NCBI RefSeq assembly: GCF_030503675.1
Contig: NZ_CP129964.1
Span: 1,426,001-1,490,000, forward strand
Length of the DNA: 64,000 bases
Direction: 5' to 3'
From: Lutimonas zeaxanthinifaciens
GTDB taxonomy: Bacteria > Bacteroidota > Bacteroidia > Flavobacteriales > Flavobacteriaceae
Numbering within the stretch: the stretch's first letter is position 1; each line of letters begins with the position of its first letter. This document shows, one piece after another, positions 1-64,000 of the stretch. Under the pieces are notes generated by a model. It worked only from the letters and a program-made list of their open reading frames with translations, searched no databases and was not told the origin of the DNA. The translations under genes were made by a program, and so were the position numbers.

Positions 1-207
1 TTCAATTTTGAGTACAACCCCTTCTTCCATTTCCTGGGGGGAGGCACCGGGATAGACCACTGAGATATTGATAAAACGAGAATCAGTCAATGGGAAAAAT
101 GACGATTTCATTGAAAATATTCCCAGGATACCAAAGAAAATTACGGCAATGATTATGACATTCACCGCGACATGATACTTTATAAAATAAGAAATAACTT
201 TTTTCAT
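1..207 (-). CDS. RND efflux permease, N-terminal part (gene runs off the left edge)
   Basis: Only the first 69 codons are present, read leftward from an ATG at 207. The visible protein begins with a short basic stretch, one hydrophobic helix (about residues 14-32) and then the periplasmic stretch FFPLTDSRFINISVVYPGAS followed by PQEMEE. This is the usual start of AcrB/CzcA-type RND permeases, where the first helix leads into the porter domain. It lies 19 bases downstream of the membrane-fusion protein gene in the same direction, so the two probably form one efflux operon headed by the MarR gene. The substrate cannot be told from this fragment. The rest of the gene is outside the window. Confidence 0.85.
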   Translation of the reverse strand, partial: MKKVISYFIKYHVAVNVIIIAVIFFGILGIFSMKSSFFPLTDSRFINISVVYPGASPQEMEEGVVLKIE

Positions 208-226
208 GATCTAAAAAGGAGCTTAA

Positions 227-1348
227 TTATTGATTGGGTTGAGAACCATAAAGTGATACCTTCATACCGGGATAGGCTCCTGGAACCGATCTGCTTAACA
301 CAGCTGTCCCATCTTCCAAACCTTTAATTACCACAGTGTTATCTGTAAAATAAACCGGGTTTACCTTAACAAGATCAATAATACTGTCTTTGTAGACATA
401 AACACTTTCGTTGTTTACCAACAGCTTTCGCTCCATTTCATAAGCATTTTCTTCAGCTTTGGCCACCAAATGCGCCTCAAGATAAATCCCTTCCTTAAGA
501 TCTTTTCCTACTAAATCAATATAAGCCTTTACCGTCTGAGATGTTTGATCCACTCTGCCGTTGACACGAGTTATTTTTCCTTTCCAGGTTTGATCCGTGT
601 CTCTACTTGTTACATCAACGGAGTTTCCTTTCTGCAATAGATCAATATATTTTGCATTTACGGCAACTTCCATTTCATATATCTTTGGATTGATAAATTC
701 ACCTAATTTTTGACCGGATCTTATCAAGGATCCCGGATTGACCATGGCATCTGTCAAAATGCCATCATAAGGAGCACGGATGGTATATTTGGTCAACCGA
801 ACTTCCATGTTTTTTACATTATAGTAAGTCGTGTAGATATTCCTGCCGGAGATAAAAAACTTCTCCTTTTCAGAACTAATTTCAGGAAGTGTTGGGGTTG
901 GCTTGTCAAAATCAAAATCTTTTAAATACTGCTCCCATTTATTATACTCTTCAGGATAATCAAGCCTTATATCAGGCATAATTGATGTAATAGAATTGTA
1001 TAAGTTACTTTTTTGAGCCTGCAAATTTGCATAATGCTCTTCACTATTCAATTTTAAGATCACTTCGCCTTTTCGATAGGAATTACCTGGTCTGAATTCT
1101 TTGGCTGTGGGCTGCAAGACCCCTTGAACTTCTGAAAAGATTTCAATCTTATTCTTGGCGACAAGATTTCCGTTTGCGGTTATTGTGATCGGAATGGTGC
1201 TGTTTTTGACCTCATCAACAAAAACTGTTTTCACGATTTTGACAGGTGCTTTGTCAGGTCTCTTATTTAGAATGCCCATGACATTTACCAGCCAAAAGGC
1301 TAAGGCGATCAATAGAATTCCAAGCGCTATATTGATATATTTTCTCAT
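227..1348 (-). CDS. RND efflux periplasmic adaptor (membrane fusion protein)
   Basis: This 373-residue protein has an N-terminal membrane anchor (about residues 5-25) followed by the split lipoyl-like barrel-sandwich of HlyD/AcrA-type adaptors. The first half lies near residues 55-80 (ANGNLVAKNKIEIFSEVQG) and the second near 187-218 (YTIRAPYDGILTDAMVNPGS). A beta-barrel follows, ending in a membrane-proximal domain. It would bridge the inner-membrane RND pump and an outer-membrane channel. The MarR gene lies 13 bases upstream and the permease begins 19 bases downstream, so an operon is likely. No outer-membrane factor gene is visible; it may lie past the left edge. The exported substrate is not indicated. 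Confidence 0.88.
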   Translation of the reverse strand: MRKYINIALGILLIALAFWLVNVMGILNKRPDKAPVKIVKTVFVDEVKNSTIPITITANGNLVAKNKIEIFSEVQGVLQPTAKEFRPGNSYRKGEVILKLNSEEHYANLQAQKSNLYNSITSIMPDIRLDYPEEYNKWEQYLKDFDFDKPTPTLPEISSEKEKFFISGRNIYTTYYNVKNMEVRLTKYTIRAPYDGILTDAMVNPGSLIRSGQKLGEFINPKIYEMEVAVNAKYIDLLQKGNSVDVTSRDTDQTWKGKITRVNGRVDQTSQTVKAYIDLVGKDLKEGIYLEAHLVAKAEENAYEMERKLLVNNESVYVYKDSIIDLVKVNPVYFTDNTVVIKGLEDGTAVLSRSVPGAYPGMKVSLYGSQPNQ

Positions 1349-1361
1349 TGTGTGATTATGA

Positions 1362-1823
1362 TTACTTGATTGATGTTTTTTTATTGATATTTTCCTGGAT
1401 TTTTTTAAGAACGTCTTGGGCTACCTCCAGATCTTTTTCCGGAATATCCTGTTGTAACTCTTTAATGATCTCTTTAAAATAGGGTAGGGAGGTTTCCCAA
1501 ACATTCTTCCCATTAGCGGTTAGAAACACGTTGTTTATACGCATATCTTCAGGAGAAACACAGCGCTTAACAAATCCTTTCTTTTCCATGGTCTGGATAA
1601 GTCTTGTCAAGGCCGTTTTTGATCTGTTTGTGATAAAAGCCAAATCATTTTGTTTCCTTCCATCGTGCTCATGAAGATGTTTTAAAACAATAAATTGTTC
1701 TTTGCTGATGTTGACCCCGTGACTTTTCATTACATCAGAAATGTAATAGTCCATATATTTGGCAGTCTTGCCAATCCATGGGATGAGGGTAACAGTATCG
1801 GTATCTTGAAAAAGTTTTGACAA
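1362..1823 (-). CDS. MarR-family transcriptional regulator
   Basis: The 153-residue protein has the MarR winged-helix layout: dimerisation helices at both ends and a central DNA-binding unit with recognition helix SKTALTRLIQTMEKKGFVKR (about residues 68-87), followed by the wing with the DxR turn SPEDMRINN. It is first in a leftward operon with the RND adaptor and permease and probably represses that operon, including itself, until a ligand binds. A near-perfect inverted repeat lies 39 bases upstream of its ATG (1862-1879), next to a -7 element at 1839-1846. The inducing ligand is unknown. Confidence 0.9.
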   Translation of the reverse strand: MSKLFQDTDTVTLIPWIGKTAKYMDYYISDVMKSHGVNISKEQFIVLKHLHEHDGRKQNDLAFITNRSKTALTRLIQTMEKKGFVKRCVSPEDMRINNVFLTANGKNVWETSLPYFKEIIKELQQDIPEKDLEVAQDVLKKIQENINKKTSIK

Positions 1824-1838
1824 ATCTTAAAATTTTGC

Positions 1839-1846
1839 CAAAAATA
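1839..1846 (-). promoter_or_regulatory. Predicted -7 element of the marR-RND operon
   Basis: The leftward strand reads TATTTTTG here, matching the Bacteroidota -7 consensus TAnnTTTG, 16 bases upstream of the marR start codon. No clear -33 TTG at the usual spacing was found. Confidence 0.5.
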
Positions 1847-1861
1847 CGAAAAGAAAAAAAT

Positions 1862-1879
1862 TAGTTGCACATGCAACTA
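1862..1879. promoter_or_regulatory. MarR operator, inverted repeat
   Basis: TAGTTGCA-ca-TGCAACTA is an inverted repeat with perfect 8-base arms and a 2-base spacer. It lies just upstream of the -7 element of the marR gene. Size, symmetry and place fit a MarR-family dimer site that would block the promoter. Autoregulation is inferred. Confidence 0.75.
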
Positions 1880-1950
1880 TGTTAATATTTTCATAAAAAA
1901 GTTGAACAAATTGAATTTCAATGAGTTAGCTTTTAAGGCGAAATAGGGTA

Positions 1951-1985
1951 TAAAAAAAAACCATTGAATTGGTATCAATGGTTTT
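1951..1985 (-). terminator. Terminator of the leftward cytochrome operon
   Basis: Arms 1957-1967 (AAAACCATTGA) and 1975-1985 (TCAATGGTTTT) pair perfectly around a 7-base loop. On the leftward strand the stem is followed by a run of T. It lies 22 bases beyond the stop of the monoheme cytochrome gene. Confidence 0.85.
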
Positions 1986-2006
1986 ATCAAATAACAGTTT
2001 TTATTT

Positions 2007-2405
2007 TTATTCAGCCAGCGTTCTCATATAATTAACAATGAGCCATCTGTCTTCATCATCAGGCATTTTTTTTGTGTATTCCGGCATGTCATCTCTACCG
2101 AATGACGTTTTGTAAAAAAGAGCCCCGTCTGTTTGAGCCTGAAATTCTTCAGAAGAGAAATCACCAAGATCTCCTTCTACATCTTCTGCTTTTTTTCCAT
2201 CCCCGTATCCTTCCTTTCCGTGGCAGGATTGACAATGCTTGGCATAAAGCGATTTCCCGATACTTAGATCTTCTTTAGGATCCGTAGGATTCTTCATATT
2301 CTGGTATTTATCAGGAACTACCCATTCTTCCTGAAATATACCACTAAAGGAAAAGAAGGCTATTGACAGAATACCTACTAACAAAATGTTTTTTAAATTT
2401 CTCAT
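2007..2405 (-). CDS. Monoheme class I cytochrome c (paralogue A)
   Basis: This 132-residue protein has an N-terminal signal sequence and then a compact class I cytochrome c domain. The heme motif CQSCH is at about residues 58-62. A likely axial methionine lies in the MPEYTKKMP segment, followed by the closing helix DRWLIVNYMRTL. It should be a small periplasmic or membrane-anchored electron shuttle. It is the last gene of the operon that includes the NrfD/PsrC-type subunit and Fe-S protein, so it may take electrons from that quinol-side module. From EEWVVP onward it differs from the product at 8657-9055 at only about eight positions, so the two are recent duplicates. Confidence 0.9.
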   Translation of the reverse strand: MRNLKNILLVGILSIAFFSFSGIFQEEWVVPDKYQNMKNPTDPKEDLSIGKSLYAKHCQSCHGKEGYGDGKKAEDVEGDLGDFSSEEFQAQTDGALFYKTSFGRDDMPEYTKKMPDDEDRWLIVNYMRTLAE

Positions 2406-2416
2406 ATTCGATGGTT

Positions 2417-3280
2417 TTAAGATTTGATTATCCTTACTAAATTAAAGAATAAATATAAAAATATTCCCCAAACTATAAAAACGAAGGAATATGTTAGAGC
2501 TAACAGGAAGATAGGAGTTTTACCTCTTGGTGACCACATGGTCCTCTGGTCAAAGGTTGATTCATCAACGATCACTGTTCCGATTGGAGCAGTAAGCTTG
2601 GCTATGACGGTTCCATAATCATCGCTTTCATTCAAAACAACTTCAAGATCAAGGTTGCCCTCAATACCTGGAATACCATCTTCCACGGCAACTTCAATCT
2701 CACCATTTTCGTCCGTAGTGGCTTCGCCAATTTTTAATGGCCTGAATAATCGATCCACCCGGACAACTAAGGGCATTTCAGATACAACACTGTCCAGCTG
2801 CGTATCAATAAGCTTTGCCTGCACATAATTGATGCTGTCCTTAACCACCCAATTAACATCGAAATCCGCATTTCTAAAACTTACATCACGCGAAGATCTT
2901 TTAAAGGAATCGTTGCCCGCAAAAGATACAGTCAGGTTATAAACTCCTAAACTGTCAGGTTTCAGATCCTGAAAATCTTTGATAATAAATTTAGCCGTTC
3001 CAGAGGCATTTGTAGTCGTTTTTCCTATTTCGATTTCCTCGTCGTCCAATTCTTGAAGAACGGTTAAATCTATATGAGATACAGCAACAGTTTGCCTGTC
3101 AATTCTTGCTGAAGCTTTAATGTTCAAATAGCTCTCACCGTCAATGACCTTAACATAATCCGCATTAACCCTGGCTTTATTCTTTTTGGTCTGCGCATTT
3201 AGATCATGGCTGCCACAAACTACAATTATTAAAATACCGACAAAAAGAGAAATGAAATATGTAAGTTTAAAATTTTTCAT
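2417..3280 (-). CDS. Ig-like repeat protein with C-terminal membrane anchor
   Basis: I do not recognise a named family. The 287-residue protein has a signal peptide (about residues 1-30), a beta-rich body of two repeats that look like bacterial Ig-like or carboxypeptidase-regulatory-like folds (each with a T-N/D-x-x-G turn: TTNASGTAKF near 90 and TTDENGEIEV near 192), and one hydrophobic helix near the C terminus (about 260-282). It would sit on the periplasmic face of the inner membrane. Its start overlaps the stop of the NrfD/PsrC-type gene by four bases and the monoheme cytochrome follows, so it is probably an accessory subunit of that complex. No cofactor motif is visible. Confidence 0.6.
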   Translation of the reverse strand: MKNFKLTYFISLFVGILIIVVCGSHDLNAQTKKNKARVNADYVKVIDGESYLNIKASARIDRQTVAVSHIDLTVLQELDDEEIEIGKTTTNASGTAKFIIKDFQDLKPDSLGVYNLTVSFAGNDSFKRSSRDVSFRNADFDVNWVVKDSINYVQAKLIDTQLDSVVSEMPLVVRVDRLFRPLKIGEATTDENGEIEVAVEDGIPGIEGNLDLEVVLNESDDYGTVIAKLTAPIGTVIVDESTFDQRTMWSPRGKTPIFLLALTYSFVFIVWGIFLYLFFNLVRIIKS

Positions 3281-4593
3281 GATTCACCAGTTTTAGCTTT
3301 ATTTTCAAGTGCTGATTCATCCATTGTCCTTTGAATTGCCACAACCGGCAAATAGCGAACCAATAAGGTAAGGATCAAAAGTGCTGTTGCTAAATTACTA
3401 CCCGTGATCAACCATTCATGCAGACTGGGGAAATAATCTCTCCATGATTCAGGTACACCCTGAATCGGTAAATAGGGGTGAAGCAAGGTTGGTGTAACGA
3501 TAATATAACGTTTCCACCATGAGGCTAAAACAACAAGCATACCTACCCAGAACATGACAACCGGTGACCTTCCTTTTTTAAACATGAGGATAATAACAGG
3601 AACAATGAGTCCACCAATGGTTACAAACCAAAAGATGGTAGAGTAGTGGCCAGTAAATAGGGTTTCCAGGTGGATTCCTTCATTGACAGTTGAGGCATAG
3701 GCGGGCATCAAATATTCATTTGCATTGAAATAAAGGTATATCAGACAGGCAAGGGCCAAAAATTTCCCCATTTTGTCAAAATGATAATCTGTGATATACT
3801 CTTCAAGCCCTTTTACTTTTCTCACCATGAAGATGGTAACTACAAGAGTTGCGACTCCAGCTACAAAGGCACCTGAAATAAAGTATGGTCCAAAATTGGT
3901 ACTGTTCCAGCCAATTCTATACGTTGAAGAAAACAACCAGGCATCAATAGTCTGTAAGATAAGACCAAGAGGCAATACCAATACGGCAATTATCTTAATT
4001 GATTTTTGTTGCAATGCTTTTTGAACCGCACTTCCTTTCCAGTTCAGGGACAGCTTTCCGTACCATTTACTCAGGCGTGGATTTGTCTTTTTATAAAATT
4101 CCTTTAAAATGGCCAGGTCAGGCAGTAAGGGAAAATAAAGTAAAAAGAAAATAGCTACTAAATAGGTTGGGATAATGATAACGTCCCAGGTTATTGGTGA
4201 CTGAAATCGAGCATAAATGATCGTATACAAGGCTCTGTCAGGCCGTCCAAGGTCAATGATGATCGTTACACCTGCCATAATTATAGCGGCAAGAGAAATA
4301 ATTTCGGCTATTCTTACCAGCGGCGTTCTCCAGGCATTCTGAGTCAATCTGAGTATGGCAACTGTAGCTGCACCAACAAAACTTGTTGCAATAAAGAAAA
4401 CGAAGTTAGATATGTAAATTCCCCATAAAGCATAGTCATTCAGGTTAGTTACCTGCAGACCAGACCTAACTTGGTCAACATAGGCAAGGAATCCGGCAAA
4501 AATGACCACTATCAATAAACCTAACCAGATTTTTTCAGCTTTGGTGAACTTTTTTGGGGCTAAATCTTGAATGAATTGTTCGCGTGATTTCAT
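3277..4593 (-). CDS. NrfD/PsrC-type integral membrane quinol-side subunit
   Basis: This 438-residue protein is mostly membrane-spanning, with roughly nine to ten hydrophobic helices. It begins with a cytoplasmic basic stretch and has the family-like segment TIIIDLGRPDRALYTIIYAR after the third helix. NrfD/PsrC proteins (also ActC/ActF of alternative complex III) exchange electrons between menaquinone and a periplasmic Fe-S partner without heme. The four-cluster Fe-S protein gene lies two bases upstream, the usual pairing, and the Ig-like anchored protein and monoheme cytochrome c follow. No molybdopterin catalytic subunit is in the operon, so the module more likely passes quinol electrons to cytochromes, or the reverse, than reduces polysulfide or nitrite itself. 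Confidence 0.88.
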   Translation of the reverse strand: MKSREQFIQDLAPKKFTKAEKIWLGLLIVVIFAGFLAYVDQVRSGLQVTNLNDYALWGIYISNFVFFIATSFVGAATVAILRLTQNAWRTPLVRIAEIISLAAIIMAGVTIIIDLGRPDRALYTIIYARFQSPITWDVIIIPTYLVAIFFLLYFPLLPDLAILKEFYKKTNPRLSKWYGKLSLNWKGSAVQKALQQKSIKIIAVLVLPLGLILQTIDAWLFSSTYRIGWNSTNFGPYFISGAFVAGVATLVVTIFMVRKVKGLEEYITDYHFDKMGKFLALACLIYLYFNANEYLMPAYASTVNEGIHLETLFTGHYSTIFWFVTIGGLIVPVIILMFKKGRSPVVMFWVGMLVVLASWWKRYIIVTPTLLHPYLPIQGVPESWRDYFPSLHEWLITGSNLATALLILTLLVRYLPVVAIQRTMDESALENKAKTGES

Positions 4594-4595
4594 AA

Positions 4596-5567
4596 TTATT
4601 CAGGTTTTGCTACAGATTCATATTCAGTGTAATTTTCAAGACCATCGTTAAAGTCTACCAATCTGTCAGTCGGAGGCAGATAATAAACACTTGGTTCTGT
4701 TCCCAGCGCTTCCATATAACGGTAACCCGCTTTATCTTCAAGGAGTTTACTCAATCTTAGTGATTCATCTCCATTGGTTACCGTATCTTCGTATTTATCA
4801 CCAAAATAGAATACACCATTTGGGCACGCTGTAACACAATGAGGTAATTCATTATTTTTTATGGCATGTGGACAAAAATCACATTTATCAACCGTTCCCA
4901 TTTTACTTGGCTTACCAGCATGTTCAGGAGTTGGCGTGTGATGAGACATATCCATATCCACATAAATTTCACCCTGATCAGGTTCACTCCAGTTGAATAC
5001 TCTTATTGAATAGGGGCAGGCGGCCATGCAGAAACGGCAGCCTATACATCGTTCATTATCGATCAATACAAGGCCATCCTTCCGTTTAAAGGTGGCGTCC
5101 ACCGGGCAAACTGTTACACAGGCAGGCTGGTCACAATGCTGGCAGGTAACCGGCATCCAGTAAGGTGCTGTATCTTTTGACTCCTGCATATTATAAACCT
5201 TGATCCAGGCGTTGTCTCCGGTAACGTAATGATGCTTGTTACATGCACTTTGACAGGCTAAAGCGTTTTTACACTTTGCGAGATCAACCACCATAACAAA
5301 TTTACGATTGGGCATTCCTTCTCTGACATTGTATTTTTTGTCATGATCAGAGGAATGCTCAACAGGAGTAACATCCGTGGAATCTACCTGGATGATATCA
5401 CCATTGGTATTCATCAGTTCCATTTTGGAACCTGAATCGTGATTTGGAGTTGCGTTAAGCTTGGAAGCTACTTTTGATATTCCAAAACCACTCAAAGCGG
5501 TAATGAATCCAAGCTTTAATCCTTTATCAAGAAATTTTCTGCGTGTATTTTTGTTCTCTTTCCCCAT
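4596..5567 (-). CDS. Tat-exported four-cluster ferredoxin-like subunit (NrfC/PsrB/ActB type)
   Basis: The 323-residue protein starts with a twin-arginine signal (NTRRKFLDKG) and carries four Cys clusters: C99, C105, C109; C142, C145, C150, C154; C174, C177, C180, C184; and C229, C232, C244, C248. That is 15 cysteines, one short of four [4Fe-4S] centres, so one site may be [3Fe-4S] or use another ligand. ActB-type proteins contain a [3Fe-4S] centre as well. It would sit on the periplasmic side as electron partner of the NrfD/PsrC-type protein encoded just downstream. The lack of a catalytic molybdoenzyme subunit suggests a role in quinol-cytochrome electron transfer. Confidence 0.9.
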   Translation of the reverse strand: MGKENKNTRRKFLDKGLKLGFITALSGFGISKVASKLNATPNHDSGSKMELMNTNGDIIQVDSTDVTPVEHSSDHDKKYNVREGMPNRKFVMVVDLAKCKNALACQSACNKHHYVTGDNAWIKVYNMQESKDTAPYWMPVTCQHCDQPACVTVCPVDATFKRKDGLVLIDNERCIGCRFCMAACPYSIRVFNWSEPDQGEIYVDMDMSHHTPTPEHAGKPSKMGTVDKCDFCPHAIKNNELPHCVTACPNGVFYFGDKYEDTVTNGDESLRLSKLLEDKAGYRYMEALGTEPSVYYLPPTDRLVDFNDGLENYTEYESVAKPE

Positions 5568-5584
5568 GATTTAGAACTTTTGAT

Positions 5585-5833
5585 TTAAAGCTTTTTACCA
5601 AGCCAGCTCATAAAACCTTTATTTGATATCTTTTTCTCCAAAACCTTGGCGTTTTTGAGACTGCTCTTTTTAACTTTAACAGGAGTTCCATCTGGTTTGA
5701 TCAGGATCTCAAAGGACTCATCTTCGATATTTTCTGACTCTAAAACTTTCGCCTTTCCCATAAAGGGCAGCAGGAAACTACTGCCCAATATTGGTAAGAC
5801 ACTTCTTCTTGTAAATTTATTTTTTCGTCCCAT
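5585..5833 (-). CDS. Small Tat-signal protein of unknown function
   Basis: I do not recognise this 82-residue product. It begins with a twin-arginine signal-like segment (KFTRRSVLPILGSSFLLPFM) and then has only about 50 residues, rich in lysine, including a KPDGTPVKVKK stretch and an amphipathic C terminus with two tryptophan-containing turns. It lies 17 bases upstream of the Fe-S subunit, in the same direction and inside the operon. It may be a small assembly or anchoring subunit of the quinol-side complex. Residual remains of a larger Tat-exported subunit are another possibility. No cofactor motif is visible. Confidence 0.65.
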   Translation of the reverse strand: MGRKNKFTRRSVLPILGSSFLLPFMGKAKVLESENIEDESFEILIKPDGTPVKVKKSSLKNAKVLEKKISNKGFMSWLGKKL

Positions 5834-5853
5834 GATCAGTACTTTCTTTGGTT

Positions 5854-6783
5854 TTAGAAATTATAGATCCTTGTTATGTTGAAGCCAAGCAGGATATCAC
5901 CATTAAAGAAATCATTTTTGTTCCATACATAGTTTTCCTGGTTAACAATTCCCCATTGATTGCTTATGAAAACCTGAAACGCATGTCCGGATGTACCGAA
6001 TTCAAATCCAAGACTTATTCCCGGGTGATTTGTATAACGGGTCTCTTTGATCATTTCACCATCTGCATTTGGTTTATCACTCACATCAAACTGAGTGAGA
6101 GGCTGGCTATAATCAAATAGGATAGATGTTTGAGGAGATATTTTATAGCGTCCTCCAATGGCTATGGCAAATCTGTCATTTTGCATACCATCATAAACAG
6201 CATTATAATGCGAAACACTTGGTGCGATTTGCAACGATAATTCAGGACTAAATCTTTTTGCAAGAATCAACTGGTGAAAGTAAGACAATCTGTCCTGCGC
6301 GTAATTGATCGGAGGTGTTTGACCTGCTGATTGTTTTCGAGCATCATATGCTATGTTTCCGTAATAAGTAAGGCTTACCGGCATTTTATTCGATCTGGTT
6401 TGACGAAGAATAGCCACTTTCGCATTAAAATCCTGGTACCTTCTGTTTTTCGTAGTACCAAATCCAAGAGTAACTCTTTCATGAACGCCATAAGAGGCTG
6501 CAATTCGAATGTTTGCGGCTCCCCAAATTCCATAAAAATCCTCCCATCCACTCTCAGTGGCATTAAAGGTTCCAAACCGGTGCTGCATCATTACTTCCAA
6601 AGCATTCTTGTTCAACACTACATTGGTTTGATTATCGATTATATAAGAGCTTTCAAATGCCGCTCTTTCTAATTTTTCCTGTTTTTTAACAATAGTATCT
6701 GTTACCTGCTCATCTGATGATTGAGCCATTCCCATTAAAGGTACCAGTAAGAGAACCATTAGTATGTTTAATATATTTTTCAT
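5854..6783 (-). CDS. DUF5777-like outer-membrane beta-barrel protein
   Basis: The 309-residue protein has a signal peptide (to about residue 20) and alternating beta-strand segments typical of a small outer-membrane barrel, ending in NITRIYNF with a terminal phenylalanine. Segments HRFGTF, GVHERVTLGFGTTKNRR and MPVSLTYYGNIAYD match what I remember of Bacteroidota DUF5777 proteins, which often sit beside c-type cytochrome genes. It lies between the monoheme lipoprotein and the small Tat protein in the operon. It might help electrons or small molecules cross the outer membrane near the cytochromes, but that is inference. No heme motif is present. Confidence 0.75.
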   Translation of the reverse strand: MKNILNILMVLLLVPLMGMAQSSDEQVTDTIVKKQEKLERAAFESSYIIDNQTNVVLNKNALEVMMQHRFGTFNATESGWEDFYGIWGAANIRIAASYGVHERVTLGFGTTKNRRYQDFNAKVAILRQTRSNKMPVSLTYYGNIAYDARKQSAGQTPPINYAQDRLSYFHQLILAKRFSPELSLQIAPSVSHYNAVYDGMQNDRFAIAIGGRYKISPQTSILFDYSQPLTQFDVSDKPNADGEMIKETRYTNHPGISLGFEFGTSGHAFQVFISNQWGIVNQENYVWNKNDFFNGDILLGFNITRIYNF

Positions 6784-6800
6784 ATCTGTAATCTTAATGG

Positions 6801-7178
6801 TTAATTATCTAATGCACCCTGATCGATCCAATCCTTAACTAATTGTCTGTTGTAGTCTGGCCAAGGTCCATTTGGTTTTGGAGGCATTAGAGATACTCCG
6901 GTTCCTTCAAACAATGAAAGGTACAGGGTGCTTTCTTCTGCGTTACCAGGAATTACGAATCCTCCGTTCAGGAGACTTTCGTAAGAATTGTCAGGTCTAA
7001 GGTCGGGCGCAACATTTCCACTATGACACTCAACGCAATCGCTGTTCCAAAGGGGTTGAATATTGTCTTTGTACGATACTACCTCGGGTACGCTGGCCTC
7101 CGGATACGTGTCATAATAACACGATGTGAAGGACAAACCAATACCAAATAGTATTAGTATTTTTATTGTTTTTTTCAT
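6801..7178 (-). CDS. Monoheme cytochrome c lipoprotein
   Basis: This 125-residue protein has a lipoprotein signal with lipobox FTSC (cysteine near residue 20) and one heme motif CVECH followed by SGNVAPDLRP. The later segment ends in MPPKPNGPWPDYNRQLVKDW. The layout resembles small cytochrome-like domains of the planctomycete-cytochrome type, where a motif like LMPP supplies the distal ligand. It would be anchored to a membrane facing the periplasm or cell surface. It sits between the hexaheme lipoprotein and the DUF5777-like barrel in the leftward operon, and probably relays electrons between them. The partner is not proven by sequence. Confidence 0.85.
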   Translation of the reverse strand: MKKTIKILILFGIGLSFTSCYYDTYPEASVPEVVSYKDNIQPLWNSDCVECHSGNVAPDLRPDNSYESLLNGGFVIPGNAEESTLYLSLFEGTGVSLMPPKPNGPWPDYNRQLVKDWIDQGALDN

Positions 7179-7201
7179 GCCTATATATTTATGTAAAAAT
7201 C

Positions 7202-7261
7202 TTAAGGAGGTTAAGGAGGTCTTTTTAAAAGTGGGGATGGATCATCCATCCGCACTTTTAA
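7202..7261 (-). other. Intercistronic hairpin in the cytochrome operon
   Basis: Between the hexaheme and monoheme lipoprotein genes, 7225-7261 folds into a hairpin of about 18 base pairs with one mismatch (arms TTAAAAGTG and CACTTTTAA outside, GGATGGAT and ATCCATCC inside, single-base loop). No T run follows on the leftward strand, so it is probably an mRNA-processing or stability element or a weak terminator. It may let the hexaheme gene be made in larger amount than the genes below it. A 9-base direct repeat lies beside it at 7202-7219. Confidence 0.55.
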
Positions 7262-7271
7262 GAAATACCGA

Positions 7272-8309
7272 TTAATTACCGTTTAAAGCTTCGATAGAGT
7301 TTTTGACGAGTGCCCTTGCATATTTAGGGTTATGAAGACCATTGCTGTGATCATAATAGATCATACGGTAATTCCAAAGTGCCGAGGCTGGAATTAAATC
7401 ATATATTCCCGCAACCGGGCTCCCACTTTCAGTCAGTAATCCTTCTGCGATTAGAAGATTCTTTAAAGTTTCTATGTCTTCTGCCAGGAAGTCATAACTA
7501 GGAATACCGTTTGAATGGCATGTTACACAAGAAGTTTCTGTTGGGATCTTTGTATGGAGACCATCAACATTACCCGTGCTTTCTCCCATATGACATGAAG
7601 TACAACTTGAACCCCTTCTATGCGCTGCAGATGCTGGCTCTTCATATGGTAACGATCCCGCCACTTCTGCTCCTTGAATTCCTTCCAGAAGTGTAGACTG
7701 TGCTCCATAGTGTGGTCCAAATCGACTATTTACTACGATTTTACCATCTGCATTTGGAAGCGGGAATACGGACCTTGGTTGATGGCAAGTCGTACATGTG
7801 TGACTTGATCTTTCGTCTCCATAATCAATGGTATAAGATTCGTCTGCACCCAATGTCACTGGTCTTAATACTCTTAATGCATAATCAAAGCCATCATTTT
7901 CAAAATCAAAAGTAGTATGTTTTCCATGACAAGTATTACAACTAATAGTCTGAGTTCCGGCATAAACGGGACGATCACCGCTCAAAGGTGCTCCTTTTTC
8001 CGCCCAGTCAATAAATCCGTCACTTGTGTGGCAACCTGTACAGGAATTTCTGTTCGCATATTGTGAAAGAGGTGGTTGATCATCTTCCCAAACTGCAATA
8101 GTTTCATTGTAATGCCCTGAGAACAGATAAGAAGCATGAACTTCTTCTGCTTTTGCTACGTTGTGACATGCGGCACATTCAGCTGTTCCGCTGGCTCCGT
8201 CTGCACCATCCATTCCGTCTTCACCTGGAATAGGGTCTGTTGTACACTGGACAAGAAATAAACTTGTCGATAAGATTAATAAGAGATTTATCAGCTTTAA
8301 ATTTTTCAT
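7272..8309 (-). CDS. Hexaheme c-type cytochrome lipoprotein
   Basis: This 345-residue protein has a lipobox (FLVQC, cysteine near residue 22) followed by a short collagen-like run of GxD/Gxx triplets, then six CxxCH motifs: CAACH, CTGCH, CNTCH, CTTCH, CTSCH and CVTCH. Extra histidines (HASYLFSGHY, KHTTF, HYGAQS, AAHRRG) could be distal ligands for bis-His hemes. It is the first gene of the leftward operon and has its own FNR-like promoter at 8345-8388. As a lipid-anchored multiheme protein it may pass electrons between the quinol-side module and the outer membrane. Whether it faces the periplasm or the outside is not visible; no clear surface-export signal follows the lipid cysteine. Confidence 0.88.
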   Translation of the reverse strand: MKNLKLINLLLILSTSLFLVQCTTDPIPGEDGMDGADGASGTAECAACHNVAKAEEVHASYLFSGHYNETIAVWEDDQPPLSQYANRNSCTGCHTSDGFIDWAEKGAPLSGDRPVYAGTQTISCNTCHGKHTTFDFENDGFDYALRVLRPVTLGADESYTIDYGDERSSHTCTTCHQPRSVFPLPNADGKIVVNSRFGPHYGAQSTLLEGIQGAEVAGSLPYEEPASAAHRRGSSCTSCHMGESTGNVDGLHTKIPTETSCVTCHSNGIPSYDFLAEDIETLKNLLIAEGLLTESGSPVAGIYDLIPASALWNYRMIYYDHSNGLHNPKYARALVKNSIEALNGN

Positions 8310-8344
8310 GGTATTTGAAATTTACATATTAACATAATGTTTTG

Positions 8345-8388
8345 TAAAATTAAGTGAATTTACAATTTTGAAATATGATTATTGTCAT
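8345..8388 (-). promoter_or_regulatory. FNR-like box and -7 element of the hexaheme cytochrome operon
   Basis: The box ATGATTATTGTCAT (8375-8388) matches ATGAT-N4-(A/G)TCAT. On the leftward strand, TAATTTTA (8345-8352) starts 29.5 bases from the box centre, the same spacing as at the other cytochrome promoters. Its last base departs from TAnnTTTG. The start codon is 36 bases downstream. Confidence 0.65.
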
Positions 8389-8608
8389 ATCCATGAAATT
8401 ATAATTTTTTTTTTAATTAAATATAAATAAATGTGATTTTAATAGATATTTTAATCAGTCAGTTTTATTTGTTTCATTTTTTAAAACTGAATAATTGAAG
8501 TAATTTCAATTGTTTATCAGACTGACGGACTTATTAGTAAGGATTTAAGAAGGGGATTCTGCCATTCTAAAAGTGGCATTGAAAAATGAGCAGAAGAAAA
8601 GGAGGAAA

Positions 8609-8647
8609 TATACCTCATCCCAAAATCTCATTTTGGGATGAGGTATA
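8609..8647 (-). terminator. Long perfect hairpin after the second monoheme cytochrome
   Basis: Arms 8609-8626 and 8630-8647 pair perfectly over 18 bases around a 3-base loop (CTC). It begins 10 bases beyond the stop of the gene at 8657-9055. The run of T after the stem is imperfect, so termination is likely but mRNA 3'-end protection is also possible. Confidence 0.75.
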
Positions 8648-8656
8648 TAAGGATTT

Positions 8657-9055
8657 TTATTCCTTAAGTGTTCTCATATAGTTGACGATTAGCCATCTAT
8701 CTTCATCATCAGGCATTTTTTTCGTGTAATCAGGCATATCATCTCTTCCAAAACTGGTTTTATAGAATAATGCACCATCTGTTTGTGCCTGGAATTCCTC
8801 AGAAGAAAAATCTCCTAAATCTCCATCAACCTCATCGGCTTTTTTTCCATCACCATATCCTTCTTTACCATGACATGATTGGCAATGTTTTGCATAAAGC
8901 GATTTTCCTATGGATAGATCGACAGAAGGATCTGTAGGGTTTTTCATGTTTTGATACTTTTCAGGTACAACCCATTCTTCTTGCAAAACAGAAGAAAATG
9001 AATAGAGCATAAATACTACTGCCCCGAAAAGAGTTAAGAATTTCAAGTTTTTCAT
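8657..9055 (-). CDS. Monoheme class I cytochrome c (paralogue B)
   Basis: The 132-residue product has a signal peptide, heme motif CQSCH at about residues 58-62, a likely Met ligand in MPDYTKKMP and the closing helix DRWLIVNYMRTL. From EEWVVP onward it is nearly identical to the product at 2007-2405; the signal sequence has diverged more. Unlike its paralogue, it stands alone, with its own upstream region and a strong hairpin after the stop. It is probably an abundant soluble or anchored periplasmic shuttle that serves the same partners when the operon is off, or adds to its supply. This is inference from duplication and gene order. Confidence 0.9.
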   Translation of the reverse strand: MKNLKFLTLFGAVVFMLYSFSSVLQEEWVVPEKYQNMKNPTDPSVDLSIGKSLYAKHCQSCHGKEGYGDGKKADEVDGDLGDFSSEEFQAQTDGALFYKTSFGRDDMPDYTKKMPDDEDRWLIVNYMRTLKE

Positions 9056-9167
9056 AATTGTTTGTGATTTATGGAATTAATAAATAAAATAATCTGTTAT
9101 GATTGAACTTTTATAGATTATTTACATTTTCGTGAAGTAAATTTCGGAAGGTATATCTTAATAAAGT

Positions 9168-9181
9168 ATGATTTAAATCAT
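9168..9181 (-). promoter_or_regulatory. FNR-like palindrome upstream of monoheme cytochrome B
   Basis: ATGATTTAAATCAT is a perfect 14-base palindrome and a close match to the classical FNR box TTGAT-N4-ATCAA. It lies 113 bases upstream of the start codon. At the 29.5-base spacing seen elsewhere the leftward strand reads GAAATTTA, which keeps the TTT but is a poor -7 element, so the promoter here is less certain. Confidence 0.6.
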
Positions 9182-9281
9182 TTGGCAATAATTGTAAAAT
9201 ATTGACTAACAATAAATTACAGTAAATCTTATTCCAATCTAACTAAATGCGCGAAAAAATGTTGACAAAAAAACCAGATTA

Positions 9282-9297
9282 TGTGACCCGGGTTACA
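9282..9297. promoter_or_regulatory. CRP-like palindrome
   Basis: TGTGACCCGGGTTACA is a 16-base inverted repeat with one mismatched pair and resembles TGTGA-N6-TCACA. A matching element, TGTAACCAAGGTCACA, occurs at 34713-34728 in front of another cytochrome-linked gene. It may bind a CRP-family protein different from the FNR-like boxes. Confidence 0.5.
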
Positions 9298-9356
9298 AAA
9301 GAATATTGGATCAGCAATATATCCGGATCAGGATCCCTTATTTCAAGGAAGTAAAT

Positions 9357-9426
9357 CAATACTCCTATAATAATACACCTATTATATTATACCTATACTA
9401 TTACACCTATAATAGTACACCTATTA
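9357..9426. repeat. Five tandem 14-base repeats
   Basis: The core CCTAT recurs at 9364, 9378, 9392, 9406 and 9420, exactly 14 bases apart. The units approximate TATTACACCTATAA with one to four changes each. They lie upstream of the monoheme cytochrome gene and could be a phase-variable spacer, a protein-binding array or simple slippage. Confidence 0.8.
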
Positions 9427-9458
9427 AGATAATAATCCTGACTATTGGGATAAAGGAA

Positions 9459-10064
9459 TCAATTAAAAATGAGCTTTGCCCAGGTTTGTGGAGATTTTAT
9501 TTCTGCTTTAGGCGGCCAGTAAGAATGCAGTTCACTGACATCGCTCAATTTAAAGGCGATTTTAATTTGATTATTGCCGGCTGTTTCTAATCCAAGTTTT
9601 TTTAAACTGATCTTAAACTCTATATTATCATTTTCATTTTCAAAAGGATATACATTGGCTTTCCAATCTAGATGATTTGTGGAACAGTTTTCCCAGTTAT
9701 AGTATTCTCCGTTTGAATAACAATTGCTATATGAAGAATGAAACCAATAGGTATTATCGGTCCATTGATTATTTTCAGCATTCGTCTGGATCAGAATTTC
9801 AGCGTTCAGCTTCCCTTTGTTTTTAAAGGTAAAATTTTCAAAAGCAACATATAAGTATTCCTGATCGTATTTAATTCTGATAGGAATTTCCCAATCATTA
9901 TCTCTCTTGACGGCGACCATATGCGAATTGAGCCATTCATCGTTACTTATGACTCCATCGATCACTATCGATTCTGAACCCTTCGAAAGTTGTATCTGCT
10001 GGCCCATAACCGAAGGAGCAATCATGAATATAAACAGGAAAAATATTGTTTGGCAAATTTTCAT
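9459..10064 (-). CDS. Secreted DOMON/CBM9-like domain protein
   Basis: The 201-residue protein has a signal peptide ending near MGQQ and a single beta-sandwich domain. The motif IVIDGVISNDEWLNS, the strand IRIKYDQEYLYVAFE and the later KISLKKLG fit the CBM9-like/DOMON superfamily. Some members of that superfamily bind heme (the gamma subunit of ethylbenzene dehydrogenase), others bind sugars. There is no CxxCH. It lies among cytochrome genes and divergently from the NHL-cytochrome operon, with its own degenerate FNR-like promoter. A b-type heme or accessory electron-transfer role is possible but unproven; carbohydrate binding is the alternative. Confidence 0.6.
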   Translation of the reverse strand: MKICQTIFFLFIFMIAPSVMGQQIQLSKGSESIVIDGVISNDEWLNSHMVAVKRDNDWEIPIRIKYDQEYLYVAFENFTFKNKGKLNAEILIQTNAENNQWTDNTYWFHSSYSNCYSNGEYYNWENCSTNHLDWKANVYPFENENDNIEFKISLKKLGLETAGNNQIKIAFKLSDVSELHSYWPPKAEIKSPQTWAKLIFN

Positions 10065-10081
10065 TTGAATATACTTTTGAG

Positions 10082-10125
10082 CAAAACTAATAAATCGCGC
10101 CTTTAAAAAAGATGTGATTTGTCAT
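10082..10125 (-). promoter_or_regulatory. Leftward promoter of the DOMON-like gene with a degenerate FNR-like box
   Basis: TAGTTTTG (leftward strand, 10082-10089) is a good -7 element 18 bases from the start codon. Its start lies 29.5 bases from the centre of ATGTGATTTGTCAT (10112-10125), which has an intact GTCAT half and a weak other half. Confidence 0.5.
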
Positions 10126-10153
10126 ATAAACTATTGCAAGCGATTTCTTTAAT

Positions 10154-10197
10154 ATGATAAACGTCATAATTCAGGTCAGGGTATTGACTTAATTTTG
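10154..10197 (+). promoter_or_regulatory. FNR-like box and -7 element of the NHL / 12-heme operon
   Basis: Box ATGATAAACGTCAT (10154-10167) is centred 29.5 bases upstream of the -7 element TAATTTTG (10190-10197). The NHL gene starts 31 bases after the -7 element. Spacing fits class II activation. Confidence 0.75.
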
Positions 10198-10228
10198 AAG
10201 TGATGAATAGAAGATCTGTTCAAGAATA

Positions 10229-11272
10229 ATGGTTAAATGGCTCCTTATGAAGAGGATCTTGCTAAATAGAGGATTAAAGAGGTTTTGCTGGATTGTAACC
10301 TTGGGATTGTATATCCATCCCATAAATGCGCAGGATTCAACAGACGTGGACAATTATATTTTTGCCGGTACCAATAGAATCGTTTGGATCGATCAAATTC
10401 CTCCTTTGAAGCAGGATATAAAGAAGAAAAAAGGGTGGTTTAAGAATCTGGTTTTTGGCGAAAAGGAAGTCAAATCAATTCAAAAACCAACCTATATATT
10501 AACTGAAGATGATAATGCTTCCATAATTCTTGATCAGGGACATGGAACCTTGTTTTTTATTGAGGATCAAAAATTGAGTATCCCAAAAGTCATCAAAAAA
10601 AAAGATAAAGAGTTTCCATCGCTTATTTCAGCTTGTTTATTGCCCGGAAATGAATTGCTTTTTACTGATTCCAGTAAGGAACAAGTGTATTTGCTTTCGG
10701 CTAATCGAAAGGAAATAGGAGTATTTAATGAGAAATTAAAGTTGAGCCGGCCAACCGGAATAGCCTATTCTAAAAAATCAGATCAGATTTGGCTGGTTGA
10801 AACCGGGATTCATCAGATTTCGATTTTAGATCGATCCGGAAACAGGATAAAATCTTTTGGCAAAAGGGGATCGGGGGAAGGCCAATTTAATTTCCCTACT
10901 TCAATCTGGATTGATAGAGAAGGGTTGGTCTACATCGTAGATGCATTAAATTTCAGGGTTCAAATTTTTGATTCGGATGGTAATTTCATTTCTATGTTCG
11001 GAAAGAATGGCAATGGAACAGGATTTATGGCAAGCCCCAAAGGAATTGCAACGGACAGTCATGGCAATATTTATGTTGTAGACGCATTGTTTCACACGGT
11101 TCAGATCTTTGATCAACAAGGTAATTACTTATACCAGTTTGGGAAACAGGGAAGGAGAACCGAAGAATTCTGGATGCCTTCGGGAATATTTATCGATGAA
11201 AGCGATCTTATTTATGTCGTGGACAGTTACAATTCAAGAATACAGATTTTTGAGCTTAATTATTCGAAATGA
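10229..11272 (+). CDS. Secreted NHL-repeat beta-propeller protein
   Basis: This 347-residue protein has a signal peptide ending near INAQ and NHL repeats over roughly residues 170-345, seen as recurring units: PTGIAYSKKSDQIWLVE, FPTSIWIDREGLVYIVD, PKGIATDSHGNIYVVD and PSGIFIDESDLIYVVD, each followed by a V/I-Q-I-F/L-D strand. NHL propellers usually act as protein-binding scaffolds. The stop overlaps the start of the 12-heme cytochrome by four bases, so the two are translationally coupled and probably interact. An alternative start at 10247 gives a more compact signal peptide. Similar NHL-cytochrome pairs occur at 14362-16388 and 27525-34689. Confidence 0.88.
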   Translation: MVKWLLMKRILLNRGLKRFCWIVTLGLYIHPINAQDSTDVDNYIFAGTNRIVWIDQIPPLKQDIKKKKGWFKNLVFGEKEVKSIQKPTYILTEDDNASIILDQGHGTLFFIEDQKLSIPKVIKKKDKEFPSLISACLLPGNELLFTDSSKEQVYLLSANRKEIGVFNEKLKLSRPTGIAYSKKSDQIWLVETGIHQISILDRSGNRIKSFGKRGSGEGQFNFPTSIWIDREGLVYIVDALNFRVQIFDSDGNFISMFGKNGNGTGFMASPKGIATDSHGNIYVVDALFHTVQIFDQQGNYLYQFGKQGRRTEEFWMPSGIFIDESDLIYVVDSYNSRIQIFELNYSK

Positions 11273-12966
11273 AGCAAGTATTGATTATCATATTATTATT
11301 CATCTTTGGTGCATTTGTTACGGATTCATTTGGGCAAGGTGTTAAAAATTCACGGCATAATTTATCAACTTCAGGACCGGGAAACCTAAAAAGTATGGAT
11401 GATTCGCGAATTTGTGTTTTTTGCCATACAACGCATACAGCGAATCCAAAAGCACCCATGTGGAACAGAAAACAATCCGGGGCTACCTATATCTTGTATA
11501 ACAGTTCAACGCTCAACGCAAATCCCGGACAACCTGATGGCACATCAATTCTTTGTCTGTCTTGTCATGATGGCACCGTGGCCATGGGTAATACGCTTAA
11601 GAATCCAAAAAGCATGTCTTTTGCCCGGTCAATGACCAAGAGGGGGAATTTAGGAACGGACCTTTCTGATGACCATCCCATATCATTTGTGTTTGATCCT
11701 GCCTTGTCTGTAGAAGATGGAGAGCTTAAGGATCCGGGAAGTTTAGATCCTCATATTTTGGACAAGAACAATAAACTGCAATGTATTTCATGTCATGATC
11801 CACATAAAGACATTCAGGGAAATTTTTTAAATCGAAGCAATGAGTTTTCTGACCTTTGTTTTTCCTGTCATGATAAAAAATACTGGGGAGAAAGTACTCA
11901 TAGTAATTCAACAGCTACCTGGAATGGAAATTTCCCTAAACCCTGGTCTCATTTAGAAAACCCTTATAATACCGTGGGGCAGAATGGATGTGCCAATTGT
12001 CATGACGTGCACAATGCACAAGGAAAGGAGAGACTTCTAAAAAGATCAGCTGAGGAGGATAATTGCCTTGATTGTCACAATGGTAACGTGGCAGAAAAGA
12101 ACCTACAGGTAGAGTTTCTTAAACCCTATAAACATGATGTTTACATGTATACAGGGATACATGATCCTGTAGAATCGGACATCAATAAATCCAAGCATGT
12201 TGAATGTGTTGATTGCCACAATCCTCATGCGATGGACAATAGTACCGCTGAGGCACCTCTGGTAAAAGGAGTTAATAGATATGTAAAGGGAATAAACGAC
12301 ACAGGATTGGAAATTTTTCCTGTAACCAATGAATATGAGATTTGTTTTAGGTGTCACGGAGATAATCCCGTAACCACAGCTTATACCAGCAGGTATTTGG
12401 GAACAGCGAATACGAGAACAGATTTTCTAACCAGTAATGTATCGTATCACCCGGTAGTAGATGTGGGCAGAAACGGTAACCCAAGGGCACTGATACAGCC
12501 TTATAACGCCAGTAGCAGAATTTATTGTTCCTCTTGTCACGCAAGTGACGGTAAGAACTCACCTGCGGGGCCTCATGGATCTATTTACCCTCGCATTTTA
12601 AAAGCAAATTACAATATGGAACGAACCCCGCAATTGGGGAAAAGCTGGCCCTCTTTGATTCAGAGTAATTTCGAACTTTGTTTTGAATGCCATGATTTAA
12701 ATTCAGTGACTACGATTCATCAAGAAATAAGTGATGGACATTTTATGGAAACTATAGGCTGTAACAGCTGTCATGATCCCCATGGGTTTGAAGGGGGGAA
12801 TATGACAGAAAATGCTTATGGAATTAATTTTGACCAGAGCGTTATACAGCCAAATCCAGTCAATGGCAAATTGATTGATCTGGATCAAAGAAAATGTTTT
12901 ATGACCTGCCATGACCCAGGCGGTGTAATCAATTATACACACAAGGCGGAAGGTGATGATTATTAA
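11269..12966 (+). CDS. Dodecaheme c-type cytochrome with N-terminal tetraheme module
   Basis: The 565-residue secreted protein carries eleven CxxCH motifs plus one CFMTCH (CX3CH) near the C terminus. The first about 210 residues (SRHNLS, CVFCHTTH, CLSCHDGTVA, DDHPISF, CISCHDPH, CFSCHDKK) follow the same order as the whole tetraheme protein at 13386-14030. The remainder adds hemes CANCH, CLDCH, CVDCH, CFRCH, CSSCH, CFECH, CNSCH and CFMTCH. Conserved DPH/DVH/NPH histidines after the heme motifs suggest bis-His ligation. It has a signal peptide but no lipobox or T9SS domain. It overlaps the NHL gene by four bases. Likely role: long-range electron transfer in the periplasm or outside the cell. 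Confidence 0.88.
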   Translation: MKQVLIIILLFIFGAFVTDSFGQGVKNSRHNLSTSGPGNLKSMDDSRICVFCHTTHTANPKAPMWNRKQSGATYILYNSSTLNANPGQPDGTSILCLSCHDGTVAMGNTLKNPKSMSFARSMTKRGNLGTDLSDDHPISFVFDPALSVEDGELKDPGSLDPHILDKNNKLQCISCHDPHKDIQGNFLNRSNEFSDLCFSCHDKKYWGESTHSNSTATWNGNFPKPWSHLENPYNTVGQNGCANCHDVHNAQGKERLLKRSAEEDNCLDCHNGNVAEKNLQVEFLKPYKHDVYMYTGIHDPVESDINKSKHVECVDCHNPHAMDNSTAEAPLVKGVNRYVKGINDTGLEIFPVTNEYEICFRCHGDNPVTTAYTSRYLGTANTRTDFLTSNVSYHPVVDVGRNGNPRALIQPYNASSRIYCSSCHASDGKNSPAGPHGSIYPRILKANYNMERTPQLGKSWPSLIQSNFELCFECHDLNSVTTIHQEISDGHFMETIGCNSCHDPHGFEGGNMTENAYGINFDQSVIQPNPVNGKLIDLDQRKCFMTCHDPGGVINYTHKAEGDDY

Positions 12967-13385
12967 CCCCAAAATATGTTTGAAAATCAATAGGGAGAGA
13001 TCCTTACTACGTCTTGATAATCAGCAATTAAACGATAATTTTGTCTTTTATATTTTAAAGTAAGAATACGCCGAAATTTTGACACTCATGAATCAATTTC
13101 ATCTTATTTATAACGAATATAAATAATATAAACTACTGAAAAACAGTATTTTAAAAAAAAGTAAAAATCACACAGAAATTTTTTTTAAAAATAATATTGT
13201 TGATAATATACTGAAAATCAAATCAATAAAATTTAATGTTAAAATTATGTTACAAAAATAGCACAACTGTGCTACTTATGTTACTCAAAATGATAAATGT
13301 CATCGTTTTCGATATAAGTGAGCGATAAATTTGAGGTAGTATATTATTATTAATAATCGGTTTTTTAAATTTAAATTTATCATTT
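12967..13385. other. 419-base intergenic region holding the tetraheme gene promoter
   Basis: Very AT-rich. I see no gene and no clear terminator after the 12-heme gene. The only supported element is the FNR-like promoter at 13290-13333. Confidence 0.65.
13290..13333 (+). promoter_or_regulatory. FNR-like box and -7 element of the tetraheme cytochrome gene
   Basis: Box ATGATAAATGTCAT (13290-13303) is centred 29.5 bases upstream of TAAATTTG (13326-13333), a full match to TAnnTTTG. The start codon is 53 bases beyond. With a start site about five bases after the -7 element the box would be centred near -41.5. Confidence 0.78.
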
Positions 13386-14030
13386 ATGAAAGCAAAACAA
13401 ATATTTTTAACCTTATCCTTGGTGATGGCATCATTGTGCATCTATAGTCAAACAGGGATTACAAATTCTGCTCATGATTTTTCAGGGGAAACGTGGACAA
13501 CAAACGGCGAAATTTGTGTAACTTGTCATACACCTCACAATTCTACAATTGTTGCGAATTCACCTTTGTGGGACCATGAACTTTCTTCCTTTGATTTTAC
13601 CGGAAATTTGTACACATCGACAACATTGGACGCTACGGACATGGCTAATCCAACTGGAGTATCAAGGCTTTGTTTGAGTTGTCACGATGGTACAGTTGCT
13701 CTAGATAATTTTGGTGGTAACACAACTGGTACTGCAAATATATCGAGTTATGCGGACAAAGGTGTTGGTACTAGCGGAAGTTTAGCGGCAGAGCACCCTG
13801 TTTCTTTTACATATGATGCTGGCTTGGCTACTTCGGATCCTGGTTTATATAATCCAACCGTTCAAACAAGTGGAATAGCTGGTGGAACTACAATTGAGGC
13901 CGACATGCTTTTTGCATCTAGAGTGGAGTGTGCTTCTTGTCATGATGTACACAATTCAGCGGGAAATCCTATGTTATTGATTAAATCCAATACTGGGAGT
14001 GCACTTTGTATGACTTGCCACAATAAATAA
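13386..14030 (+). CDS. Secreted tetraheme cytochrome, OmcE-like layout
   Basis: The 214-residue protein has a signal peptide (cut near YSQ) and four heme motifs: C44-C47-H48, C96-C99-H100, C182-C185-H186 and C208-C211-H212. Non-motif histidines H30, H51, H64, H137 and H189 could supply distal ligands. The order SAHDFSG, CVTCHTPHN, PLWDHE, LCLSCHDG, EHPVSF, CASCHDVHN, LCMTCHNK is the layout I remember for OmcE-type tetraheme cytochromes of Geobacter, which polymerise into extracellular filaments. It has no lipid anchor or T9SS domain, and stands alone between a strong FNR-like promoter and a strong terminator, which suits high expression. Filament formation is inference. Confidence 0.88.
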   Translation: MKAKQIFLTLSLVMASLCIYSQTGITNSAHDFSGETWTTNGEICVTCHTPHNSTIVANSPLWDHELSSFDFTGNLYTSTTLDATDMANPTGVSRLCLSCHDGTVALDNFGGNTTGTANISSYADKGVGTSGSLAAEHPVSFTYDAGLATSDPGLYNPTVQTSGIAGGTTIEADMLFASRVECASCHDVHNSAGNPMLLIKSNTGSALCMTCHNK

Positions 14031-14050
14031 TCATCATCATACATTGGTTC

Positions 14051-14087
14051 AACGCCTGAAAGTAATCACTTTCAGGCGTTTTTTTTT
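14051..14087 (+). terminator. Rho-independent terminator of the tetraheme cytochrome gene
   Basis: Arms AACGCCTGAAAGT (14051-14063) and ACTTTCAGGCGTT (14068-14080) pair perfectly around a 4-base loop and are followed by a T run to 14087. This is one of the strongest terminators in the window. Confidence 0.92.
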
Positions 14088-14291
14088 GGAGGATCAGTTC
14101 TTTTGGTTCCTGCCAGCGAGATCCTGATTAGTGTTTCGAAAATAAGAGTCCGATATTCATAATTATTTTGAAGATTTTTATAAAATATAGCTACAAAACA
14201 AATGGAAAGGACTGGGATGTATCCTGATTAAAAATTGATGAATAAAAACAGTCCTAATTTCTCTGAAAACACTTTAAAATAGGCCGTTCTA

Positions 14292-14335
14292 ATGACCAAT
14301 ATCATAGTTTTAAAAGGGTCGTATTCTTACTTTTG
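14292..14335 (+). promoter_or_regulatory. FNR-like box and -7 element of the porin-cytochrome operon
   Basis: Box ATGACCAATATCAT (14292-14305) is centred 29.5 bases upstream of TACTTTTG (14328-14335). The NHL lipoprotein starts 26 bases later. This promoter probably drives 14362-19445. Confidence 0.75.
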
Positions 14336-14361
14336 AAGTATAATTTAATTCATAAAAAGCA

Positions 14362-15438
14362 ATGAAAAATTTTAATGTTTATATCGCCTTTTTGGTTTTG
14401 TTTAGTGCATTTGTTTCGTGCTCTCCTAAACTGGCTCAGAACACAAATACATCTAGTAAAAGTATATTATACCCAACTGAATCAGACACTGCACGTGTGC
14501 AATTTTTGACTAGTATCAGTAATTCTCTTGCCGTTACAAAACAGCAATCAAGTTTTACCTCTTCTATAGTTGGTGAGCAACAGATCAAAGAGATCGCCAA
14601 GCCCTATGGCGTAAGTATCAGAGATGGTAAGGTTTATGTATGCGATGTAACCTTAAGAGCCGTGGCGATTATAGATCTGGATAATAAAACGTTTGATTAC
14701 ATGGTCCCGAAGGGAAAACAGTCCTTTGCATTACCATTGAATAGTTTTATTGATCAAGAAGGTAAGATTTATGTTGTTGATACCAATAAGCATCTGATAT
14801 CAGTATTTAACCAGGATCATAATATCATTGCCCAGTTTGGCGAGGATACGAATATAAACCCTACTGATATTTTTATAAAAAATGGGAAAATCTATGTGGT
14901 GGATGCAAAAGGAAACAGGGTCAATATGTATGATCATAAAACAAACGAATTTATCGACTATTTCCCTAAAACGGTGGCTGGAAATGATGACCATTTATAC
15001 ACACCTACCAACATTTTTATTACCAACGAAAGAATTTATGTTTCAGATCTGGGTGCTACCAATGTGAAGATTTATGATTTAGATGGAAAGCACGTTAAAA
15101 ACATAGGTTCACTTGGTGCCCAAATAGGGAAGTTTGTAAGGCCCAAAGGAATTGCTGCGGATAAAGAGGAAATTCTTTACGTAGTAGATGCAGCTTTTGA
15201 GCAAATTCAGATGTTCAATAAAAAAGGTGAGTTGTTGATGTTCTTTGGAGGGCCCTATGACAAGAACCGACCAGGAGGGTTATGGTTACCCACGCAAATG
15301 ACTATAGATTACGAGAATATTAAATATTTTCAGCAATATGTAGACCCCAAATATGATTTGAAATATATCATACTTGTAGCCAATCAATTTGGTCCGGATA
15401 AGATCAATATTTACGGAAGAGTGGATCTCAAAAAATAA
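14362..15438 (+). CDS. NHL-repeat lipoprotein of the porin-cytochrome operon
   Basis: The 358-residue protein has a lipobox (FVSC, cysteine near residue 20) and a six-bladed-propeller-like series of NHL units such as PYGVSIRDGKVYVCD, LNSFIDQEGKIYVVD, PTDIFIKNGKIYVVD, PTNIFITNERIYVSD and PKGIAADKEEILYVVD. It is first in the operon that continues with the 9-heme lipoprotein, the outer-membrane barrel and the 11-heme cytochrome. It has no cofactor motif, so a scaffold or cytochrome-docking role is more likely than catalysis. It is related in layout to the NHL proteins at 10229-11272 and 32179-34689. Confidence 0.87.
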   Translation: MKNFNVYIAFLVLFSAFVSCSPKLAQNTNTSSKSILYPTESDTARVQFLTSISNSLAVTKQQSSFTSSIVGEQQIKEIAKPYGVSIRDGKVYVCDVTLRAVAIIDLDNKTFDYMVPKGKQSFALPLNSFIDQEGKIYVVDTNKHLISVFNQDHNIIAQFGEDTNINPTDIFIKNGKIYVVDAKGNRVNMYDHKTNEFIDYFPKTVAGNDDHLYTPTNIFITNERIYVSDLGATNVKIYDLDGKHVKNIGSLGAQIGKFVRPKGIAADKEEILYVVDAAFEQIQMFNKKGELLMFFGGPYDKNRPGGLWLPTQMTIDYENIKYFQQYVDPKYDLKYIILVANQFGPDKINIYGRVDLKK

Positions 15439-15536
15439 TTGAATGCTATTGAAGAGTCATTGTTATAAAAGAGTTTTATTGAAATAGCTCCACTAAAGCT
15501 TATAGTATTCACCTAAGCTTTTTAAGGTTTTACAGG

Positions 15537-16388
15537 ATGAAAAAAATATTTAAATATTGCACATTAGGTTTTACAATATTGATATTTTTCATAACCTGTT
15601 CACCAAAAAGAAGTTATGAGGTAAAATCATTTTTCTTTGATGGTGTTCCAGATCCCTTTAAAAAAGAAGAAGAAGCCAAAAGAGTAGTAACCGACACCCT
15701 TACGGAATTGGTCGATTATCTAGCTGTTTTGGAACCAGTAAAAAAAGAGCCAGAGTGGTACACGCATAAACCATGGTTTGACAGAACCTGCGAGAAGTGT
15801 CATGATCAGGGCCAAATGGGAAAACTAACGGTTCCATTAAAGGAGCTATGTTTTAATTGTCATGAAGATTTTAATAGATACTATCCTGATTTACACGGTC
15901 CTGTGGCCTCTGCAAATTGTAATGAATGTCATGAACCCCATAAGTCTAGATTAGCCGGATTACTTTTGGAAGAAAGTAATGATCTCTGTTTAAAATGTCA
16001 TGATCTGAACCGAGTTTATGAAACACCTTTGCATGAAACAATTGCAGATAAAACATGTGTGTCCTGTCATAATCCACACGGAGGCCAGAATAAATACCTG
16101 TTGCGAGCAACATCGTGCTATGAATGCCATGACAACTATGAAGATAAATTTGAATATACCCATGGTCCTGTACAATCCGGAACCTATTGTTTTACCTGTC
16201 ATGACGAACATGCCTCTGAAAAACCAAAACTGTTACTTCAATCAGGGAATGAACTTTGTTTGACTTGTCATCATAAGGATGATGTCTATAACAATATCAG
16301 GCATATTGACTCCAAAAGGCAAAACTGCATCAGTTGTCATGATCCACATGCGAGTAATGATATCAATCTTTTAAACCAAAACCCCTGA
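15537..16388 (+). CDS. Nonaheme c-type cytochrome lipoprotein (porin partner)
   Basis: This 283-residue protein has a lipobox (FITC) and nine CxxCH motifs: CEKCH, CFNCH, CNECH, CLKCH, CVSCH, CYECH, CFTCH, CLTCH and CISCH, spaced about 20-30 residues apart. Repeated units of the form HGPV...C-x-x-CH-(E/D)-x-H and LCL-x-CH look like DmsE/MtrA-type periplasmic multiheme proteins, which thread hemes through an outer-membrane barrel. The barrel gene starts one base after the stop. The protein is likely the periplasmic-side or barrel-inserted half of a porin-cytochrome conduit. Nine hemes rather than MtrA's ten, and the lipid anchor, are differences. Confidence 0.88.
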   Translation: MKKIFKYCTLGFTILIFFITCSPKRSYEVKSFFFDGVPDPFKKEEEAKRVVTDTLTELVDYLAVLEPVKKEPEWYTHKPWFDRTCEKCHDQGQMGKLTVPLKELCFNCHEDFNRYYPDLHGPVASANCNECHEPHKSRLAGLLLEESNDLCLKCHDLNRVYETPLHETIADKTCVSCHNPHGGQNKYLLRATSCYECHDNYEDKFEYTHGPVQSGTYCFTCHDEHASEKPKLLLQSGNELCLTCHHKDDVYNNIRHIDSKRQNCISCHDPHASNDINLLNQNP

Positions 16389-16389
16389 T

Positions 16390-18348
16390 ATGTCTAGGTT
16401 AAAAGTAATATATATCATCTTATTGATCAGTTTGACTGGATATGGTCAAAACAATAATTATGCACCTGCATTTTGGAAACTGATGTCTTATCAGGGAGAA
16501 GTAGAACTATATGGGCAGTATAAGGAGATTTATTCATTTACCGCATTGTTAGAAAATAAACAATCAAATCTGCTCTATTCAGGACGATTGGATCTCAATA
16601 CAAAATCCTATTTCTGGCACCCGAATTTTATGGTTTTGGATCTGAGCTTAGGATATAACCCCGGAGCAGGTCAAGATGTCTCGATCTTAATGCCGGATTA
16701 TGCGATTCGTAATTCGGCTCATTATCTGAATGCCAGAGCATCTTTTTTGAATAAGCAACGGGCTAGGTTTAGCGGTTTTTTCAATTACCGCGACAGTTAT
16801 GGAAATTTAGAGAATCTGACCAGAATCAATACCAAAGATTTAAGTTGGGGAGGAAATTTTGATTATCACAATCGAATATTACCCATTAGCCTGGTTTACA
16901 AAAATTTTAATGTGGAACAGCAAGAGGAATATACGGATCGACTATATTTGGATGAGGGATATGAGCTCTTGGGTAATACCAAAAAATCTTTTGGAAAGCT
17001 AGATGAGCATGAGTTTTTTTATACTCAACGCAATTACAGCAGGGAATTGGTAAATTCTTATATCACAATAAATAATACCTCAAACTTCAATCTGAGAAAC
17101 AGAATATTTTTTGATCGTAATAAAAGATATTTGTTTACTTCTAATATTTCAAAATTTGATCAGAAAGGAACCAACCCCTATGATCGATTTTGGCTTGTAG
17201 AAAACCTCAACTTCAGATTACCTTATAAGGTCCGTTTAAACGGGATGTATAAATTGTCAAGTAATCATCAAAGCGGTATTGAAAATAATAACCAAGATAT
17301 CCAGGCCAGTGTGCAGCATCAACTGTATCAAAGTTTGTATTCATCTTTATTTTATAAAAATACCAATAATAATCACAGTAATTTTAATCGAGCTTTTGAC
17401 CGTCTTGGCTTTGATCTGAATTACAAGAAAAAAATTCCATTGGAAGGAGGCTTGTTTTTAAACTATAATTATTTCTTACAGCCTGAAAAAGGAACAAGTA
17501 AAGGCGAAAATATAGTGGTTGTAAGGGAATCCCATCTGCTAACGGACGGAATCATCACCTTGTTGAAATTACCCAACGTTTATAAGGAAACCGTTGTAGT
17601 GACCGACGAATCCGGAAATTTTATTTATCAGGAAAATATTGATTATATATTGATCGAAAGGGATGAATTTTTAGAAATACAAAGAGTTCCCGGGGGGTTG
17701 ATTCCTAACGGATCTGTAATCTATGTAGATTATATCGCTGATAGTTTGGGAGATTATAAATTTGATATGGTCTCTCAGAATTTTATGGCGAGGGTAACTT
17801 TATTTAATAATAATATTGAAGCCTTTTATAGGTTTCGAAAACAGGATTATAACAATGTGGAGACAGACAGTGATCTTGCTATCCAGTATATCGATCAGCA
17901 GACTTACGGATTAAGAATTAACTCCAAGTATTTTTCCGCCGGATTTGAAAATGATGATTATAAAAGCAATATCGTGCCTTATAATTTAACCCGATATTTT
18001 GTCGATCTGAAAGCTACTATAAAGAACAGGGTTAATTTGAGCTTAAAAGGTTCTTTTACGGATTATCATATGATCCAAGAAGAAGGAAGAACTCAATCTT
18101 TTTTGGATATTTCGGGTTATGTAAACTATCGCCTCGGTTATAATACCCAATTTGATCTTAGGGCAGGATACCGCAAACAGGATGGAGAAGGTATTGATTT
18201 GGACCTATTTATAGCAGGAGCGGAAATAACCACTGAATTCAGGCGAGTTACCGTTAAGTTAATTGGTGATCTCTATCGTAAAAACTATCTCATCACAGAA
18301 AAAAATCATTTTAACGCGGTCAATCTAAGAATCATAAGAAAATTTTAA
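16390..18348 (+). CDS. Outer-membrane beta-barrel, porin of a porin-cytochrome conduit (MtrB/PioB-like role)
   Basis: The 652-residue protein has a signal peptide (ending near GYGQ) and then many amphipathic beta-strands with aromatic ends through to VNLRIIRKF, ending in phenylalanine as outer-membrane barrels do. I see no cysteine, so no CxxC near the N terminus as in Shewanella MtrB. Its place between a 9-heme lipoprotein and an 11-heme secreted cytochrome, all in one operon, is the typical order of porin-cytochrome complexes. Similarity to MtrB or PioB cannot be judged by eye, so the assignment rests on barrel character and context. A segment near residues 395-450 may form a plug or large loop. 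Confidence 0.75.
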   Translation: MSRLKVIYIILLISLTGYGQNNNYAPAFWKLMSYQGEVELYGQYKEIYSFTALLENKQSNLLYSGRLDLNTKSYFWHPNFMVLDLSLGYNPGAGQDVSILMPDYAIRNSAHYLNARASFLNKQRARFSGFFNYRDSYGNLENLTRINTKDLSWGGNFDYHNRILPISLVYKNFNVEQQEEYTDRLYLDEGYELLGNTKKSFGKLDEHEFFYTQRNYSRELVNSYITINNTSNFNLRNRIFFDRNKRYLFTSNISKFDQKGTNPYDRFWLVENLNFRLPYKVRLNGMYKLSSNHQSGIENNNQDIQASVQHQLYQSLYSSLFYKNTNNNHSNFNRAFDRLGFDLNYKKKIPLEGGLFLNYNYFLQPEKGTSKGENIVVVRESHLLTDGIITLLKLPNVYKETVVVTDESGNFIYQENIDYILIERDEFLEIQRVPGGLIPNGSVIYVDYIADSLGDYKFDMVSQNFMARVTLFNNNIEAFYRFRKQDYNNVETDSDLAIQYIDQQTYGLRINSKYFSAGFENDDYKSNIVPYNLTRYFVDLKATIKNRVNLSLKGSFTDYHMIQEEGRTQSFLDISGYVNYRLGYNTQFDLRAGYRKQDGEGIDLDLFIAGAEITTEFRRVTVKLIGDLYRKNYLITEKNHFNAVNLRIIRKF

Positions 18349-18374
18349 ATATTCATCTATAACTATATAAACTC

Positions 18375-19445
18375 ATGGATAGTCAGTCAAAAATTAAAAA
18401 AGCCAAATTTCCACGGTCAGTATTCATTCTGGCTCAGGTGATATTCGGCATACTGTTTTTGTTTACACACCAATTATTTGCGCAGAAGGACAATGCTTGT
18501 TTGGAATGCCATAAAAGGACGGTTAAAAAGGATATTCTGCATGGCCCAACCGCTACCGATTGTAGTTCCTGCCATGTCTCAAATGGAGAAAAACACCCAA
18601 ATGAGGATGTTTCGGGATTTACTTATTATGAAGAAGGGGCACAGCTATGTTATTCTTGCCACACTGAATTAGAGGAGGAACGAAAATTAAGGTATATACA
18701 CAAACCTGTCAAGAATGGTGAATGTTCAGAGTGTCATGAAGTGCATAGCTCAAATGACCCCAAATTCGTTTTTACGCAATCACCTGATCTTTGCTTTTTC
18801 TGCCATAGCGAATTCGATGATAAGAGGAAGACGGCAAAAACAGTCCATACAGCTTCCTATGAAGGAGAATCATGTGTCATGTGTCATACTCCTCATGCTT
18901 CAAAACAAAAAAGATTATTGGTTGACAAGAGTAAACAACTGTGTTTGAATTGTCACAATAAGAAGATCAAAAAAGAGGATGGTACTATTTTGGCCAACAT
19001 AAACCAGCATATTGAAGAGAGTAGTCATTTTCATAAGGCCCTAAACAAAAGATGTACGTCATGTCATAATGCACATTATGCTGACAGACCTCTTTTACTT
19101 ACCGAAAATTTTACAGTTGGAAGTTACGTGCAAGGTGTGGCGGAAAATTTTACTTTATGCTTTGATTGTCACGATTCAGACCTTCTGGATCTGGAAAAAA
19201 CATCCACAGCAACTGAGTTTAGAACAGGAGATCAAAATTTACATTATTTACACATTAACCGGGAAAAAGGACGTAATTGTACCACTTGTCACGACGTACA
19301 TGCCGCCAATAACCCGCAGTTAATTGCTACTACGGTAAAATTCGGACGTTGGGACATGCCGTTAAATTACATAGGCAATGAAAATGGAGGAACCTGTGCT
19401 ACGGGATGTCATAAAGAACAAAGTTATGATCGTACCCAAGAATAA
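18375..19445 (+). CDS. Undecaheme c-type cytochrome (ten CxxCH plus one CX3CH)
   Basis: The 356-residue protein has an N-terminal membrane/signal segment (about residues 14-36) and motifs CLECH, CSSCH, CYSCH, CSECH, CFFCH, CVMCH, CLNCH, CTSCH, CFDCH and CTTCH, then CATGCH (CX3CH) near the C terminus. Units of the type HGPT...C-x-x-CH, HKPV...CSECHEVH and CVMCHTPH resemble the 9-heme protein of the same operon. The long basic stretch before the hydrophobic segment leaves open whether it is cleaved or stays as an inner-membrane anchor. It is the last gene of the conduit operon, ending at a bidirectional terminator. It is a candidate for the second cytochrome of the conduit. Confidence 0.87.
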   Translation: MDSQSKIKKAKFPRSVFILAQVIFGILFLFTHQLFAQKDNACLECHKRTVKKDILHGPTATDCSSCHVSNGEKHPNEDVSGFTYYEEGAQLCYSCHTELEEERKLRYIHKPVKNGECSECHEVHSSNDPKFVFTQSPDLCFFCHSEFDDKRKTAKTVHTASYEGESCVMCHTPHASKQKRLLVDKSKQLCLNCHNKKIKKEDGTILANINQHIEESSHFHKALNKRCTSCHNAHYADRPLLLTENFTVGSYVQGVAENFTLCFDCHDSDLLDLEKTSTATEFRTGDQNLHYLHINREKGRNCTTCHDVHAANNPQLIATTVKFGRWDMPLNYIGNENGGTCATGCHKEQSYDRTQE

Positions 19446-19475
19446 AACCTGATTTAAATGTTATTATAATTATAG

Positions 19476-19508
19476 AAAAAAAAGGCCGGTAATTACCGGC
19501 CTTTTTTT
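19476..19508. terminator. Bidirectional terminator between convergent genes
   Basis: GGCCGGTAATTACCGGCC is a perfect palindrome flanked by eight A on the left and seven T on the right. It separates the 11-heme cytochrome gene and the leftward OB-fold gene, and should stop transcription from both sides. Confidence 0.9.
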
Positions 19509-19548
19509 CTTGTTCTTATTGTGATAATTCACATTCCAACCCTCAAAA

Positions 19549-20262
19549 TTATTTAACCTGAACAGCTTCTTCCATAATGATCTTGTATACGTAACCCGCT
19601 CCAAAGTCTCTGTCAAGGCTTATTTTACCTTCAAAGATGACTTCGTCACCAACATATACATTCTCCTGTGTGGTGATCATTAGATCGTAGGCACCTTCGT
19701 ATTCTGTTCCATCCTGAAAATGAACCCAGTTTTTCGACATGATCTGAGGACTGAATTTGGTGACTTTTCCAACAACCTTTATCTTTTTTCCTTCATATTT
19801 ATCACGGTTTTCAAATAATTCAGAGATCAAAACCCCTCCTTTTATGGGTTTGATATCCAGATCAAGTTTATTTAAAGTGGCTTGCTGGTCCGTCGGTGAA
19901 CCATTAAGAATTTTATCAGGATTTAGTTTTCCTGTTTCGGCATCAACAACATCTTCATTGGTTATTGAACTCAAAAAAACCACGGATTCAAAGGTTCTGT
20001 CCAGTTCGGTACTTTTGAATTCTGGCATAACCATACCGCCCTGATAATAATAGATTTCTCCTAATTCAGCTTCCATACGGGGAACTGCCAACCATTTTTT
20101 TTCACCATTTTCAAGTACATGCAAATACGTATACGACTGCACCTGTAGCACTTCCTGAACAATAACTTTCTTCATGCCCGCATCCGAATGGGGATCCTGG
20201 GCCATGCCATTAAAGCTGAACACGAAAAGGGCAAGGGCACATATAATTTTTACTGCTTTCAT
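19549..20262 (-). CDS. Periplasmic OB-fold protein, NrfJ-like (copy 2)
   Basis: The 237-residue protein has a signal peptide (ending near GMAQ). Its N-terminal half contains QEVLQVQSYTYLHVLENGEK followed by WLAVP, and the C-terminal half ISELFENRDKYEGKKIKVVG followed by KVTKFSPQIMSKNWVHFQDG. The latter is the layout of the OB-fold domain in NrfJ-like proteins that sit next to multiheme cytochrome genes. It is paralogous to the product of the gene 8 bases upstream. A role in cytochrome maturation or heme delivery is possible but only by association; nucleic-acid binding is unlikely for an exported protein. Confidence 0.68.
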   Translation of the reverse strand: MKAVKIICALALFVFSFNGMAQDPHSDAGMKKVIVQEVLQVQSYTYLHVLENGEKKWLAVPRMEAELGEIYYYQGGMVMPEFKSTELDRTFESVVFLSSITNEDVVDAETGKLNPDKILNGSPTDQQATLNKLDLDIKPIKGGVLISELFENRDKYEGKKIKVVGKVTKFSPQIMSKNWVHFQDGTEYEGAYDLMITTQENVYVGDEVIFEGKISLDRDFGAGYVYKIIMEEAVQVK

Positions 20263-20270
20263 TTTATTCC

Positions 20271-21023
20271 TTATTTAATAATTATTGCATTTTCAATTAT
20301 AATTTTATAATAATACCCCGCGCCAAAATCCTTGTTCAAAGTGACGGTACCCTGAAGGGTCAAGATATCACCTACCTGAGCAGTCTCATTTGTGGTTACA
20401 GTCAGGTCAAACTCTCCCTCAAACTCAGAACCGTCTTGTATGTGGATCCAATTGGTGTTCATAATGGCAGGGTTGAACTTGGCAACCTCTCCAGTAACAA
20501 TAACCTTTTGTCCTTTGTATTTTTCCTTGTTTTGGAATAGTTCCGCAAGGCTTATGGCGCCTTTCGCTTTCTTCACTTCAACAGCCTTTTTCTCTATTGC
20601 CGGTTTTTGGCCTTGGCTGGCATCGATATTCATTCCTGCATGTGGATCGGTGGCAGGAGCGGCAGGATTGGAGGTAGCTGGAGCTTGATTCAAACCTTCT
20701 TCTGTGGTACTAAATTTTTCCACAAAATACACCTTGTCAAATGTTTTGTTTAGGTCCTTACTTTCAAAATTCTCCATTTTCATCGTTTTACCATAATAAT
20801 AGGTTCCTCCAATTTCAACTGGGGTGGTAGGTGCTGCCACCCAGAGTTCATTGCCATCTTCTAAAACCCGGATATAGGAATATTCTTTTACATGAAGAAC
20901 TTCCTGTGCTACTACTTTATGTAATTCCTTCTCTGAACTGCTACTTTTTTTTGACTCAGAATTGCAAGCGATGAGTATCGTTCCCAACAGGAATAAACTA
21001 AATAATCTTTTCATTTTTTTCAT
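20271..21023 (-). CDS. OB-fold lipoprotein, NrfJ-like (copy 1)
   Basis: This 250-residue protein has a lipobox (LIAC, cysteine near residue 20), then the same two parts as its downstream paralogue: VVAQEVLHVKEYSYIRVLED with ELWVAAP, and an OB-fold ISLAELFQNKEKYKGQKVIV with AKFNPAIMNTNWIHIQDG. A Pro/Ala-rich linker separates them. The gene is divergent from the first CcsB-CcsA synthase across a 20-base palindrome with -7 elements on both sides, so the two are co-regulated. That supports a link to cytochrome c assembly, but no biochemical function can be read from sequence. Confidence 0.7.
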   Translation of the reverse strand: MKKMKRLFSLFLLGTILIACNSESKKSSSSEKELHKVVAQEVLHVKEYSYIRVLEDGNELWVAAPTTPVEIGGTYYYGKTMKMENFESKDLNKTFDKVYFVEKFSTTEEGLNQAPATSNPAAPATDPHAGMNIDASQGQKPAIEKKAVEVKKAKGAISLAELFQNKEKYKGQKVIVTGEVAKFNPAIMNTNWIHIQDGSEFEGEFDLTVTTNETAQVGDILTLQGTVTLNKDFGAGYYYKIIIENAIIIK

Positions 21024-21048
21024 TTTTAAATCAGTGTTAATATAACCC

Positions 21049-21122
21049 CAAATATAGCTAAAAACTTAGGTATAGGACCTGATTTAAATCAGGTCAAAAC
21101 TCTAAAGTCTGTAGTATTTTTG
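21049..21122. promoter_or_regulatory. Symmetrical divergent promoter around a 20-base FNR-like palindrome
   Basis: GACCTGATTTAAATCAGGTC (21076-21095) is a perfect palindrome containing TGATTTAAATCA. To the right TATTTTTG (21115-21122) and to the left, on the other strand, TATATTTG (21049-21056) each start exactly 29.5 bases from the palindrome centre. They would drive the CcsB-CcsA synthase rightward and the OB-fold genes leftward from a single regulator dimer. Confidence 0.85.
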
Positions 21123-21153
21123 TTGTAGAACAAATAGAATTAACACTACGATT

Positions 21154-24100
21154 ATGAGAAAACTACTTAAAATAATATTCTCACCCAGAACGACCTTAGG
21201 ACTGTTGGTGATATTCGGCATCGCGTTAGCGGTGGCCACATTTATTGAAAATGAGTACGACACAATTACCTCAAAAATTCTCGTGTATAATGCGATATGG
21301 TTTGAGGTTCTTATGGTATTAATGGTGCTTAATTTTTTTGGAACCATAAAACGGTATCAGTTTTTGACCCTAAAAAAATTACCCGGCTTTATTTTTCATG
21401 CCGCCTTTATCATTATTATCATTGGGGCCGGGGTAACCCGATATATCGGGTTTGAAGGCAGAATGCATATTCGTGAAGGGGCAACTTCCAATTTTATTTT
21501 TACCGATCAAGCCTATCTTCATGTCGAGAACAATGTGGCAGGAGAGGAAATCACATTGGAAAAACCCGTGCTGATCAGTCAGGTTTCAGATAATCGATTT
21601 CATGAATCTTTCGAAATTAAAGGTAAAGGAAATCTGGACATCGCCTACAAGGATTACATTCCGAATGCCGTTGAAACCTATGAAGAAAATAAGGGTGGAG
21701 ATATCAACCTCATTTATCTGACAATGAGTGTTCAAGGACATCAGGATGAGGTGGTCCTAAGGAGTGGAGAAATTAAGGCGACCCATGGTTTTTCCATAGC
21801 CTTTAATAATCGGTCAAACCCGAATGCATTGCAAATAAGTGGGGTAATTGGGGATCTAAAGATCAGTTATCCGCAGAGGATTAAAACAAGTGCCATGCCT
21901 GCGATGACTGAAGGTGAAATTGAGCCGGGCACACCAGGAAAATTTGAACAGATGCACCTGTATGAACCTGAGGGATCAGGAATTGCCGTTGTATTATCCA
22001 AAGTTGTTCAGGATGCTAAAATAAAGTATGAATCAAGGACAGATGGGCAACAATCACCTGATGCTTTATTGCTTGACCTAACGTATGGTGATAAAACACA
22101 GGAAGTAACCATCTTGGGAGGCCCAGGATACCTGGAAAACTTTCAGAAGGTACAAATAAACGGACTTGATCTTAATATCGCTTACGGAGCGAAAAAAATC
22201 GAGCTGCCTTTTGCACTTCAGCTGAACAAGTTTGAACTGGACCGCTACGCAGGTTCAATGAGCCCGTCTTCTTATGCCAGCGAGGTAACTTTGATCGATC
22301 ATGCTAATGGAGTAAGAGAGGACCATCGAATATTTATGAATAATGTACTTGATTATGACGGGTACCGTTTTTTTCAATCCTCATATGATAAGGATGAAAA
22401 AGGAACTGTTTTATCCGTAAATCATGATTTTTGGGGAACCTGGATTACTTATATAGGTTATGCTTTAATGATCATTGGATTTATATGGACTCTTCTGAAT
22501 CCTCATTCCAGGTATTGGGACCTTATGTCAAAAATCAGGGTTCTAAGAAACAAGAGAAAGGCTATGGCTTTCTTGCTTTTAACTTTTGCGCTTTCCGGAA
22601 CAATGATTGCACAGCACCAAGATCATAATCATCAAGATCATAACCATCAGAATCATAAGCCCCAGATCAATCCTTACTCTGTGAGTGAAGCTCATGCAGA
22701 CAAATTTGGTGAATTGATTGTGCAGACTTATGAGGGTCGTTTTGCTCCTGTTCATACCTTGGCTGTTGATGTGATGCACAAGATTTCAAGAAAGGATCAA
22801 TTCGATATTGCCGGAAGGGGAAAAATGAGTTTGATTCAAGTTTTTTTGGACATTCCGTTAAATGCTGATTTTTGGAAAACTCAGAAGATTATTTATGTCA
22901 GAGAAAAGTCAGTGGCAGATATTATCGGTATTGAGGGTAAATATGCTTCTTTTTCTCAGTTTTTTAATGAACGAAATGAATACAAGCTCAGATCGTTTGC
23001 TGAAACAGCATTTAGAAAAGCGGATGCCAAAAGAAACAAATTTGACAAGGAGCTGATCAGAATCAATGAACGCGTCGAAGTATTTATGATGACCTATCAG
23101 GGAAGCATGCTCGATATTTTTCCTGTCCAGAATTCTGAAAATAATAAGTGGGTAAGTTGGGATGATAAATTGGCCAAGCAGCCCATCACCGGAAGCCTTC
23201 GTATCATTAATGATGATCTGAAACTTCCTGTATTGGATTATAACAGTATCATGAGAGCTTATATGTATGAGGTGGTGAATGCTACGAAATCAGCAGATTA
23301 TAGCAGAGCGGATAAAATTCTGGGCTATATCAAGAGTATTCAGAGACAAAGCGATGCTTCAGAAATCATTCCAAGTGAGACAAAAATCAAAAGCGAGATC
23401 AGTTATAATAAATCAAATATTTTTAACTTTTTGAAAAATGTTTATGGTTTGTTAAGTGTGGTTCTGTTGATACTCACCTTTATAGACAATATAAGATCAA
23501 AGAAGAACAGGATATTAAGTATTCTGTTGAATGTATCCATCGCTATACTTGCACTTGGGTTTATGTATCATACCTATGGTATGATCATGCGCTGGTATTT
23601 GTCGGGGCACGCACCTTGGAGTAATGGTTATGAGGCACTCGTGCTGGTATCATGGTCTGCCTTGCTGGCAGGTTTCAGTTTTATGAGATATTCTAAAATT
23701 ACTTTGGCAGCAACCACTTTACTGGCCTTCTTCACGTTGATGACCGCGGGCCATAGCAGTTATGATCCTCAACTGACGAACCTTCAACCCGTTTTAAAAT
23801 CGTATTGGCTGATTATTCACGTGGCTACTCTGACCATCAGTTACGGCTTCCTGGGGCTTGGTTTCGTGCTTGGATTATTCAACATGGGTATCTATTTATT
23901 GAAAACTCCGAAAAATGCCAAGCGTCTTTCGTTAATCACCAAGGAATTGACCCATATTAATGAAATGAACCTGACTATTGGATTGCTTTTGGCAACCATT
24001 GGTACATTTTTAGGGGGTGTCTGGGCCAATGAGTCATGGGGTAGATATTGGGGCTGGGATGCCAAAGAAACCTGGGCCTTGATCATCACTATCGTCTACA

Positions 24101-24366
24101 CGATTATTCTTCACCTTAGGCTTGCTCCTAAAATGAAGGGAGAATTCTTATTCAATGTGGCTTCCGTTTTAGGGTTTGGTTCTGTCTTGATGACCTTTAT
24201 CGGGGTGAATTATTACTTTACCAAAGGGATGCATTCCTATGCCAGCGGTGACACACCCGTATTTCCCTTATGGGCATGGATCACCATAGGATCAATGGTT
24301 CTGTTTATGATTCTGGCCGGTATAAAGGAACGAAGAAGTCGAAAATATTATATTGAAGAATCTTAG
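21154..24366 (+). CDS. ccsBA: Fused CcsB-CcsA cytochrome c synthase (copy 1)
   Basis: This 1070-residue membrane protein joins a ResB/CcsB-like N-terminal half to a CcsA-like C-terminal half. The N terminus has several helices and IGAGVTRYIGFEGRMHIREG, followed by a large periplasmic domain. A His-rich linker lies near residues 487-505. The C-terminal half has HAPWSNGYE near residue 818, the histidine of LIIHVATLTISYG near 885, and the WWD motif SWGRYWGWDAKETW near 960-973, which holds heme for covalent attachment to CxxCH. It is the system II (Ccs) synthase. It is co-regulated with the OB-fold genes and lies beside the conduit operon, so it probably loads heme onto the local cytochromes. Confidence 0.93.
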   Translation: MRKLLKIIFSPRTTLGLLVIFGIALAVATFIENEYDTITSKILVYNAIWFEVLMVLMVLNFFGTIKRYQFLTLKKLPGFIFHAAFIIIIIGAGVTRYIGFEGRMHIREGATSNFIFTDQAYLHVENNVAGEEITLEKPVLISQVSDNRFHESFEIKGKGNLDIAYKDYIPNAVETYEENKGGDINLIYLTMSVQGHQDEVVLRSGEIKATHGFSIAFNNRSNPNALQISGVIGDLKISYPQRIKTSAMPAMTEGEIEPGTPGKFEQMHLYEPEGSGIAVVLSKVVQDAKIKYESRTDGQQSPDALLLDLTYGDKTQEVTILGGPGYLENFQKVQINGLDLNIAYGAKKIELPFALQLNKFELDRYAGSMSPSSYASEVTLIDHANGVREDHRIFMNNVLDYDGYRFFQSSYDKDEKGTVLSVNHDFWGTWITYIGYALMIIGFIWTLLNPHSRYWDLMSKIRVLRNKRKAMAFLLLTFALSGTMIAQHQDHNHQDHNHQNHKPQINPYSVSEAHADKFGELIVQTYEGRFAPVHTLAVDVMHKISRKDQFDIAGRGKMSLIQVFLDIPLNADFWKTQKIIYVREKSVADIIGIEGKYASFSQFFNERNEYKLRSFAETAFRKADAKRNKFDKELIRINERVEVFMMTYQGSMLDIFPVQNSENNKWVSWDDKLAKQPITGSLRIINDDLKLPVLDYNSIMRAYMYEVVNATKSADYSRADKILGYIKSIQRQSDASEIIPSETKIKSEISYNKSNIFNFLKNVYGLLSVVLLILTFIDNIRSKKNRILSILLNVSIAILALGFMYHTYGMIMRWYLSGHAPWSNGYEALVLVSWSALLAGFSFMRYSKITLAATTLLAFFTLMTAGHSSYDPQLTNLQPVLKSYWLIIHVATLTISYGFLGLGFVLGLFNMGIYLLKTPKNAKRLSLITKELTHINEMNLTIGLLLATIGTFLGGVWANESWGRYWGWDAKETWALIITIVYTIILHLRLAPKMKGEFLFNVASVLGFGSVLMTFIGVNYYFTKGMHSYASGDTPVFPLWAWITIGSMVLFMILAGIKERRSRKYYIEES

Positions 24367-24388
24367 AGTGTTTAATTCTTTTCATGGT

Positions 24389-24420
24389 AACCTTGCCCTT
24401 TAACCGGGGCAAGGTTTTTT
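24389..24420 (+). terminator. Terminator after the first ccsBA gene
   Basis: Arms AACCTTGCCC (24389-24398) and GGGCAAGGTT (24407-24416) pair perfectly around an 8-base loop and are followed by T residues. Convergent with the second ccsBA gene. Confidence 0.85.
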
Positions 24421-24477
24421 AATTTTAAATGATGACATCTATCATATCTTAAGCGGACCTGAGGTTTTAAGCAATAT

Positions 24478-27324
24478 TTATATACTTCTATTCCTATACT
24501 TCCTTACCGAGTATTTCTCTTTAATTATTGCGGCAACGATGAGCATTAATAATCCTGTAATAGCGACCCATGCCCAAATAGGAAAGATAGGAGGATCATC
24601 AGAAGCATAACTATGCAAACCCTTGGTAAAGTAATAATTCACCCCGATAAAGGTCATTAAAACACTTCCAAAGGAAATAACCGAGCCAATATTAAATATC
24701 AAAGCTGAATTCATTTTAGGGATGTATTTGAAATGCAGAACCACACTGTAAATCAATACAATAATTAATGACCAGGTTTCTTTGGGGTCCCAGCCCCAAT
24801 ATCTACCCCAGGATTCGTTTGCCCATACGCCGCCAATAAAGGTTCCAATGAGCGTTAAGAACATACCGATCGTCATTATTTTTTCATTGAGATAAGTAGA
24901 TTCCTGAATACTCAAAGTATAAAGCCTGAATTTTTTTTCGGGCGTAATGATCTGCATAATGATATTAAACAATCCTGTCATAAAGCTTATTGCTAAAAAG
25001 CTGTAACCTATCGTAATGATACCAACATGGATGATGAGCCAGTACGACTTCAATACCGGAGTTAAATTAGTGAGTTGAGGATCATAATAACTCAGCCCTG
25101 CTACCATCAGCAACAGACTTGCAGTCAGCCCTGTTAAAGCCAAGGTTATTTTAGAATATTTAAGCATATAAAATCCTCCTAAAATAGCACTCCAGGCAAC
25201 AAACAACAATACTTCATACCCGTTAGACCATGGTGCATGGCCACTTAAATACCACCGAAGTCCCATTCCGGCCGACTGAACAAGGAAAGTAACTATAAAA
25301 ATTGCAACTGTTGCTTTTATGGCGATTAGAAGCTTTTTCCCAGGCTTCTCTGCGAAATTTTCGAAAATTGACAGCGCTAAAAGAACGATACTTAGCAATG
25401 CAAATATGTATTTTAGATATTCAAAAACGCGGGCTTTCGTATAAATTACTTCTAATTTTATATCGGTTTCAGAAGGTACTATATCAGCAGGTGTCAGTGC
25501 TCTTTGCAGGGTATTGATATGTTCAATTATTTTGTTGGAGAAGGAGTAATCATTTAGTTTTCTGCCATCGACCGTTGATACAAAGTAAGTCTTCATTAAA
25601 TTATTGCCATTAAGCACAGGCAATCGCAATTCTTTGTTGATTTTTGTTAGATCACCGGTTATGGGAGTCAGTGCAAGACTATCTCTATAGTTGACCCATT
25701 TGTTATTATTGGCCTGCTGCACAGGAAATAACCGCAAAAATGTACCTTTTGTACTCATTACAAAAACATTCATCCTTTCAACAACCTTTAATAATTCCTT
25801 ATCAAAATTAGTCTGTTCGGAAGCCTTTTTTTGAAATGCATTCTGTGCCAAAGTACGTAGTTGAACAGCCAGGTCAGGATGGTCAATTTGATTAAAGGAG
25901 GCAAACTTTCCTGAAATACCGATCATTTCCCTGAGTTGCTTGTTCCTGATACGTATAAATTTTTGTTCTTTCCAATATTCCGGATCCACATGCATACCTA
26001 AAAAGATCTGCATAGCATCCATTTTTTCACCTTTTTCAGTCGTAAAACTGTTTTTACCCGAAACCTTATGCAAGATATCTGTGGCCAAAGCGTGAACGGA
26101 TGAAAATCGGCCATCATAGGTCTGTACCACCAAATGCCCAAATTTATCACTGTGTTCCGAACTGATCGGGTTGTAATTTTCAGCTTGTGAATAAGAGATA
26201 ACACAAGACCCAAATAAGCATAAAAAGACCAAAAACAGTGCTTTTCTTTTTGTTCTTATTTCCTTTATTTTATGGTCTAATTGGGCATAATGCGATTGTT
26301 TTGAAAAGATGATCAGAAGTATTCCCAGCACCATGAATATATATCCCAAATAGGTAATGCGCGTTCCGTAATAATCGTGGTTCACAGTAAGAATAGTTCC
26401 CTTTTCATCATCGTCATACGAAGTCTGGAAAAAACGATAGCCGTCATAGTCAAGTACATTGTTCTTATAAATGAGATGAGGTTCTCTTACGTTTATCCTG
26501 TCATCGATCAAAAGAACTTCACTTTCAGAAGAAGACGGGAAATCTGATCCCGGATATTTACCTAAAGTAAAATTCTCCAATTGCAGTGCAAAAGGCATTT
26601 CAAAGGGTTGGGGGCCATAGGCCATTTCTATAGCTAAACCGTCGAAGTTGAATTCCTGAAATTTCTGAATATATTTTGTGGTATCATAAATAAGATGTGC
26701 TTTATGGGCCTTACCATTTGATATTACTGCCACTACCAGGACATCCGGGCTTTTCTGATCTGTTTCATCCGGGACATACATTATTTCTTCACTCCCTTCA
26801 ACAGGCACCAGTTTAGCACTATGAATATAATCGAGGTATTTTATTACGACTTGATCAGGTAAGCTAAAGTTTAACTGAAAATCATTTTTTTGAATCTGAG
26901 AGAAATACAAAGGATGATCACTCGCATATTGAATTTCGCCGTCTGTTGTTCTTATTTGAAGATAAGGTTCTTTAGAGTAGATGGTAGATACCTTTTCATT
27001 TTCTACAATATGCATATGGGCTTCAAACCCTAAATAACGGGTTATGCCAGCCCCTAAAATGATGATGATAAATGATAAATGAAAAATAAGCTGTGGAATT
27101 TTCGATATTCGAAACAGGTTTTTTCTATACATATTTACCAGATATAATAGGGACAATATGAATATAAGCAGTTCAAACCACCAGGTATTGAAAACAAGTA
27201 GCCTTACCGTTGTGGTATCATATGAATTTTCTATAAATGTAGCTGAAGCAATAACTATGATGAATACGAACAGAAGTAACATGGAGAATTTCGAAGAAAA
27301 AAGAAAATTCCAAAAATTTCTCAT
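24478..27324 (-). CDS. ccsBA: Fused CcsB-CcsA cytochrome c synthase (copy 2)
   Basis: The 948-residue product has the same order as copy 1: CcsB-like helices with ITRYLGFEAHMHIVENEK, a periplasmic domain, and a CcsA-like half with HAPWSNGYE near residue 690 and WWD motif SWGRYWGWDPKETW near 836. It is about 120 residues shorter, mainly in the periplasmic domain, and its linker lacks the His-rich run found in the other two copies. A -7 element (TATTTTTG) lies at 27368-27375 with no FNR-like box. It is convergent with copy 1, and its upstream neighbour is the giant 26-heme cytochrome gene, which it may serve. Confidence 0.92.
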   Translation of the reverse strand: MRNFWNFLFSSKFSMLLLFVFIIVIASATFIENSYDTTTVRLLVFNTWWFELLIFILSLLYLVNMYRKNLFRISKIPQLIFHLSFIIIILGAGITRYLGFEAHMHIVENEKVSTIYSKEPYLQIRTTDGEIQYASDHPLYFSQIQKNDFQLNFSLPDQVVIKYLDYIHSAKLVPVEGSEEIMYVPDETDQKSPDVLVVAVISNGKAHKAHLIYDTTKYIQKFQEFNFDGLAIEMAYGPQPFEMPFALQLENFTLGKYPGSDFPSSSESEVLLIDDRINVREPHLIYKNNVLDYDGYRFFQTSYDDDEKGTILTVNHDYYGTRITYLGYIFMVLGILLIIFSKQSHYAQLDHKIKEIRTKRKALFLVFLCLFGSCVISYSQAENYNPISSEHSDKFGHLVVQTYDGRFSSVHALATDILHKVSGKNSFTTEKGEKMDAMQIFLGMHVDPEYWKEQKFIRIRNKQLREMIGISGKFASFNQIDHPDLAVQLRTLAQNAFQKKASEQTNFDKELLKVVERMNVFVMSTKGTFLRLFPVQQANNNKWVNYRDSLALTPITGDLTKINKELRLPVLNGNNLMKTYFVSTVDGRKLNDYSFSNKIIEHINTLQRALTPADIVPSETDIKLEVIYTKARVFEYLKYIFALLSIVLLALSIFENFAEKPGKKLLIAIKATVAIFIVTFLVQSAGMGLRWYLSGHAPWSNGYEVLLFVAWSAILGGFYMLKYSKITLALTGLTASLLLMVAGLSYYDPQLTNLTPVLKSYWLIIHVGIITIGYSFLAISFMTGLFNIIMQIITPEKKFRLYTLSIQESTYLNEKIMTIGMFLTLIGTFIGGVWANESWGRYWGWDPKETWSLIIVLIYSVVLHFKYIPKMNSALIFNIGSVISFGSVLMTFIGVNYYFTKGLHSYASDDPPIFPIWAWVAITGLLMLIVAAIIKEKYSVRKYRNRSI

Positions 27325-27367
27325 AAAAATATTCTCTAAAATCTATTTATTAATGATAGGGTAGAGT

Positions 27368-27375
27368 CAAAAATA
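27368..27375 (-). promoter_or_regulatory. Predicted -7 element of ccsBA copy 2
   Basis: Leftward strand TATTTTTG, 43 bases upstream of the start codon. No FNR-like box at the 29.5-base position, unlike the neighbouring cytochrome promoters. Confidence 0.4.
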
Positions 27376-27461
27376 GTAAAATCAAAAGAATTGTTTCTTG
27401 AATCACAGAATTAATAAGTTCCTTCGAAGTTTGACCATTAAAATGATAAATATTAAAATTG

Positions 27462-27493
27462 AAAAAGATGGGGTTTTTAAACCCCATCTTTTT
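27462..27493 (-). terminator. Terminator after the giant cytochrome gene
   Basis: Arms AAAAAGATGGGGTTT (27462-27476) and AAACCCCATCTTTTT (27479-27493) pair perfectly over 15 bases, with a T run on the leftward strand. It separates the giant cytochrome from ccsBA copy 2. Confidence 0.9.
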
Positions 27494-27524
27494 ACAAATT
27501 AATTTCATGAATTCTTGCATAAAT

Positions 27525-30500
27525 TTATTGCCAACAGCTGGAACTTGCTCCACAGTGTCCTCCATCCCAGCTTCTTCCTGCGATATCATCCACAAAAGTT
27601 CCCTCGGCATGATTCGATACATTTCTTGGGTAAAACCAGGTTTCACCATCATTGTGTAATTCCATGGGGATGTCACCATTCTGTCCGGCAAAACCATAGG
27701 TTCCCTGATAATTATTTACAAGATCTGTACCACCGGTTGGAACAGTTTGCTTATTACCAACATTATGGCACCAGAAACATTGTACGGCTCCCCAATCGGT
27801 AGGTTTTAATTCCTGAGAGTTCGATTGATGTGCACCTTTTTGATGTTGCCCGGCCAACGGGTAGTAAATAGCATCGTTAGTCGGAACTCCCGTCGCCGGG
27901 GTGATCTTATAATCACCTGTCATGTTCCCTATACCTTGGTGGCAAGAGTAACAGGTGTTAATGCCCGTACCCTGGGGCACATCCCAAGCCGGAGTAGTCT
28001 GATAAGTCATTGCAACACCTTCAATTGGACCTGTAGCCCATTGAATAACAGGTGTACCTCCTTCAGTCCTTTGTGCAGTGACTCCGTTACTATGACAATA
28101 GATATTGTCACATGTTTTGTTGACATCGTCCCAGGTAGGTGTGTTTGTATCCTTACCATTTCTAAAGGCCATTCCATTGGGGTCAAAATTAACATCTACA
28201 GAACCGTTTGAGTGCGCACCTTCAAGAACACCTCCATCACCGTACTGATAGTGACAGGTAGAACAGGAATAGCGATATTTTTCGGCATGTACCCAATGTG
28301 ATCCTGTATTGGGAAATAGTTGCGGATCATTAGGAGCCGTCTTTTCATGGCAGTCGTGGCAACTACCATTCGGGAATGAAGTTCCTGTATCGCTATCTCT
28401 GTGCGGGTGACAACTCACACAACTTTTTCCATCGTTATGATTGGTGTTGTCACTTCCATCAGCCCTGTGATACAACAGGGTTCCTCCGGTATGACATACT
28501 TCGCAAATTCCATCATAGGTGCCATCGCCATCTGCAAATGATTTTTCAAGAGGCTGAGCAGGTGAAGCCGTCGTACCCTGAGAATCAAATACAACAGGAC
28601 TACCATTGACCATATCTTTTATCAGCATAATATTGGTGCCGTTGTTATGGGTCTGGTGGCAATCCAAACAATCAAAGCCCATATGGTCCTGGTAATTATG
28701 ACAATCTTTACAGGCTGTACTGGTCATTGCTTCCCTAAGCAAATTACCGTCGGTAGTTGTCGCATTGTGCGTTGAGTGACAGCTTGAGCATTCGATCTTG
28801 CCGTTCACCAACCCATATTGCGTGCTGCTCAAGGCAGGCGCCGGATCTACATAATCACCTCCGGCTACATAGGTCAACCCAACAGGATGGCTTCCTTTAT
28901 TATTCACGATGTCATCGGCATATCGTCCTAGGTCTCTTGCATTATGACAATCTTTACACATCTCATCTGAGCCATTGGGGCTTACCAATAATTTTCCATT
29001 CGCATTTTCATGCGGATCATGACAGGTAGAACAAACAATTTGACCTCCATCCAGCCGTGCCGACATAATTGGATCCGTAGGGGCATTGGTTTGATAATTT
29101 CCTGAACTTGCACTCACATTGAAGGCATGCCCTGTTCCGCTTGTGCCAGGAATAGCAATATCGGCTATACTTATGGTTGTACTTGCAACACCACCATCAT
29201 GACAGGCGAAGCAATTCTCATAGTTCGTAGCTTGCATTGTCAGCCCGGCATATTGAGACCCGTGACTTTCGTGACAGCCCATGCAGCTGTTATCTCCTGT
29301 ATCATGAGGTGTAGTAATATACGAGGCTTTATTATATTTAGGATCTGTATCCAAATCCGGGAACAAACCAGGATAATTAGATGATCCATCATGACAACCA
29401 ACACAATACACATCGGTATCGGTACCAGACCATACGGTGTTGATGTTTTGCGAATCTTCCAGCATCATTTCCGTTGTAGGATGATCCCCTACATTTTCAT
29501 AATGACAGGCTTCACATTCCTGTGTGAGTGGGTCATTGCCAAGAGTTGAAGTTGTGTGTCTGGAAATCAATGAATTATCCATTTCACCACCGGCACCTAC
29601 AATTTGTGCTGTACCACCTCTGCTGCCTGGTTGGGCTGATGAGTGACAACTGACACAGGTTTGTGGACCGGAAGGAGTTTCAAAACCAACATTGTGGAAA
29701 TGACAGCCTACACAGTTTTGCCCTCTTTTATCAGTCGCATCATCATGGGTTATATTCAAACCATCATTGGTGTGATGCGTTGTCGTTGTATGACATACCA
29801 TACAAATTCCATCATTTCCACCTAATTGATCCGCAAAAGATCCATCACCACTTTCTGCTGTAAAAATAACCGTTGCATCTATAGAGGCAGATGCCGGCTC
29901 AGGCGTAGTAACAGTAATTCGATCTTTGATCATATATATATTGTTTCCTAGAATACCATCCACCGTGTTATGAACTTCGTGACAGTCTAAACAATCCATA
30001 CCATTATGCGTTGGATAATTATGACAATCCATACATAAGGCATTGCCTTTAGGTGTTCTGAGCAAATTACCATCCGTAGTCAGTGTTCCGCTATTTGCAA
30101 CATCATGCACACCATGACAACTGGAACATTCAACATTGCCACCTACTGTTTGCGTATTCGTTGGGCTTGCATTTAATTTTGGACTAGCCCCGTCGTAAAC
30201 TACGCCTACCGGGTGACTACCTTTGTCTCCACCGTCTTGAAAGCGTTGTACATCTCTGGGCAAGTGACAATCTTTACACATGGCATCTCCTGTATTGTCC
30301 ACCCTTAAAAAAGGATTGCCTGCATTTCCCTGATTATGCTGATTATGACATGTGGAACATACAATATTCCCATCCGGTAGACGCATTGCCATTTCATTAT
30401 TGGTAGGGGCCTGTGTTTGATACGTTGGGTTATCTGCAACAACATCCCATGAATGAGAATTTCCACTTACATCTGGGATGGCCTTATTTGCATTTACCAA

Positions 30501-32174
30501 AGGCATAGCACTAGCTGCCCCTGTAGAAACATGACAGCTTTGACAAAGAAGCGCATTGAATTCTACATTGGTCAGACCTGATCCGGGAGCATTATGCGTA
30601 ATATGGCAGGCAGTACAGTTATAAGAAGAATGATTTGCGGAACAGGGATTAGGAGCAGTTACTGTTTCAATTAACTGACATGTTCCTGTTGCATCATCTG
30701 TAATGGTGATACTGAGGTTACCAGCTGAAATCAGATAGCCGGAAAAAGTTGTTGCTGTACCATAGGGAATTCCGGATTGTGTTACATCTCCACTAACACT
30801 ATAGGTTGACCCTAAAAAAGTTCCGGTTGGGTTTAATTTAAATGAAAAAGTATCATCAGCTTCATCACTTAAAGTTGTTAGGTTGTCACATAAAATATCA
30901 CTTAACCCAGAGCTCTCCAAATTACAGTCTGAAGAACAAGTCGCCGGAGCGGTCACTGTGAAGGGTCCATAAGAACAATCTGTGGAGATATCGGTTATGG
31001 TAATACTTATATCTCCTCCAGAAATTGGATAGGGTCCGAATGTAGTGGCTGACCCGTAGCTGCCGGATGCGCCACCATCAATGGTATAACTGGCACCCAG
31101 GTCGGTTCCGGTTGGGTTTAAATCAAAAGTGAAGGTATCATCTCCGGGAATAGAAGGTGTACCGTTATTATTACATAGAATATTTGTTAACCCTGGATCA
31201 GTTATGTTACAAGGAGGTGTTGAACAAGGGGCTGGAGCCGTTACTGTTTCAACTATTGTACAGGATCCATCATTAGCATCTGTAATGGTGATGTTTAGGT
31301 CTCCTCCTGAAATCGGATAGGGTCCGAAATTGGTGACACCATATGCAATTCCTGACTGGGTCACATCTCCTGTAATATTATATGTAGCGCCCAGATTGGT
31401 TCCGGTAGGATTCAGATCAAATGAAAAAGTATCATCTCCGGGAATCGTGGGCGTTCCATTGTCATCACAAATTATATTCGCCAATCCTGAAGCCGTAAGG
31501 TTACAAGTTGCCGATAAAGTATAGGTAATGACCATTCGGCCATTTGCTCCGGCACCACCAGTGGCATTCCTGTCAGCACCACCGCCACCGCCACCACCGG
31601 GGGCAGATCCATTCGAACCGGAAGTTGCATTCCCACCGGCACCACCAGCACCACCATTGGCTCCATCTCCACCATCTCCACCTTGTGAGCCCGAACCGGC
31701 TACTCCATTACCTCCGGAAATCGTTGTGTCATCTCCAATGGGTGAATTACCTCCTGCGCCGGGAGTACCATCAACTAGACCACCGCCACCACCATCGGCA
31801 AATACGGTTGATGCATTTATAAACCAGGTATTTCCTCCTGCAGTACCGTCAGTATTCGCTGCAGCAGAGGGTGCTCCTTGTCCGATCAGGATGGCATAAG
31901 TTCCCGAAGTAAAACCATTTATGGATTTGCTATAAGCTCCGCCACCACCACCACCGGCAGCTGCATTTTTTTTTGATCCACCACCACTACCACCGGCACC
32001 CCAGACTTCAACAATAATATTAGTAGCACCAACTGGGATTGTTACCTGAGTTGTAGCCGGATTTGTGATCGTAATGGTCTCTTGACCATAGGAACTTTGA
32101 ATAGAGAATAGAAATATCAGGACGATGACAGAAAATATTCCGGATTTTAATATGTAGTAATGTTTTGTTTTCAT
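27525..32174 (-). CDS. Giant multiheme cytochrome, 26 heme motifs, with Gly-rich and Ig-like N-terminal domains
   Basis: The 1549-residue protein has a signal peptide, a glycine-rich domain (about residues 65-215), three repeats of about 95 residues with the unit (T)FSFDLNPTG followed by LGATY (about 220-520), then 25 CxxCH motifs and one CX4CH (CDNIYCH) from about residue 525 to 1465. The heme part contains an internal duplication: CSTCH, CKDCH, GSHPVG, CSSCH, NLLR, C(M/K)DCHNY, CLDCH occurs twice in the same order. The last part, CDNIYCHSNG then CYSCH, fits the CxxxxCH-CxxCH domain known from Geobacter. It has no recognisable T9SS sorting domain. The NHL/PKD/T9SS gene lies four bases upstream. 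Likely an extracellular electron carrier. Confidence 0.9.
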   Translation of the reverse strand: MKTKHYYILKSGIFSVIVLIFLFSIQSSYGQETITITNPATTQVTIPVGATNIIVEVWGAGGSGGGSKKNAAAGGGGGGAYSKSINGFTSGTYAILIGQGAPSAAANTDGTAGGNTWFINASTVFADGGGGGLVDGTPGAGGNSPIGDDTTISGGNGVAGSGSQGGDGGDGANGGAGGAGGNATSGSNGSAPGGGGGGGADRNATGGAGANGRMVITYTLSATCNLTASGLANIICDDNGTPTIPGDDTFSFDLNPTGTNLGATYNITGDVTQSGIAYGVTNFGPYPISGGDLNITITDANDGSCTIVETVTAPAPCSTPPCNITDPGLTNILCNNNGTPSIPGDDTFTFDLNPTGTDLGASYTIDGGASGSYGSATTFGPYPISGGDISITITDISTDCSYGPFTVTAPATCSSDCNLESSGLSDILCDNLTTLSDEADDTFSFKLNPTGTFLGSTYSVSGDVTQSGIPYGTATTFSGYLISAGNLSITITDDATGTCQLIETVTAPNPCSANHSSYNCTACHITHNAPGSGLTNVEFNALLCQSCHVSTGAASAMPLVNANKAIPDVSGNSHSWDVVADNPTYQTQAPTNNEMAMRLPDGNIVCSTCHNQHNQGNAGNPFLRVDNTGDAMCKDCHLPRDVQRFQDGGDKGSHPVGVVYDGASPKLNASPTNTQTVGGNVECSSCHGVHDVANSGTLTTDGNLLRTPKGNALCMDCHNYPTHNGMDCLDCHEVHNTVDGILGNNIYMIKDRITVTTPEPASASIDATVIFTAESGDGSFADQLGGNDGICMVCHTTTTHHTNDGLNITHDDATDKRGQNCVGCHFHNVGFETPSGPQTCVSCHSSAQPGSRGGTAQIVGAGGEMDNSLISRHTTSTLGNDPLTQECEACHYENVGDHPTTEMMLEDSQNINTVWSGTDTDVYCVGCHDGSSNYPGLFPDLDTDPKYNKASYITTPHDTGDNSCMGCHESHGSQYAGLTMQATNYENCFACHDGGVASTTISIADIAIPGTSGTGHAFNVSASSGNYQTNAPTDPIMSARLDGGQIVCSTCHDPHENANGKLLVSPNGSDEMCKDCHNARDLGRYADDIVNNKGSHPVGLTYVAGGDYVDPAPALSSTQYGLVNGKIECSSCHSTHNATTTDGNLLREAMTSTACKDCHNYQDHMGFDCLDCHQTHNNGTNIMLIKDMVNGSPVVFDSQGTTASPAQPLEKSFADGDGTYDGICEVCHTGGTLLYHRADGSDNTNHNDGKSCVSCHPHRDSDTGTSFPNGSCHDCHEKTAPNDPQLFPNTGSHWVHAEKYRYSCSTCHYQYGDGGVLEGAHSNGSVDVNFDPNGMAFRNGKDTNTPTWDDVNKTCDNIYCHSNGVTAQRTEGGTPVIQWATGPIEGVAMTYQTTPAWDVPQGTGINTCYSCHQGIGNMTGDYKITPATGVPTNDAIYYPLAGQHQKGAHQSNSQELKPTDWGAVQCFWCHNVGNKQTVPTGGTDLVNNYQGTYGFAGQNGDIPMELHNDGETWFYPRNVSNHAEGTFVDDIAGRSWDGGHCGASSSCWQ

Positions 32175-32178
32175 GCCG

Positions 32179-34689
32179 CTAATCCTTTAAAATAAGTTTC
32201 GCATTCCCTGCAAAATTATCTGATGCTACATTGACTATATAAATCCCTTTATTGAAATAATTCAAATGAATTTCTTTATAAATACTGCCTTCATATGAAA
32301 CCGCAAATATTGGATTAAAATCTTCTGTATAAATTGTTTGTCCTTGTGAACTTGTAATGGTAATTCGAATATTTCCAACTATTGGATCTGGAGGAGTTAT
32401 TTTTATTGTAAAATCACCATTTGAAGGGTTTGGATAAAAAGAAACGGGATTATCTTTGAATTTACCGTCAATGGAAAGAACATTTCCTATAACTTCGATC
32501 GTTTCTGTAAACTCTGAAGTTCCACAGTTCTCATTAGTCGCCGTATAGACCACTGTATAATATCCGGAACTATCATAGGTGTGGGTTGGACTTTCTTCAC
32601 TGGAAAAATTACCATCTCCAAAATCCCAATTATGAGAATCTGCATTCTCGGAATTATTAATAAATTTTACATCATAATTCGCGACTTCATATACATAATC
32701 TGCTGTTACCTCTGGATATACTGTTGCCGAACCTGAAACAGTTCCCATCGTATTTTTCGAATCATAAAAACTTACCAATTCATAGACTCCGGAAGAAGAT
32801 GGTGCCAACAGATAGGGGTTGTTTGAAGTGGTTATTTCAACGGGGTTTAAACCATCAATAGTATAGGTAAAAGTCCAGGGAGGAGATCCTGTAAAATAAA
32901 TTGGAAATCCTTCAGACTCATTTTCGCAAATCGATGTCGTTGGAATAGTGGCATTTGGCAAAGTATTGTGTAAAACATCAATATATCCCTGCCAATTCAT
33001 ATTGGAGCAATACAGATCTGAAATATCTAAGATTTCATAAACACCAATTTCATTAACTGATAAGGTATAAGGATTTTCATTCGTTGTAATTGTAAACTCT
33101 TCAACGATGCCAGATCCACGTGAGTATGTGAAGGTGTAAGGCGCGGTTCCGGTAAATGCAATTGTAATATCGGCAAATTCCCCTGGGTTAAAAAAGGCAA
33201 TATCCGATTCATTGGTAATTGTTGCAGTGGGCATTGCGAATATAAGAACATCAGTTTTTTCTATAAGGTTGACTACCGAGCATCCCGCATCGGTTAGAGA
33301 CAAGATTTCATAGATTCCGGACTGTTCAGCCGGAATCGTATACAAACTTTCGGTTGTAGAAATTTCAATAGGATTTAACCCGTCAATAGTGTAGGTAAAA
33401 GTCCAGGGTGCTAATCCTGTAAATTGCACATCAACTCCTGTTTCGACAGTTCCACATATTGAAATTTCTGCTGCTGAAAATGTCGCGGTAGGGAGCTCAT
33501 CTACCTTTATGTTGGTTGCTCCGGTAAAACAGGTTCCAGCAATGCCATTCGTATCTACGAGTGATGATACTTCATACAGTCCTTCATTAGAAACGGTAAG
33601 ATCATAAACAGCTTGATCTGTTGTGATTTCGACAGGATTTGCTCCATCAACCGTATAGTTGAAAGTCCAGGGCCCGTTTCCGGTAAAATTGATGGTCACG
33701 GTTGCTTCAGAATTCGCGCAAATAGTTTGATCGGTACTTGTAATAGTAGCTGTTGGTAAAACATTGTTGATGGAAAACACGTCTAAGTTCCCTTTGTTCA
33801 TTGACGAAACAACAGCCTGGTTATCGGAGGTAAAAACAATATCCAGGGGTAAATTAAATTCTCCCATGCTATCACCTTGCTGACCAAATTTGGTGATGTA
33901 ATTTCCATTATCATCAAATACACTTACACGTCCCAGATAGGGATCAACTGCGTATATATTTCCGCAGGCTCCAACAGTAATTCCTTGAATCCTATGAAAA
34001 AGGCCATTTTTTGTTCCAAAACAACCAAAGTCGTTAATTAAATTTCCTTCAATGTCAAAAATATAGATGGTAGTTAAAGGGCCTGTGGTTCCCCAGGACA
34101 TAGATCCTCCTCCACAAGTTTGAACGTCTTCACCAACACCACCGTGCTCAGAGACTATAATGTGATTGTTTTGTTTGTCAAATGCGATCCCGGTTGGAAA
34201 AGTAAAGGTGCTATACGTAAATTCATTAACTAAATTTCCGGAAACATTCAAGCCGACCACCTTTTTTTGATGGCTGTCAATTACATATAGAATATTATCC
34301 AGGCCAAATACCATGGAAGCAGGAAAACTTAAGCCTGTGTAGAATTCTGATTTGGATCCATTGGAATCTACTGTGTATATTGTTCCTGTCGTTTGGTCTC
34401 CTGCAAATAATTGATCTTTATTGTTAATAGCAACGGATAAGGGTATAAATTCAGTATTAATTGTACCCAAAGAATTTCCCTGAACATCATATTTAACAAT
34501 ATTCTTTTCTATTGCATCAATAACATAAATATCGTCATTAGAGTCGATTGCCATTCTCCCTGGTGCATTTAGTCCATCAGTTATCAAGTTTGAAGAACTA
34601 AAGTCGGCTGTTGCATACTGTGCATTCAATTGAACCATGCATATAAAAAATAATGTATAAGGCAGTATTATTTTTAGAGATGACGACAT
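32179..34689 (-). CDS. NHL-propeller, Ig-like and PKD protein with T9SS sorting domain
   Basis: The 836-residue protein has a signal peptide, an NHL-type propeller (about residues 30-300; units such as PGRMAIDSNDDIYVID, PTGIAFDKQNNHIIVSE and IQGITVGACGNIYAVD), four repeats of about 95 residues carrying PWTFTYTIDGLNPVEI-like segments (about 310-690), a PKD domain (NWDFGDGNFSSEESPTHTY) and a C-terminal type IX sorting domain (FYPNPSNGDFTIKI ... GIYIVNV). It should be secreted through the Bacteroidota T9SS and attached at the cell surface. It is first of two genes, with the 26-heme cytochrome following, and has an FNR-like promoter. It probably positions the giant cytochrome at the surface. Confidence 0.9.
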   Translation of the reverse strand: MSSSLKIILPYTLFFICMVQLNAQYATADFSSSNLITDGLNAPGRMAIDSNDDIYVIDAIEKNIVKYDVQGNSLGTINTEFIPLSVAINNKDQLFAGDQTTGTIYTVDSNGSKSEFYTGLSFPASMVFGLDNILYVIDSHQKKVVGLNVSGNLVNEFTYSTFTFPTGIAFDKQNNHIIVSEHGGVGEDVQTCGGGSMSWGTTGPLTTIYIFDIEGNLINDFGCFGTKNGLFHRIQGITVGACGNIYAVDPYLGRVSVFDDNGNYITKFGQQGDSMGEFNLPLDIVFTSDNQAVVSSMNKGNLDVFSINNVLPTATITSTDQTICANSEATVTINFTGNGPWTFNYTVDGANPVEITTDQAVYDLTVSNEGLYEVSSLVDTNGIAGTCFTGATNIKVDELPTATFSAAEISICGTVETGVDVQFTGLAPWTFTYTIDGLNPIEISTTESLYTIPAEQSGIYEILSLTDAGCSVVNLIEKTDVLIFAMPTATITNESDIAFFNPGEFADITIAFTGTAPYTFTYSRGSGIVEEFTITTNENPYTLSVNEIGVYEILDISDLYCSNMNWQGYIDVLHNTLPNATIPTTSICENESEGFPIYFTGSPPWTFTYTIDGLNPVEITTSNNPYLLAPSSSGVYELVSFYDSKNTMGTVSGSATVYPEVTADYVYEVANYDVKFINNSENADSHNWDFGDGNFSSEESPTHTYDSSGYYTVVYTATNENCGTSEFTETIEVIGNVLSIDGKFKDNPVSFYPNPSNGDFTIKITPPDPIVGNIRITITSSQGQTIYTEDFNPIFAVSYEGSIYKEIHLNYFNKGIYIVNVASDNFAGNAKLILKD

Positions 34690-34708
34690 ATGCTACATAT
34701 ATATGATA

Positions 34709-34752
34709 CAAATGTAACCAAGGTCACATTCTTAATCTATGACAAAAATCAG
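34709..34752 (-). promoter_or_regulatory. FNR-like box and -7 element of the giant-cytochrome operon
   Basis: On the leftward strand TACATTTG (34709-34716) is a full -7 match, 20 bases upstream of the start codon. Its start lies 29.5 bases from the centre of the box 34739-34752, which reads CTGATTTTTGTCAT on that strand. Confidence 0.75.
34713..34728. promoter_or_regulatory. CRP-like palindrome overlapping the -7 element
   Basis: TGTAACCAAGGTCACA is a 16-base inverted repeat similar to TGTGACCCGGGTTACA at 9282-9297. It overlaps the upstream end of the -7 element, so a protein bound here would block the promoter. Confidence 0.5.
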
Positions 34753-34881
34753 TAGATGAGGACCGTATTTTGATCTATGTTATTTTCAGACTTAATTGGT
34801 ATATCAGACATCTCTTTTATTTAAAAGATCATCTTTGTGTTGCTTTAAAAGATTAAGCCGGATTAATGAAGTAAATTTTAG

Positions 34882-34889
34882 TATTTTTG
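34882..34889 (+). promoter_or_regulatory. Predicted -7 element of ccsBA copy 3
   Basis: TATTTTTG, 28 bases before the start codon. No FNR-like box at the 29.5-base position, so this copy may be expressed constitutively. Confidence 0.5.
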
Positions 34890-34916
34890 CACTCGATATC
34901 ACACAATTTGCTCTGA

Positions 34917-37900
34917 ATGAAAAAAGTTATTAATTTTTTGTTTTCAACGCGTTTTACCGCGATCTTATTTTTCCTTTTTGCAGCCGCCATGGCAATCTCA
35001 ACATTCATTGAGAATGACTATGGTACACAATCAGCCAAGGCCCTTGTATACAATGCGTGGTGGTTTGAGTTGATCATGTTGCTTTTTATGGCCAACTTTA
35101 TTGGAAATATAAAGCGATACAGGCTGTTACGAAAAGAGAAGGTTTCAGTTTTGATGTTTCATCTTGCTTTTGTCCTGATTATTCTTGGGGCAGGGATTAC
35201 CCGATACGTCAGTTATGAGGGCATCATGCCCATTTATGAAGGAGAGACCACCAATAAGATTTTATCGGATAAGGCGTATATCGATATTCATATAGATGAT
35301 AATCAGGAGCAGAAAGCTCCGATGTATGAGCACTATTTGTTTGCTTCGACCTATGGAAACAGTAGTAATTTTATTTATAATGTATCAAGATTTTTGAATT
35401 GGCTCAGGGGTGGAAATCATTTTTCGATCAAGACAGATTTTAAAGGCGCTCCGGTTGAGATCAATTATGTTAACTATATCCCAAATGCTTTTGAAGAGTT
35501 TCAAGAGGATGAAAATGGACAGGAATATCTTAAAATAGTTGAATCCGGTGGAGGAGGAAGACACGAGCATTACATAAGATCAGGGCAGACACTCAATTTA
35601 CATAATTCTCTTTTCTCTTTTGAAAATCCAACGGAAGGTGCTATCAATATTTACACTTTAAATGATACCCTGAGAATAAAAGCACCGGCCAATGGAGAAT
35701 TTATGATCATGGCCAGCCAGACTAAAGGGTTGGTTGTTAAAGATTCCGTTCAAACCTTTAACCTGAGATCCTTATATCAGATTGCCGGAAATCAGTTTGT
35801 TGTTCCCCAACCAGCCATAAAAGGAAAAATGGCTTTGGTTTCAGGAAATAAGGATGAGCACCCAAATGATATGTTAGAGGTTGAGGTCGTAACCAGTAAG
35901 TCTAAGCAAAATATTAAACTCTTTGGTAATAGCTTACAAGTGTCTCGTCCTCAAATGTTTTCTCAGGACGGGTTAAATTTCAGGTTGAGATATGGATCAA
36001 AACAGTTTCAGATTCCTTTTTCGGTGAAGTTAAGGGATTTTCAATTGGAAAGATACCCCGGTTCAATGAGCCCAAAATCATATGCCAGTGAAATTACGGT
36101 TGTTGACGGAGAGGATGTTTTTGATTTCAGGATTTTTATGAACCATGTTCTTGATCATAAGGGCTACCGATTTTTTCAGTCCAGCTATAATGATCAGGGT
36201 GAAGTAGAGCAGACCTTTTTATCTGTTAATTACGATACGGCGGGAACCTGGACTTCTTATGTGGGTTATTTCTTCTTGTTTTTAGGCCTTATTTTTTCTT
36301 TGTTACTGGAAACTACACGATTTGGATCCTTGAGAAAAAGATTGAAAACCCTAAAGAAAAAGAAGGCAAAACTCTTAATGGCTCTTCTGCTTGTTTCATC
36401 AATTGGATTTTCGCAGAATAATCAGAGTGGTGCAGAGACAGAATCACATGATCACGACCATGATCATGAGCATGAACATGTTCAGGAACCTGCAGATGAG
36501 CAGGACACTCACGAATCGCATAGTGCATCCAGCCATGAATCTCATGAAGAACAATACAGGATCATTGACTCAATCATTGAGGTGCAGACAAGCAGCAGAG
36601 AACATGCTAGAGAATTTGGTAAGCTCGTGATCCAGGATGAGGGAGGAAGGATGAAACCTGTAAATACCTTTGCCTCGGAATTATTGAGAAAGGTCAGCAA
36701 AAAGGATAGTTATAAAGACATGGATGCAAATCAGGTGATGCTGTCTATGTTGACAAATCCTCGAGCCTGGTATTTTGTGCCTTTTATCTACATCAAAAGT
36801 GAGAATACCAAAGTAAGAGATCTTATAGGTATTCCACATGACCAGAAATATGCGCGTTTTTCTGATTTATTTACGGATCGTGGCGTTTATAAGTTAACAG
36901 ATGAGGTTGGAAAGGCGCATAAAAAGAAAATAAAGGATAAGTACGAAGAAAGTATTTTGAATATTGACGGAAGAGCCAATCTGTTATTCGGTGCGCTTGG
37001 AGGATCCATATTTAAGTTTTTCCCCCTACCAGAGGATAAGAATAATAAATGGTTTTCATTTATCGAGGTCAGACATTCAGGTTTTAAAGGAGAAGATTCT
37101 CTTTATGTGAGCAATATTCTTCCGCTTTATTCGGGTGAAGTAGTAGAGGCCGCAAAAACCAATGATTATTCAAGAGCTGAGGAATATCTGAACAGCATAC
37201 ATAAATTCCAAGAAAAATACGGTGCTAAAGTAATGCCTACCCAAAGAAAAGTTGAACTTGAATTGTTTTATAATGAGTATGATATTTTCAAGTCACTTTT
37301 TAAGTATTATATGTACGCCAGTTTACTCATGTTCATCGTGGTGATCATCAATATTTTTAATGATAAAAAATTAATTCGTAATCTGATAAATATCTGTACC
37401 GGAATCATCTTGCTTCTTTTCGTTTACCATACCATAGGTTTGGGGATCAGATGGTATATTTCAGGCCATGCGCCCTGGAGCAACGGCTATGAATCGATGA
37501 TCTATGTGTCCTGGGCGACTATGTTCTTTGGAGTGATTTTTGGAAAAAGATCTCCGCTTACACTTGCTGCAACAACATTTGTGACTTCGATGTTGCTGAT
37601 GGTGGCACACTGGAACTGGATGGACCCTTCTATTGGAAACCTCGTACCTGTACTTGATTCTTACTGGTTAATGGTTCATGTGGCCATTATCGTTGCAAGT
37701 TACGGGCCTTTTACCATTGGAATGGTGCTTGGTATGGTGGCTTTGATCCTGTATATTTTTACGACCAAGAAGAATAAGAAAAAAATGAATCTGGCCATAA
37801 ACGAGATCACTACGATCAATGAAATGTCCCTGACCATTGGGTTGGTGCTATTGACCATCGGAAACTTCCTTGGAGGTATCTGGGCAAATGAAAGCTGGGG

Positions 37901-38219
37901 AAGATACTGGGGCTGGGACCCGAAAGAAACCTGGGCACTGATCAGTATTATGGTATATGCCTTTGTTCTCCATATGCGACTGATTCCTGGATTGAAGAGT
38001 AAGTACACTTTTAATATGGTTGCTGTATTTGCATTTGCCTCGATTTTGATGACATACCTGGGTGTGAATCATTTACTTTCAGGTTTACATTCTTATGCTG
38101 CAGGGGAATCTGCCGCTGTTCCGAATCAAATTTGGGGGTGGTTGGTTATATCGTTGATTTTAAGTATTTTAGCATATTATAAGTTTAAGAAATATTACAA
38201 GAAAAAAGCAAAAAAATAA
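34917..38219 (+). CDS. ccsBA: Fused CcsB-CcsA cytochrome c synthase (copy 3)
   Basis: At 1100 residues this is the largest of the three copies. The CcsB-like part contains GAGITRYVSYEGIMPIYEG (a Met-Pro in place of the Met-His of the other copies), then a periplasmic domain with an insertion near residues 140-260. A strongly His/Asp/Glu-rich linker lies near 509-545. The CcsA-like part has HAPWSNGYE near 857 and WWD motif SWGRYWGWDPKETW near 992-1005. A glutathione-peroxidase-like gene follows 11 bases later. As no FNR-like box precedes it, it may be the housekeeping synthase for the respiratory cytochromes. Confidence 0.93.
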   Translation: MKKVINFLFSTRFTAILFFLFAAAMAISTFIENDYGTQSAKALVYNAWWFELIMLLFMANFIGNIKRYRLLRKEKVSVLMFHLAFVLIILGAGITRYVSYEGIMPIYEGETTNKILSDKAYIDIHIDDNQEQKAPMYEHYLFASTYGNSSNFIYNVSRFLNWLRGGNHFSIKTDFKGAPVEINYVNYIPNAFEEFQEDENGQEYLKIVESGGGGRHEHYIRSGQTLNLHNSLFSFENPTEGAINIYTLNDTLRIKAPANGEFMIMASQTKGLVVKDSVQTFNLRSLYQIAGNQFVVPQPAIKGKMALVSGNKDEHPNDMLEVEVVTSKSKQNIKLFGNSLQVSRPQMFSQDGLNFRLRYGSKQFQIPFSVKLRDFQLERYPGSMSPKSYASEITVVDGEDVFDFRIFMNHVLDHKGYRFFQSSYNDQGEVEQTFLSVNYDTAGTWTSYVGYFFLFLGLIFSLLLETTRFGSLRKRLKTLKKKKAKLLMALLLVSSIGFSQNNQSGAETESHDHDHDHEHEHVQEPADEQDTHESHSASSHESHEEQYRIIDSIIEVQTSSREHAREFGKLVIQDEGGRMKPVNTFASELLRKVSKKDSYKDMDANQVMLSMLTNPRAWYFVPFIYIKSENTKVRDLIGIPHDQKYARFSDLFTDRGVYKLTDEVGKAHKKKIKDKYEESILNIDGRANLLFGALGGSIFKFFPLPEDKNNKWFSFIEVRHSGFKGEDSLYVSNILPLYSGEVVEAAKTNDYSRAEEYLNSIHKFQEKYGAKVMPTQRKVELELFYNEYDIFKSLFKYYMYASLLMFIVVIINIFNDKKLIRNLINICTGIILLLFVYHTIGLGIRWYISGHAPWSNGYESMIYVSWATMFFGVIFGKRSPLTLAATTFVTSMLLMVAHWNWMDPSIGNLVPVLDSYWLMVHVAIIVASYGPFTIGMVLGMVALILYIFTTKKNKKKMNLAINEITTINEMSLTIGLVLLTIGNFLGGIWANESWGRYWGWDPKETWALISIMVYAFVLHMRLIPGLKSKYTFNMVAVFAFASILMTYLGVNHLLSGLHSYAAGESAAVPNQIWGWLVISLILSILAYYKFKKYYKKKAKK

Positions 38220-38230
38220 AAAAGGAAATA

Positions 38231-38830
38231 ATGAAAAAATCAGTTTTAGGGATTTTCTTTATCCTGTTGGCACTTGGGGCTTGCAAGAAAGAATCCGGCG
38301 CTAAGCACAGTACAGAAGTAATAAAAGAAGAAACAGCGAACCAGGTAACTGAAACAATTTATCAGTTTCAGGTGGAGGACCTTTACGGGGAAGCATTTGA
38401 CTTTTCAAATTTAAAAGGAAAGAAGATCATGGTGGTTAACACGGCATCGGAATGTGGTTTGACGCCTCAATATGCTGAACTTCAAAAGTTATATGATACT
38501 TATAAAGACCAGAATTTTGTTATTGTGGGTTTCCCGGCCAATAATTTTGGTGGTCAGGAGCCAGGAACCAACAAGGAAATTGCAACGTTTTGTAAAGAAA
38601 ATTACGGAGTAACTTTCCCGATGATGTCCAAGATCTCTGTAAAAGGTGCTGATATGCACGAAGTTTACCACTTTTTAACCGAAAAAAGTAAAAACGGATT
38701 ACAGGATTCTGAGGTTTCCTGGAACTTTCAAAAATATTTATTAAATGAAAAAGGCGAGCTAGCCATGGTGCTGAAGCCACAAACCTTGCCAACCGATCCT
38801 AAAGTGGTTGATTGGATCGAGACCAAATAA
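38231..38830 (+). CDS. Glutathione-peroxidase-like lipoprotein
   Basis: The 199-residue protein has a lipobox (LGAC) and a thioredoxin-fold domain with the GPx signatures: peroxidatic cysteine in VNTASECGLT (near residue 77), FPANNFGGQEPG, and WNFQKYL near the C terminus, giving the Cys-Gln-Trp-Asn set. Non-selenium members of this family usually reduce lipid or alkyl peroxides with thioredoxin rather than glutathione. The lipid anchor puts it on the periplasmic side of a membrane. It follows ccsBA copy 3 closely and is probably cotranscribed, which suggests protection of membrane or heme-assembly sites from peroxide. Confidence 0.9.
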   Translation: MKKSVLGIFFILLALGACKKESGAKHSTEVIKEETANQVTETIYQFQVEDLYGEAFDFSNLKGKKIMVVNTASECGLTPQYAELQKLYDTYKDQNFVIVGFPANNFGGQEPGTNKEIATFCKENYGVTFPMMSKISVKGADMHEVYHFLTEKSKNGLQDSEVSWNFQKYLLNEKGELAMVLKPQTLPTDPKVVDWIETK

Positions 38831-38871
38831 AACGATCACCGGTCTGAATCCGGTGTGTGGTATAAAATTCG

Positions 38872-38901
38872 ACACCTTCAATTTTTTGAAGGTGTTTTTT
38901 T
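38872..38901 (+). terminator. Terminator after the peroxidase gene
   Basis: Arms ACACCTTCAA (38872-38881) and TTGAAGGTGT (38886-38895), 4-base loop, followed by a T run. It closes the ccsBA-peroxidase unit and lies about 65 bases before the priA coding frame opens. Confidence 0.9.
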
Positions 38902-38987
38902 ATCCGTATTGTTTGTAGAAAAGCAATAAACCCATTAGCTTCGTATGAAACCTTAATGACCTTAAAATCGAATTTATAAACGTCATA

Positions 38988-41411
38988 TTGCCCATTCCTC
39001 TTCAAAAGTTATTTACCTATAAAATTACGGAGGCAGAGGCGGATTTTATCGAAATCGGCACGAGGGTGGCCGTTCCTTTTGGCAAATCAAAGATATATAC
39101 GGCAGTAGTTTTTGAAAAGCACAATGAGGAGCCTACTGCCTATGAGGCAAAGGAAATTTACCAGATTCTTGACGAATATCCGATAGTAACCAAGTTACAA
39201 CTGGATCAATGGGAATGGATTTCATCCTATTATATGTGTTCTCTGGGGGATGTTTTGCGCGCAAGCCTGCCCAAGGCTTTTTTACTCGAAAGTGAAACCC
39301 TGGTGTTGAAAAGAACCGATTTTGATCGTGAAGAAATTCTGAACGATGAAGAATACCTGATCTGGGAGGCCTTGGAACAGGAATCTAAATTAAAGATCCA
39401 CGACATAAGTAAGATACTGGATAAAAAGGGCGTATTATCCGTAATCAACGGTTTGTTGGCCAAAGATGCCATTGAGGTCAAGGAAGAAATTTTTGAGCAG
39501 TACCGACCTAAATATGTAAAGTATGCCGACCTGACTTCCCGATACCAGTCTGAACAAGAATTACACCAATTGCTTGATGGCCTTGGAAGAGCTCCGAAAC
39601 AGCGAGAAATACTCCTGAATTTTTTCCAGTTGAAGCGTGGAAAGAAAGAACCCGTTTTGCTGAAAGAGTTAAGAGAAAAAAGCCGGGCCTCATCTGTAGT
39701 TATAAAAAGACTTGTAGATAAGGGAATTTTTGAAATTATTGAAGTCAGAGAGGACCGTGTTTCGTTTGAGACAGAATCACGACCCATTCATGAATTAAAT
39801 GATTGGCAATTAGACGCATTAAGAAAAATAAAAGGAGTTTTTAAAGAAAAAGAAGTTTGTTTGTTGCACGGGGTGACTTCAAGCGGTAAAACTGAGATCT
39901 ACACCCATCTGATCGCTGATACGCTTAAAAAAGGAAAACAGATTCTCTACCTGCTTCCTGAAATAGCATTAACTACCCATATCATAAGCCGATTACAGCT
40001 GTTTTTCGGTGATCATATTTCTGTTTTTCATTCCAGATATTCTGTTGATGAAAGGGTAGAGGTATGGAACAATTTATTGAGTAATTCGGACAAGGCTCAG
40101 ATCATCCTTGGGGCTCGTTCTTCTGTTTTGCTTCCTTTCAGCAATTTGGGCCTGATCATTGTTGATGAAGAGCACGAATCTTCCTTTAAACAGTTTGAAC
40201 CCGCACCCAGATATCACGCTCGTGATACAGCTATTTTACTGGGGAAACTGCATAATGCGAATGTAGTGTTAGGGAGTGCAACCCCATCGATTGAGACTTT
40301 CTATAACGTTAAACAAAATAAATATGGATATGTCAGGCTGGACAGGCGTTATGGCGATGTGATGCTTCCGGAAATCGAATTGGTGGATATCAAGGAAAAG
40401 CACAGAAAAAAACTAATGAAAGGTCACTTCTCTGATCGCTTGCTAAAGCTAATGGAAGAGGCATTGTTAGAAAAGGAACAGATTATCCTTTTTCAAAACC
40501 GACGGGGTTATTCGCCTGTGGTGGAATGCAGTACCTGTGGGGTCGCTCCCCAATGCCCGAATTGCGATGTGAGTTTGACCTATCATAAATTCAATAATGA
40601 ATTAAAATGTCATTACTGTGGTTATCACCAAGGTCTTCCACGAACCTGTCCGGCTTGTGAAAACCCCACCCTTGACACCAAAGGATTCGGAACAGAGCAG
40701 ATAGAGCTTGAACTGCAGGAATTATTTCCGGGCTCAAATATTGCGAGAATGGACCTGGATACGACCCGGGGCAAATACAGTTATCAAAAACTATTAAAAT
40801 CGTTTCATGAACGAGAGATCGATATTCTGGTTGGTACTCAAATGCTGACCAAGGGACTGGATTTTAAGAATGTGACTTTGGTGGGGGTATTGAATGCCGA
40901 TAATCTTTTGAACTTTCCTGATTTCAGGGCACATGAAAGGACCTATCAACTTATGGTCCAGGTTTCAGGCAGGGCCGGAAGGGATCAGAAAAGGGGTAAG
41001 GTGGCCATCCAAAGTTTTAATCCCTATCATCAGATCCTGCAACAGGTTACTACGCATGATTATCTGGGAATGTATGAAGATCAGATGAATGAACGCCATC
41101 AGTTTTCTTACCCGCCATTGATGCGGCTGATACGAATTATGCTAAAGCACAAAGATTTGATCAAAGTGGACAGTGCTGCCAACTGGATGGGGAAATCACT
41201 GCAGAATAGTTTTGGAGATCAGGTTTTAGGGCCTACAAGCCCTTCTATTGGAAGGATCAGAAATAAATATATAAAAACCATGTTGATCAAGCTTCCGGCC
41301 AATAAATCACTAAAAGCGCCCAAACACCTTATCTCAAAAATAAGGGATTCCTTTATGTCGATTTCAGAATTCCGGTCCGTTCAGGTCATTGTGGACGTGG
41401 ATTGTTATTGA
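38988..41411 (+). CDS. priA: Primosomal replication-restart helicase PriA
   Basis: This 807-residue protein has the PriA order: N-terminal 3'-DNA-binding domain (PIPLQKLFTYKI), helicase core with Walker A GVTSSGKTE near residue 297 and VDEEHE near 391, a zinc-binding insertion with eight cysteines (CSTCGVAPQCPNCD ... CHYCG ... CPACE), and helicase motifs V-VI (GTQMLTKGLDFKNV, QVSGRAGR). It restarts stalled replication forks by loading the replicative helicase. The start is uncertain: the given start is a TTG. In-frame sequence upstream reads IEFINVI, which looks like the conserved PriA start but has no ATG or GTG. Confidence 0.95.
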   Translation: MPIPLQKLFTYKITEAEADFIEIGTRVAVPFGKSKIYTAVVFEKHNEEPTAYEAKEIYQILDEYPIVTKLQLDQWEWISSYYMCSLGDVLRASLPKAFLLESETLVLKRTDFDREEILNDEEYLIWEALEQESKLKIHDISKILDKKGVLSVINGLLAKDAIEVKEEIFEQYRPKYVKYADLTSRYQSEQELHQLLDGLGRAPKQREILLNFFQLKRGKKEPVLLKELREKSRASSVVIKRLVDKGIFEIIEVREDRVSFETESRPIHELNDWQLDALRKIKGVFKEKEVCLLHGVTSSGKTEIYTHLIADTLKKGKQILYLLPEIALTTHIISRLQLFFGDHISVFHSRYSVDERVEVWNNLLSNSDKAQIILGARSSVLLPFSNLGLIIVDEEHESSFKQFEPAPRYHARDTAILLGKLHNANVVLGSATPSIETFYNVKQNKYGYVRLDRRYGDVMLPEIELVDIKEKHRKKLMKGHFSDRLLKLMEEALLEKEQIILFQNRRGYSPVVECSTCGVAPQCPNCDVSLTYHKFNNELKCHYCGYHQGLPRTCPACENPTLDTKGFGTEQIELELQELFPGSNIARMDLDTTRGKYSYQKLLKSFHEREIDILVGTQMLTKGLDFKNVTLVGVLNADNLLNFPDFRAHERTYQLMVQVSGRAGRDQKRGKVAIQSFNPYHQILQQVTTHDYLGMYEDQMNERHQFSYPPLMRLIRIMLKHKDLIKVDSAANWMGKSLQNSFGDQVLGPTSPSIGRIRNKYIKTMLIKLPANKSLKAPKHLISKIRDSFMSISEFRSVQVIVDVDCY

Positions 41412-41424
41412 TCTGAGGGCTTCT

Positions 41425-42342
41425 TTATTGATCCGGAGACTTCTTTTTATTTTTTACCCATTCCTTTCTGAGGTCGGAAGATACCATTCCGGTTCCGTCG
41501 TGCTTCCAACCGGGTGGTTTGATGAGATAGAGAAGTTTGTTGCCAAAAGTAGTTTTCGAACTTACCACATCCTTAAGCATCAGGTACCACTCTAAAAATG
41601 CAATCTTTACCGGGTTGTAGGTGTCAATATTCTTTACCAGCCCATAAACCGGTTTTTCTACTTCGGGCTCAAAAGTTCCGAATATTTTGTCCCAAATAAT
41701 CAGAATCCCTGCATGGTTTCGGTCTAAATACTGAGGATTGGTGGCATGGTGAACACGATGATGAGATGGGGTATTAAAAACAGCTTCAAACCAGTTGGGC
41801 AATTTTTTAATAAGTTCGGTATGGATCCAGTATTGATAGAGCAAACTGATGGACATTTGGGCCAGAATCATTATCGGATGGAAACCCAGAACTGCCATTG
41901 GAAGCCAAAATACAAATGACATAAAACTCCCTGACCAGGTCTGTCTTAGCGCAGTACTGAGGTTGTATCTTCGTGAAGAATGGTGCACCACATGAGAAGC
42001 CCAGAAAAAACGATTTTCATGGCTTATCCTGTGAAACCAGTAATAACAGAAATCATCAGCAAATAGAACCAAAATCCATGCCCACCAGACAAAGGGAACT
42101 GTAAATATTCTGAAATTCAGATAGACAAATGTAAGTATGCCAAAAACCATGGCTTTGGCCAGAAGGCCTATAAATACATTGCCCAGGCCCATGGTAATAG
42201 ATGCCGCTGCATCTTTAAAGGTATAGGACTCCATTTGTTTTTTACTTGTCACAATGATCTCAATGATCAGCGTCAGAATAAAAAACGGAATCGCATAATG
42301 TATCAGGTTTGGAATTTCCGGGATGTTTATTGTTTCAGTCAT
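41425..42342 (-). CDS. Sterol desaturase / fatty acid hydroxylase family membrane enzyme
   Basis: The 305-residue protein has several membrane helices and the three His boxes of this diiron family: HRISH (near residue 104), HVVHHSS (near 117) and HHRVHH (near 198), with a further conserved YQYWIHTELI segment. Such enzymes use oxygen and a bound diiron centre to hydroxylate or desaturate lipid chains; in Bacteroidota they are common and their substrates mostly unknown. It is convergent with priA, with stops 13 bases apart and no clear terminator between. The lipid substrate cannot be named from the sequence. Confidence 0.9.
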   Translation of the reverse strand: MTETINIPEIPNLIHYAIPFFILTLIIEIIVTSKKQMESYTFKDAAASITMGLGNVFIGLLAKAMVFGILTFVYLNFRIFTVPFVWWAWILVLFADDFCYYWFHRISHENRFFWASHVVHHSSRRYNLSTALRQTWSGSFMSFVFWLPMAVLGFHPIMILAQMSISLLYQYWIHTELIKKLPNWFEAVFNTPSHHRVHHATNPQYLDRNHAGILIIWDKIFGTFEPEVEKPVYGLVKNIDTYNPVKIAFLEWYLMLKDVVSSKTTFGNKLLYLIKPPGWKHDGTGMVSSDLRKEWVKNKKKSPDQ

Positions 42343-42418
42343 ATCTCATTCTTCATTCAATTTTACAATAATTAATGCGAATATAAAAAGAACCAAATAA
42401 TTTTCCTTTACCCAATAA

Positions 42419-42451
42419 AAAAGGCCGGATTCTGAATGAATCCCGCCTTTT
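42419..42451 (-). terminator. Terminator of the TonB-dependent receptor gene
   Basis: Arms AAAAGGCCGGATT (42419-42431) and AATCCCGCCTTTT (42439-42451) pair with one mismatch; a T run follows on the leftward strand. Confidence 0.8.
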
Positions 42452-42473
42452 CACTTTTTCTTTTAATCACATC

Positions 42474-45400
42474 TTAGAAAATGTATCTTAACCCGATCTG
42501 CATTTGCCATCTCGATTCAATACTTGAATCATATCCGAAGGTTTTGGTCAAGTTTCCATCAAAAGAATAAGTTGGAACCTTGGTGTCTGGATCAACAGAA
42601 ACTCCAATGGGCTGTATCGAATTAGGTTGTTGAATAACTCCCCAGCTCGAACTGATCATGTTCCCAAAATTCAAAATATCGATACTAAATTGAAGCGTTT
42701 GCTTTTTCTTTGACTGGTTAAAATTAAAACTTTGAAGAATTCTTAGATCAATTCTGTCTCTCCATGGAGAAATAGCGGCGTATCTTTCTGCATACTGACC
42801 TCTTCTTCCTTTTAGGTATTTATCCTGCTCGATAAAATCGTTGAAAGCCTCGGCCTGACCTGGTCCGGCAAATTGCATCTGCCCTAATTCAGCTTCAGTA
42901 GGTACATAAATGAGGTCATTAAGATTGGAGCCGTCAGCATTGATATCTCCACCATAAGTGTAATTGAATCTGTTCCCTTGTGCAAATTCCAGAACTGATG
43001 AAATTAAAGTGCTCCATTTATCATTTGCACCATAATCCCATTGTTTTGAAATAACCCCAATAAACCTGTGGTCATCTCCGTATTTTGAATAAGATAAAAC
43101 GTCATCATTCACATTGTTCAGGGCAGGGTTACCGGCAAAGGCATCTCCAGTAATTTCCGCTTCAATGGAGTTTACATCTTTTGAATTCATGTAATTATAG
43201 GCCGCACTGAAATAAAAATTTCTGCCAAAGTTTTTTTCTGCTTTAACAGACCAGTTCCAGATTCTTCCTTTATCAGAGTTTGTAAATACGTAGGCAGCAT
43301 TCTGGAAAGAATTTCTATCTGCGTCAGTATAGATCGCTCGGTTGTCAACTCCGCTTAAGGTTCCTGTAGGATTGTTCAATCCCCAGTTTTGCACATGAGC
43401 CGCATTGATATCTTTTGTATAACTTAAATCAGAAGTAAGTACAAGATCATTGTCAAATCGGTAATCCACACCTACATTGGTCCTCCAGACCTGAGGCCAT
43501 TTGAAATCAGGATCAACCACTTGGTAAAAGAAGAAATTCGGGTTACCTACCTGGTTACCGATCCAGACAAATGGCAGCCTACCCGTAAAGATTCCCGTTC
43601 CACCTCTTACTTGGAATTTACTGTTCCCGTTTACATCCCAGTTAAAACCGAATCTAGGTGAAAATAAAATTTGTTCCGTAGGCATCTCAGTACTGTCAAA
43701 AAATACTTCCTCACCGGTTGCCGGGTCAAAATATTCTATTTCGGGGTTGTAACAACATTGTGTTTCAATGAACTCCTCGGCATAGCGAGATGTATCAAAA
43801 TACATGGGTTTGTCAAATCTCAATCCAATGGTCATTCTAAAATTGTCCGTCACGTTCCATTCGTCCTGAAAATAAAAGGCAAACTGCCCAAAATCAGCCT
43901 TGTACCAATTGAATCCTCCAGGATTTCCTTGTCCGTTCGAAGTGAGAGTCTCATGTGCGGTAATTGCATTAGCCAGGTCATCGGCAATAGTCGGGTCATT
44001 TACAAATTCATCCACAGAACCCGATGTGGGAAAAAATACACCACGAGCTCCGTAAACTCCCAAATTGAAGGAATTGCCAAACATGAATTTCTCAAATGAT
44101 ATACCTGCTGTAATAGCATGCTGTCCGACAAAATACGTGAAGTTATCGGTCAATTGAAACACCTTTTGATCTAATTTGTTGTTGATCGAGAATGGTTCAT
44201 GACCAGCAATGATATAATTTGATCCGTTTTCCTGAATCGTAAAGCTAGGAGCAGGAGAAGAAAAAGGATTCCTGAAATCATTAAATATACTATAACCTAT
44301 TTGGAACTTATTGGTAATATTATCTCCAAAATTTGAGTTTAGTTCCGCAAGGAAGGAGTGTAGTTCATTGTTGATCTGGTAACCTGCATTTTCAAACTGA
44401 ATTGTGTTGGCACTTGGCCCTCTGAATCCCAGAGCACTTGGATGTGCCGGCTTTTCTTTTGAGGCATCAAGAAAATTATAGATTAAAGCTAATCTGTGAT
44501 TATCTGAAATATTCCAATCCAGTTTAAAGATTCCTTTATAGGATTCTGTTTGATGTGTATATCCTTGAATAGCACCGGGATCATAGCCCAAAGCTACAAG
44601 CTTGTCTCTAACATCTTCCATATCTGACAGGGATACCCTTGATTCGTTAACTGCCCCAGACCCGGTGTTTGGAATCCAGTCTGATCCTGAATCTATTCTG
44701 TCATCTCTTTCAAAATTAGCAAAGAAGAATAGTTTATTCTTGATAATTGGTCCACCAACGCTGAATCCGTATTGTTTTTGCTCTAATTTTGGAACAAATA
44801 TTTTTTCACCGTTGATCTTGCTGCCCGTCATGTCCTGATTTCTGAAAAATCCATAAACGGTTCCGTGAAATTCGTTGGTACCACTTTTGGTTACCGCATT
44901 TATAGATGCTCCCGTAAAGCCTGATTGAGTTACATCATATGGTGCATTTGCCACAGTGATCTGATCTATAGCATCCAGAGAAATAGGTTGAGCCCCGGTT
45001 TGCCCCCCTGGAGTGGGAGCGTCCAGTCCGAATGGGTTGTTAAATATAGAACCATCAAGTGAGTAGTTATTATATTGATCGTTTCTACCTCCGAAAGATC
45101 CTCCTGAAGCCGCAGGGTCAAGCCGGGTAAAATCGGCAGCGGACCTCGAGATGGTAGGTAGCGCTGAGATCTCTTTTCTTCCCACACTTGTGGCAGAGCC
45201 GGTCCTGCCTTTACTAAAAGTGTCGCTATCATTCGACGTTGTAATGATAACCTCATCTAATTGTTGGCTGTCTTGTTGCAAATTACTCGTAAAATCAAAT
45301 GATTTTCCTAAGGTTAAAAAGACATCCGTAATTTCCTCCGTTTTAAACCCTACATAACTAATTGTTATGGTATAAGGCCCTCCAACCCTCATATTTCTTA

Positions 45401-45602
45401 GGTTGATGACTCCATCAAAATTTGATGTACCTCCGTATTTGGTTCCTGTAGGAACATGAATGGCGACAACAGTGGCGCTTGGTAAGGCCTGTCCTGTGTC
45501 ATCATTAATTACCCCAGAAATTCCAGAGGTGGTAACTTGTGCATTCGTTGTAACGGTCAACATCACAGTAAATGCAATAAACAACAGTAATTTATTCTTC
45601 AT
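42474..45602 (-). CDS. Oar-like TonB-dependent outer-membrane receptor
   Basis: About 1042 residues from the chosen start. It has a signal peptide (MKNKLLLFIAFTVMLTVTTN), a carboxypeptidase-regulatory-like domain (GVINDDTGQALPSATVVAIH), a plug domain (GRTGSATSVGRKEISALPTI ... ASINAVTKSGTNEFHGTVYG) and a long outer-membrane barrel to IGLRYIF, ending in phenylalanine. The Oar-like family is large in Bacteroidota and its ligands are mostly unknown. An open frame continues upstream to 45668, but that would read through the terminator of the ribosomal-protein operon and add a poor signal sequence, so I place the start at 45602. It stands alone, without a SusD-like partner. Confidence 0.88.
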   Translation of the reverse strand: MKNKLLLFIAFTVMLTVTTNAQVTTSGISGVINDDTGQALPSATVVAIHVPTGTKYGGTSNFDGVINLRNMRVGGPYTITISYVGFKTEEITDVFLTLGKSFDFTSNLQQDSQQLDEVIITTSNDSDTFSKGRTGSATSVGRKEISALPTISRSAADFTRLDPAASGGSFGGRNDQYNNYSLDGSIFNNPFGLDAPTPGGQTGAQPISLDAIDQITVANAPYDVTQSGFTGASINAVTKSGTNEFHGTVYGFFRNQDMTGSKINGEKIFVPKLEQKQYGFSVGGPIIKNKLFFFANFERDDRIDSGSDWIPNTGSGAVNESRVSLSDMEDVRDKLVALGYDPGAIQGYTHQTESYKGIFKLDWNISDNHRLALIYNFLDASKEKPAHPSALGFRGPSANTIQFENAGYQINNELHSFLAELNSNFGDNITNKFQIGYSIFNDFRNPFSSPAPSFTIQENGSNYIIAGHEPFSINNKLDQKVFQLTDNFTYFVGQHAITAGISFEKFMFGNSFNLGVYGARGVFFPTSGSVDEFVNDPTIADDLANAITAHETLTSNGQGNPGGFNWYKADFGQFAFYFQDEWNVTDNFRMTIGLRFDKPMYFDTSRYAEEFIETQCCYNPEIEYFDPATGEEVFFDSTEMPTEQILFSPRFGFNWDVNGNSKFQVRGGTGIFTGRLPFVWIGNQVGNPNFFFYQVVDPDFKWPQVWRTNVGVDYRFDNDLVLTSDLSYTKDINAAHVQNWGLNNPTGTLSGVDNRAIYTDADRNSFQNAAYVFTNSDKGRIWNWSVKAEKNFGRNFYFSAAYNYMNSKDVNSIEAEITGDAFAGNPALNNVNDDVLSYSKYGDDHRFIGVISKQWDYGANDKWSTLISSVLEFAQGNRFNYTYGGDINADGSNLNDLIYVPTEAELGQMQFAGPGQAEAFNDFIEQDKYLKGRRGQYAERYAAISPWRDRIDLRILQSFNFNQSKKKQTLQFSIDILNFGNMISSSWGVIQQPNSIQPIGVSVDPDTKVPTYSFDGNLTKTFGYDSSIESRWQMQIGLRYIF

Positions 45603-45651
45603 AAAATTGATATTAATTTGACTTAAACTTTGAATGAGATAAATGTAGAAT

Positions 45652-45685
45652 AAAAAAAACCTATTCATATGAATAGGTTTTTTTT
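45652..45685 (-). terminator. Terminator of the rpsF-rpsR-rplI operon
   Basis: A perfect palindrome: eight A, CCTATTC, ATAT, GAATAGG, eight T. It lies 39 bases beyond the rplI stop and just upstream of the TonB receptor start, and could act in both directions. Confidence 0.9.
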
Positions 45686-45723
45686 ATTTAATAACAGGTT
45701 GTTAATAACCTTTTAGATGGTCG

Positions 45724-46173
45724 TTATTTTTCAGCAACAACTTCAAATGGTAGATCAACAATGACATCTCTGTGCAATCTCACAGAGGCATTATATTTTC
45801 CAAGTCTTTTAACCAAGCCACCTGCGATTGAGATGAATTTTTTCTCGATTTCCTGACCCTCAGCAGCCAATGCTTCTGCAACGTTGGCGTTACTCACAGA
45901 TCCGAAAAGTTTATCACCTTCACCTGTTTTAGCAGTAATCTTTAATTCAAGTGCTTTTAATGCTTCAGCAGCCTTATTTGCCTCTTTCACAATATTCTGC
46001 TCTTTATAGGCTCTTTGTTTCAACGTTTCAGCCAAAACTTTTTTAGCTGAACTAGTAGCTAATACTGCATATCCCTGAGGGATCAGATAGTTACGTCCGT
46101 AACCACTTTTTACAGTTACCACATCATCTTTAAATCCTAAATTAGCTACGTCTTGTTTTAATATTAATTCCAT
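45724..46173 (-). CDS. rplI: 50S ribosomal protein L9
   Basis: The 149-residue protein has the L9 N-terminal RNA-binding domain (MELILKQDVANLGFKDDVVT ... GYGRNYLIPQGYA), a long connecting helix (about residues 40-75) and the C-terminal domain. It binds domain V of 23S rRNA at the base of the L1 stalk. Length is normal. It is the third gene of the leftward operon rpsF-rpsR-rplI, a conserved bacterial order, and ends before a strong terminator. Confidence 0.98.
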   Translation of the reverse strand: MELILKQDVANLGFKDDVVTVKSGYGRNYLIPQGYAVLATSSAKKVLAETLKQRAYKEQNIVKEANKAAEALKALELKITAKTGEGDKLFGSVSNANVAEALAAEGQEIEKKFISIAGGLVKRLGKYNASVRLHRDVIVDLPFEVVAEK

Positions 46174-46188
46174 AATCGATCCGGTTTA

Positions 46189-46485
46189 TTATTTTAACAT
46201 ATCACCTACATATGGCATTAAAGCCAAATGACGCGCTCTTTTAATTGCCTGAGAAACTTTACGTTGGTATTTCAACGAAGTTCCGGTAAGTCTGCGAGGT
46301 AGAATTTTACCTTGCTCGTTCACCAAATACATCAAGAAATCAGCATCCTTGTAATCAATATACTTGATACCATTTTTCTTAAAACGACAGTATTTTACTT
46401 TTACCTTAGTATCGATTTCCAAAGGAGTAAGATATCTTATCTCTCCTTTGCTTCCTCCTTTAGCTTGTTGTTCTAATGTAGCCAT
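46189..46485 (-). CDS. rpsR: 30S ribosomal protein S18
   Basis: The 98-residue protein has the S18 core [20 protein letters not shown] and the basic C-terminal part [20 protein letters not shown] followed by [12 protein letters not shown]. It pairs with S6 on the platform of the small subunit. It lies between rpsF (stop and start overlap by one base) and rplI. An N-terminal extension of about 20 residues, common in Bacteroidota, precedes the core. Confidence 0.98.
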
Positions 46486-46832
46486 TATTTTTTCGGATTA
46501 CCAGATTTAACTCTTTCTTTTCTCTTCTCAGCCCAGGCAGCAGCATGCTTGTCTAACTTTACAGTCAGGTATCTCATGATACTGTCATCTCTTCTAAATT
46601 CAAGTTCAAAAGGTGCAATGGCATCTCCAGGACATTTGAATTCGAACAAATGATAAAATCCGGTTTTTTTCTTTTGGATTGGATAGGCCAGTTTTTTTAA
46701 GCCCCAATCTTCTTTCCAAATCATTTCGGCACCTTTAGAAACCAAGTAGTCCTCAAACTTCTTTACTGTTTCCTTTACCTGAGTATCAGATAAAACGGGA
46801 TTCAAAATGAAAACAGTTTCGTAATGATTCAT
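46485..46832 (-). CDS. rpsF: 30S ribosomal protein S6
   Basis: The 115-residue protein has the S6 fold markers: [16 protein letters not shown], the central [20 protein letters not shown] and [20 protein letters not shown]. It forms a dimer with S18 in the small subunit. It is the first gene of the leftward operon; a -7 element lies at 46866-46873. Confidence 0.98.
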
Positions 46833-46865
46833 AATACTAGTATTAATTGTTAAATTTTAAGCGTG

Positions 46866-46873
46866 CAAATATA
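46866..46873 (-). promoter_or_regulatory. Predicted -7 element of the rpsF operon
   Basis: Leftward strand TATATTTG, 34 bases upstream of the rpsF start codon. A -33 element was not clear. Confidence 0.5.
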
Positions 46874-46895
46874 CAATATTATTTTTGTTTTTATT

Positions 46896-46903
46896 TACTT
46901 TTG
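46896..46903 (+). promoter_or_regulatory. Predicted -7 element of the DUF6495-like gene
   Basis: TACTTTTG, 63 bases before the start codon, divergent from the rpsF promoter. A -33 element was not clear. Confidence 0.45.
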
Positions 46904-46966
46904 CAACTTTAAAATTGAATAATTGATTCTTTTAGGCAAGGGATTGATTTAAAGGGGATAATAAGT

Positions 46967-47449
46967 ATGAAATATACAAAGCTAAGCAAAGAACAGTTTG
47001 AAGAATTGAATGAAGAATTTGCGGTATTTCTTGCGGCTCAAAGTATCGATGTCAAGGAATGGACAAAGATCAAAGAAGAAAAACCTGAACTGGCTGATAA
47101 GGAGATGGAGGTCTTTAGTGATTTTGTCTGGGAAAAAGTATTGAGCAAGGCTAATTATCTCGAACATTTTTCAGCAGATTCCTTAAACCTTTTTAAATGT
47201 GGAGAAGAAGCGATTCACAGAATCGTGGTAAAGGTGAATAAAGAAGGTATTAATTTACTGGAGTCTAAGGATTTCGAATGGCTTCTTGACAATTCAAAAG
47301 ATCCCCGTGTTGAATACTTAAAAGGCAAAAAGGGCTATTCACAAGAGCGAAATCTTGAAATTTTTGATTTGATCCAAAAGGGAAGTGTCGTTTCAGAAGG
47401 AAAATTATTTGAGGCGATCCATTCAATGATTTCAGCACAAAGCAATTAG
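46967..47449 (+). CDS. DUF6495-like small cytoplasmic protein
   Basis: The 160-residue protein has no signal sequence or membrane helix and is acidic. The N-terminal part (MKYTKLSKEQFEELNEEFAV ... VFSDFVWEKVLSKANYLEHF ... LFKC) matches what I recall of the Bacteroidota DUF6495 family, which is uncharacterised. The C-terminal third (GYSQERNLEIFDLIQKGSVV) is helical. It is divergent from the ribosomal-protein operon and convergent with the sirtuin gene. No function can be assigned. Confidence 0.7.
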   Translation: MKYTKLSKEQFEELNEEFAVFLAAQSIDVKEWTKIKEEKPELADKEMEVFSDFVWEKVLSKANYLEHFSADSLNLFKCGEEAIHRIVVKVNKEGINLLESKDFEWLLDNSKDPRVEYLKGKKGYSQERNLEIFDLIQKGSVVSEGKLFEAIHSMISAQSN

Positions 47450-47498
47450 ACCAAACTGTTTATAATTTAACATTGGTCGATCATTTGCATCATTTGTA

Positions 47499-48182
47499 TC
47501 ATTGGGAAATCATTTCGATCATTTTTGACACACCTGTTCCCGCCATTTCCGAGATAACGGTAAGGTTATCAAATTGATGACCAGAGATTGCCGGTTTTGG
47601 GTCAATAAAATAAATAGGTGTATTCTCCTGTACATAATTGATGAGACTGGCAGCCGGGTAGACCTGCATAGAAGTTCCAATAATTACCAGAACATCGGCT
47701 TGAGATGTTGATTCAGCGGCAATGTCCAGTAGGGGAACCGCTTCTCCAAACCAAACAATATGAGGCCTTAACTGACTTCCTAATTCGCAGAGGTCACCCG
47801 TGATCAAATCTTTTTCCCAGTCATAAACCAAAGATTCATCCATAGTGCTTCTAGCTTTCAGGAGTTCACCATGCAGATGCACCACCTTGGAGCTGCCTGC
47901 TCTTTCATGTAAATTGTCAACGTTTTGGGTAATGATCTCAACTTCAAATTCCGCTTCCAGCCCTGCCAGCAACATGTGCCCCTTATTAGGTTCAACTTCA
48001 AACAGCTGCTTGCGGCGCTGATTGTAAAAATCAAGCACCAGATCCTGATTTTCATACCAGCCTTGAGGAGAAGCCACCTGCATTACATCGTGACCTTCCC
48101 AGAGACCATTGGCATCCCTAAACGTGTTGATACCACTTTCGGCACTCATTCCGGCTCCGGTCAAGACGACGATTTTCTTCAT
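47499..48182 (-). CDS. Sirtuin (Sir2-family NAD-dependent protein deacylase)
   Basis: The 227-residue protein has the Sir2 motifs GAGMSAESGINTFRD, TQNVDNLHERAG and the catalytic HLHGELL, with later IVWFGEAVP and NAD-binding IGTSMQVYPAA. The YNQRR segment carries the Tyr-x-x-Arg pair of CobB/SIRT5-type enzymes, which remove acidic acyl groups such as succinyl. Only one cysteine is present, so the usual four-Cys zinc site is missing; this shortened form occurs in Bacteroidota. It lies 23 bases downstream of the GlmU-like gene in the same direction. Confidence 0.92.
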   Translation of the reverse strand: MKKIVVLTGAGMSAESGINTFRDANGLWEGHDVMQVASPQGWYENQDLVLDFYNQRRKQLFEVEPNKGHMLLAGLEAEFEVEIITQNVDNLHERAGSSKVVHLHGELLKARSTMDESLVYDWEKDLITGDLCELGSQLRPHIVWFGEAVPLLDIAAESTSQADVLVIIGTSMQVYPAASLINYVQENTPIYFIDPKPAISGHQFDNLTVISEMAGTGVSKMIEMISQ

Positions 48183-48205
48183 TTTAATTGTGTTAGAGCC
48201 TAATT

Positions 48206-49378
48206 TTATTTGGCTCTGTATTTACTTGTTATTTCAAATATATGTGACATGATATCCTTATCAAGATCTGAAAAATCTTCATTTTTACGTTTCATTACCA
48301 GGTCTGCTGTGTCGAAGGCTTTTGCTTTTGAATAGGTAGTAAATCCTGCTGCGCCACCCCAGGAAAAAGACGGGATGAAGTTCCTTGGAAAATTACTGCC
48401 GTATATATTGGCACTGACTCCTATAATGGTTCCTGTATTGAACATGGTATTTATTCCGCATTTTGAATGATCACCCATGACCAATCCACAAAACTGCAAT
48501 CCTGTATCTACAAACCTTTCTTTACCGTATTCCCAGACTTTTACATTGGCATAATTATTTTTCAGATTTGAATTGTTGGTGTCTGCTCCCAGGTTACACC
48601 ACTCCCCAATCACTGAATTGCCCAGGTACCCATCATGACCTTTGCTGCAATACCCTGACATAATGGTATTATTTACTTCACCTCCAATTTTACTTTTTGG
48701 TCCCAGGGTGGTTGGCCCGAAAACTTTGGCGCCCATTTTAACCACGGAATGCTCACCCATGGCAAAGGGTCCCCGGATCATGGCACCTTCCTGTACTTCT
48801 GCATTTCTCCCAATATAAATGGCACCATTTCTGGCATTCAAAACACCTATTTCAATATCAACCCCCTCTTCCAGAAAGATCCGATCTGGATTCATGCAAT
48901 GCACAGTCTCAGGTATTGGCGCCGACTTTCTGTCTTTCGTGATCAAATCAAAGTCAGCCTCCAGAGCTTCCCCGTTGAAAGAAAACAGATCCCAGGTATG
49001 TTTAATTTGTAATGTTTTACCCGAAAATTCAATGGCCTGGAAAGAATCCAGATCCACTTCTTGTCCCTCCTTGCAGAAAAAGGCCAAAAGTTCTTCATTT
49101 TTATACAGGGCCTGATTTTCCTTCAGGTTCTTTATAGTTTCGACTAAGTCTTTATTGGGAAGAACTGATCCTTTGATCATGACATTTTCCTCTAATTCGA
49201 CCATAGGAAACTTCTCAGACAGATAATCTTCGGTAATACTGGTGGTTGTTGATTGTAAATATAGTTCCCATTTTTCTCTGATGGTCAAGATTCCGATCCT
49301 TAAGTCGGCCACGGGCTTCGTGTAGGTGAGGGGAAGAAGATTCACGCGGTATTCTCCATCAAATAAAATATAATTCAT
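48206..49378 (-). CDS. GlmU-related sugar nucleotidyltransferase / acetyltransferase
   Basis: The 390-residue protein has an N-terminal nucleotidyltransferase-like half (starting MNYILFDGEYRVNLLPLTYT) and a C-terminal left-handed beta-helix of hexapeptide repeats (about residues 170-330: IEIGVLNARNGAIYIGRNAE and similar). This is the alternative GlmU-like form found in Bacteroidota, thought to make UDP-N-acetylglucosamine. The usual GlmU N-terminal motif LAAGxGTRM is absent, so the uridylyltransferase reaction is less certain than the acetyltransferase. It lies just upstream of the sirtuin gene. Confidence 0.82.
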   Translation of the reverse strand: MNYILFDGEYRVNLLPLTYTKPVADLRIGILTIREKWELYLQSTTTSITEDYLSEKFPMVELEENVMIKGSVLPNKDLVETIKNLKENQALYKNEELLAFFCKEGQEVDLDSFQAIEFSGKTLQIKHTWDLFSFNGEALEADFDLITKDRKSAPIPETVHCMNPDRIFLEEGVDIEIGVLNARNGAIYIGRNAEVQEGAMIRGPFAMGEHSVVKMGAKVFGPTTLGPKSKIGGEVNNTIMSGYCSKGHDGYLGNSVIGEWCNLGADTNNSNLKNNYANVKVWEYGKERFVDTGLQFCGLVMGDHSKCGINTMFNTGTIIGVSANIYGSNFPRNFIPSFSWGGAAGFTTYSKAKAFDTADLVMKRKNEDFSDLDKDIMSHIFEITSKYRAK

Positions 49379-49525
49379 AAGTCAATTTTTAACGACAAAT
49401 ATAAGTTATTATTTAAAAAAAGGGTTTACTCAATTAAAACTGCGAAAAGTTATTTGGAGATTGCTAAATAGTTTAGAAAATTTAAAAAATTCCTTATTTT
49501 TATGAAAAATTAGGAAAATCAATTT

Positions 49526-50131
49526 ATGGAAACATTTACAAAAGAATTACAGTCAAGTTTAAGTCCTCAGGATGCCATTGACAGACTAAAAGCCGGTAAC
49601 AAGCGATTTGTTGCAAATAAAGGATTGGAAAGAGACTTGTTAACACAGGTCAATATTACCAGCGGGGGTCAATATCCATTTGCCGCCCTTTTAAGTTGTA
49701 TCGATTCAAGAGTGCCGGGTGAGATGGTATTTGATGAAGGAATAGGAAGTGTATTTAATGTTAGAGTAGCGGGTAACGTAGTGAATGAAGATGTCCTGGG
49801 GTCCTTGGAATACTCATGTAAAGTTGCGGGCTCCAAGGTAATCGTTGTGCTTGGACATACAAAATGCGGTGCGGTAACAGCGGCTTGTCAGCATGTTGAA
49901 CTGGGCAATATCACACATTTGTTAAGTAAGATTAAACCGGCTGTTGATCAGGTATTGGAGGGAGAAGCAGATCCGGATACCATTGAAAAGGTTGCATTGA
50001 GAAACATCGAAGTATCCATTGAGAGAATTCGAGCGGAAAGCCCTATTTTGGCTGAAATGGAATCAAACGGAGAAATTGCAATTGTCGGTGCCGTTTATGA
50101 TGTAGCTAGTGGAGTTGTATGTTTTATGTGA
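49526..50131 (+). CDS. Beta-class carbonic anhydrase
   Basis: The 201-residue protein has all zinc ligands and the catalytic pair of beta carbonic anhydrases: C58-x-D60-x-R62 (SCIDSRVP) and H111-x-x-C114 (HTKCGA). It interconverts carbon dioxide and bicarbonate. No signal sequence is present, so it is cytoplasmic. Bicarbonate is a substrate of CarB, whose gene is convergent and next to it, but the genes have separate promoters, so that link is only suggestive. Confidence 0.95.
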   Translation: METFTKELQSSLSPQDAIDRLKAGNKRFVANKGLERDLLTQVNITSGGQYPFAALLSCIDSRVPGEMVFDEGIGSVFNVRVAGNVVNEDVLGSLEYSCKVAGSKVIVVLGHTKCGAVTAACQHVELGNITHLLSKIKPAVDQVLEGEADPDTIEKVALRNIEVSIERIRAESPILAEMESNGEIAIVGAVYDVASGVVCFM

Positions 50132-50195
50132 ATCATATAGATTGCTGATATATAGCAATTAACAACAGCTTATATCGGTTAAAGATGTAATAAAA

Positions 50196-50220
50196 AACCC
50201 CGAAAATATTTTTCGGGGTT
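50196..50220. terminator. Terminator between carbonic anhydrase and carB
   Basis: Arms AACCCCGAAAA (50196-50206) and TTTTCGGGGTT (50210-50220), 3-base loop, flanked by A-rich sequence on the left, giving a T run on the leftward strand. It serves carB and probably also the rightward gene. Confidence 0.85.
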
Positions 50221-50241
50221 ATTTCATTTTTATAAGAAAAT

Positions 50242-53091
50242 CTATTTCGTTAAATACATTTTCCTTCTCGAATATAATTCGTAAAATTCATCATCTTTTA
50301 AGCTGTCAACAAAGAGTATGCTTTCCCCCGTCGATTTCATTTCAGGCCCTAAACGCTTGTCAACATTTGGGAACTTGTTAAATGAGAAAACAGGTTGTTT
50401 GATAGCATATCCACTAAGCTGAGGATTGTATTCAAAATCAGTCACCTTATTCGCTCCCAGCATTACCTTTGTGGCGTAGTTCACATAGGGTTCTCCATAA
50501 GCCTTTGCAATAAAAGGAACTGTTCTTGAAGCTCTGGGATTCGCTTCGATTATATAAACCACATCGTCTTTAATGGCAAATTGGATATTGATCAATCCAA
50601 CCGTTTTAAGCGCTTTAGCAATTTTATGCGTATGATCCTTGATTTGCTGCATGACAAACTCACCCAGATTGAAAGGAGGCAGGGTTGCATTGGAATCACC
50701 TGAATGTACTCCGCAAGGTTCAATATGTTCCATGATCCCTATAATCTGTACATTTTCACCATCGCAGATCGCATCTGCTTCGGCTTCAATAGCTCCATCC
50801 AGATAATGATCAAGTAAAAGAACGTTATTCGGAATTTTTCTCAATAAATCAACCACATGCTCTTCCAGCTCTTCCTTGTTGATAACTATTTTCATACCCT
50901 GTCCACCCAGTACGTAAGAAGGTCTTACAAGGATTGGAAAATCCAGGTCATCTGCAATTGCGGCAGCTTCATCGGCAGTGGTTGCCGTTCCAAACTTCGG
51001 ATATGGGATTCCCAGATCTTTTAAAAGGGTTGAAAATCTTCCTCTGTCTTCTGCCAGATCAAGTGCCTCAAAGGAGGTTCCAATGATCTTAACTCCGTAC
51101 TTATCAAGCTTTTCCGCTAGTTTAAGTGCCGTTTGCCCACCGAGTTGTACAATGACTCCTTCCGGTTTCTCATGCTGGATAATGTCATAGATATGTTCCC
51201 AGAAAACAGGTTCAAAGTATAATTTATCTGCTGTGTCAAAATCGGTAGATACGGTTTCCGGGTTACAGTTGATCATTATGGTTTCGTATCCGGCCTCTTT
51301 CGCTGCCAGAACTCCGTGCACACAACAATAGTCAAATTCAATTCCCTGGCCAATCCTGTTGGGGCCTGATCCAAGTACTACTACTTTCTTTTTATCGGTT
51401 ACGATCGATTCATTTTCAGGATACGATTTTCCGTTAACGATCATATTACTTTCAAAAGTTGAGTAGTAATAAGGGGTTTGTGCCTTAAATTCCGCAGCAC
51501 AGGTGTCAACCAGCTTATATACCCTTTTAATATCAAGCTCCTGACGTTTTTTATGAACCTCACTCTCGTAACAATCAAGCATATGGGCGATCTGCCTGTC
51601 ACCATACCCTTTTTGTTTTGCTTCGAGAAGTAACTCCGGGCTCAGGCTCTCCAGGGTGAATTTTGAAATTTCTTTCTCAAGGAAATACAATTCTTCATAT
51701 TGCTTGAGGAACCACATATCAATTTTTGTTATTTCGTGGATCCTGCTTAAAGGAATTCCCATTTGAATGGCATCATAAAGTGCAAAAACCCTGTCCCAGG
51801 AAGGGAACTTTAATTTATTGATAACCTCCTCATAATTATTATAACTCTTTCCATCGGCACCAATTCCGTTTCTTTTTATTTCAAGAGACTGTGTGGCTTT
51901 GTGAAGGGCTTCCTGAAAGGAACGACCGATACCCATAACTTCTCCCACTGATTTCATCTGTAATCCTACAGTTCTTTCAGATCCTTCGAATTTATCGAAA
52001 TTCCATCGCGGGATCTTTACGATAACATAATCAAGGGTAGGTTCAAAAAGCGCCGAAGTCGTTTTTGTAATTTGATTTTCAAGTTCATCCAGATGGTAAC
52101 CAATGGCAAGTTTTGTGGCTACTTTGGCAATTGGATAACCCGTTGCTTTAGAGGCAAGCGCCGAGGATCTGGATACTCGTGGATTGATCTCAATGGCAAT
52201 AATATCTTCTTTTTCATCAGGGCTTACCGCAAACTGAACATTACAGCCTCCGGCAAAATCACCAATCGAACGCATCATTTTGATGGCCATATCACGCATG
52301 CGCTGATACGTCGTGTCACTCAAGGTCATGGCAGGTGCCACCGTAATGGAGTCTCCAGTATGGATACCCATCGGATCCATATTTTCAATAGTACAAATAA
52401 TAACAACGTTGTCGTTCTTATCTCTAAGTAACTCAAGTTCGTATTCTTTCCAACCTAATAATGCCTTATCAATAATTACCTCATGAATTGGTGATGCTTC
52501 GAGTCCTCTTCTTAGCAGGTCATCAAAATCCTCTTTTTCGTAAACAATTGAAGCTCCGTATCCACCCAGGGTAAAGGAAGGCCTGATTACCAACGGGAAA
52601 CCATATTCCTGAGCAATTTCTTTACCTTTTAGAAAGGAGTTTGCCGTAGTTGAAGGTGCCTGACCAATTCCGATCTCAATCATTAACTGTCGGAACTGCT
52701 CTCTGTCTTCGGTTATTTTGATCGCGTCGATATCTACTCCAATAAGATCAATGTCAAAATCATCCCAGATCCCCTTGTCCTGAGCCTCTATACAGAGGTT
52801 TAGAGCAGTCTGCCCACCCATGGTAGGAAGAACCGCATCAATATTGGGATGTTTCTTAAGGATTTCAACAATAGACTTTGTCGTTAAAGGTTTTAAATAA
52901 ACGTTGTCAGCTAACGAAGGGTCCGTCATGATGGTTGCCGGGTTTGAATTGATCAGGGTAACTTCTATTCCTTCTTCCTTCATGGAACGTATAGACTGGC
53001 TGCCTGAATAATCAAACTCACACGCTTGACCGATGATGATTGGACCTGAACCTATTATTAAGACTGATTTGATTTTTTTGTTTTTCGGCAT
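50242..53091 (-). CDS. carB: Carbamoyl-phosphate synthase large subunit
   Basis: The 949-residue protein has two ATP-grasp halves; the first begins KSVLIIGSGPIIIGQACEFD and the second VVVLGSGPNRIGQGIEFDYC. It makes carbamoyl phosphate from bicarbonate, ammonia (from CarA) and two ATP, for pyrimidines and arginine. It is about 110 residues shorter than the E. coli enzyme because the C-terminal regulatory (MGS-like) domain is missing, which is usual for flavobacteria and means no UMP/ornithine control through that domain. No carA is next to it. rpmH is the upstream neighbour in the same direction. Confidence 0.97.
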   Translation of the reverse strand: MPKNKKIKSVLIIGSGPIIIGQACEFDYSGSQSIRSMKEEGIEVTLINSNPATIMTDPSLADNVYLKPLTTKSIVEILKKHPNIDAVLPTMGGQTALNLCIEAQDKGIWDDFDIDLIGVDIDAIKITEDREQFRQLMIEIGIGQAPSTTANSFLKGKEIAQEYGFPLVIRPSFTLGGYGASIVYEKEDFDDLLRRGLEASPIHEVIIDKALLGWKEYELELLRDKNDNVVIICTIENMDPMGIHTGDSITVAPAMTLSDTTYQRMRDMAIKMMRSIGDFAGGCNVQFAVSPDEKEDIIAIEINPRVSRSSALASKATGYPIAKVATKLAIGYHLDELENQITKTTSALFEPTLDYVIVKIPRWNFDKFEGSERTVGLQMKSVGEVMGIGRSFQEALHKATQSLEIKRNGIGADGKSYNNYEEVINKLKFPSWDRVFALYDAIQMGIPLSRIHEITKIDMWFLKQYEELYFLEKEISKFTLESLSPELLLEAKQKGYGDRQIAHMLDCYESEVHKKRQELDIKRVYKLVDTCAAEFKAQTPYYYSTFESNMIVNGKSYPENESIVTDKKKVVVLGSGPNRIGQGIEFDYCCVHGVLAAKEAGYETIMINCNPETVSTDFDTADKLYFEPVFWEHIYDIIQHEKPEGVIVQLGGQTALKLAEKLDKYGVKIIGTSFEALDLAEDRGRFSTLLKDLGIPYPKFGTATTADEAAAIADDLDFPILVRPSYVLGGQGMKIVINKEELEEHVVDLLRKIPNNVLLLDHYLDGAIEAEADAICDGENVQIIGIMEHIEPCGVHSGDSNATLPPFNLGEFVMQQIKDHTHKIAKALKTVGLINIQFAIKDDVVYIIEANPRASRTVPFIAKAYGEPYVNYATKVMLGANKVTDFEYNPQLSGYAIKQPVFSFNKFPNVDKRLGPEMKSTGESILFVDSLKDDEFYELYSRRKMYLTK

Positions 53092-53171
53092 TCGTAGTTA
53101 TTTTTGGGAAGCAAATTTAAGAATTTGCCATATATAAAATTAAGGGAGTTATTCACAATTGGATATAAAAA

Positions 53172-53199
53172 AAGGTGTTACTAATAAAAGTAACACCTT
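53172..53199 (-). terminator. Terminator after rpmH
   Basis: Arms AAGGTGTTACT (53172-53182) and AGTAACACCTT (53189-53199), 6-base loop, followed on the leftward strand by a T run. It would stop transcription between rpmH and carB. Confidence 0.88.
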
Positions 53200-53222
53200 A
53201 ATATTTATATGATCTAACATAT

Positions 53223-53381
53223 TTATTTTTTATGACCTGGTTCAGATGAGACTGATAGTTTAGCTCTTCCTTTAGCCCTTCTTCTGGCTAGGATCTTTCT
53301 TCCATTGACACTAGACATTCTTTCGCGAAAACCGTGCTTGTTTTTTTTCTTTCTATTCGATGGCTGGAATGTTCTTTTCAT
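53223..53381 (-). CDS. rpmH: 50S ribosomal protein L34
   Basis: A 52-residue gene. The product starts [20 protein letters not shown] and continues [20 protein letters not shown], the highly conserved L34 core. It sits in the large subunit. A C-terminal tail rich in Ser and Lys follows ([11 protein letters not shown]). In many bacteria rpmH lies beside rnpA and dnaA; here it is next to carB, a flavobacterial arrangement. Confidence 0.97.
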
Positions 53382-53546
53382 TTCTAAATATCTTAATAAT
53401 TAGGTGTTCTCCTGATTTTTCTCTAAAAGTCCGGCAAATATACAAAGGTTTTTAGTTCTGACAAGGAGTAATGTAAAAAAAAATCTGAATTGCATTTCGA
53501 GTTTTTAACAATTTAAAAATGTATTTTTACTAAAAAAACAAGATAT

Positions 53547-54428
53547 ATGGAATATAATAAACCCATGCTGAGAGACAATGCTTTAAAAGATGAAGTCATT
53601 ATTGTTACTGGTGGTGGAAGTGGATTGGGAAAAGCCATGACCACTTATTTTCTCGAGTTGGGAGCAAAGGTGGTGATCAGTTCAAGAAATTTGGAAAAAT
53701 TGTTAACAACTGCCAAGGAACTGGAACAAAAAACCGGAGGTAAAGTCTTACCCGTAGCATGTGATGTAAGAAATTATAACGAGGTGGAGGCGATGTTAGA
53801 GGAAACATTGAAGGCCTATGGGAAAGTTGATGCCCTTGTCAACAATGCAGCAGGAAATTTTATAAGCCCAACGGAAAGATTATCTGCAAATGCCTTTGAT
53901 ACCATTATTGACATTGTTTTAAAGGGCTCAAAAAATTGTACCCTGGCTTTGGGTAAGCACTGGATCGATATAAAACAAAAGAAATCAACCGTTTTAAATA
54001 TTGTAACAACCTATGCCTGGACCGGATCAGCTTATGTGGTTCCTTCCGCAACGGCAAAAGCAGGCGTTCTTGCAATGACCCGATCATTGGCTGTGGAATG
54101 GGCCAAATACGGGATAAGAACAAATGCCATTGCTCCCGGACCATTCCCTACAAAAGGAGCCTGGGACAGATTGTTGCCCGGTGACCTCAAGGAGGAATTT
54201 GATATGAAGAAAAAAATTCCTTTAGGCAGAGTGGGGGAACATCAGGAACTTGCCAATCTGGCTGCCTATCTCATTTCTGAATTTTCCGCTTTTGTCAATG
54301 GAGAAGTGATTACCATTGATGGAGGAGAATGGCTCAAGGGAGCCGGAGAATTCAATATGCTTGAAAAAATCCCGGAGCAAATGTGGGACATGCTTGAGAT
54401 GATGATCCGAAGCAAAAAGAAATCATAA
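53547..54428 (+). CDS. Short-chain dehydrogenase, 2,4-dienoyl-CoA reductase-like
   Basis: The 293-residue Rossmann-fold protein has the cofactor motif TGGGSGLGKAM (about residues 21-31), NNAAGNFISP (near 100) and SATAKAGVLAMTRSLAVEWA. The usual SDR Tyr-x-x-x-Lys is replaced by Ser-Ala-Thr-Ala-Lys, as in 2,4-dienoyl-CoA reductases, which take part in breakdown of unsaturated fatty acids with NADPH. The length and the C-terminal region (GEVITIDGGEWLKGAGEFN) fit that group. Exact substrate is inferred from family. It stands alone. Confidence 0.9.
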   Translation: MEYNKPMLRDNALKDEVIIVTGGGSGLGKAMTTYFLELGAKVVISSRNLEKLLTTAKELEQKTGGKVLPVACDVRNYNEVEAMLEETLKAYGKVDALVNNAAGNFISPTERLSANAFDTIIDIVLKGSKNCTLALGKHWIDIKQKKSTVLNIVTTYAWTGSAYVVPSATAKAGVLAMTRSLAVEWAKYGIRTNAIAPGPFPTKGAWDRLLPGDLKEEFDMKKKIPLGRVGEHQELANLAAYLISEFSAFVNGEVITIDGGEWLKGAGEFNMLEKIPEQMWDMLEMMIRSKKKS

Positions 54429-54604
54429 TTCTTTATAAAACCTGATCCCTTCTTTCTGATATTCAATTTAAATTCAGATGCTTGTGGTAAATTGTGCAAG
54501 AACTTGTCGCATCATGTGAATAAGCAAGGCCGTTATGTTAAAAACTTCGTTTTATAAGCTCATAAATAATTGTATTTTTACAGCGGTTTAAATTCAATAT
54601 TTGA

Positions 54605-55384
54605 ATGGGAAAAATAATAGCGATTGCTAATCAAAAAGGGGGGGTAGGAAAGACGACAACCACCGTTAACCTGGCAGCGGCTTTAGGAGTTTTAGAACAA
54701 AAAGTTTTGCTTGTTGATGCGGATCCGCAGGCCAATGCCACCTCAGGATTAGGAATTGAAGTTGAAAGTGTTGAAAAAGGAACCTATCAGGTTTTGGAAC
54801 ATACGGTAATGGCCAAAGAGGCTATTGTAAAAACCAATTCTCCAAATGTTGATATCATACCTGCTCATATTGACCTGGTGGCCATTGAAATAGAACTTGT
54901 TGACAAAGAAGAACGGGAATCGATGCTAAAGGTGGCATTGAGTGAAGTGAAGGATGATTACGATTATATCATTATAGATTGTGCTCCCTCCCTGGGTCTG
55001 ATAACCGTGAATGCGCTGACTACCTCTGATTCCGTGATTATCCCTATTCAATGCGAGTATTACGCGCTTGAGGGTCTGGGTAAATTGTTGAATACCATAA
55101 AAAGTATTCAAAAGATTCACAATCCTGAACTTGAGATTGAAGGATTATTGCTTACCATGTATGATTCAAGGCTAAGGTTATCGAATCAGGTTGTTGCAGA
55201 GGTGAAGAAACATTTTCACAACATGGTTTTTAAAACCATCATTCAGCGTAATATCAGATTAGGTGAGGCCCCAAGTTTTGGAGAGAGTATCATTTCATAC
55301 GATGCAACTAGCAGGGGTGCAGTTAATTACATCAATCTGGCTCATGAAATAATTAAAAAAAATAACAATGGCGAAGGCAACTAA
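54605..55384 (+). CDS. parA: Chromosome partitioning ATPase ParA/Soj
   Basis: The 259-residue protein has the deviant Walker A KGGVGKTTT near residue 10 and the Walker B-type IIIDCAPSLGLITVNAL near 122-138. ParA ATPases move the origin region together with ParB-parS. It overlaps parB by 17 bases in the same direction. There is no N-terminal DNA-binding extension, so it is the chromosomal type. I did not see a parS-like site in the window. Confidence 0.96.
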   Translation: MGKIIAIANQKGGVGKTTTTVNLAAALGVLEQKVLLVDADPQANATSGLGIEVESVEKGTYQVLEHTVMAKEAIVKTNSPNVDIIPAHIDLVAIEIELVDKEERESMLKVALSEVKDDYDYIIIDCAPSLGLITVNALTTSDSVIIPIQCEYYALEGLGKLLNTIKSIQKIHNPELEIEGLLLTMYDSRLRLSNQVVAEVKKHFHNMVFKTIIQRNIRLGEAPSFGESIISYDATSRGAVNYINLAHEIIKKNNNGEGN

Positions 55385-56264
55385 AAAACAGGTATTGGGA
55401 AGAGGATTATCCGCGCTGCTCAGCGATTCAAGTGAAGATATCACTTCGATCAAAGATAAGAATGCCGATAAACTTGTTGGTAACATTGTTGAGATAGAAC
55501 TTGACGCTATTGAAGTGAATCCGTTTCAGCCAAGAACAAATTTTAACGAGGAAGCTTTGAAAGAGCTGGCAGGTTCCATAAAGGAGCTTGGTGTGATTCA
55601 ACCTATTACGGTTCGAAAACTGGAAGGAAAGAAATTTCAACTCGTATCAGGAGAGAGAAGATTTCGTGCTTCACGTTTGATCGGAGCCAAAACGATTCCC
55701 GCTTATGTTCGAATTGCCAATGACCAGGAGATGCTGGAAATGGCCCTGGTTGAAAATATTCAACGTAAAGATCTAGATCCCATTGAAGTGGCACTTTCAT
55801 ACAGGCAACTGATCGAGGAAGTAAAACTAACTCAGGAACAATTGAGTATTCGAGTTGGAAAGAATCGTTCTACCGTTACTAATTTTTTACGTTTGCTTAA
55901 ACTTGACCCCATCATTCAAACAGGTATTAGGGACGGCTTTCTGAGTATGGGGCATGGGCGTGCATTGATCAATATCATGCAACCGGAATTGCAACTGGAA
56001 GTATATCAGAAGATCATAAAAGATAAGTTGTCGGTGCGTCAAACAGAACAACTCGTAAAAAACGTAAAAGAGGGTAAACCTGTTGAGGTAAAACCTGCTG
56101 TTAAAAAAGAAATTCCTGACTATTTTAAGAAAAGTATGAAAGAAATCAGTGCTTATCTTGGTCATAAAGTTGATGTAAAACTATCCGGAAATGATAAAGG
56201 AAAGATCATCATCCCGTTTCATTCAGAGGAGGATTTTGAGCGCATCAAAAAATTACTGGAATAA
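55368..56264 (+). CDS. parB: Chromosome partitioning protein ParB/Spo0J
   Basis: The 298-residue protein has the ParB N-terminal CTPase domain (VNPFQPRTNFNEEALKELAG, GERRFRASRLIGA), a helix-turn-helix (LTQEQLSIRVGKNRSTVTNF) and a C-terminal dimerisation domain. It binds parS and spreads as a clamp. Translation is probably coupled to parA through the 17-base overlap. The DUF5683 gene begins right after its stop codon, with dapB and lepB further on. Confidence 0.96.
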   Translation: MAKATKKQVLGRGLSALLSDSSEDITSIKDKNADKLVGNIVEIELDAIEVNPFQPRTNFNEEALKELAGSIKELGVIQPITVRKLEGKKFQLVSGERRFRASRLIGAKTIPAYVRIANDQEMLEMALVENIQRKDLDPIEVALSYRQLIEEVKLTQEQLSIRVGKNRSTVTNFLRLLKLDPIIQTGIRDGFLSMGHGRALINIMQPELQLEVYQKIIKDKLSVRQTEQLVKNVKEGKPVEVKPAVKKEIPDYFKKSMKEISAYLGHKVDVKLSGNDKGKIIIPFHSEEDFERIKKLLE

Positions 56265-56867
56265 ATGCTGCAAAAAATTATATTTAGTTTAATTATTTGC
56301 ATTTTTTGTTGGAACATTGGTTTTTCTCAGGAAGAGGAAAAAGAGAAAAAGAAAAAGAAAGAGAAAGAAAAAACTGAAGAAGGTGTTCTGACCCTTGAAT
56401 CGCAAACGATCGATCCGCTTTCACCTGCAAGGGCGGCTTTCTATTCTGCCGTTCTTCCCGGACTCGGACAAGCCTACAATAAAAAATACTGGAAAATTCC
56501 TATTGTTTATGCGGCCCTTGGAACAGGGGTTTATTTTGTGGTTGATAATCAGCAAAAATACGATAGGTATCGTGATGCGTACAAGTTGAGAATTTCAGGC
56601 CGTCCGGATGAATTTGATGGTACGGGAGATAATCCGAACATCAGTGACGACGGTTTGATCCGTGCACAGGATATCTACAAAAAAAACAGGGACCTGGCCT
56701 TGTTCATCACACTGGGTCTTTATGCGTTGAATATCATTGAGGCTAATGTGGATGCGCACCTCGATGACAGGGCCTTTAACCGAAATTTATCGTGGAAACC
56801 TTCACTCTATGTGGATCCTGCGAGCAATCAGGCCGTTGCAGGTTTGAATTTTAAATTTGATTTTTAA
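56265..56867 (+). CDS. DUF5683 domain protein
   Basis: The 200-residue protein has a signal sequence (ending near GFSQ), a charged Lys/Glu run (about residues 25-45), and the DUF5683 domain starting ARAAFYSAVLPGLGQAYNKK, with two hydrophobic segments. In Bacteroidota this gene is often between parB and dapB, as here. The function is unknown; the LPGLGQAYNKKYWK motif is the mark of the family. It probably sits in the membrane or envelope. Confidence 0.85.
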   Translation: MLQKIIFSLIICIFCWNIGFSQEEEKEKKKKKEKEKTEEGVLTLESQTIDPLSPARAAFYSAVLPGLGQAYNKKYWKIPIVYAALGTGVYFVVDNQQKYDRYRDAYKLRISGRPDEFDGTGDNPNISDDGLIRAQDIYKKNRDLALFITLGLYALNIIEANVDAHLDDRAFNRNLSWKPSLYVDPASNQAVAGLNFKFDF

Positions 56868-56880
56868 AAAAGATAATAAA

Positions 56881-57579
56881 ATGAAGATAGCATTATTGGG
56901 TTATGGCAGAATGGGACAGGCAATTGAAAAGATTGCTTTGGAAAGAGGCCATGACATTGTCATCAGAAAGGATATAGAGCCCCTTGAGGTGGACCTGAGC
57001 CTTGCTGATGTTGCCATAGATTTTAGCCATCCGGATGCTGCATTTGACAATATTAAAAGTTGCATAGATGAAGGTGTTCCCGTTGTTTCGGGGACCACGG
57101 GCTGGCTGGATAAGTATGACGAAATAAAGGACTATTGCATAAAGAAAGAGGGTGGATTTATTTACGCCTCAAATTATAGTATAGGGGTGAATTTGTTTTT
57201 TAACCTGAATGCATATCTGGCTAAAATGATGCGGCCAATTTCAGAATACAATGTTGAAATGGAGGAAATTCATCATGTACACAAACTGGATGCCCCAAGC
57301 GGGACGGCGATCAGTCTGGCTAATGATATACTCTCAGAATCCGATAAGCAAAAATGGTCCATCGAAACAAAAGAAAAGGAAGACCTTTTTATCAGTGTCA
57401 AAAGAGAAGGGGAAGTGCCCGGAACGCATGCTGTAACCTATTCCTCAGGAATTGACAGCATTGAAATCAAGCATACGGCTTTTAACAGAACCGGATTTGC
57501 ACTGGGCGCAGTTGTGGCGGCAGAATGGCTCGAGGAGAAAAAGGGAATTTATTCGATGAAGGATGTGCTGGGATTGTAA
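56881..57579 (+). CDS. dapB: 4-hydroxy-tetrahydrodipicolinate reductase
   Basis: From the ATG at 56881 the protein has 232 residues. It begins MKIALLGYGRMGQAIEK with the nucleotide-binding glycine loop, has SGTTGW and the substrate motif HHVHKLDAPSGTA with the catalytic histidine and lysine. DapB acts in lysine and diaminopimelate synthesis. An earlier in-frame start at 56857 would overlap the DUF5683 gene and add eight poorly conserved residues, so I prefer 56881. Confidence 0.96.
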   Translation: MKIALLGYGRMGQAIEKIALERGHDIVIRKDIEPLEVDLSLADVAIDFSHPDAAFDNIKSCIDEGVPVVSGTTGWLDKYDEIKDYCIKKEGGFIYASNYSIGVNLFFNLNAYLAKMMRPISEYNVEMEEIHHVHKLDAPSGTAISLANDILSESDKQKWSIETKEKEDLFISVKREGEVPGTHAVTYSSGIDSIEIKHTAFNRTGFALGAVVAAEWLEEKKGIYSMKDVLGL

Positions 57580-57660
57580 TATGCCTACGGATTAATTTCG
57601 TAACAATTCCTTAATAGAAGATACTAATAACAAAGAATAATAAATTAATAGATAACAATT

Positions 57661-59205
57661 ATGACCTTATTTCAATGGTTACTTTTTATACTCGGTTTAC
57701 AGGTAATTCACTTTTTGGGAACCTGGAAGCTGTATGTAAAAGCTGGAAGAAAAGCATGGGAAGCATTGGTTCCCGTATATAATGCAGTGGTATTGATGCA
57801 AATTATCAATCGGCCCAAATGGTGGGTGATCCTGCTATTTATCCCGATCATTAATTTATTGATGTTCCCGATCATCTGGATCGAAACGATAAGAAGTTTC
57901 GGTAAAAACTCAACTAAGGATTCATTTTTAGTGGTCTTAACGCTGGGTTTCTATATTTTCTACGTGAGTTATATGGAGGATGTCAAATACATCGAAAATC
58001 GCAGTCTTAAACCAAGAACAGCTGCCGGAGAATGGGTAAGTTCAATAGCCTTTGCCGTGATTGCAGCCACACTGGTTCATACGTATTTTATGCAACCTTA
58101 TACGATTCCTACCTCATCCTTGGAAAAGTCTCTTTTAATAGGCGATTTTTTGTTTGTGAGTAAATTTCATTATGGTGCAAGGGTGCCAATGACTACGGTA
58201 GCGGCACCAATGGTTCATGATACCTTACCTTTGGTAAAGACCAAGAGTTATTTGGATTTTCCTCAACTGCCTTATATGCGACTTCCCGCAGTTCAGAAAA
58301 TCAAACAAAACGATATTGTTGTTTTCAGCTGGCCAGTGGATACCGTGGAGCAGTTTTTCAAAAGGACAAACCGGCGCATCCGAAAGCCAATTGATAAAAA
58401 ATCAAATTATGTAAAACGTTGTGTAGGTATCCCGGGTGATTCTCTTGAAATAAGAGACGGATATGTCTATATTAATGGTAAAAAGAACGAATTACCAGAC
58501 AGGGCCCGTTTACAATTTTATTATGAGACTGATACAGACGGTAAGGCTTTGAGTGTAAAGAGCCTGAGAAATCGTTATCATGTTAGAGAAGGAGGAAGGT
58601 TACAGGATGGAAATTATATACTTAATTTATCCGATGAGGATGCGGAGCTGATCCGTAAAAATCCGACTGTAAAGAGTTTGAACAAGAGAATCAGCCCCAA
58701 GGGAGAAAGAGAAGAAGTATTTCCTAATGTTTCTTCGCTAAACTGGAACAAAGACAATTACGGGCCGGTTTATATTCCTAAAAAAGGCGCCACGGTAGCT
58801 TTGAATAAGGAAAGCCTGCCCTACTATAAAAGAATCATTGTTGAGTATGAGAAGAATGCATTGAGGGTTGAAAATGACAAGATCTATCTGAATGGAAATT
58901 CTGAGCCTGTAGATTCCTATACTTTTAAACAGGATTACTACTGGATGATGGGAGATAACAGGCATAATTCAGAAGATTCACGTTATTGGGGATATGTTCC
59001 TTTTGACCATGTAGTTGGAAAACCGGTATTTATTTGGTTTAGCTGGAACTCTGACGGCCAAGGCATTAGTAAAGTTAGATGGGAAAGACTCTTTACAACC
59101 GTCGGAGGAAGTGGAGAGCCTGTTTCTTATTTTTATCCTTTTCTTGGCGTATTGGCAATTATTTATGGATTCAGCTTGTATAGAAAAAGAAAGAAAGCTG
59201 CCTGA
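57661..59205 (+). CDS. lepB: Signal peptidase I with N-terminal multi-helix domain
   Basis: The 514-residue protein has an N-terminal part of about 115 residues with several helices (WEALVPVYNAVVLMQIINRP), similar to DUF5684, fused to a signal peptidase I. The peptidase has the catalytic serine in PYTIPTSSLEKSL (near residue 151) and the lysine in SNYVKRCVGIPGDSLEI (near 258), with a large insertion before the final GDNRHNSEDSRYWG. It removes signal peptides of exported proteins on the periplasmic face. The fusion is common in Bacteroidota. It ends in a C-terminal helix and basic tail. Confidence 0.93.
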   Translation: MTLFQWLLFILGLQVIHFLGTWKLYVKAGRKAWEALVPVYNAVVLMQIINRPKWWVILLFIPIINLLMFPIIWIETIRSFGKNSTKDSFLVVLTLGFYIFYVSYMEDVKYIENRSLKPRTAAGEWVSSIAFAVIAATLVHTYFMQPYTIPTSSLEKSLLIGDFLFVSKFHYGARVPMTTVAAPMVHDTLPLVKTKSYLDFPQLPYMRLPAVQKIKQNDIVVFSWPVDTVEQFFKRTNRRIRKPIDKKSNYVKRCVGIPGDSLEIRDGYVYINGKKNELPDRARLQFYYETDTDGKALSVKSLRNRYHVREGGRLQDGNYILNLSDEDAELIRKNPTVKSLNKRISPKGEREEVFPNVSSLNWNKDNYGPVYIPKKGATVALNKESLPYYKRIIVEYEKNALRVENDKIYLNGNSEPVDSYTFKQDYYWMMGDNRHNSEDSRYWGYVPFDHVVGKPVFIWFSWNSDGQGISKVRWERLFTTVGGSGEPVSYFYPFLGVLAIIYGFSLYRKRKKAA

Positions 59206-59222
59206 ACCAAACCTAACATATC

Positions 59223-59852
59223 ATGAGTATTTTGTTGCAGCCCGGTTTTTTCGGACCCATTATTCACTATGTGGCAATGGCTGGAGATACTGACATAGTA
59301 TTTGAAAAACAGGATAATTTTCAAAAACAGACCTACAGAAACCGTTGCTATATCTACGGTGCCAACGGGAGGCAATTACTATCGGTTCCTATTAAGCATT
59401 CCAAAAACGATGGGAGGCAGAAAACAAAAGAGATTAAAATTGACAATAGCTTTCCCTGGCAACGGAACTTTATACGATCTCTCGAGGCTTCATACCGTTC
59501 TTCGCCCTTTTTTGAGTTCTATGAGGATGAGCTGATGAATGTTCTTGGTAAAAGATACAGGTTTTTATTAGACCTAAATCTAGAGGCCCATAACACGATC
59601 AGTGAATGCCTTCAACTTGAAACCCATATTGAATTCACTGAAAATTATGAGACAAATGTTGAGGGAAAAAAGGATCTTAGGTTTCTGGTAGAAGCCAAGA
59701 AAGAAAAAGCCTACGACTTTGAGCCTTATATTCAGGTGTTTTCTTCGAAATATGGCTTTTTACCAAATTTGAGCATTCTGGACCTATTGTTCAATGAAGG
59801 TACAAATGCCCTTGATTATCTTGAAAGGCATAAAAACCTGCTTGTTATTTAA
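59223..59852 (+). CDS. WbqC-like family protein
   Basis: The 209-residue protein matches the WbqC-like family: LLQPGFFGPIIHYVAMAGDT, QKQTYRNRCYIYGANGRQLL and SFPWQRNFIRSLEASYRSSP are typical. Family members are often near polysaccharide or signal peptidase genes, and their activity is unclear; some may help sugar acylation. It starts 17 bases after lepB and is probably cotranscribed. Confidence 0.88.
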   Translation: MSILLQPGFFGPIIHYVAMAGDTDIVFEKQDNFQKQTYRNRCYIYGANGRQLLSVPIKHSKNDGRQKTKEIKIDNSFPWQRNFIRSLEASYRSSPFFEFYEDELMNVLGKRYRFLLDLNLEAHNTISECLQLETHIEFTENYETNVEGKKDLRFLVEAKKEKAYDFEPYIQVFSSKYGFLPNLSILDLLFNEGTNALDYLERHKNLLVI

Positions 59853-59884
59853 AGTTACAGTGGAAAGGCCTTAATTTTTGCAAT

Positions 59885-59919
59885 AAAAAAAACCGAGTAA
59901 CTAATTTTACCCGGTTTTT
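59885..59919. terminator. Bidirectional terminator between convergent genes
   Basis: Arms AAAAACCGAGTAA (59888-59900) and TTACCCGGTTTTT (59907-59919) pair with one mismatch; A and T runs at the ends serve both strands. Confidence 0.82.
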
Positions 59920-59945
59920 CATTTATTACAATTATTTACAAGATA

Positions 59946-60575
59946 TTATTTTTTACCTTTTTTTTCGGCGTATTTCTGTTTGTTTAGTTCGTCCTGCAGC
60001 TCTCTTCTGACCTTTTGTTCTCTCTCCAGGGCCTTCTGCTTGTACGCTTCAAATTCTTTTTCTGTATCGCTTAACAGGTCTCTTGCCTGAATGGTAATGG
60101 CATTACTCGATCTGAATTTGAAAATAAAGAACAGAAGTAAGGCGACCAAACTAAAAATGATCGTCCATAATAGACTGTTATACGATGATTTAGTCATCGG
60201 AAAGCCAAGAAATTTGATATTATCTTTTTCTTTTGTAACCGATGTCAGATTATCATTTGTAGTCTGAAGGTCAGCTTTCAAGCTATTGATTTCATTTGAC
60301 TGGACATCAACAAGTTTTTTGGTATCACTAAGATCCTTCTTTAATGCCTGCAAAGAATCAAGGACGTTTCCCTTTATTTTTTGATAAAAGGTTTTTTTGA
60401 CCACTTTATACTCTTGGTAAGAACTCGATCTTCTGTAAAGATAGTCGAACTGGCTTTCAAGCGTACCGCTGTTTAATGAAGGTTTTGGTCCCGATTCATC
60501 TTGTGCCTGAGCATAGGCAATTGATCCGAATCCTAAAAATAGGGTTAATGATAAAACAGTGATGAATTTTTTCAT
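59946..60575 (-). CDS. Membrane-anchored coiled-coil protein of unknown function
   Basis: The 209-residue protein has a signal peptide (to about AYAQ), a coiled-coil region (about residues 75-118, LKKDLSDTKKLVDVQSNEIN), one transmembrane helix (about 135-155) and a second, charged helical tail (SDTEKEFEAYKQKALEREQK). Similar flavobacterial proteins are sometimes labelled tRNA methyltransferase in databases; nothing here supports that. It is probably an envelope structural or scaffold protein. No enzyme motif is visible. Confidence 0.75.
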   Translation of the reverse strand: MKKFITVLSLTLFLGFGSIAYAQAQDESGPKPSLNSGTLESQFDYLYRRSSSYQEYKVVKKTFYQKIKGNVLDSLQALKKDLSDTKKLVDVQSNEINSLKADLQTTNDNLTSVTKEKDNIKFLGFPMTKSSYNSLLWTIIFSLVALLLFFIFKFRSSNAITIQARDLLSDTEKEFEAYKQKALEREQKVRRELQDELNKQKYAEKKGKK

Positions 60576-60742
60576 TTCAATGTTATTTGATTAATTATGT
60601 TACAACAGTATGTCCTTCAGGTGTCTGACAAAAAAATCTAAAATAAAAGTGTAGCTACCATATTGAGACAAGGCATTATAACCGTTCTCTTTTAATTTTA
60701 AGAGGGGTCTAAAATTAAATAAATTTACCATGTCTGCAAAAA

Positions 60743-63655
60743 TTATTTTAAAGCATCTCTCAAGACCGTTATCGGATGTTTTGCATTTCTTCCGGTTCCA
60801 TCCTTAATTTGGTGTCTGCAGCTCGTTCCCGCAGCAACGATCTCAACGCCTTTTCCCGTATTTCTGATCTTCGGGAACAGGGTATCTTCACCAACCTGCA
60901 TACTTAGATCATAGTGCTCTTTTTCATAACCAAATGATCCGGCCATTCCGCAACATCCTGTGTTCATGATTGAAGTTGAATAATTTCTGGGCAAATTCAG
61001 CATAACCTGAGTCGCTTTCATGTTGGACAATGATTTTTGCTGGCAGTGACCGTGAATTTTTAGTTCTTTAGATCGCTCTGTAAATTGATCCTCTCGAATA
61101 CGGCCCTGAATTATTTCTCTTTCAAAAAATTCTTCAATCGTCAATGTATTTTTGCTCAATTGAACCGCCTTCTCCCTATCCTCGGCCAAACGTAAATATT
61201 CATCCCTAAAGGACAGTATGGCAGATGGTTCAATACCAACCAACGGCAAATTCTCACTGATCAGCCCTTCAAAATAGGAAATATTGAAATTGGCAACTTC
61301 TTTAGCCTCCTCGAGCAGCCCCTTTGAAATAAAACTTCTGCCGCTTTCCTTATGATCAGTAATGATGACCTTGTAGTCCAGTTTTGTAAGCATTTCAACA
61401 CAGTCCCGGGCAATTTCCGCCTCATAAAAATTGGTGAATTCATCTAAAAACAAATAGACCAATCCATTACGAAACTCGGGTTTTGAATATGTATTTTTGT
61501 TGATGTGGTACCATTTTCTTGCTGTTGTTGAAGCCAGGGGAGGAATACTTCTTTCTTTTGCGATACCGAGCATATTCTTTGCCAAACGGGTGTTCAAAAC
61601 AAAATTGGCCAAACCGGGAACCATTGACCCCATTTTGTTGTATTTGACGTTGTCAGCAAATAATTTTGTCCTGAAGGAGATACCATTTTCTTTTTGGTAT
61701 TGATACAAAAATTCTGCTTTTAATGCGGCAACATCCACATTGCTGGGACATTCACTCGCGCAGGCTTTGCAACTCAGACAAAGGTCAAATACCTCTTTTA
61801 ACTCTTCATGATCAAATTGATTCAATTTATCGCTATGCGTCAAAAACTCTCTTAGCGTGTTGGCCCGTGCTCTGGTGGTATCTTTTTCGTCTTTTGTTGC
61901 TCTGTAACTGGGACACATGGTTCCTCCGGCAAATACCGGTTTTCTGCAATCACCTGACCCATTGCATTTCTCTGTGGCCCTGAGGATTCCCATCGAATCT
62001 GAAAAATCCTGTATGGTTTGGATTTCAGGTTCCTTTCTGTCCGGTTCATAACGCAGGGAGGCATCCATTGGCCAGGGATCAACGATCTTTCCGGGATTCA
62101 ATAATTGCTGCGGATCAAAAGTCCTTTTGATCCTTTTCATCAGATCATAGTTCTTTTTACCCAACATGAATTCAAGGAATTCAGATCTGACAATTCCATC
62201 CCCGTGTTCGCCGCTCATGGATCCACCGTATTTTTTGACAAGATGCGCCACCTGGGTGGTTATTTCCCTGAACAAACCCACATCCTCTTTCTGCTTCAGA
62301 TTTAAGATCGGACGCAAATGCAGTTCACCTGCCCCCGCATGAGCGTAATAAACCGCCTCCTGACCATACTTTTTCATCATTGCCGTAAACTCCTGAATAA
62401 AGGCAGGAAGCACATCTACTTCAACCGCAGTATCTTCAATACAGGCGACGGCCTTCCTGTCGCCCACAATATTGCCCAATAATCCCAAACCGGCCTTTCG
62501 GAGGTTATTTGCGCTCTCGATCTCATCACCTTCCAAAATCGGATAGGCATAACCAAAACCATGTGTTTTTAGATCTGAGATCAAATTTTCTGCAAGTTCT
62601 CGGGTATCATTTAGGTCATGACTTGAAACTTCCAGCATCAAAATTGCTGCAGGGTCGTTTTCAACAAAGAATCTGTTTTTGATCTGTTCCCTGTTGTTTT
62701 TTGTACAGTCCAATATGGTTTTATCCATTAATTCACAGGTGTACAGATTGTGCTTCATGGCTACTACAACGGCCTCAAGACTTTCCTGTATACTTTCAAA
62801 ATGCACCGCAACCATTATGTTGCAGGCAGGTGGGAGGTGATCCAGAGAAAGTGTGATATCTGTTGTAAAGGCCAGAGTACCTTCACTGCCGCATAATAAT
62901 TTGGACAAATTAAAATCGGAACCACGATCAGAAAAAACTTCATTATCCAGCAAGGCGTCAATGGCATAGCCATTATTTCTTCTGTGAATTCCTGGTTTCG
63001 GAAATTCTTTTTTGATCTCTGCCTGAATATCTTCTTTGGAAAGTTCCTGGTACAACAGGTTGTAAACCTTACTCTCAAGGCTGTTTCCTTTAAGCTTTTC
63101 TAGAAAGCCCTTTTTTGACAAGGGACCGAAAGAGCACTGACTTCCATCACTCAGGATGGTATTCATTTGAACGACCTTGTCACGAGTGACTCCATATTGG
63201 ATAGAAGTGGTTCCGGAGGAATTGTTTCCTACCATGCCACCCATCATACATCGGTTCGAAGTTGAAGTGTTAGGCCCAAAAAATAATCCAAAGGGTTTTA
63301 AAAACACATTAAGTTCATCCCGAATCACCCCGGGCTGTACACGAATGGTTTTGTTTTTCTCATCAAAAGCCAGAATTTTTGTAAAGTATTTGGAAGTGTC
63401 CACAATAATACCTTCTCCCACACACTGGCCCGCCAATGAGGTCCCTGCCGTTCTCGGTGTAAGTGAGATCTTTTTTTTCGAAGCAAATGCGACTAATTTT
63501 ACCAGGTCTGACTTATTTTTTGGGTAGGCCACGGCCAAAGGAATCTTTCGATATACTGAAGCATCTGTGGCATATGCCCTTTTATGCAATTCATCATAAT
63601 GAATCTCTCCTTCAAGAGATTGATTTAATTCTTGCATTGCCTGTGTTACTGACAT
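60743..63655 (-). CDS. FAD-linked oxidase / Fe-S dehydrogenase fusion (YdiJ-like)
   Basis: The 970-residue protein joins an FAD-binding oxidase domain (PRTAGTSLAGQCVGEGIIVD, GGMVGNNSSGTTSIQYG), a substrate domain (HAGAGELHLRPI, MSGEHGDGIVRSEF), an Fe-S part with CNGSGDCRKPV and CLSCKACASECP, and a C-terminal CCG domain (GHCQQKS, NTGCCGMAGSFGYE). This order matches YdiJ-like D-2-hydroxyacid (D-2-hydroxyglutarate or D-lactate) dehydrogenases. It passes substrate electrons through FAD and Fe-S clusters to the respiratory chain. The exact substrate cannot be told. csaA lies upstream in the same direction. Confidence 0.93.
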   Translation of the reverse strand: MSVTQAMQELNQSLEGEIHYDELHKRAYATDASVYRKIPLAVAYPKNKSDLVKLVAFASKKKISLTPRTAGTSLAGQCVGEGIIVDTSKYFTKILAFDEKNKTIRVQPGVIRDELNVFLKPFGLFFGPNTSTSNRCMMGGMVGNNSSGTTSIQYGVTRDKVVQMNTILSDGSQCSFGPLSKKGFLEKLKGNSLESKVYNLLYQELSKEDIQAEIKKEFPKPGIHRRNNGYAIDALLDNEVFSDRGSDFNLSKLLCGSEGTLAFTTDITLSLDHLPPACNIMVAVHFESIQESLEAVVVAMKHNLYTCELMDKTILDCTKNNREQIKNRFFVENDPAAILMLEVSSHDLNDTRELAENLISDLKTHGFGYAYPILEGDEIESANNLRKAGLGLLGNIVGDRKAVACIEDTAVEVDVLPAFIQEFTAMMKKYGQEAVYYAHAGAGELHLRPILNLKQKEDVGLFREITTQVAHLVKKYGGSMSGEHGDGIVRSEFLEFMLGKKNYDLMKRIKRTFDPQQLLNPGKIVDPWPMDASLRYEPDRKEPEIQTIQDFSDSMGILRATEKCNGSGDCRKPVFAGGTMCPSYRATKDEKDTTRARANTLREFLTHSDKLNQFDHEELKEVFDLCLSCKACASECPSNVDVAALKAEFLYQYQKENGISFRTKLFADNVKYNKMGSMVPGLANFVLNTRLAKNMLGIAKERSIPPLASTTARKWYHINKNTYSKPEFRNGLVYLFLDEFTNFYEAEIARDCVEMLTKLDYKVIITDHKESGRSFISKGLLEEAKEVANFNISYFEGLISENLPLVGIEPSAILSFRDEYLRLAEDREKAVQLSKNTLTIEEFFEREIIQGRIREDQFTERSKELKIHGHCQQKSLSNMKATQVMLNLPRNYSTSIMNTGCCGMAGSFGYEKEHYDLSMQVGEDTLFPKIRNTGKGVEIVAAGTSCRHQIKDGTGRNAKHPITVLRDALK

Positions 63656-63677
63656 TAGAAATTAAATGATTTGAAAT

Positions 63678-64000
63678 TTACAATACTTGTATTCCGTTAT
63701 TGACCTTCTCTGATGGATGTAAAAGTACAACTTCCTCAGCATTTTGCACCCCCAGTACCAGGCATTCACTCATAAAATCCGCTATTTGTTTGGGAGCGAA
63801 ATTTACTACGGCCAGAATTTTTTTACCAATAAGTTCTTCTTTGGAATAAAGCGCTGTGATTTGTGCGCTGGATTTTTTGGTGCCCAGGGCTCCAAAATCT
63901 ATTTTCAGCCTATAGGCAGGGACTCTGGCCTTTTCAAAATCGATTGCCTCAAGGATGGTGCCCACACGGATATCGACTTTCTGAAAATCTTCAAAAGAGA
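63678..64000 (-). CDS. csaA: CsaA-like tRNA-binding / chaperone protein (start beyond right edge)
   Basis: The frame is open to the window edge. The visible 107 codons include SFEDFQKVDIRVGTILEAID near the start, and KARVPAYRLKIDFGALGTKK and SSAQITALYSKEELIGKKIL further on, the CsaA form of the tRNA-binding OB-fold. An internal GTG at 63965 could be mistaken for the start, but conserved residues precede it, so only a few codons lie outside the window. CsaA has been linked to protein export and tRNA binding. It is 22 bases from the FAD dehydrogenase. Confidence 0.9.
   Translation of the reverse strand, partial: SFEDFQKVDIRVGTILEAIDFEKARVPAYRLKIDFGALGTKKSSAQITALYSKEELIGKKILAVVNFAPKQIADFMSECLVLGVQNAEEVVLLHPSEKVNNGIQVL

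Follow-up and report, generated by a model that had tools for sequence, protein, structure and literature searches.

FNR-like boxes at a fixed distance from the −7 element in cytochrome promoters of Lutimonas zeaxanthinifaciens and across its class

Introduction

Water and soil harbour large numbers of flavobacteria. In Proteobacteria, the cbb3 genes are controlled at low oxygen by FNR-family proteins (FixK, Anr, FnrL), and a rise in cbb3 oxidase and haem synthesis at low oxygen is the classical FNR output. The classical activating position of CRP/FNR is −41.5. Among the matches listed in the open-licence PMC literature, there was no named regulator of the flavobacterial low-oxygen response. 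A paper on the CRP/FNR meta-regulon took its FNR and CRP matrices from Escherichia coli, and the word Bacteroidota is absent from the part of its text available to us (PMC8510549). HcpR, PgRsp and CrpPg of Porphyromonas gingivalis belong to the same phylum and superfamily as the regulator considered here. According to the accessible text of the respective papers, most genomes have GTAACnnnnGTTAC as the HcpR2 motif and P. gingivalis has a different one (PMC1274295), and PgRsp was reported to bind haem (PMC6955866). No report of the box described here was found for HcpR, PgRsp or CrpPg among the literature matches listed. HcpR was ruled out as the operator's protein by its motif in most genomes, and CRP/cAMP was ruled out since TGTGA is not the core.

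The system resembles FNR of E. coli and Aliivibrio fischeri in domain order, TGA/TCA palindrome and −41.5 position, as well as in the equivalents of C20, C23 and C122, two recognition-helix residues (Glu and Arg) and the respiratory targets. In contrast to FNR of these species, the regulator is without C29 and has an invariant C54 where FNR has Ala; Ser212 is replaced by Ile, the box edges are mostly A and T where those of FNR are T and A, and the partner of the box is a TAnnTTTG −7 element. With FixK, Anr and FnrL it shares the link of an FNR-family protein to cbb3 genes, and it differs from them in phylum, promoter type and cysteine set. The analysis supplies a candidate protein, an operator, a geometry and several dozen candidate promoters, which span cbb3 oxidase, complex I, haem synthesis, hydrogenase maturation and a multihaem cytochrome cluster. 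The system lends itself to two questions, namely how a class II activator operates at the unusual −7 promoter of Bacteroidota, and whether an FNR can bind a cluster without C29.

Results and discussion

A box and a −7 element at one spacing in the window

The window, a stretch of 64,000 nucleotides of L. zeaxanthinifaciens DNA, had been described in an earlier note as carrying boxes of the form ATGAT-N4-RTCAT whose centre lies 29.5 bases from the start of TAnnTTTG, a distance that is gap 23 in our scans. Every listed pair of coordinates was recovered, and the spacing held at the strong sites. On the plus strand, box ATGATAAACGTCAT (10154–10167) is followed by −7 element TAATTTTG (10190–10197), which lies 32 bp upstream of an NHL-repeat ORF (10229–11272) and then a multihaem cytochrome (11269–12966); box ATGATAAATGTCAT (13290–13303) is followed by TAAATTTG (13326–13333), 53 bp upstream of a multihaem cytochrome (13386–14030); and box ATGACCAATATCAT (14292–14305) is followed by TACTTTTG (14328–14335), 27 bp upstream of another NHL-repeat ORF (14362–15438). 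The genes after this ORF (15537–19445, plus strand) encode multihaem cytochromes (15537–16388 and 18375–19445) and a 652-residue protein with no Pfam match (16390–18348), and their order alone suggests that they may be co-transcribed with it. The palindromic box CTGATTTAAATCAG (21079–21092) is shared by two divergent promoters. Its −7 elements are TATTTTTG (21115–21122, plus strand), 32 bp before a 1070-residue ResB/CcsA-type cytochrome c assembly protein (21154–24366, plus strand), and TATATTTG (21056–21049, minus strand), 26 bp before a 250-residue ORF with no Pfam match (20271–21023, minus strand). The fifth strong place is box CTGATTTTTGTCAT (34752–34739, minus strand) with TACATTTG (34716–34709), 20 bp upstream of an NHL/PKD ORF (34689–32179).

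The motif as first worded proved too strict, being broken by the boxes at 14292, 21079 and 34752, and the relaxed consensus TGAYN4RTCA fits all five strong places. Two weaker minus-strand sites keep the spacing, as had been claimed: box ATGACAATAATCAT (8388–8375) with TAATTTTA (8352–8345), which has one −7 mismatch, is among the one-mismatch sites of the genome and lies 36 bp upstream of a multihaem cytochrome ORF (8309–7272), and the degenerate box ATGACAAATCACAT (10125–10112), which has two mismatches, with TAGTTTTG (10089–10082), 18 bp upstream of an ORF (10064–9459). A further pair with this spacing, absent from the earlier list, consists of box ATGATTTAAATCAT (9168–9181, minus strand) and the weak −7 element GAAATTTA (9145–9138), 83 bp upstream of a cytochrome c ORF (9055–8657). 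This is one of two strict boxes without a good −7 partner, the other being at 24445 (minus strand) between convergent genes. In a same-genus genome, the promoter orthologous to that at 9168 has box CTGATTTAAATCAT, the same spacing and −7 element GATATTTG. Chance may still account for individual weak sites, for example 9168 or 10112.

When up to two mismatches over both blocks were allowed, nine window pairs were found at the 29.5-base spacing, compared to a mean of 1.8 and a maximum of five at the other 30 gaps and a mean of 0.53 and a maximum of two at the same gap in 60 first-order Markov sequences, which bears out the earlier view that the shared phase is unlikely to arise by chance. All nine lie within the first 38 kb; the same scan found none from 38 to 64 kb, in agreement with the earlier note. 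For all nine, a same-strand ORF begins 18–83 bp downstream, these distances being approximate as gene finding for this analysis was ATG-only and took the longest ORF.

The spaced pair is enriched in the genome and across the class

The whole-genome scan that the earlier note had proposed covered gaps 8–38 and showed that 26 of 52 exact pairs have the 29.5-base spacing (binomial P ~4e-25), far above other gaps; six were one base shorter and 20 were spread over the other 29 gaps. With one mismatch allowed, the genome has 76 sites at gap 23 versus four for the reversed pattern, and 12 versus 10 at the control gap 26. Equal frequency of the pair elsewhere had been named as an outcome that would speak against the proposal; compared with other spacings and reversed patterns, the pair was clearly commoner at gap 23. 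Exact gap-23 sites lay at most 100 bp upstream of an ORF in 21 of 26 cases, versus 8 of 20 for the pairs outside gaps 22 and 23, and five of the 26 had no ATG ORF within 100 bp among the ORFs called for this analysis. Their targets include NuoA, HemA, HypB, sulfide-quinone reductase, PPDK and the window cytochromes, and the ccoS-ccoNO promoter of this genome has a box/−7 pair with one mismatch. The TGAYnnnnRTCA core was imposed by the search, so that core identity to the FNR operator TTGATnnnnATCAA is built in; the edges are mostly A (15/26) and T (18/26).

In a class-wide sample, 158 of 198 genomes carried a gap-23 pair (681 matches versus 17 for reversed controls), compared to 32 of 198 (39 matches) at the control gap 26. 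The mean number of matches per genome was 4.97 in genomes with a homologue of the candidate regulator at E ~1e-40 or better (n = 89) versus 0.93 in those with no homologue at 1e-20 (n = 41; P = 1e-11), and such class-wide P values overstate independence because the sampled genomes are related. At least one match was still present in 19 of the 41 genomes without a detected homologue, and 18 of 157 genomes with a homologue had none. Close family members have few exact sites (2–8 each in five genomes). The spaced box is conserved at orthologous promoters in two relatives that have the cytochrome cluster, both of which retain those at 13290 and 14292, and a same-genus genome has one central box between the orthologues of the gene pair at 21079, with the 29.5-base spacing on either side. 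Taken together, these results demonstrate that the box/−7 pairing is real and wider than first reported.

An FNR-like protein beside the cbb3 genes

The candidate regulator is an FNR-like protein of 229 residues whose gene, outside the window (G000:C1:2039251-2039940, minus strand), is divergent to ccoI and adjoins the cbb3 oxidase genes. Around 30 homologues from the class sample, its own locus included, 24 gap-23 pairs were found, versus 0–4 at every other gap (at most one −7 mismatch). Among 80 related loci, the best 80 of at least 573 relatives, the spaced box lies upstream of ccoS in 66 of 70, ccoI in 59 of 78 and ccoP in 0 of 54. In the same loci, 44 of 46 exact gap-9/10 pairs are on the regulator's own promoter, which has such a pair in 64 of 80 loci with one mismatch allowed; at 55 of the 80, the box of ccoI doubles as the box on this promoter. 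There is no box between the regulator gene and ccoI in the L. zeaxanthinifaciens genome, nor in this intergenic region in 10 of the 17 nearest loci.

The protein matched Pfam cNMP_binding (PF00027) and HTH_Crp (PF13545), both over the cut-off, and its best NCBIfam match was the Fnr subfamily, at 98 bits versus a cut-off of 228. C5, C8, C54 and C107, together with E192, I195 and R196, are invariant in 80 of 80 loci, and C5, C8 and C107 are also present in 30 of 30 class-wide homologues. We take C5, C8 and C107 to align with C20, C23 and C122 of FNR, and E192, I195 and R196 to be the recognition residues E209, S212 and R213 (E--IR versus E--SR). The recognition set of FNR is thus incomplete, as Glu and Arg match and Ile195 replaces Ser in 80 of 80 loci. 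The counterpart of C29 is Asn in the regulator and Cys in one of the 80 loci; a Cys three residues after this position is present in 18 of 30 class-wide homologues and 0 of 80 related loci. The AlphaFold model, of moderate quality with a pLDDT of 76.9 and values below 50 for residues 1–16, places C54 on a predicted strand (51–55) and C107 on another (104–110). A fold search matched CRP and FNR folds alike and did not separate the two, and the closest solved structure was 2gau (P. gingivalis). On these sequence features we call the regulator an FNR-type variant, not a proven FNR. One tentative possibility is that Bacteroidota have an FNR lineage of their own, with beta-roll C54 as third cluster ligand in place of a residue of the N-terminal loop. 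Such a protein would be an oxygen or redox sensor with different tuning and would control a large class II regulon throughout the class.

Probable class II activation, and the alternatives

In Flavobacterium psychrophilum, TAnnTTTG occupies −12 to −5, according to the accessible text (PMC9723704). Because the element begins at −12, a start position taken from that species, and the spacing is 29.5 bases, the box centre falls at −41.5, the class II position. The earlier proposal of FNR-like boxes acting from about −41.5 finds support at the sequence level, since the spacing spikes in the genome and class, the conservation at orthologous promoters and the box-linked FNR-like protein all fit it. 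The boxes are very probably class II operators of a CRP/FNR-family activator, most likely the 229-residue protein. A dimer would bind TGAYN4RTCA centred at −41.5, just upstream of polymerase on the Bacteroidota −7 element TAnnTTTG, and recruit or activate polymerase; the signal would be low oxygen, sensed through a cysteine-bound iron-sulphur cluster. We infer binding, activation and low oxygen as the signal, and an FNR relative most likely switches on the cytochrome and dozens of other promoters at low oxygen. In most of the 80 loci the regulator would also act as a repressor of its own gene, through a box whose centre lies at about −27.5 to −28.5 and which in 55 of 80 would lie simultaneously at −41.5 of the divergent ccoI.

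It is possible, if somewhat unlikely, that the class II geometry is right and the signal is something other than oxygen, with the four cysteines forming a thiol redox switch or with another ligand such as nitric oxide or haem. The missing C29 would suit such a protein, and 2gau comes from P. gingivalis, a species with haem-binding CRP/FNR proteins (PMC6955866, PMC12750200; accessible text), the link being the shared species. However, the counterparts of C20, C23 and C122 are retained and joined by another invariant Cys, the regulator is linked to the genes of cbb3 oxidase, and oxygen limitation leads F. psychrophilum to increase cbb3 and haem synthesis, as far as the accessible text goes (PMC9723704).

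Control of the window boxes by a different CRP-family protein, namely a receiver-CRP fusion (L040:647-1678, recognition helix KETLTR) or one of the proteins with RVVVTR, RVVVSR or REVITR, appears improbable. Next to the fusion gene are boxes that share the TGAYN4RTCA core, in 14 of 21 tandem pairs the −7 element (at most one mismatch) likewise lies at gap 23, one gap-23 box directly follows the REVITR gene and another lies about 2 kb from the RVVVTR gene. Moreover, four of the 26 exact sites are accompanied by the second, upstream box typical of the tandem regulon, and another protein may operate them. It seems that a second CRP-family protein works from the same position through paired boxes. 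The window boxes, in contrast, are single, with 0 window places among the 22-bp tandem pairs; three of the five strong ones and the ccoS box read ATGA...TCAT, whereas four of the eight tandem boxes at the fusion gene begin with TTGA. In the two RVVV proteins, Val stands at the position of Glu181 of CRP, and changes at position 181 accompany an altered motif, according to the accessible text (PMC1274295).

We regard it as very improbable that the box represses or marks an architectural protein. With its centre at −41.5, the box reaches into the upstream region of the promoter, and in many relatives the box on the regulator's own promoter is placed where a polymerase block is expected. However, −41.5 is the classical CRP/FNR activating position, a repressor would need no single exact spacing over this large number of promoters, and the 26 exact sites show no strong −33 column between box and −7 element. 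Whether a −33 (TTG) element is truly missing is a separate matter, for which the comparison set of 44 generic TAnnTTTG promoters from 15 sampled stretches is too small. Chance matches in an AT-rich genome, for which the short, AT-rich elements and the 1.8 window pairs per other gap (two mismatches) might speak, are practically out of the question as a general explanation, refuted by genome, class, linkage and orthologous-promoter tests that all lie strongly above their controls.

At gaps 39–69, which correspond to class I distances, the genome has 28 matches versus two for the reversed pattern. The commonest spacing in this range was gap 45, with four matches, which are tandem boxes; four other spacings occurred twice each.

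Spacing of the box and the -7 element in the window and the genome

The 7-35 kb part of the window (positions 1426001-1490000 of the single 3.53-Mb contig of this genome) encodes multihaem cytochromes, NHL-repeat proteins, a ResB/CcsA-type assembly protein and a 652-amino-acid protein without a Pfam match. The cytochromes, NHL-repeat proteins and 652-amino-acid protein encoded at 10229-24366 perhaps form an outer-membrane electron conduit. Three long related proteins (21154-24366, ResB/CcsA-type by Pfam; 24478-27324; 34917-38219) lie in one 17-kb stretch and match one same gene in a relative; they perhaps serve different cytochromes.

The earlier note described the motif ATGAT-N4-(A/G)TCAT at a fixed distance from the -7 element TAnnTTTG in cytochrome promoters. 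All of its spaced pairs were recovered at the positions it gave. The two-block pattern stood, but the motif is better worded TGAYN4RTCA-N23-TAnnTTTG, in which a gap of 23 bases places the centre of the box (TGAYN4RTCA) 29.5 bases before the -7 element. With up to two mismatches in total, the window contained nine gap-23 pairs, compared with a mean of 1.8 and a highest count of 5 for the other 30 gaps and with an average of 0.53 (maximum 2) gap-23 pairs in 60 control Markov sequences. All nine pairs were within the first 38 kb, in agreement with the claimed absence of pairs from 38 to 64 kb, and were 18-83 bp from a downstream ORF on the same strand.

The genome-wide spacing scan proposed in that note was performed with the gap left free from 8 to 38. 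The result showed 52 exact matches versus 4 for the reversed pattern; gap 23 accounted for 26, gap 22 for 6 and the remaining 29 gaps together for 20. An ORF start, according to our own ORF calls, was within 100 bp of 21 of the 26 gap-23 pairs, 4 of the 6 gap-22 pairs and 8 of the 20 others. When one mismatch was allowed, gap 23 gave 76 sites versus 4 reversed, and the control gap of 26 gave 12 versus 10 reversed.

Exact gap-23 targets include NuoA, carbonic anhydrase, HemA, PPDK, MlaE permease, sulfide-quinone reductase and HypB, and the promoter upstream of ccoS-ccoNO carries a site with one mismatch. Some targets have no respiratory look, and five of the ten proteins of one tested target set had no Pfam match. 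Near-identical promoter copies sharing TGACAATTATCATAGTAATTTTT...TTACCTTTA were found at G000:C1:589168, 590456 and 591717 of the same contig, and 559528 and 572018 are, by sequence, further copies. These copies precede paralogous proteins starting MLHFFRKIRRDLL or MLHFFRRIRRDLL; neither of the two tested had a Pfam match.

Gap-23 pairs before orthologous genes

A search of 149 relatives (own genome included) with the 652-amino-acid protein (E ≤ 1e-20) showed that it is present in 2 of the 148 others, G207 (same genus) and G221 (another genus of the same family). The surrounding 19.9 kb and 11.2 kb, which do not take in the region before the 10229 orthologue, were scanned at gaps 22-24 with up to two mismatches. 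Five and two gap-23 pairs were detected, each before an orthologue (39-72% identity) of a window target, and the only pair at another spacing was one overlapping gap-22 reading. Both genomes have the pair before their orthologues of 13386 and 14362. G207 also has it before that of 8657, and there one central box is shared between the orthologues of the divergent 20271/21154 genes. In the scanned stretches, 7272 and 9459 had no orthologue, and 32179 had weak matches only, within NHL proteins.

A candidate regulator beside the cbb3 oxidase genes

An HTH_Crp_2 profile search of the genome gave five proteins above the cut-off, the top one being the candidate regulator (G000:C1:2039251-2039940, minus strand; 229 residues counted from ATG), which is 98% identical to its counterpart in Lutimonas saemankumensis, a member of a genus within Flavobacteriaceae. 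Its gene, outside the window, is divergent to the P-type ATPase gene ccoI and adjoins ccoS-ccoNO-ccoQ-ccoP.

In 30 class-wide homologue loci, with up to one -7 mismatch, gap 23 gave 24 pairs and every other gap 0 to 4. In the best 80 of at least 573 relatives' loci, by title nearly all from Flavobacteriaceae, 63 exact pairs were at gap 23, 3 at gap 22 and 2 at gap 24. With one -7 mismatch allowed, a gap-23 box preceded ccoS in 66/70, ccoI in 59/78, ccoP in 0/54, ccoQ in 0/9 and the regulator gene itself in 2/80 of these best loci. A second exact peak in the same 80, at gaps 9 and 10, comprised 46 pairs, 44 of them on the regulator's own promoter; with one mismatch this pair was present in 64/80, and in 55/80 its box also formed a gap-23 pair on the opposite strand, before ccoI. 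A dimer on this box would cover the regulator's core promoter, and we infer autorepression in those relatives' loci that carry it; the regulator/ccoI box was found neither in the own genome nor in 10 of the 17 nearest of the best 80 loci.

Across 198 genomes of the class (own included), which we take to be GTDB Bacteroidia, gap 23 was present in 158, with 681 matches versus 17 for the reversed pattern; the control gap of 26 gave 39 matches in 32 genomes. Gap-23 matches averaged 4.97 per genome with a regulator homologue at E about 1e-40 or better (89 genomes), 2.96 with one between about 1e-40 and 1e-20 (68) and 0.93 without one (41), a trend whose P value is inflated because the sampled genomes are related. 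The own genome had the most (26), and five genomes of its family had 2 to 8. Second was G064, another sampled genome, with 24 exact sites, four of which nearly share TGATTAATATCATAGTT...AATAGTTTTG and perhaps represent a recently multiplied promoter.

Comparison with FNR and predicted promoter position

Alignment with A. fischeri FNR showed that C5, C8 and C107 of the candidate regulator correspond to C20, C23 and C122, that FNR C29 has no counterpart and that C54 aligns with Ala. All four cysteines are kept in 80/80 of the best loci (of at least 573) and in 30/30 class-wide homologues. The recognition helix is E--IR in 80/80 of those best loci, whereas that of FNR is E--SR. Because of the unmatched C29, C54 and E--IR, we do not file the regulator as FNR but regard it as an FNR-type variant. 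In most sites the box edges are A and T, not T and A, which could fit the changed helix. In the predicted structure (pLDDT 76.9), C54 and C107 are on strands and the N-terminus is poorly modelled.

The class II position for CRP and FNR is -41.5. Action from about this position had been proposed, and the 29.5-base spacing leads to the same prediction: according to PMC9723704, mapped start sites in F. psychrophilum put TAnnTTTG at -12 to -5, which gives a predicted box centre of -41.5. Within the open-licence PMC literature, titles and abstract beginnings, together with parts of PMC8510549, PMC6955866, PMC1274295 and PMC9723704, described neither this box nor any FNR-type regulon for Flavobacteria; an earlier description may exist elsewhere.

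Tandem boxes and other CRP-family genes

Genome-wide, pairs of this box exactly 22 bp apart occupied 21 places, and the reversed control gave none. In 14 of these the nearer box is followed at gap 23 by a -7 element with up to one mismatch, which would put the two centres at about -41.5 and -63.5. Three of the 21 (G000:C1:222101, 223440 and 224431, in the stretch L040 around a CRP-family gene) adjoin genes for a receiver-CRP fusion, a universal stress protein and HSP20. A stricter tandem form was present in 41 of the 198 class genomes (reversed control, 0), and 4 of the 26 exact single-site gap-23 pairs are within tandems. The paired sites seem to be a second CRP-family regulon.

Two further stretches, L067 and L082, encode CRP-family proteins with RVVVTR/RVVVSR helices. 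A type III sulfide-quinone reductase gene carrying a gap-23 box lies about 2 kb away from one of their genes, and the two proteins encoded beside the other are presumably YeeE/YedE-like.
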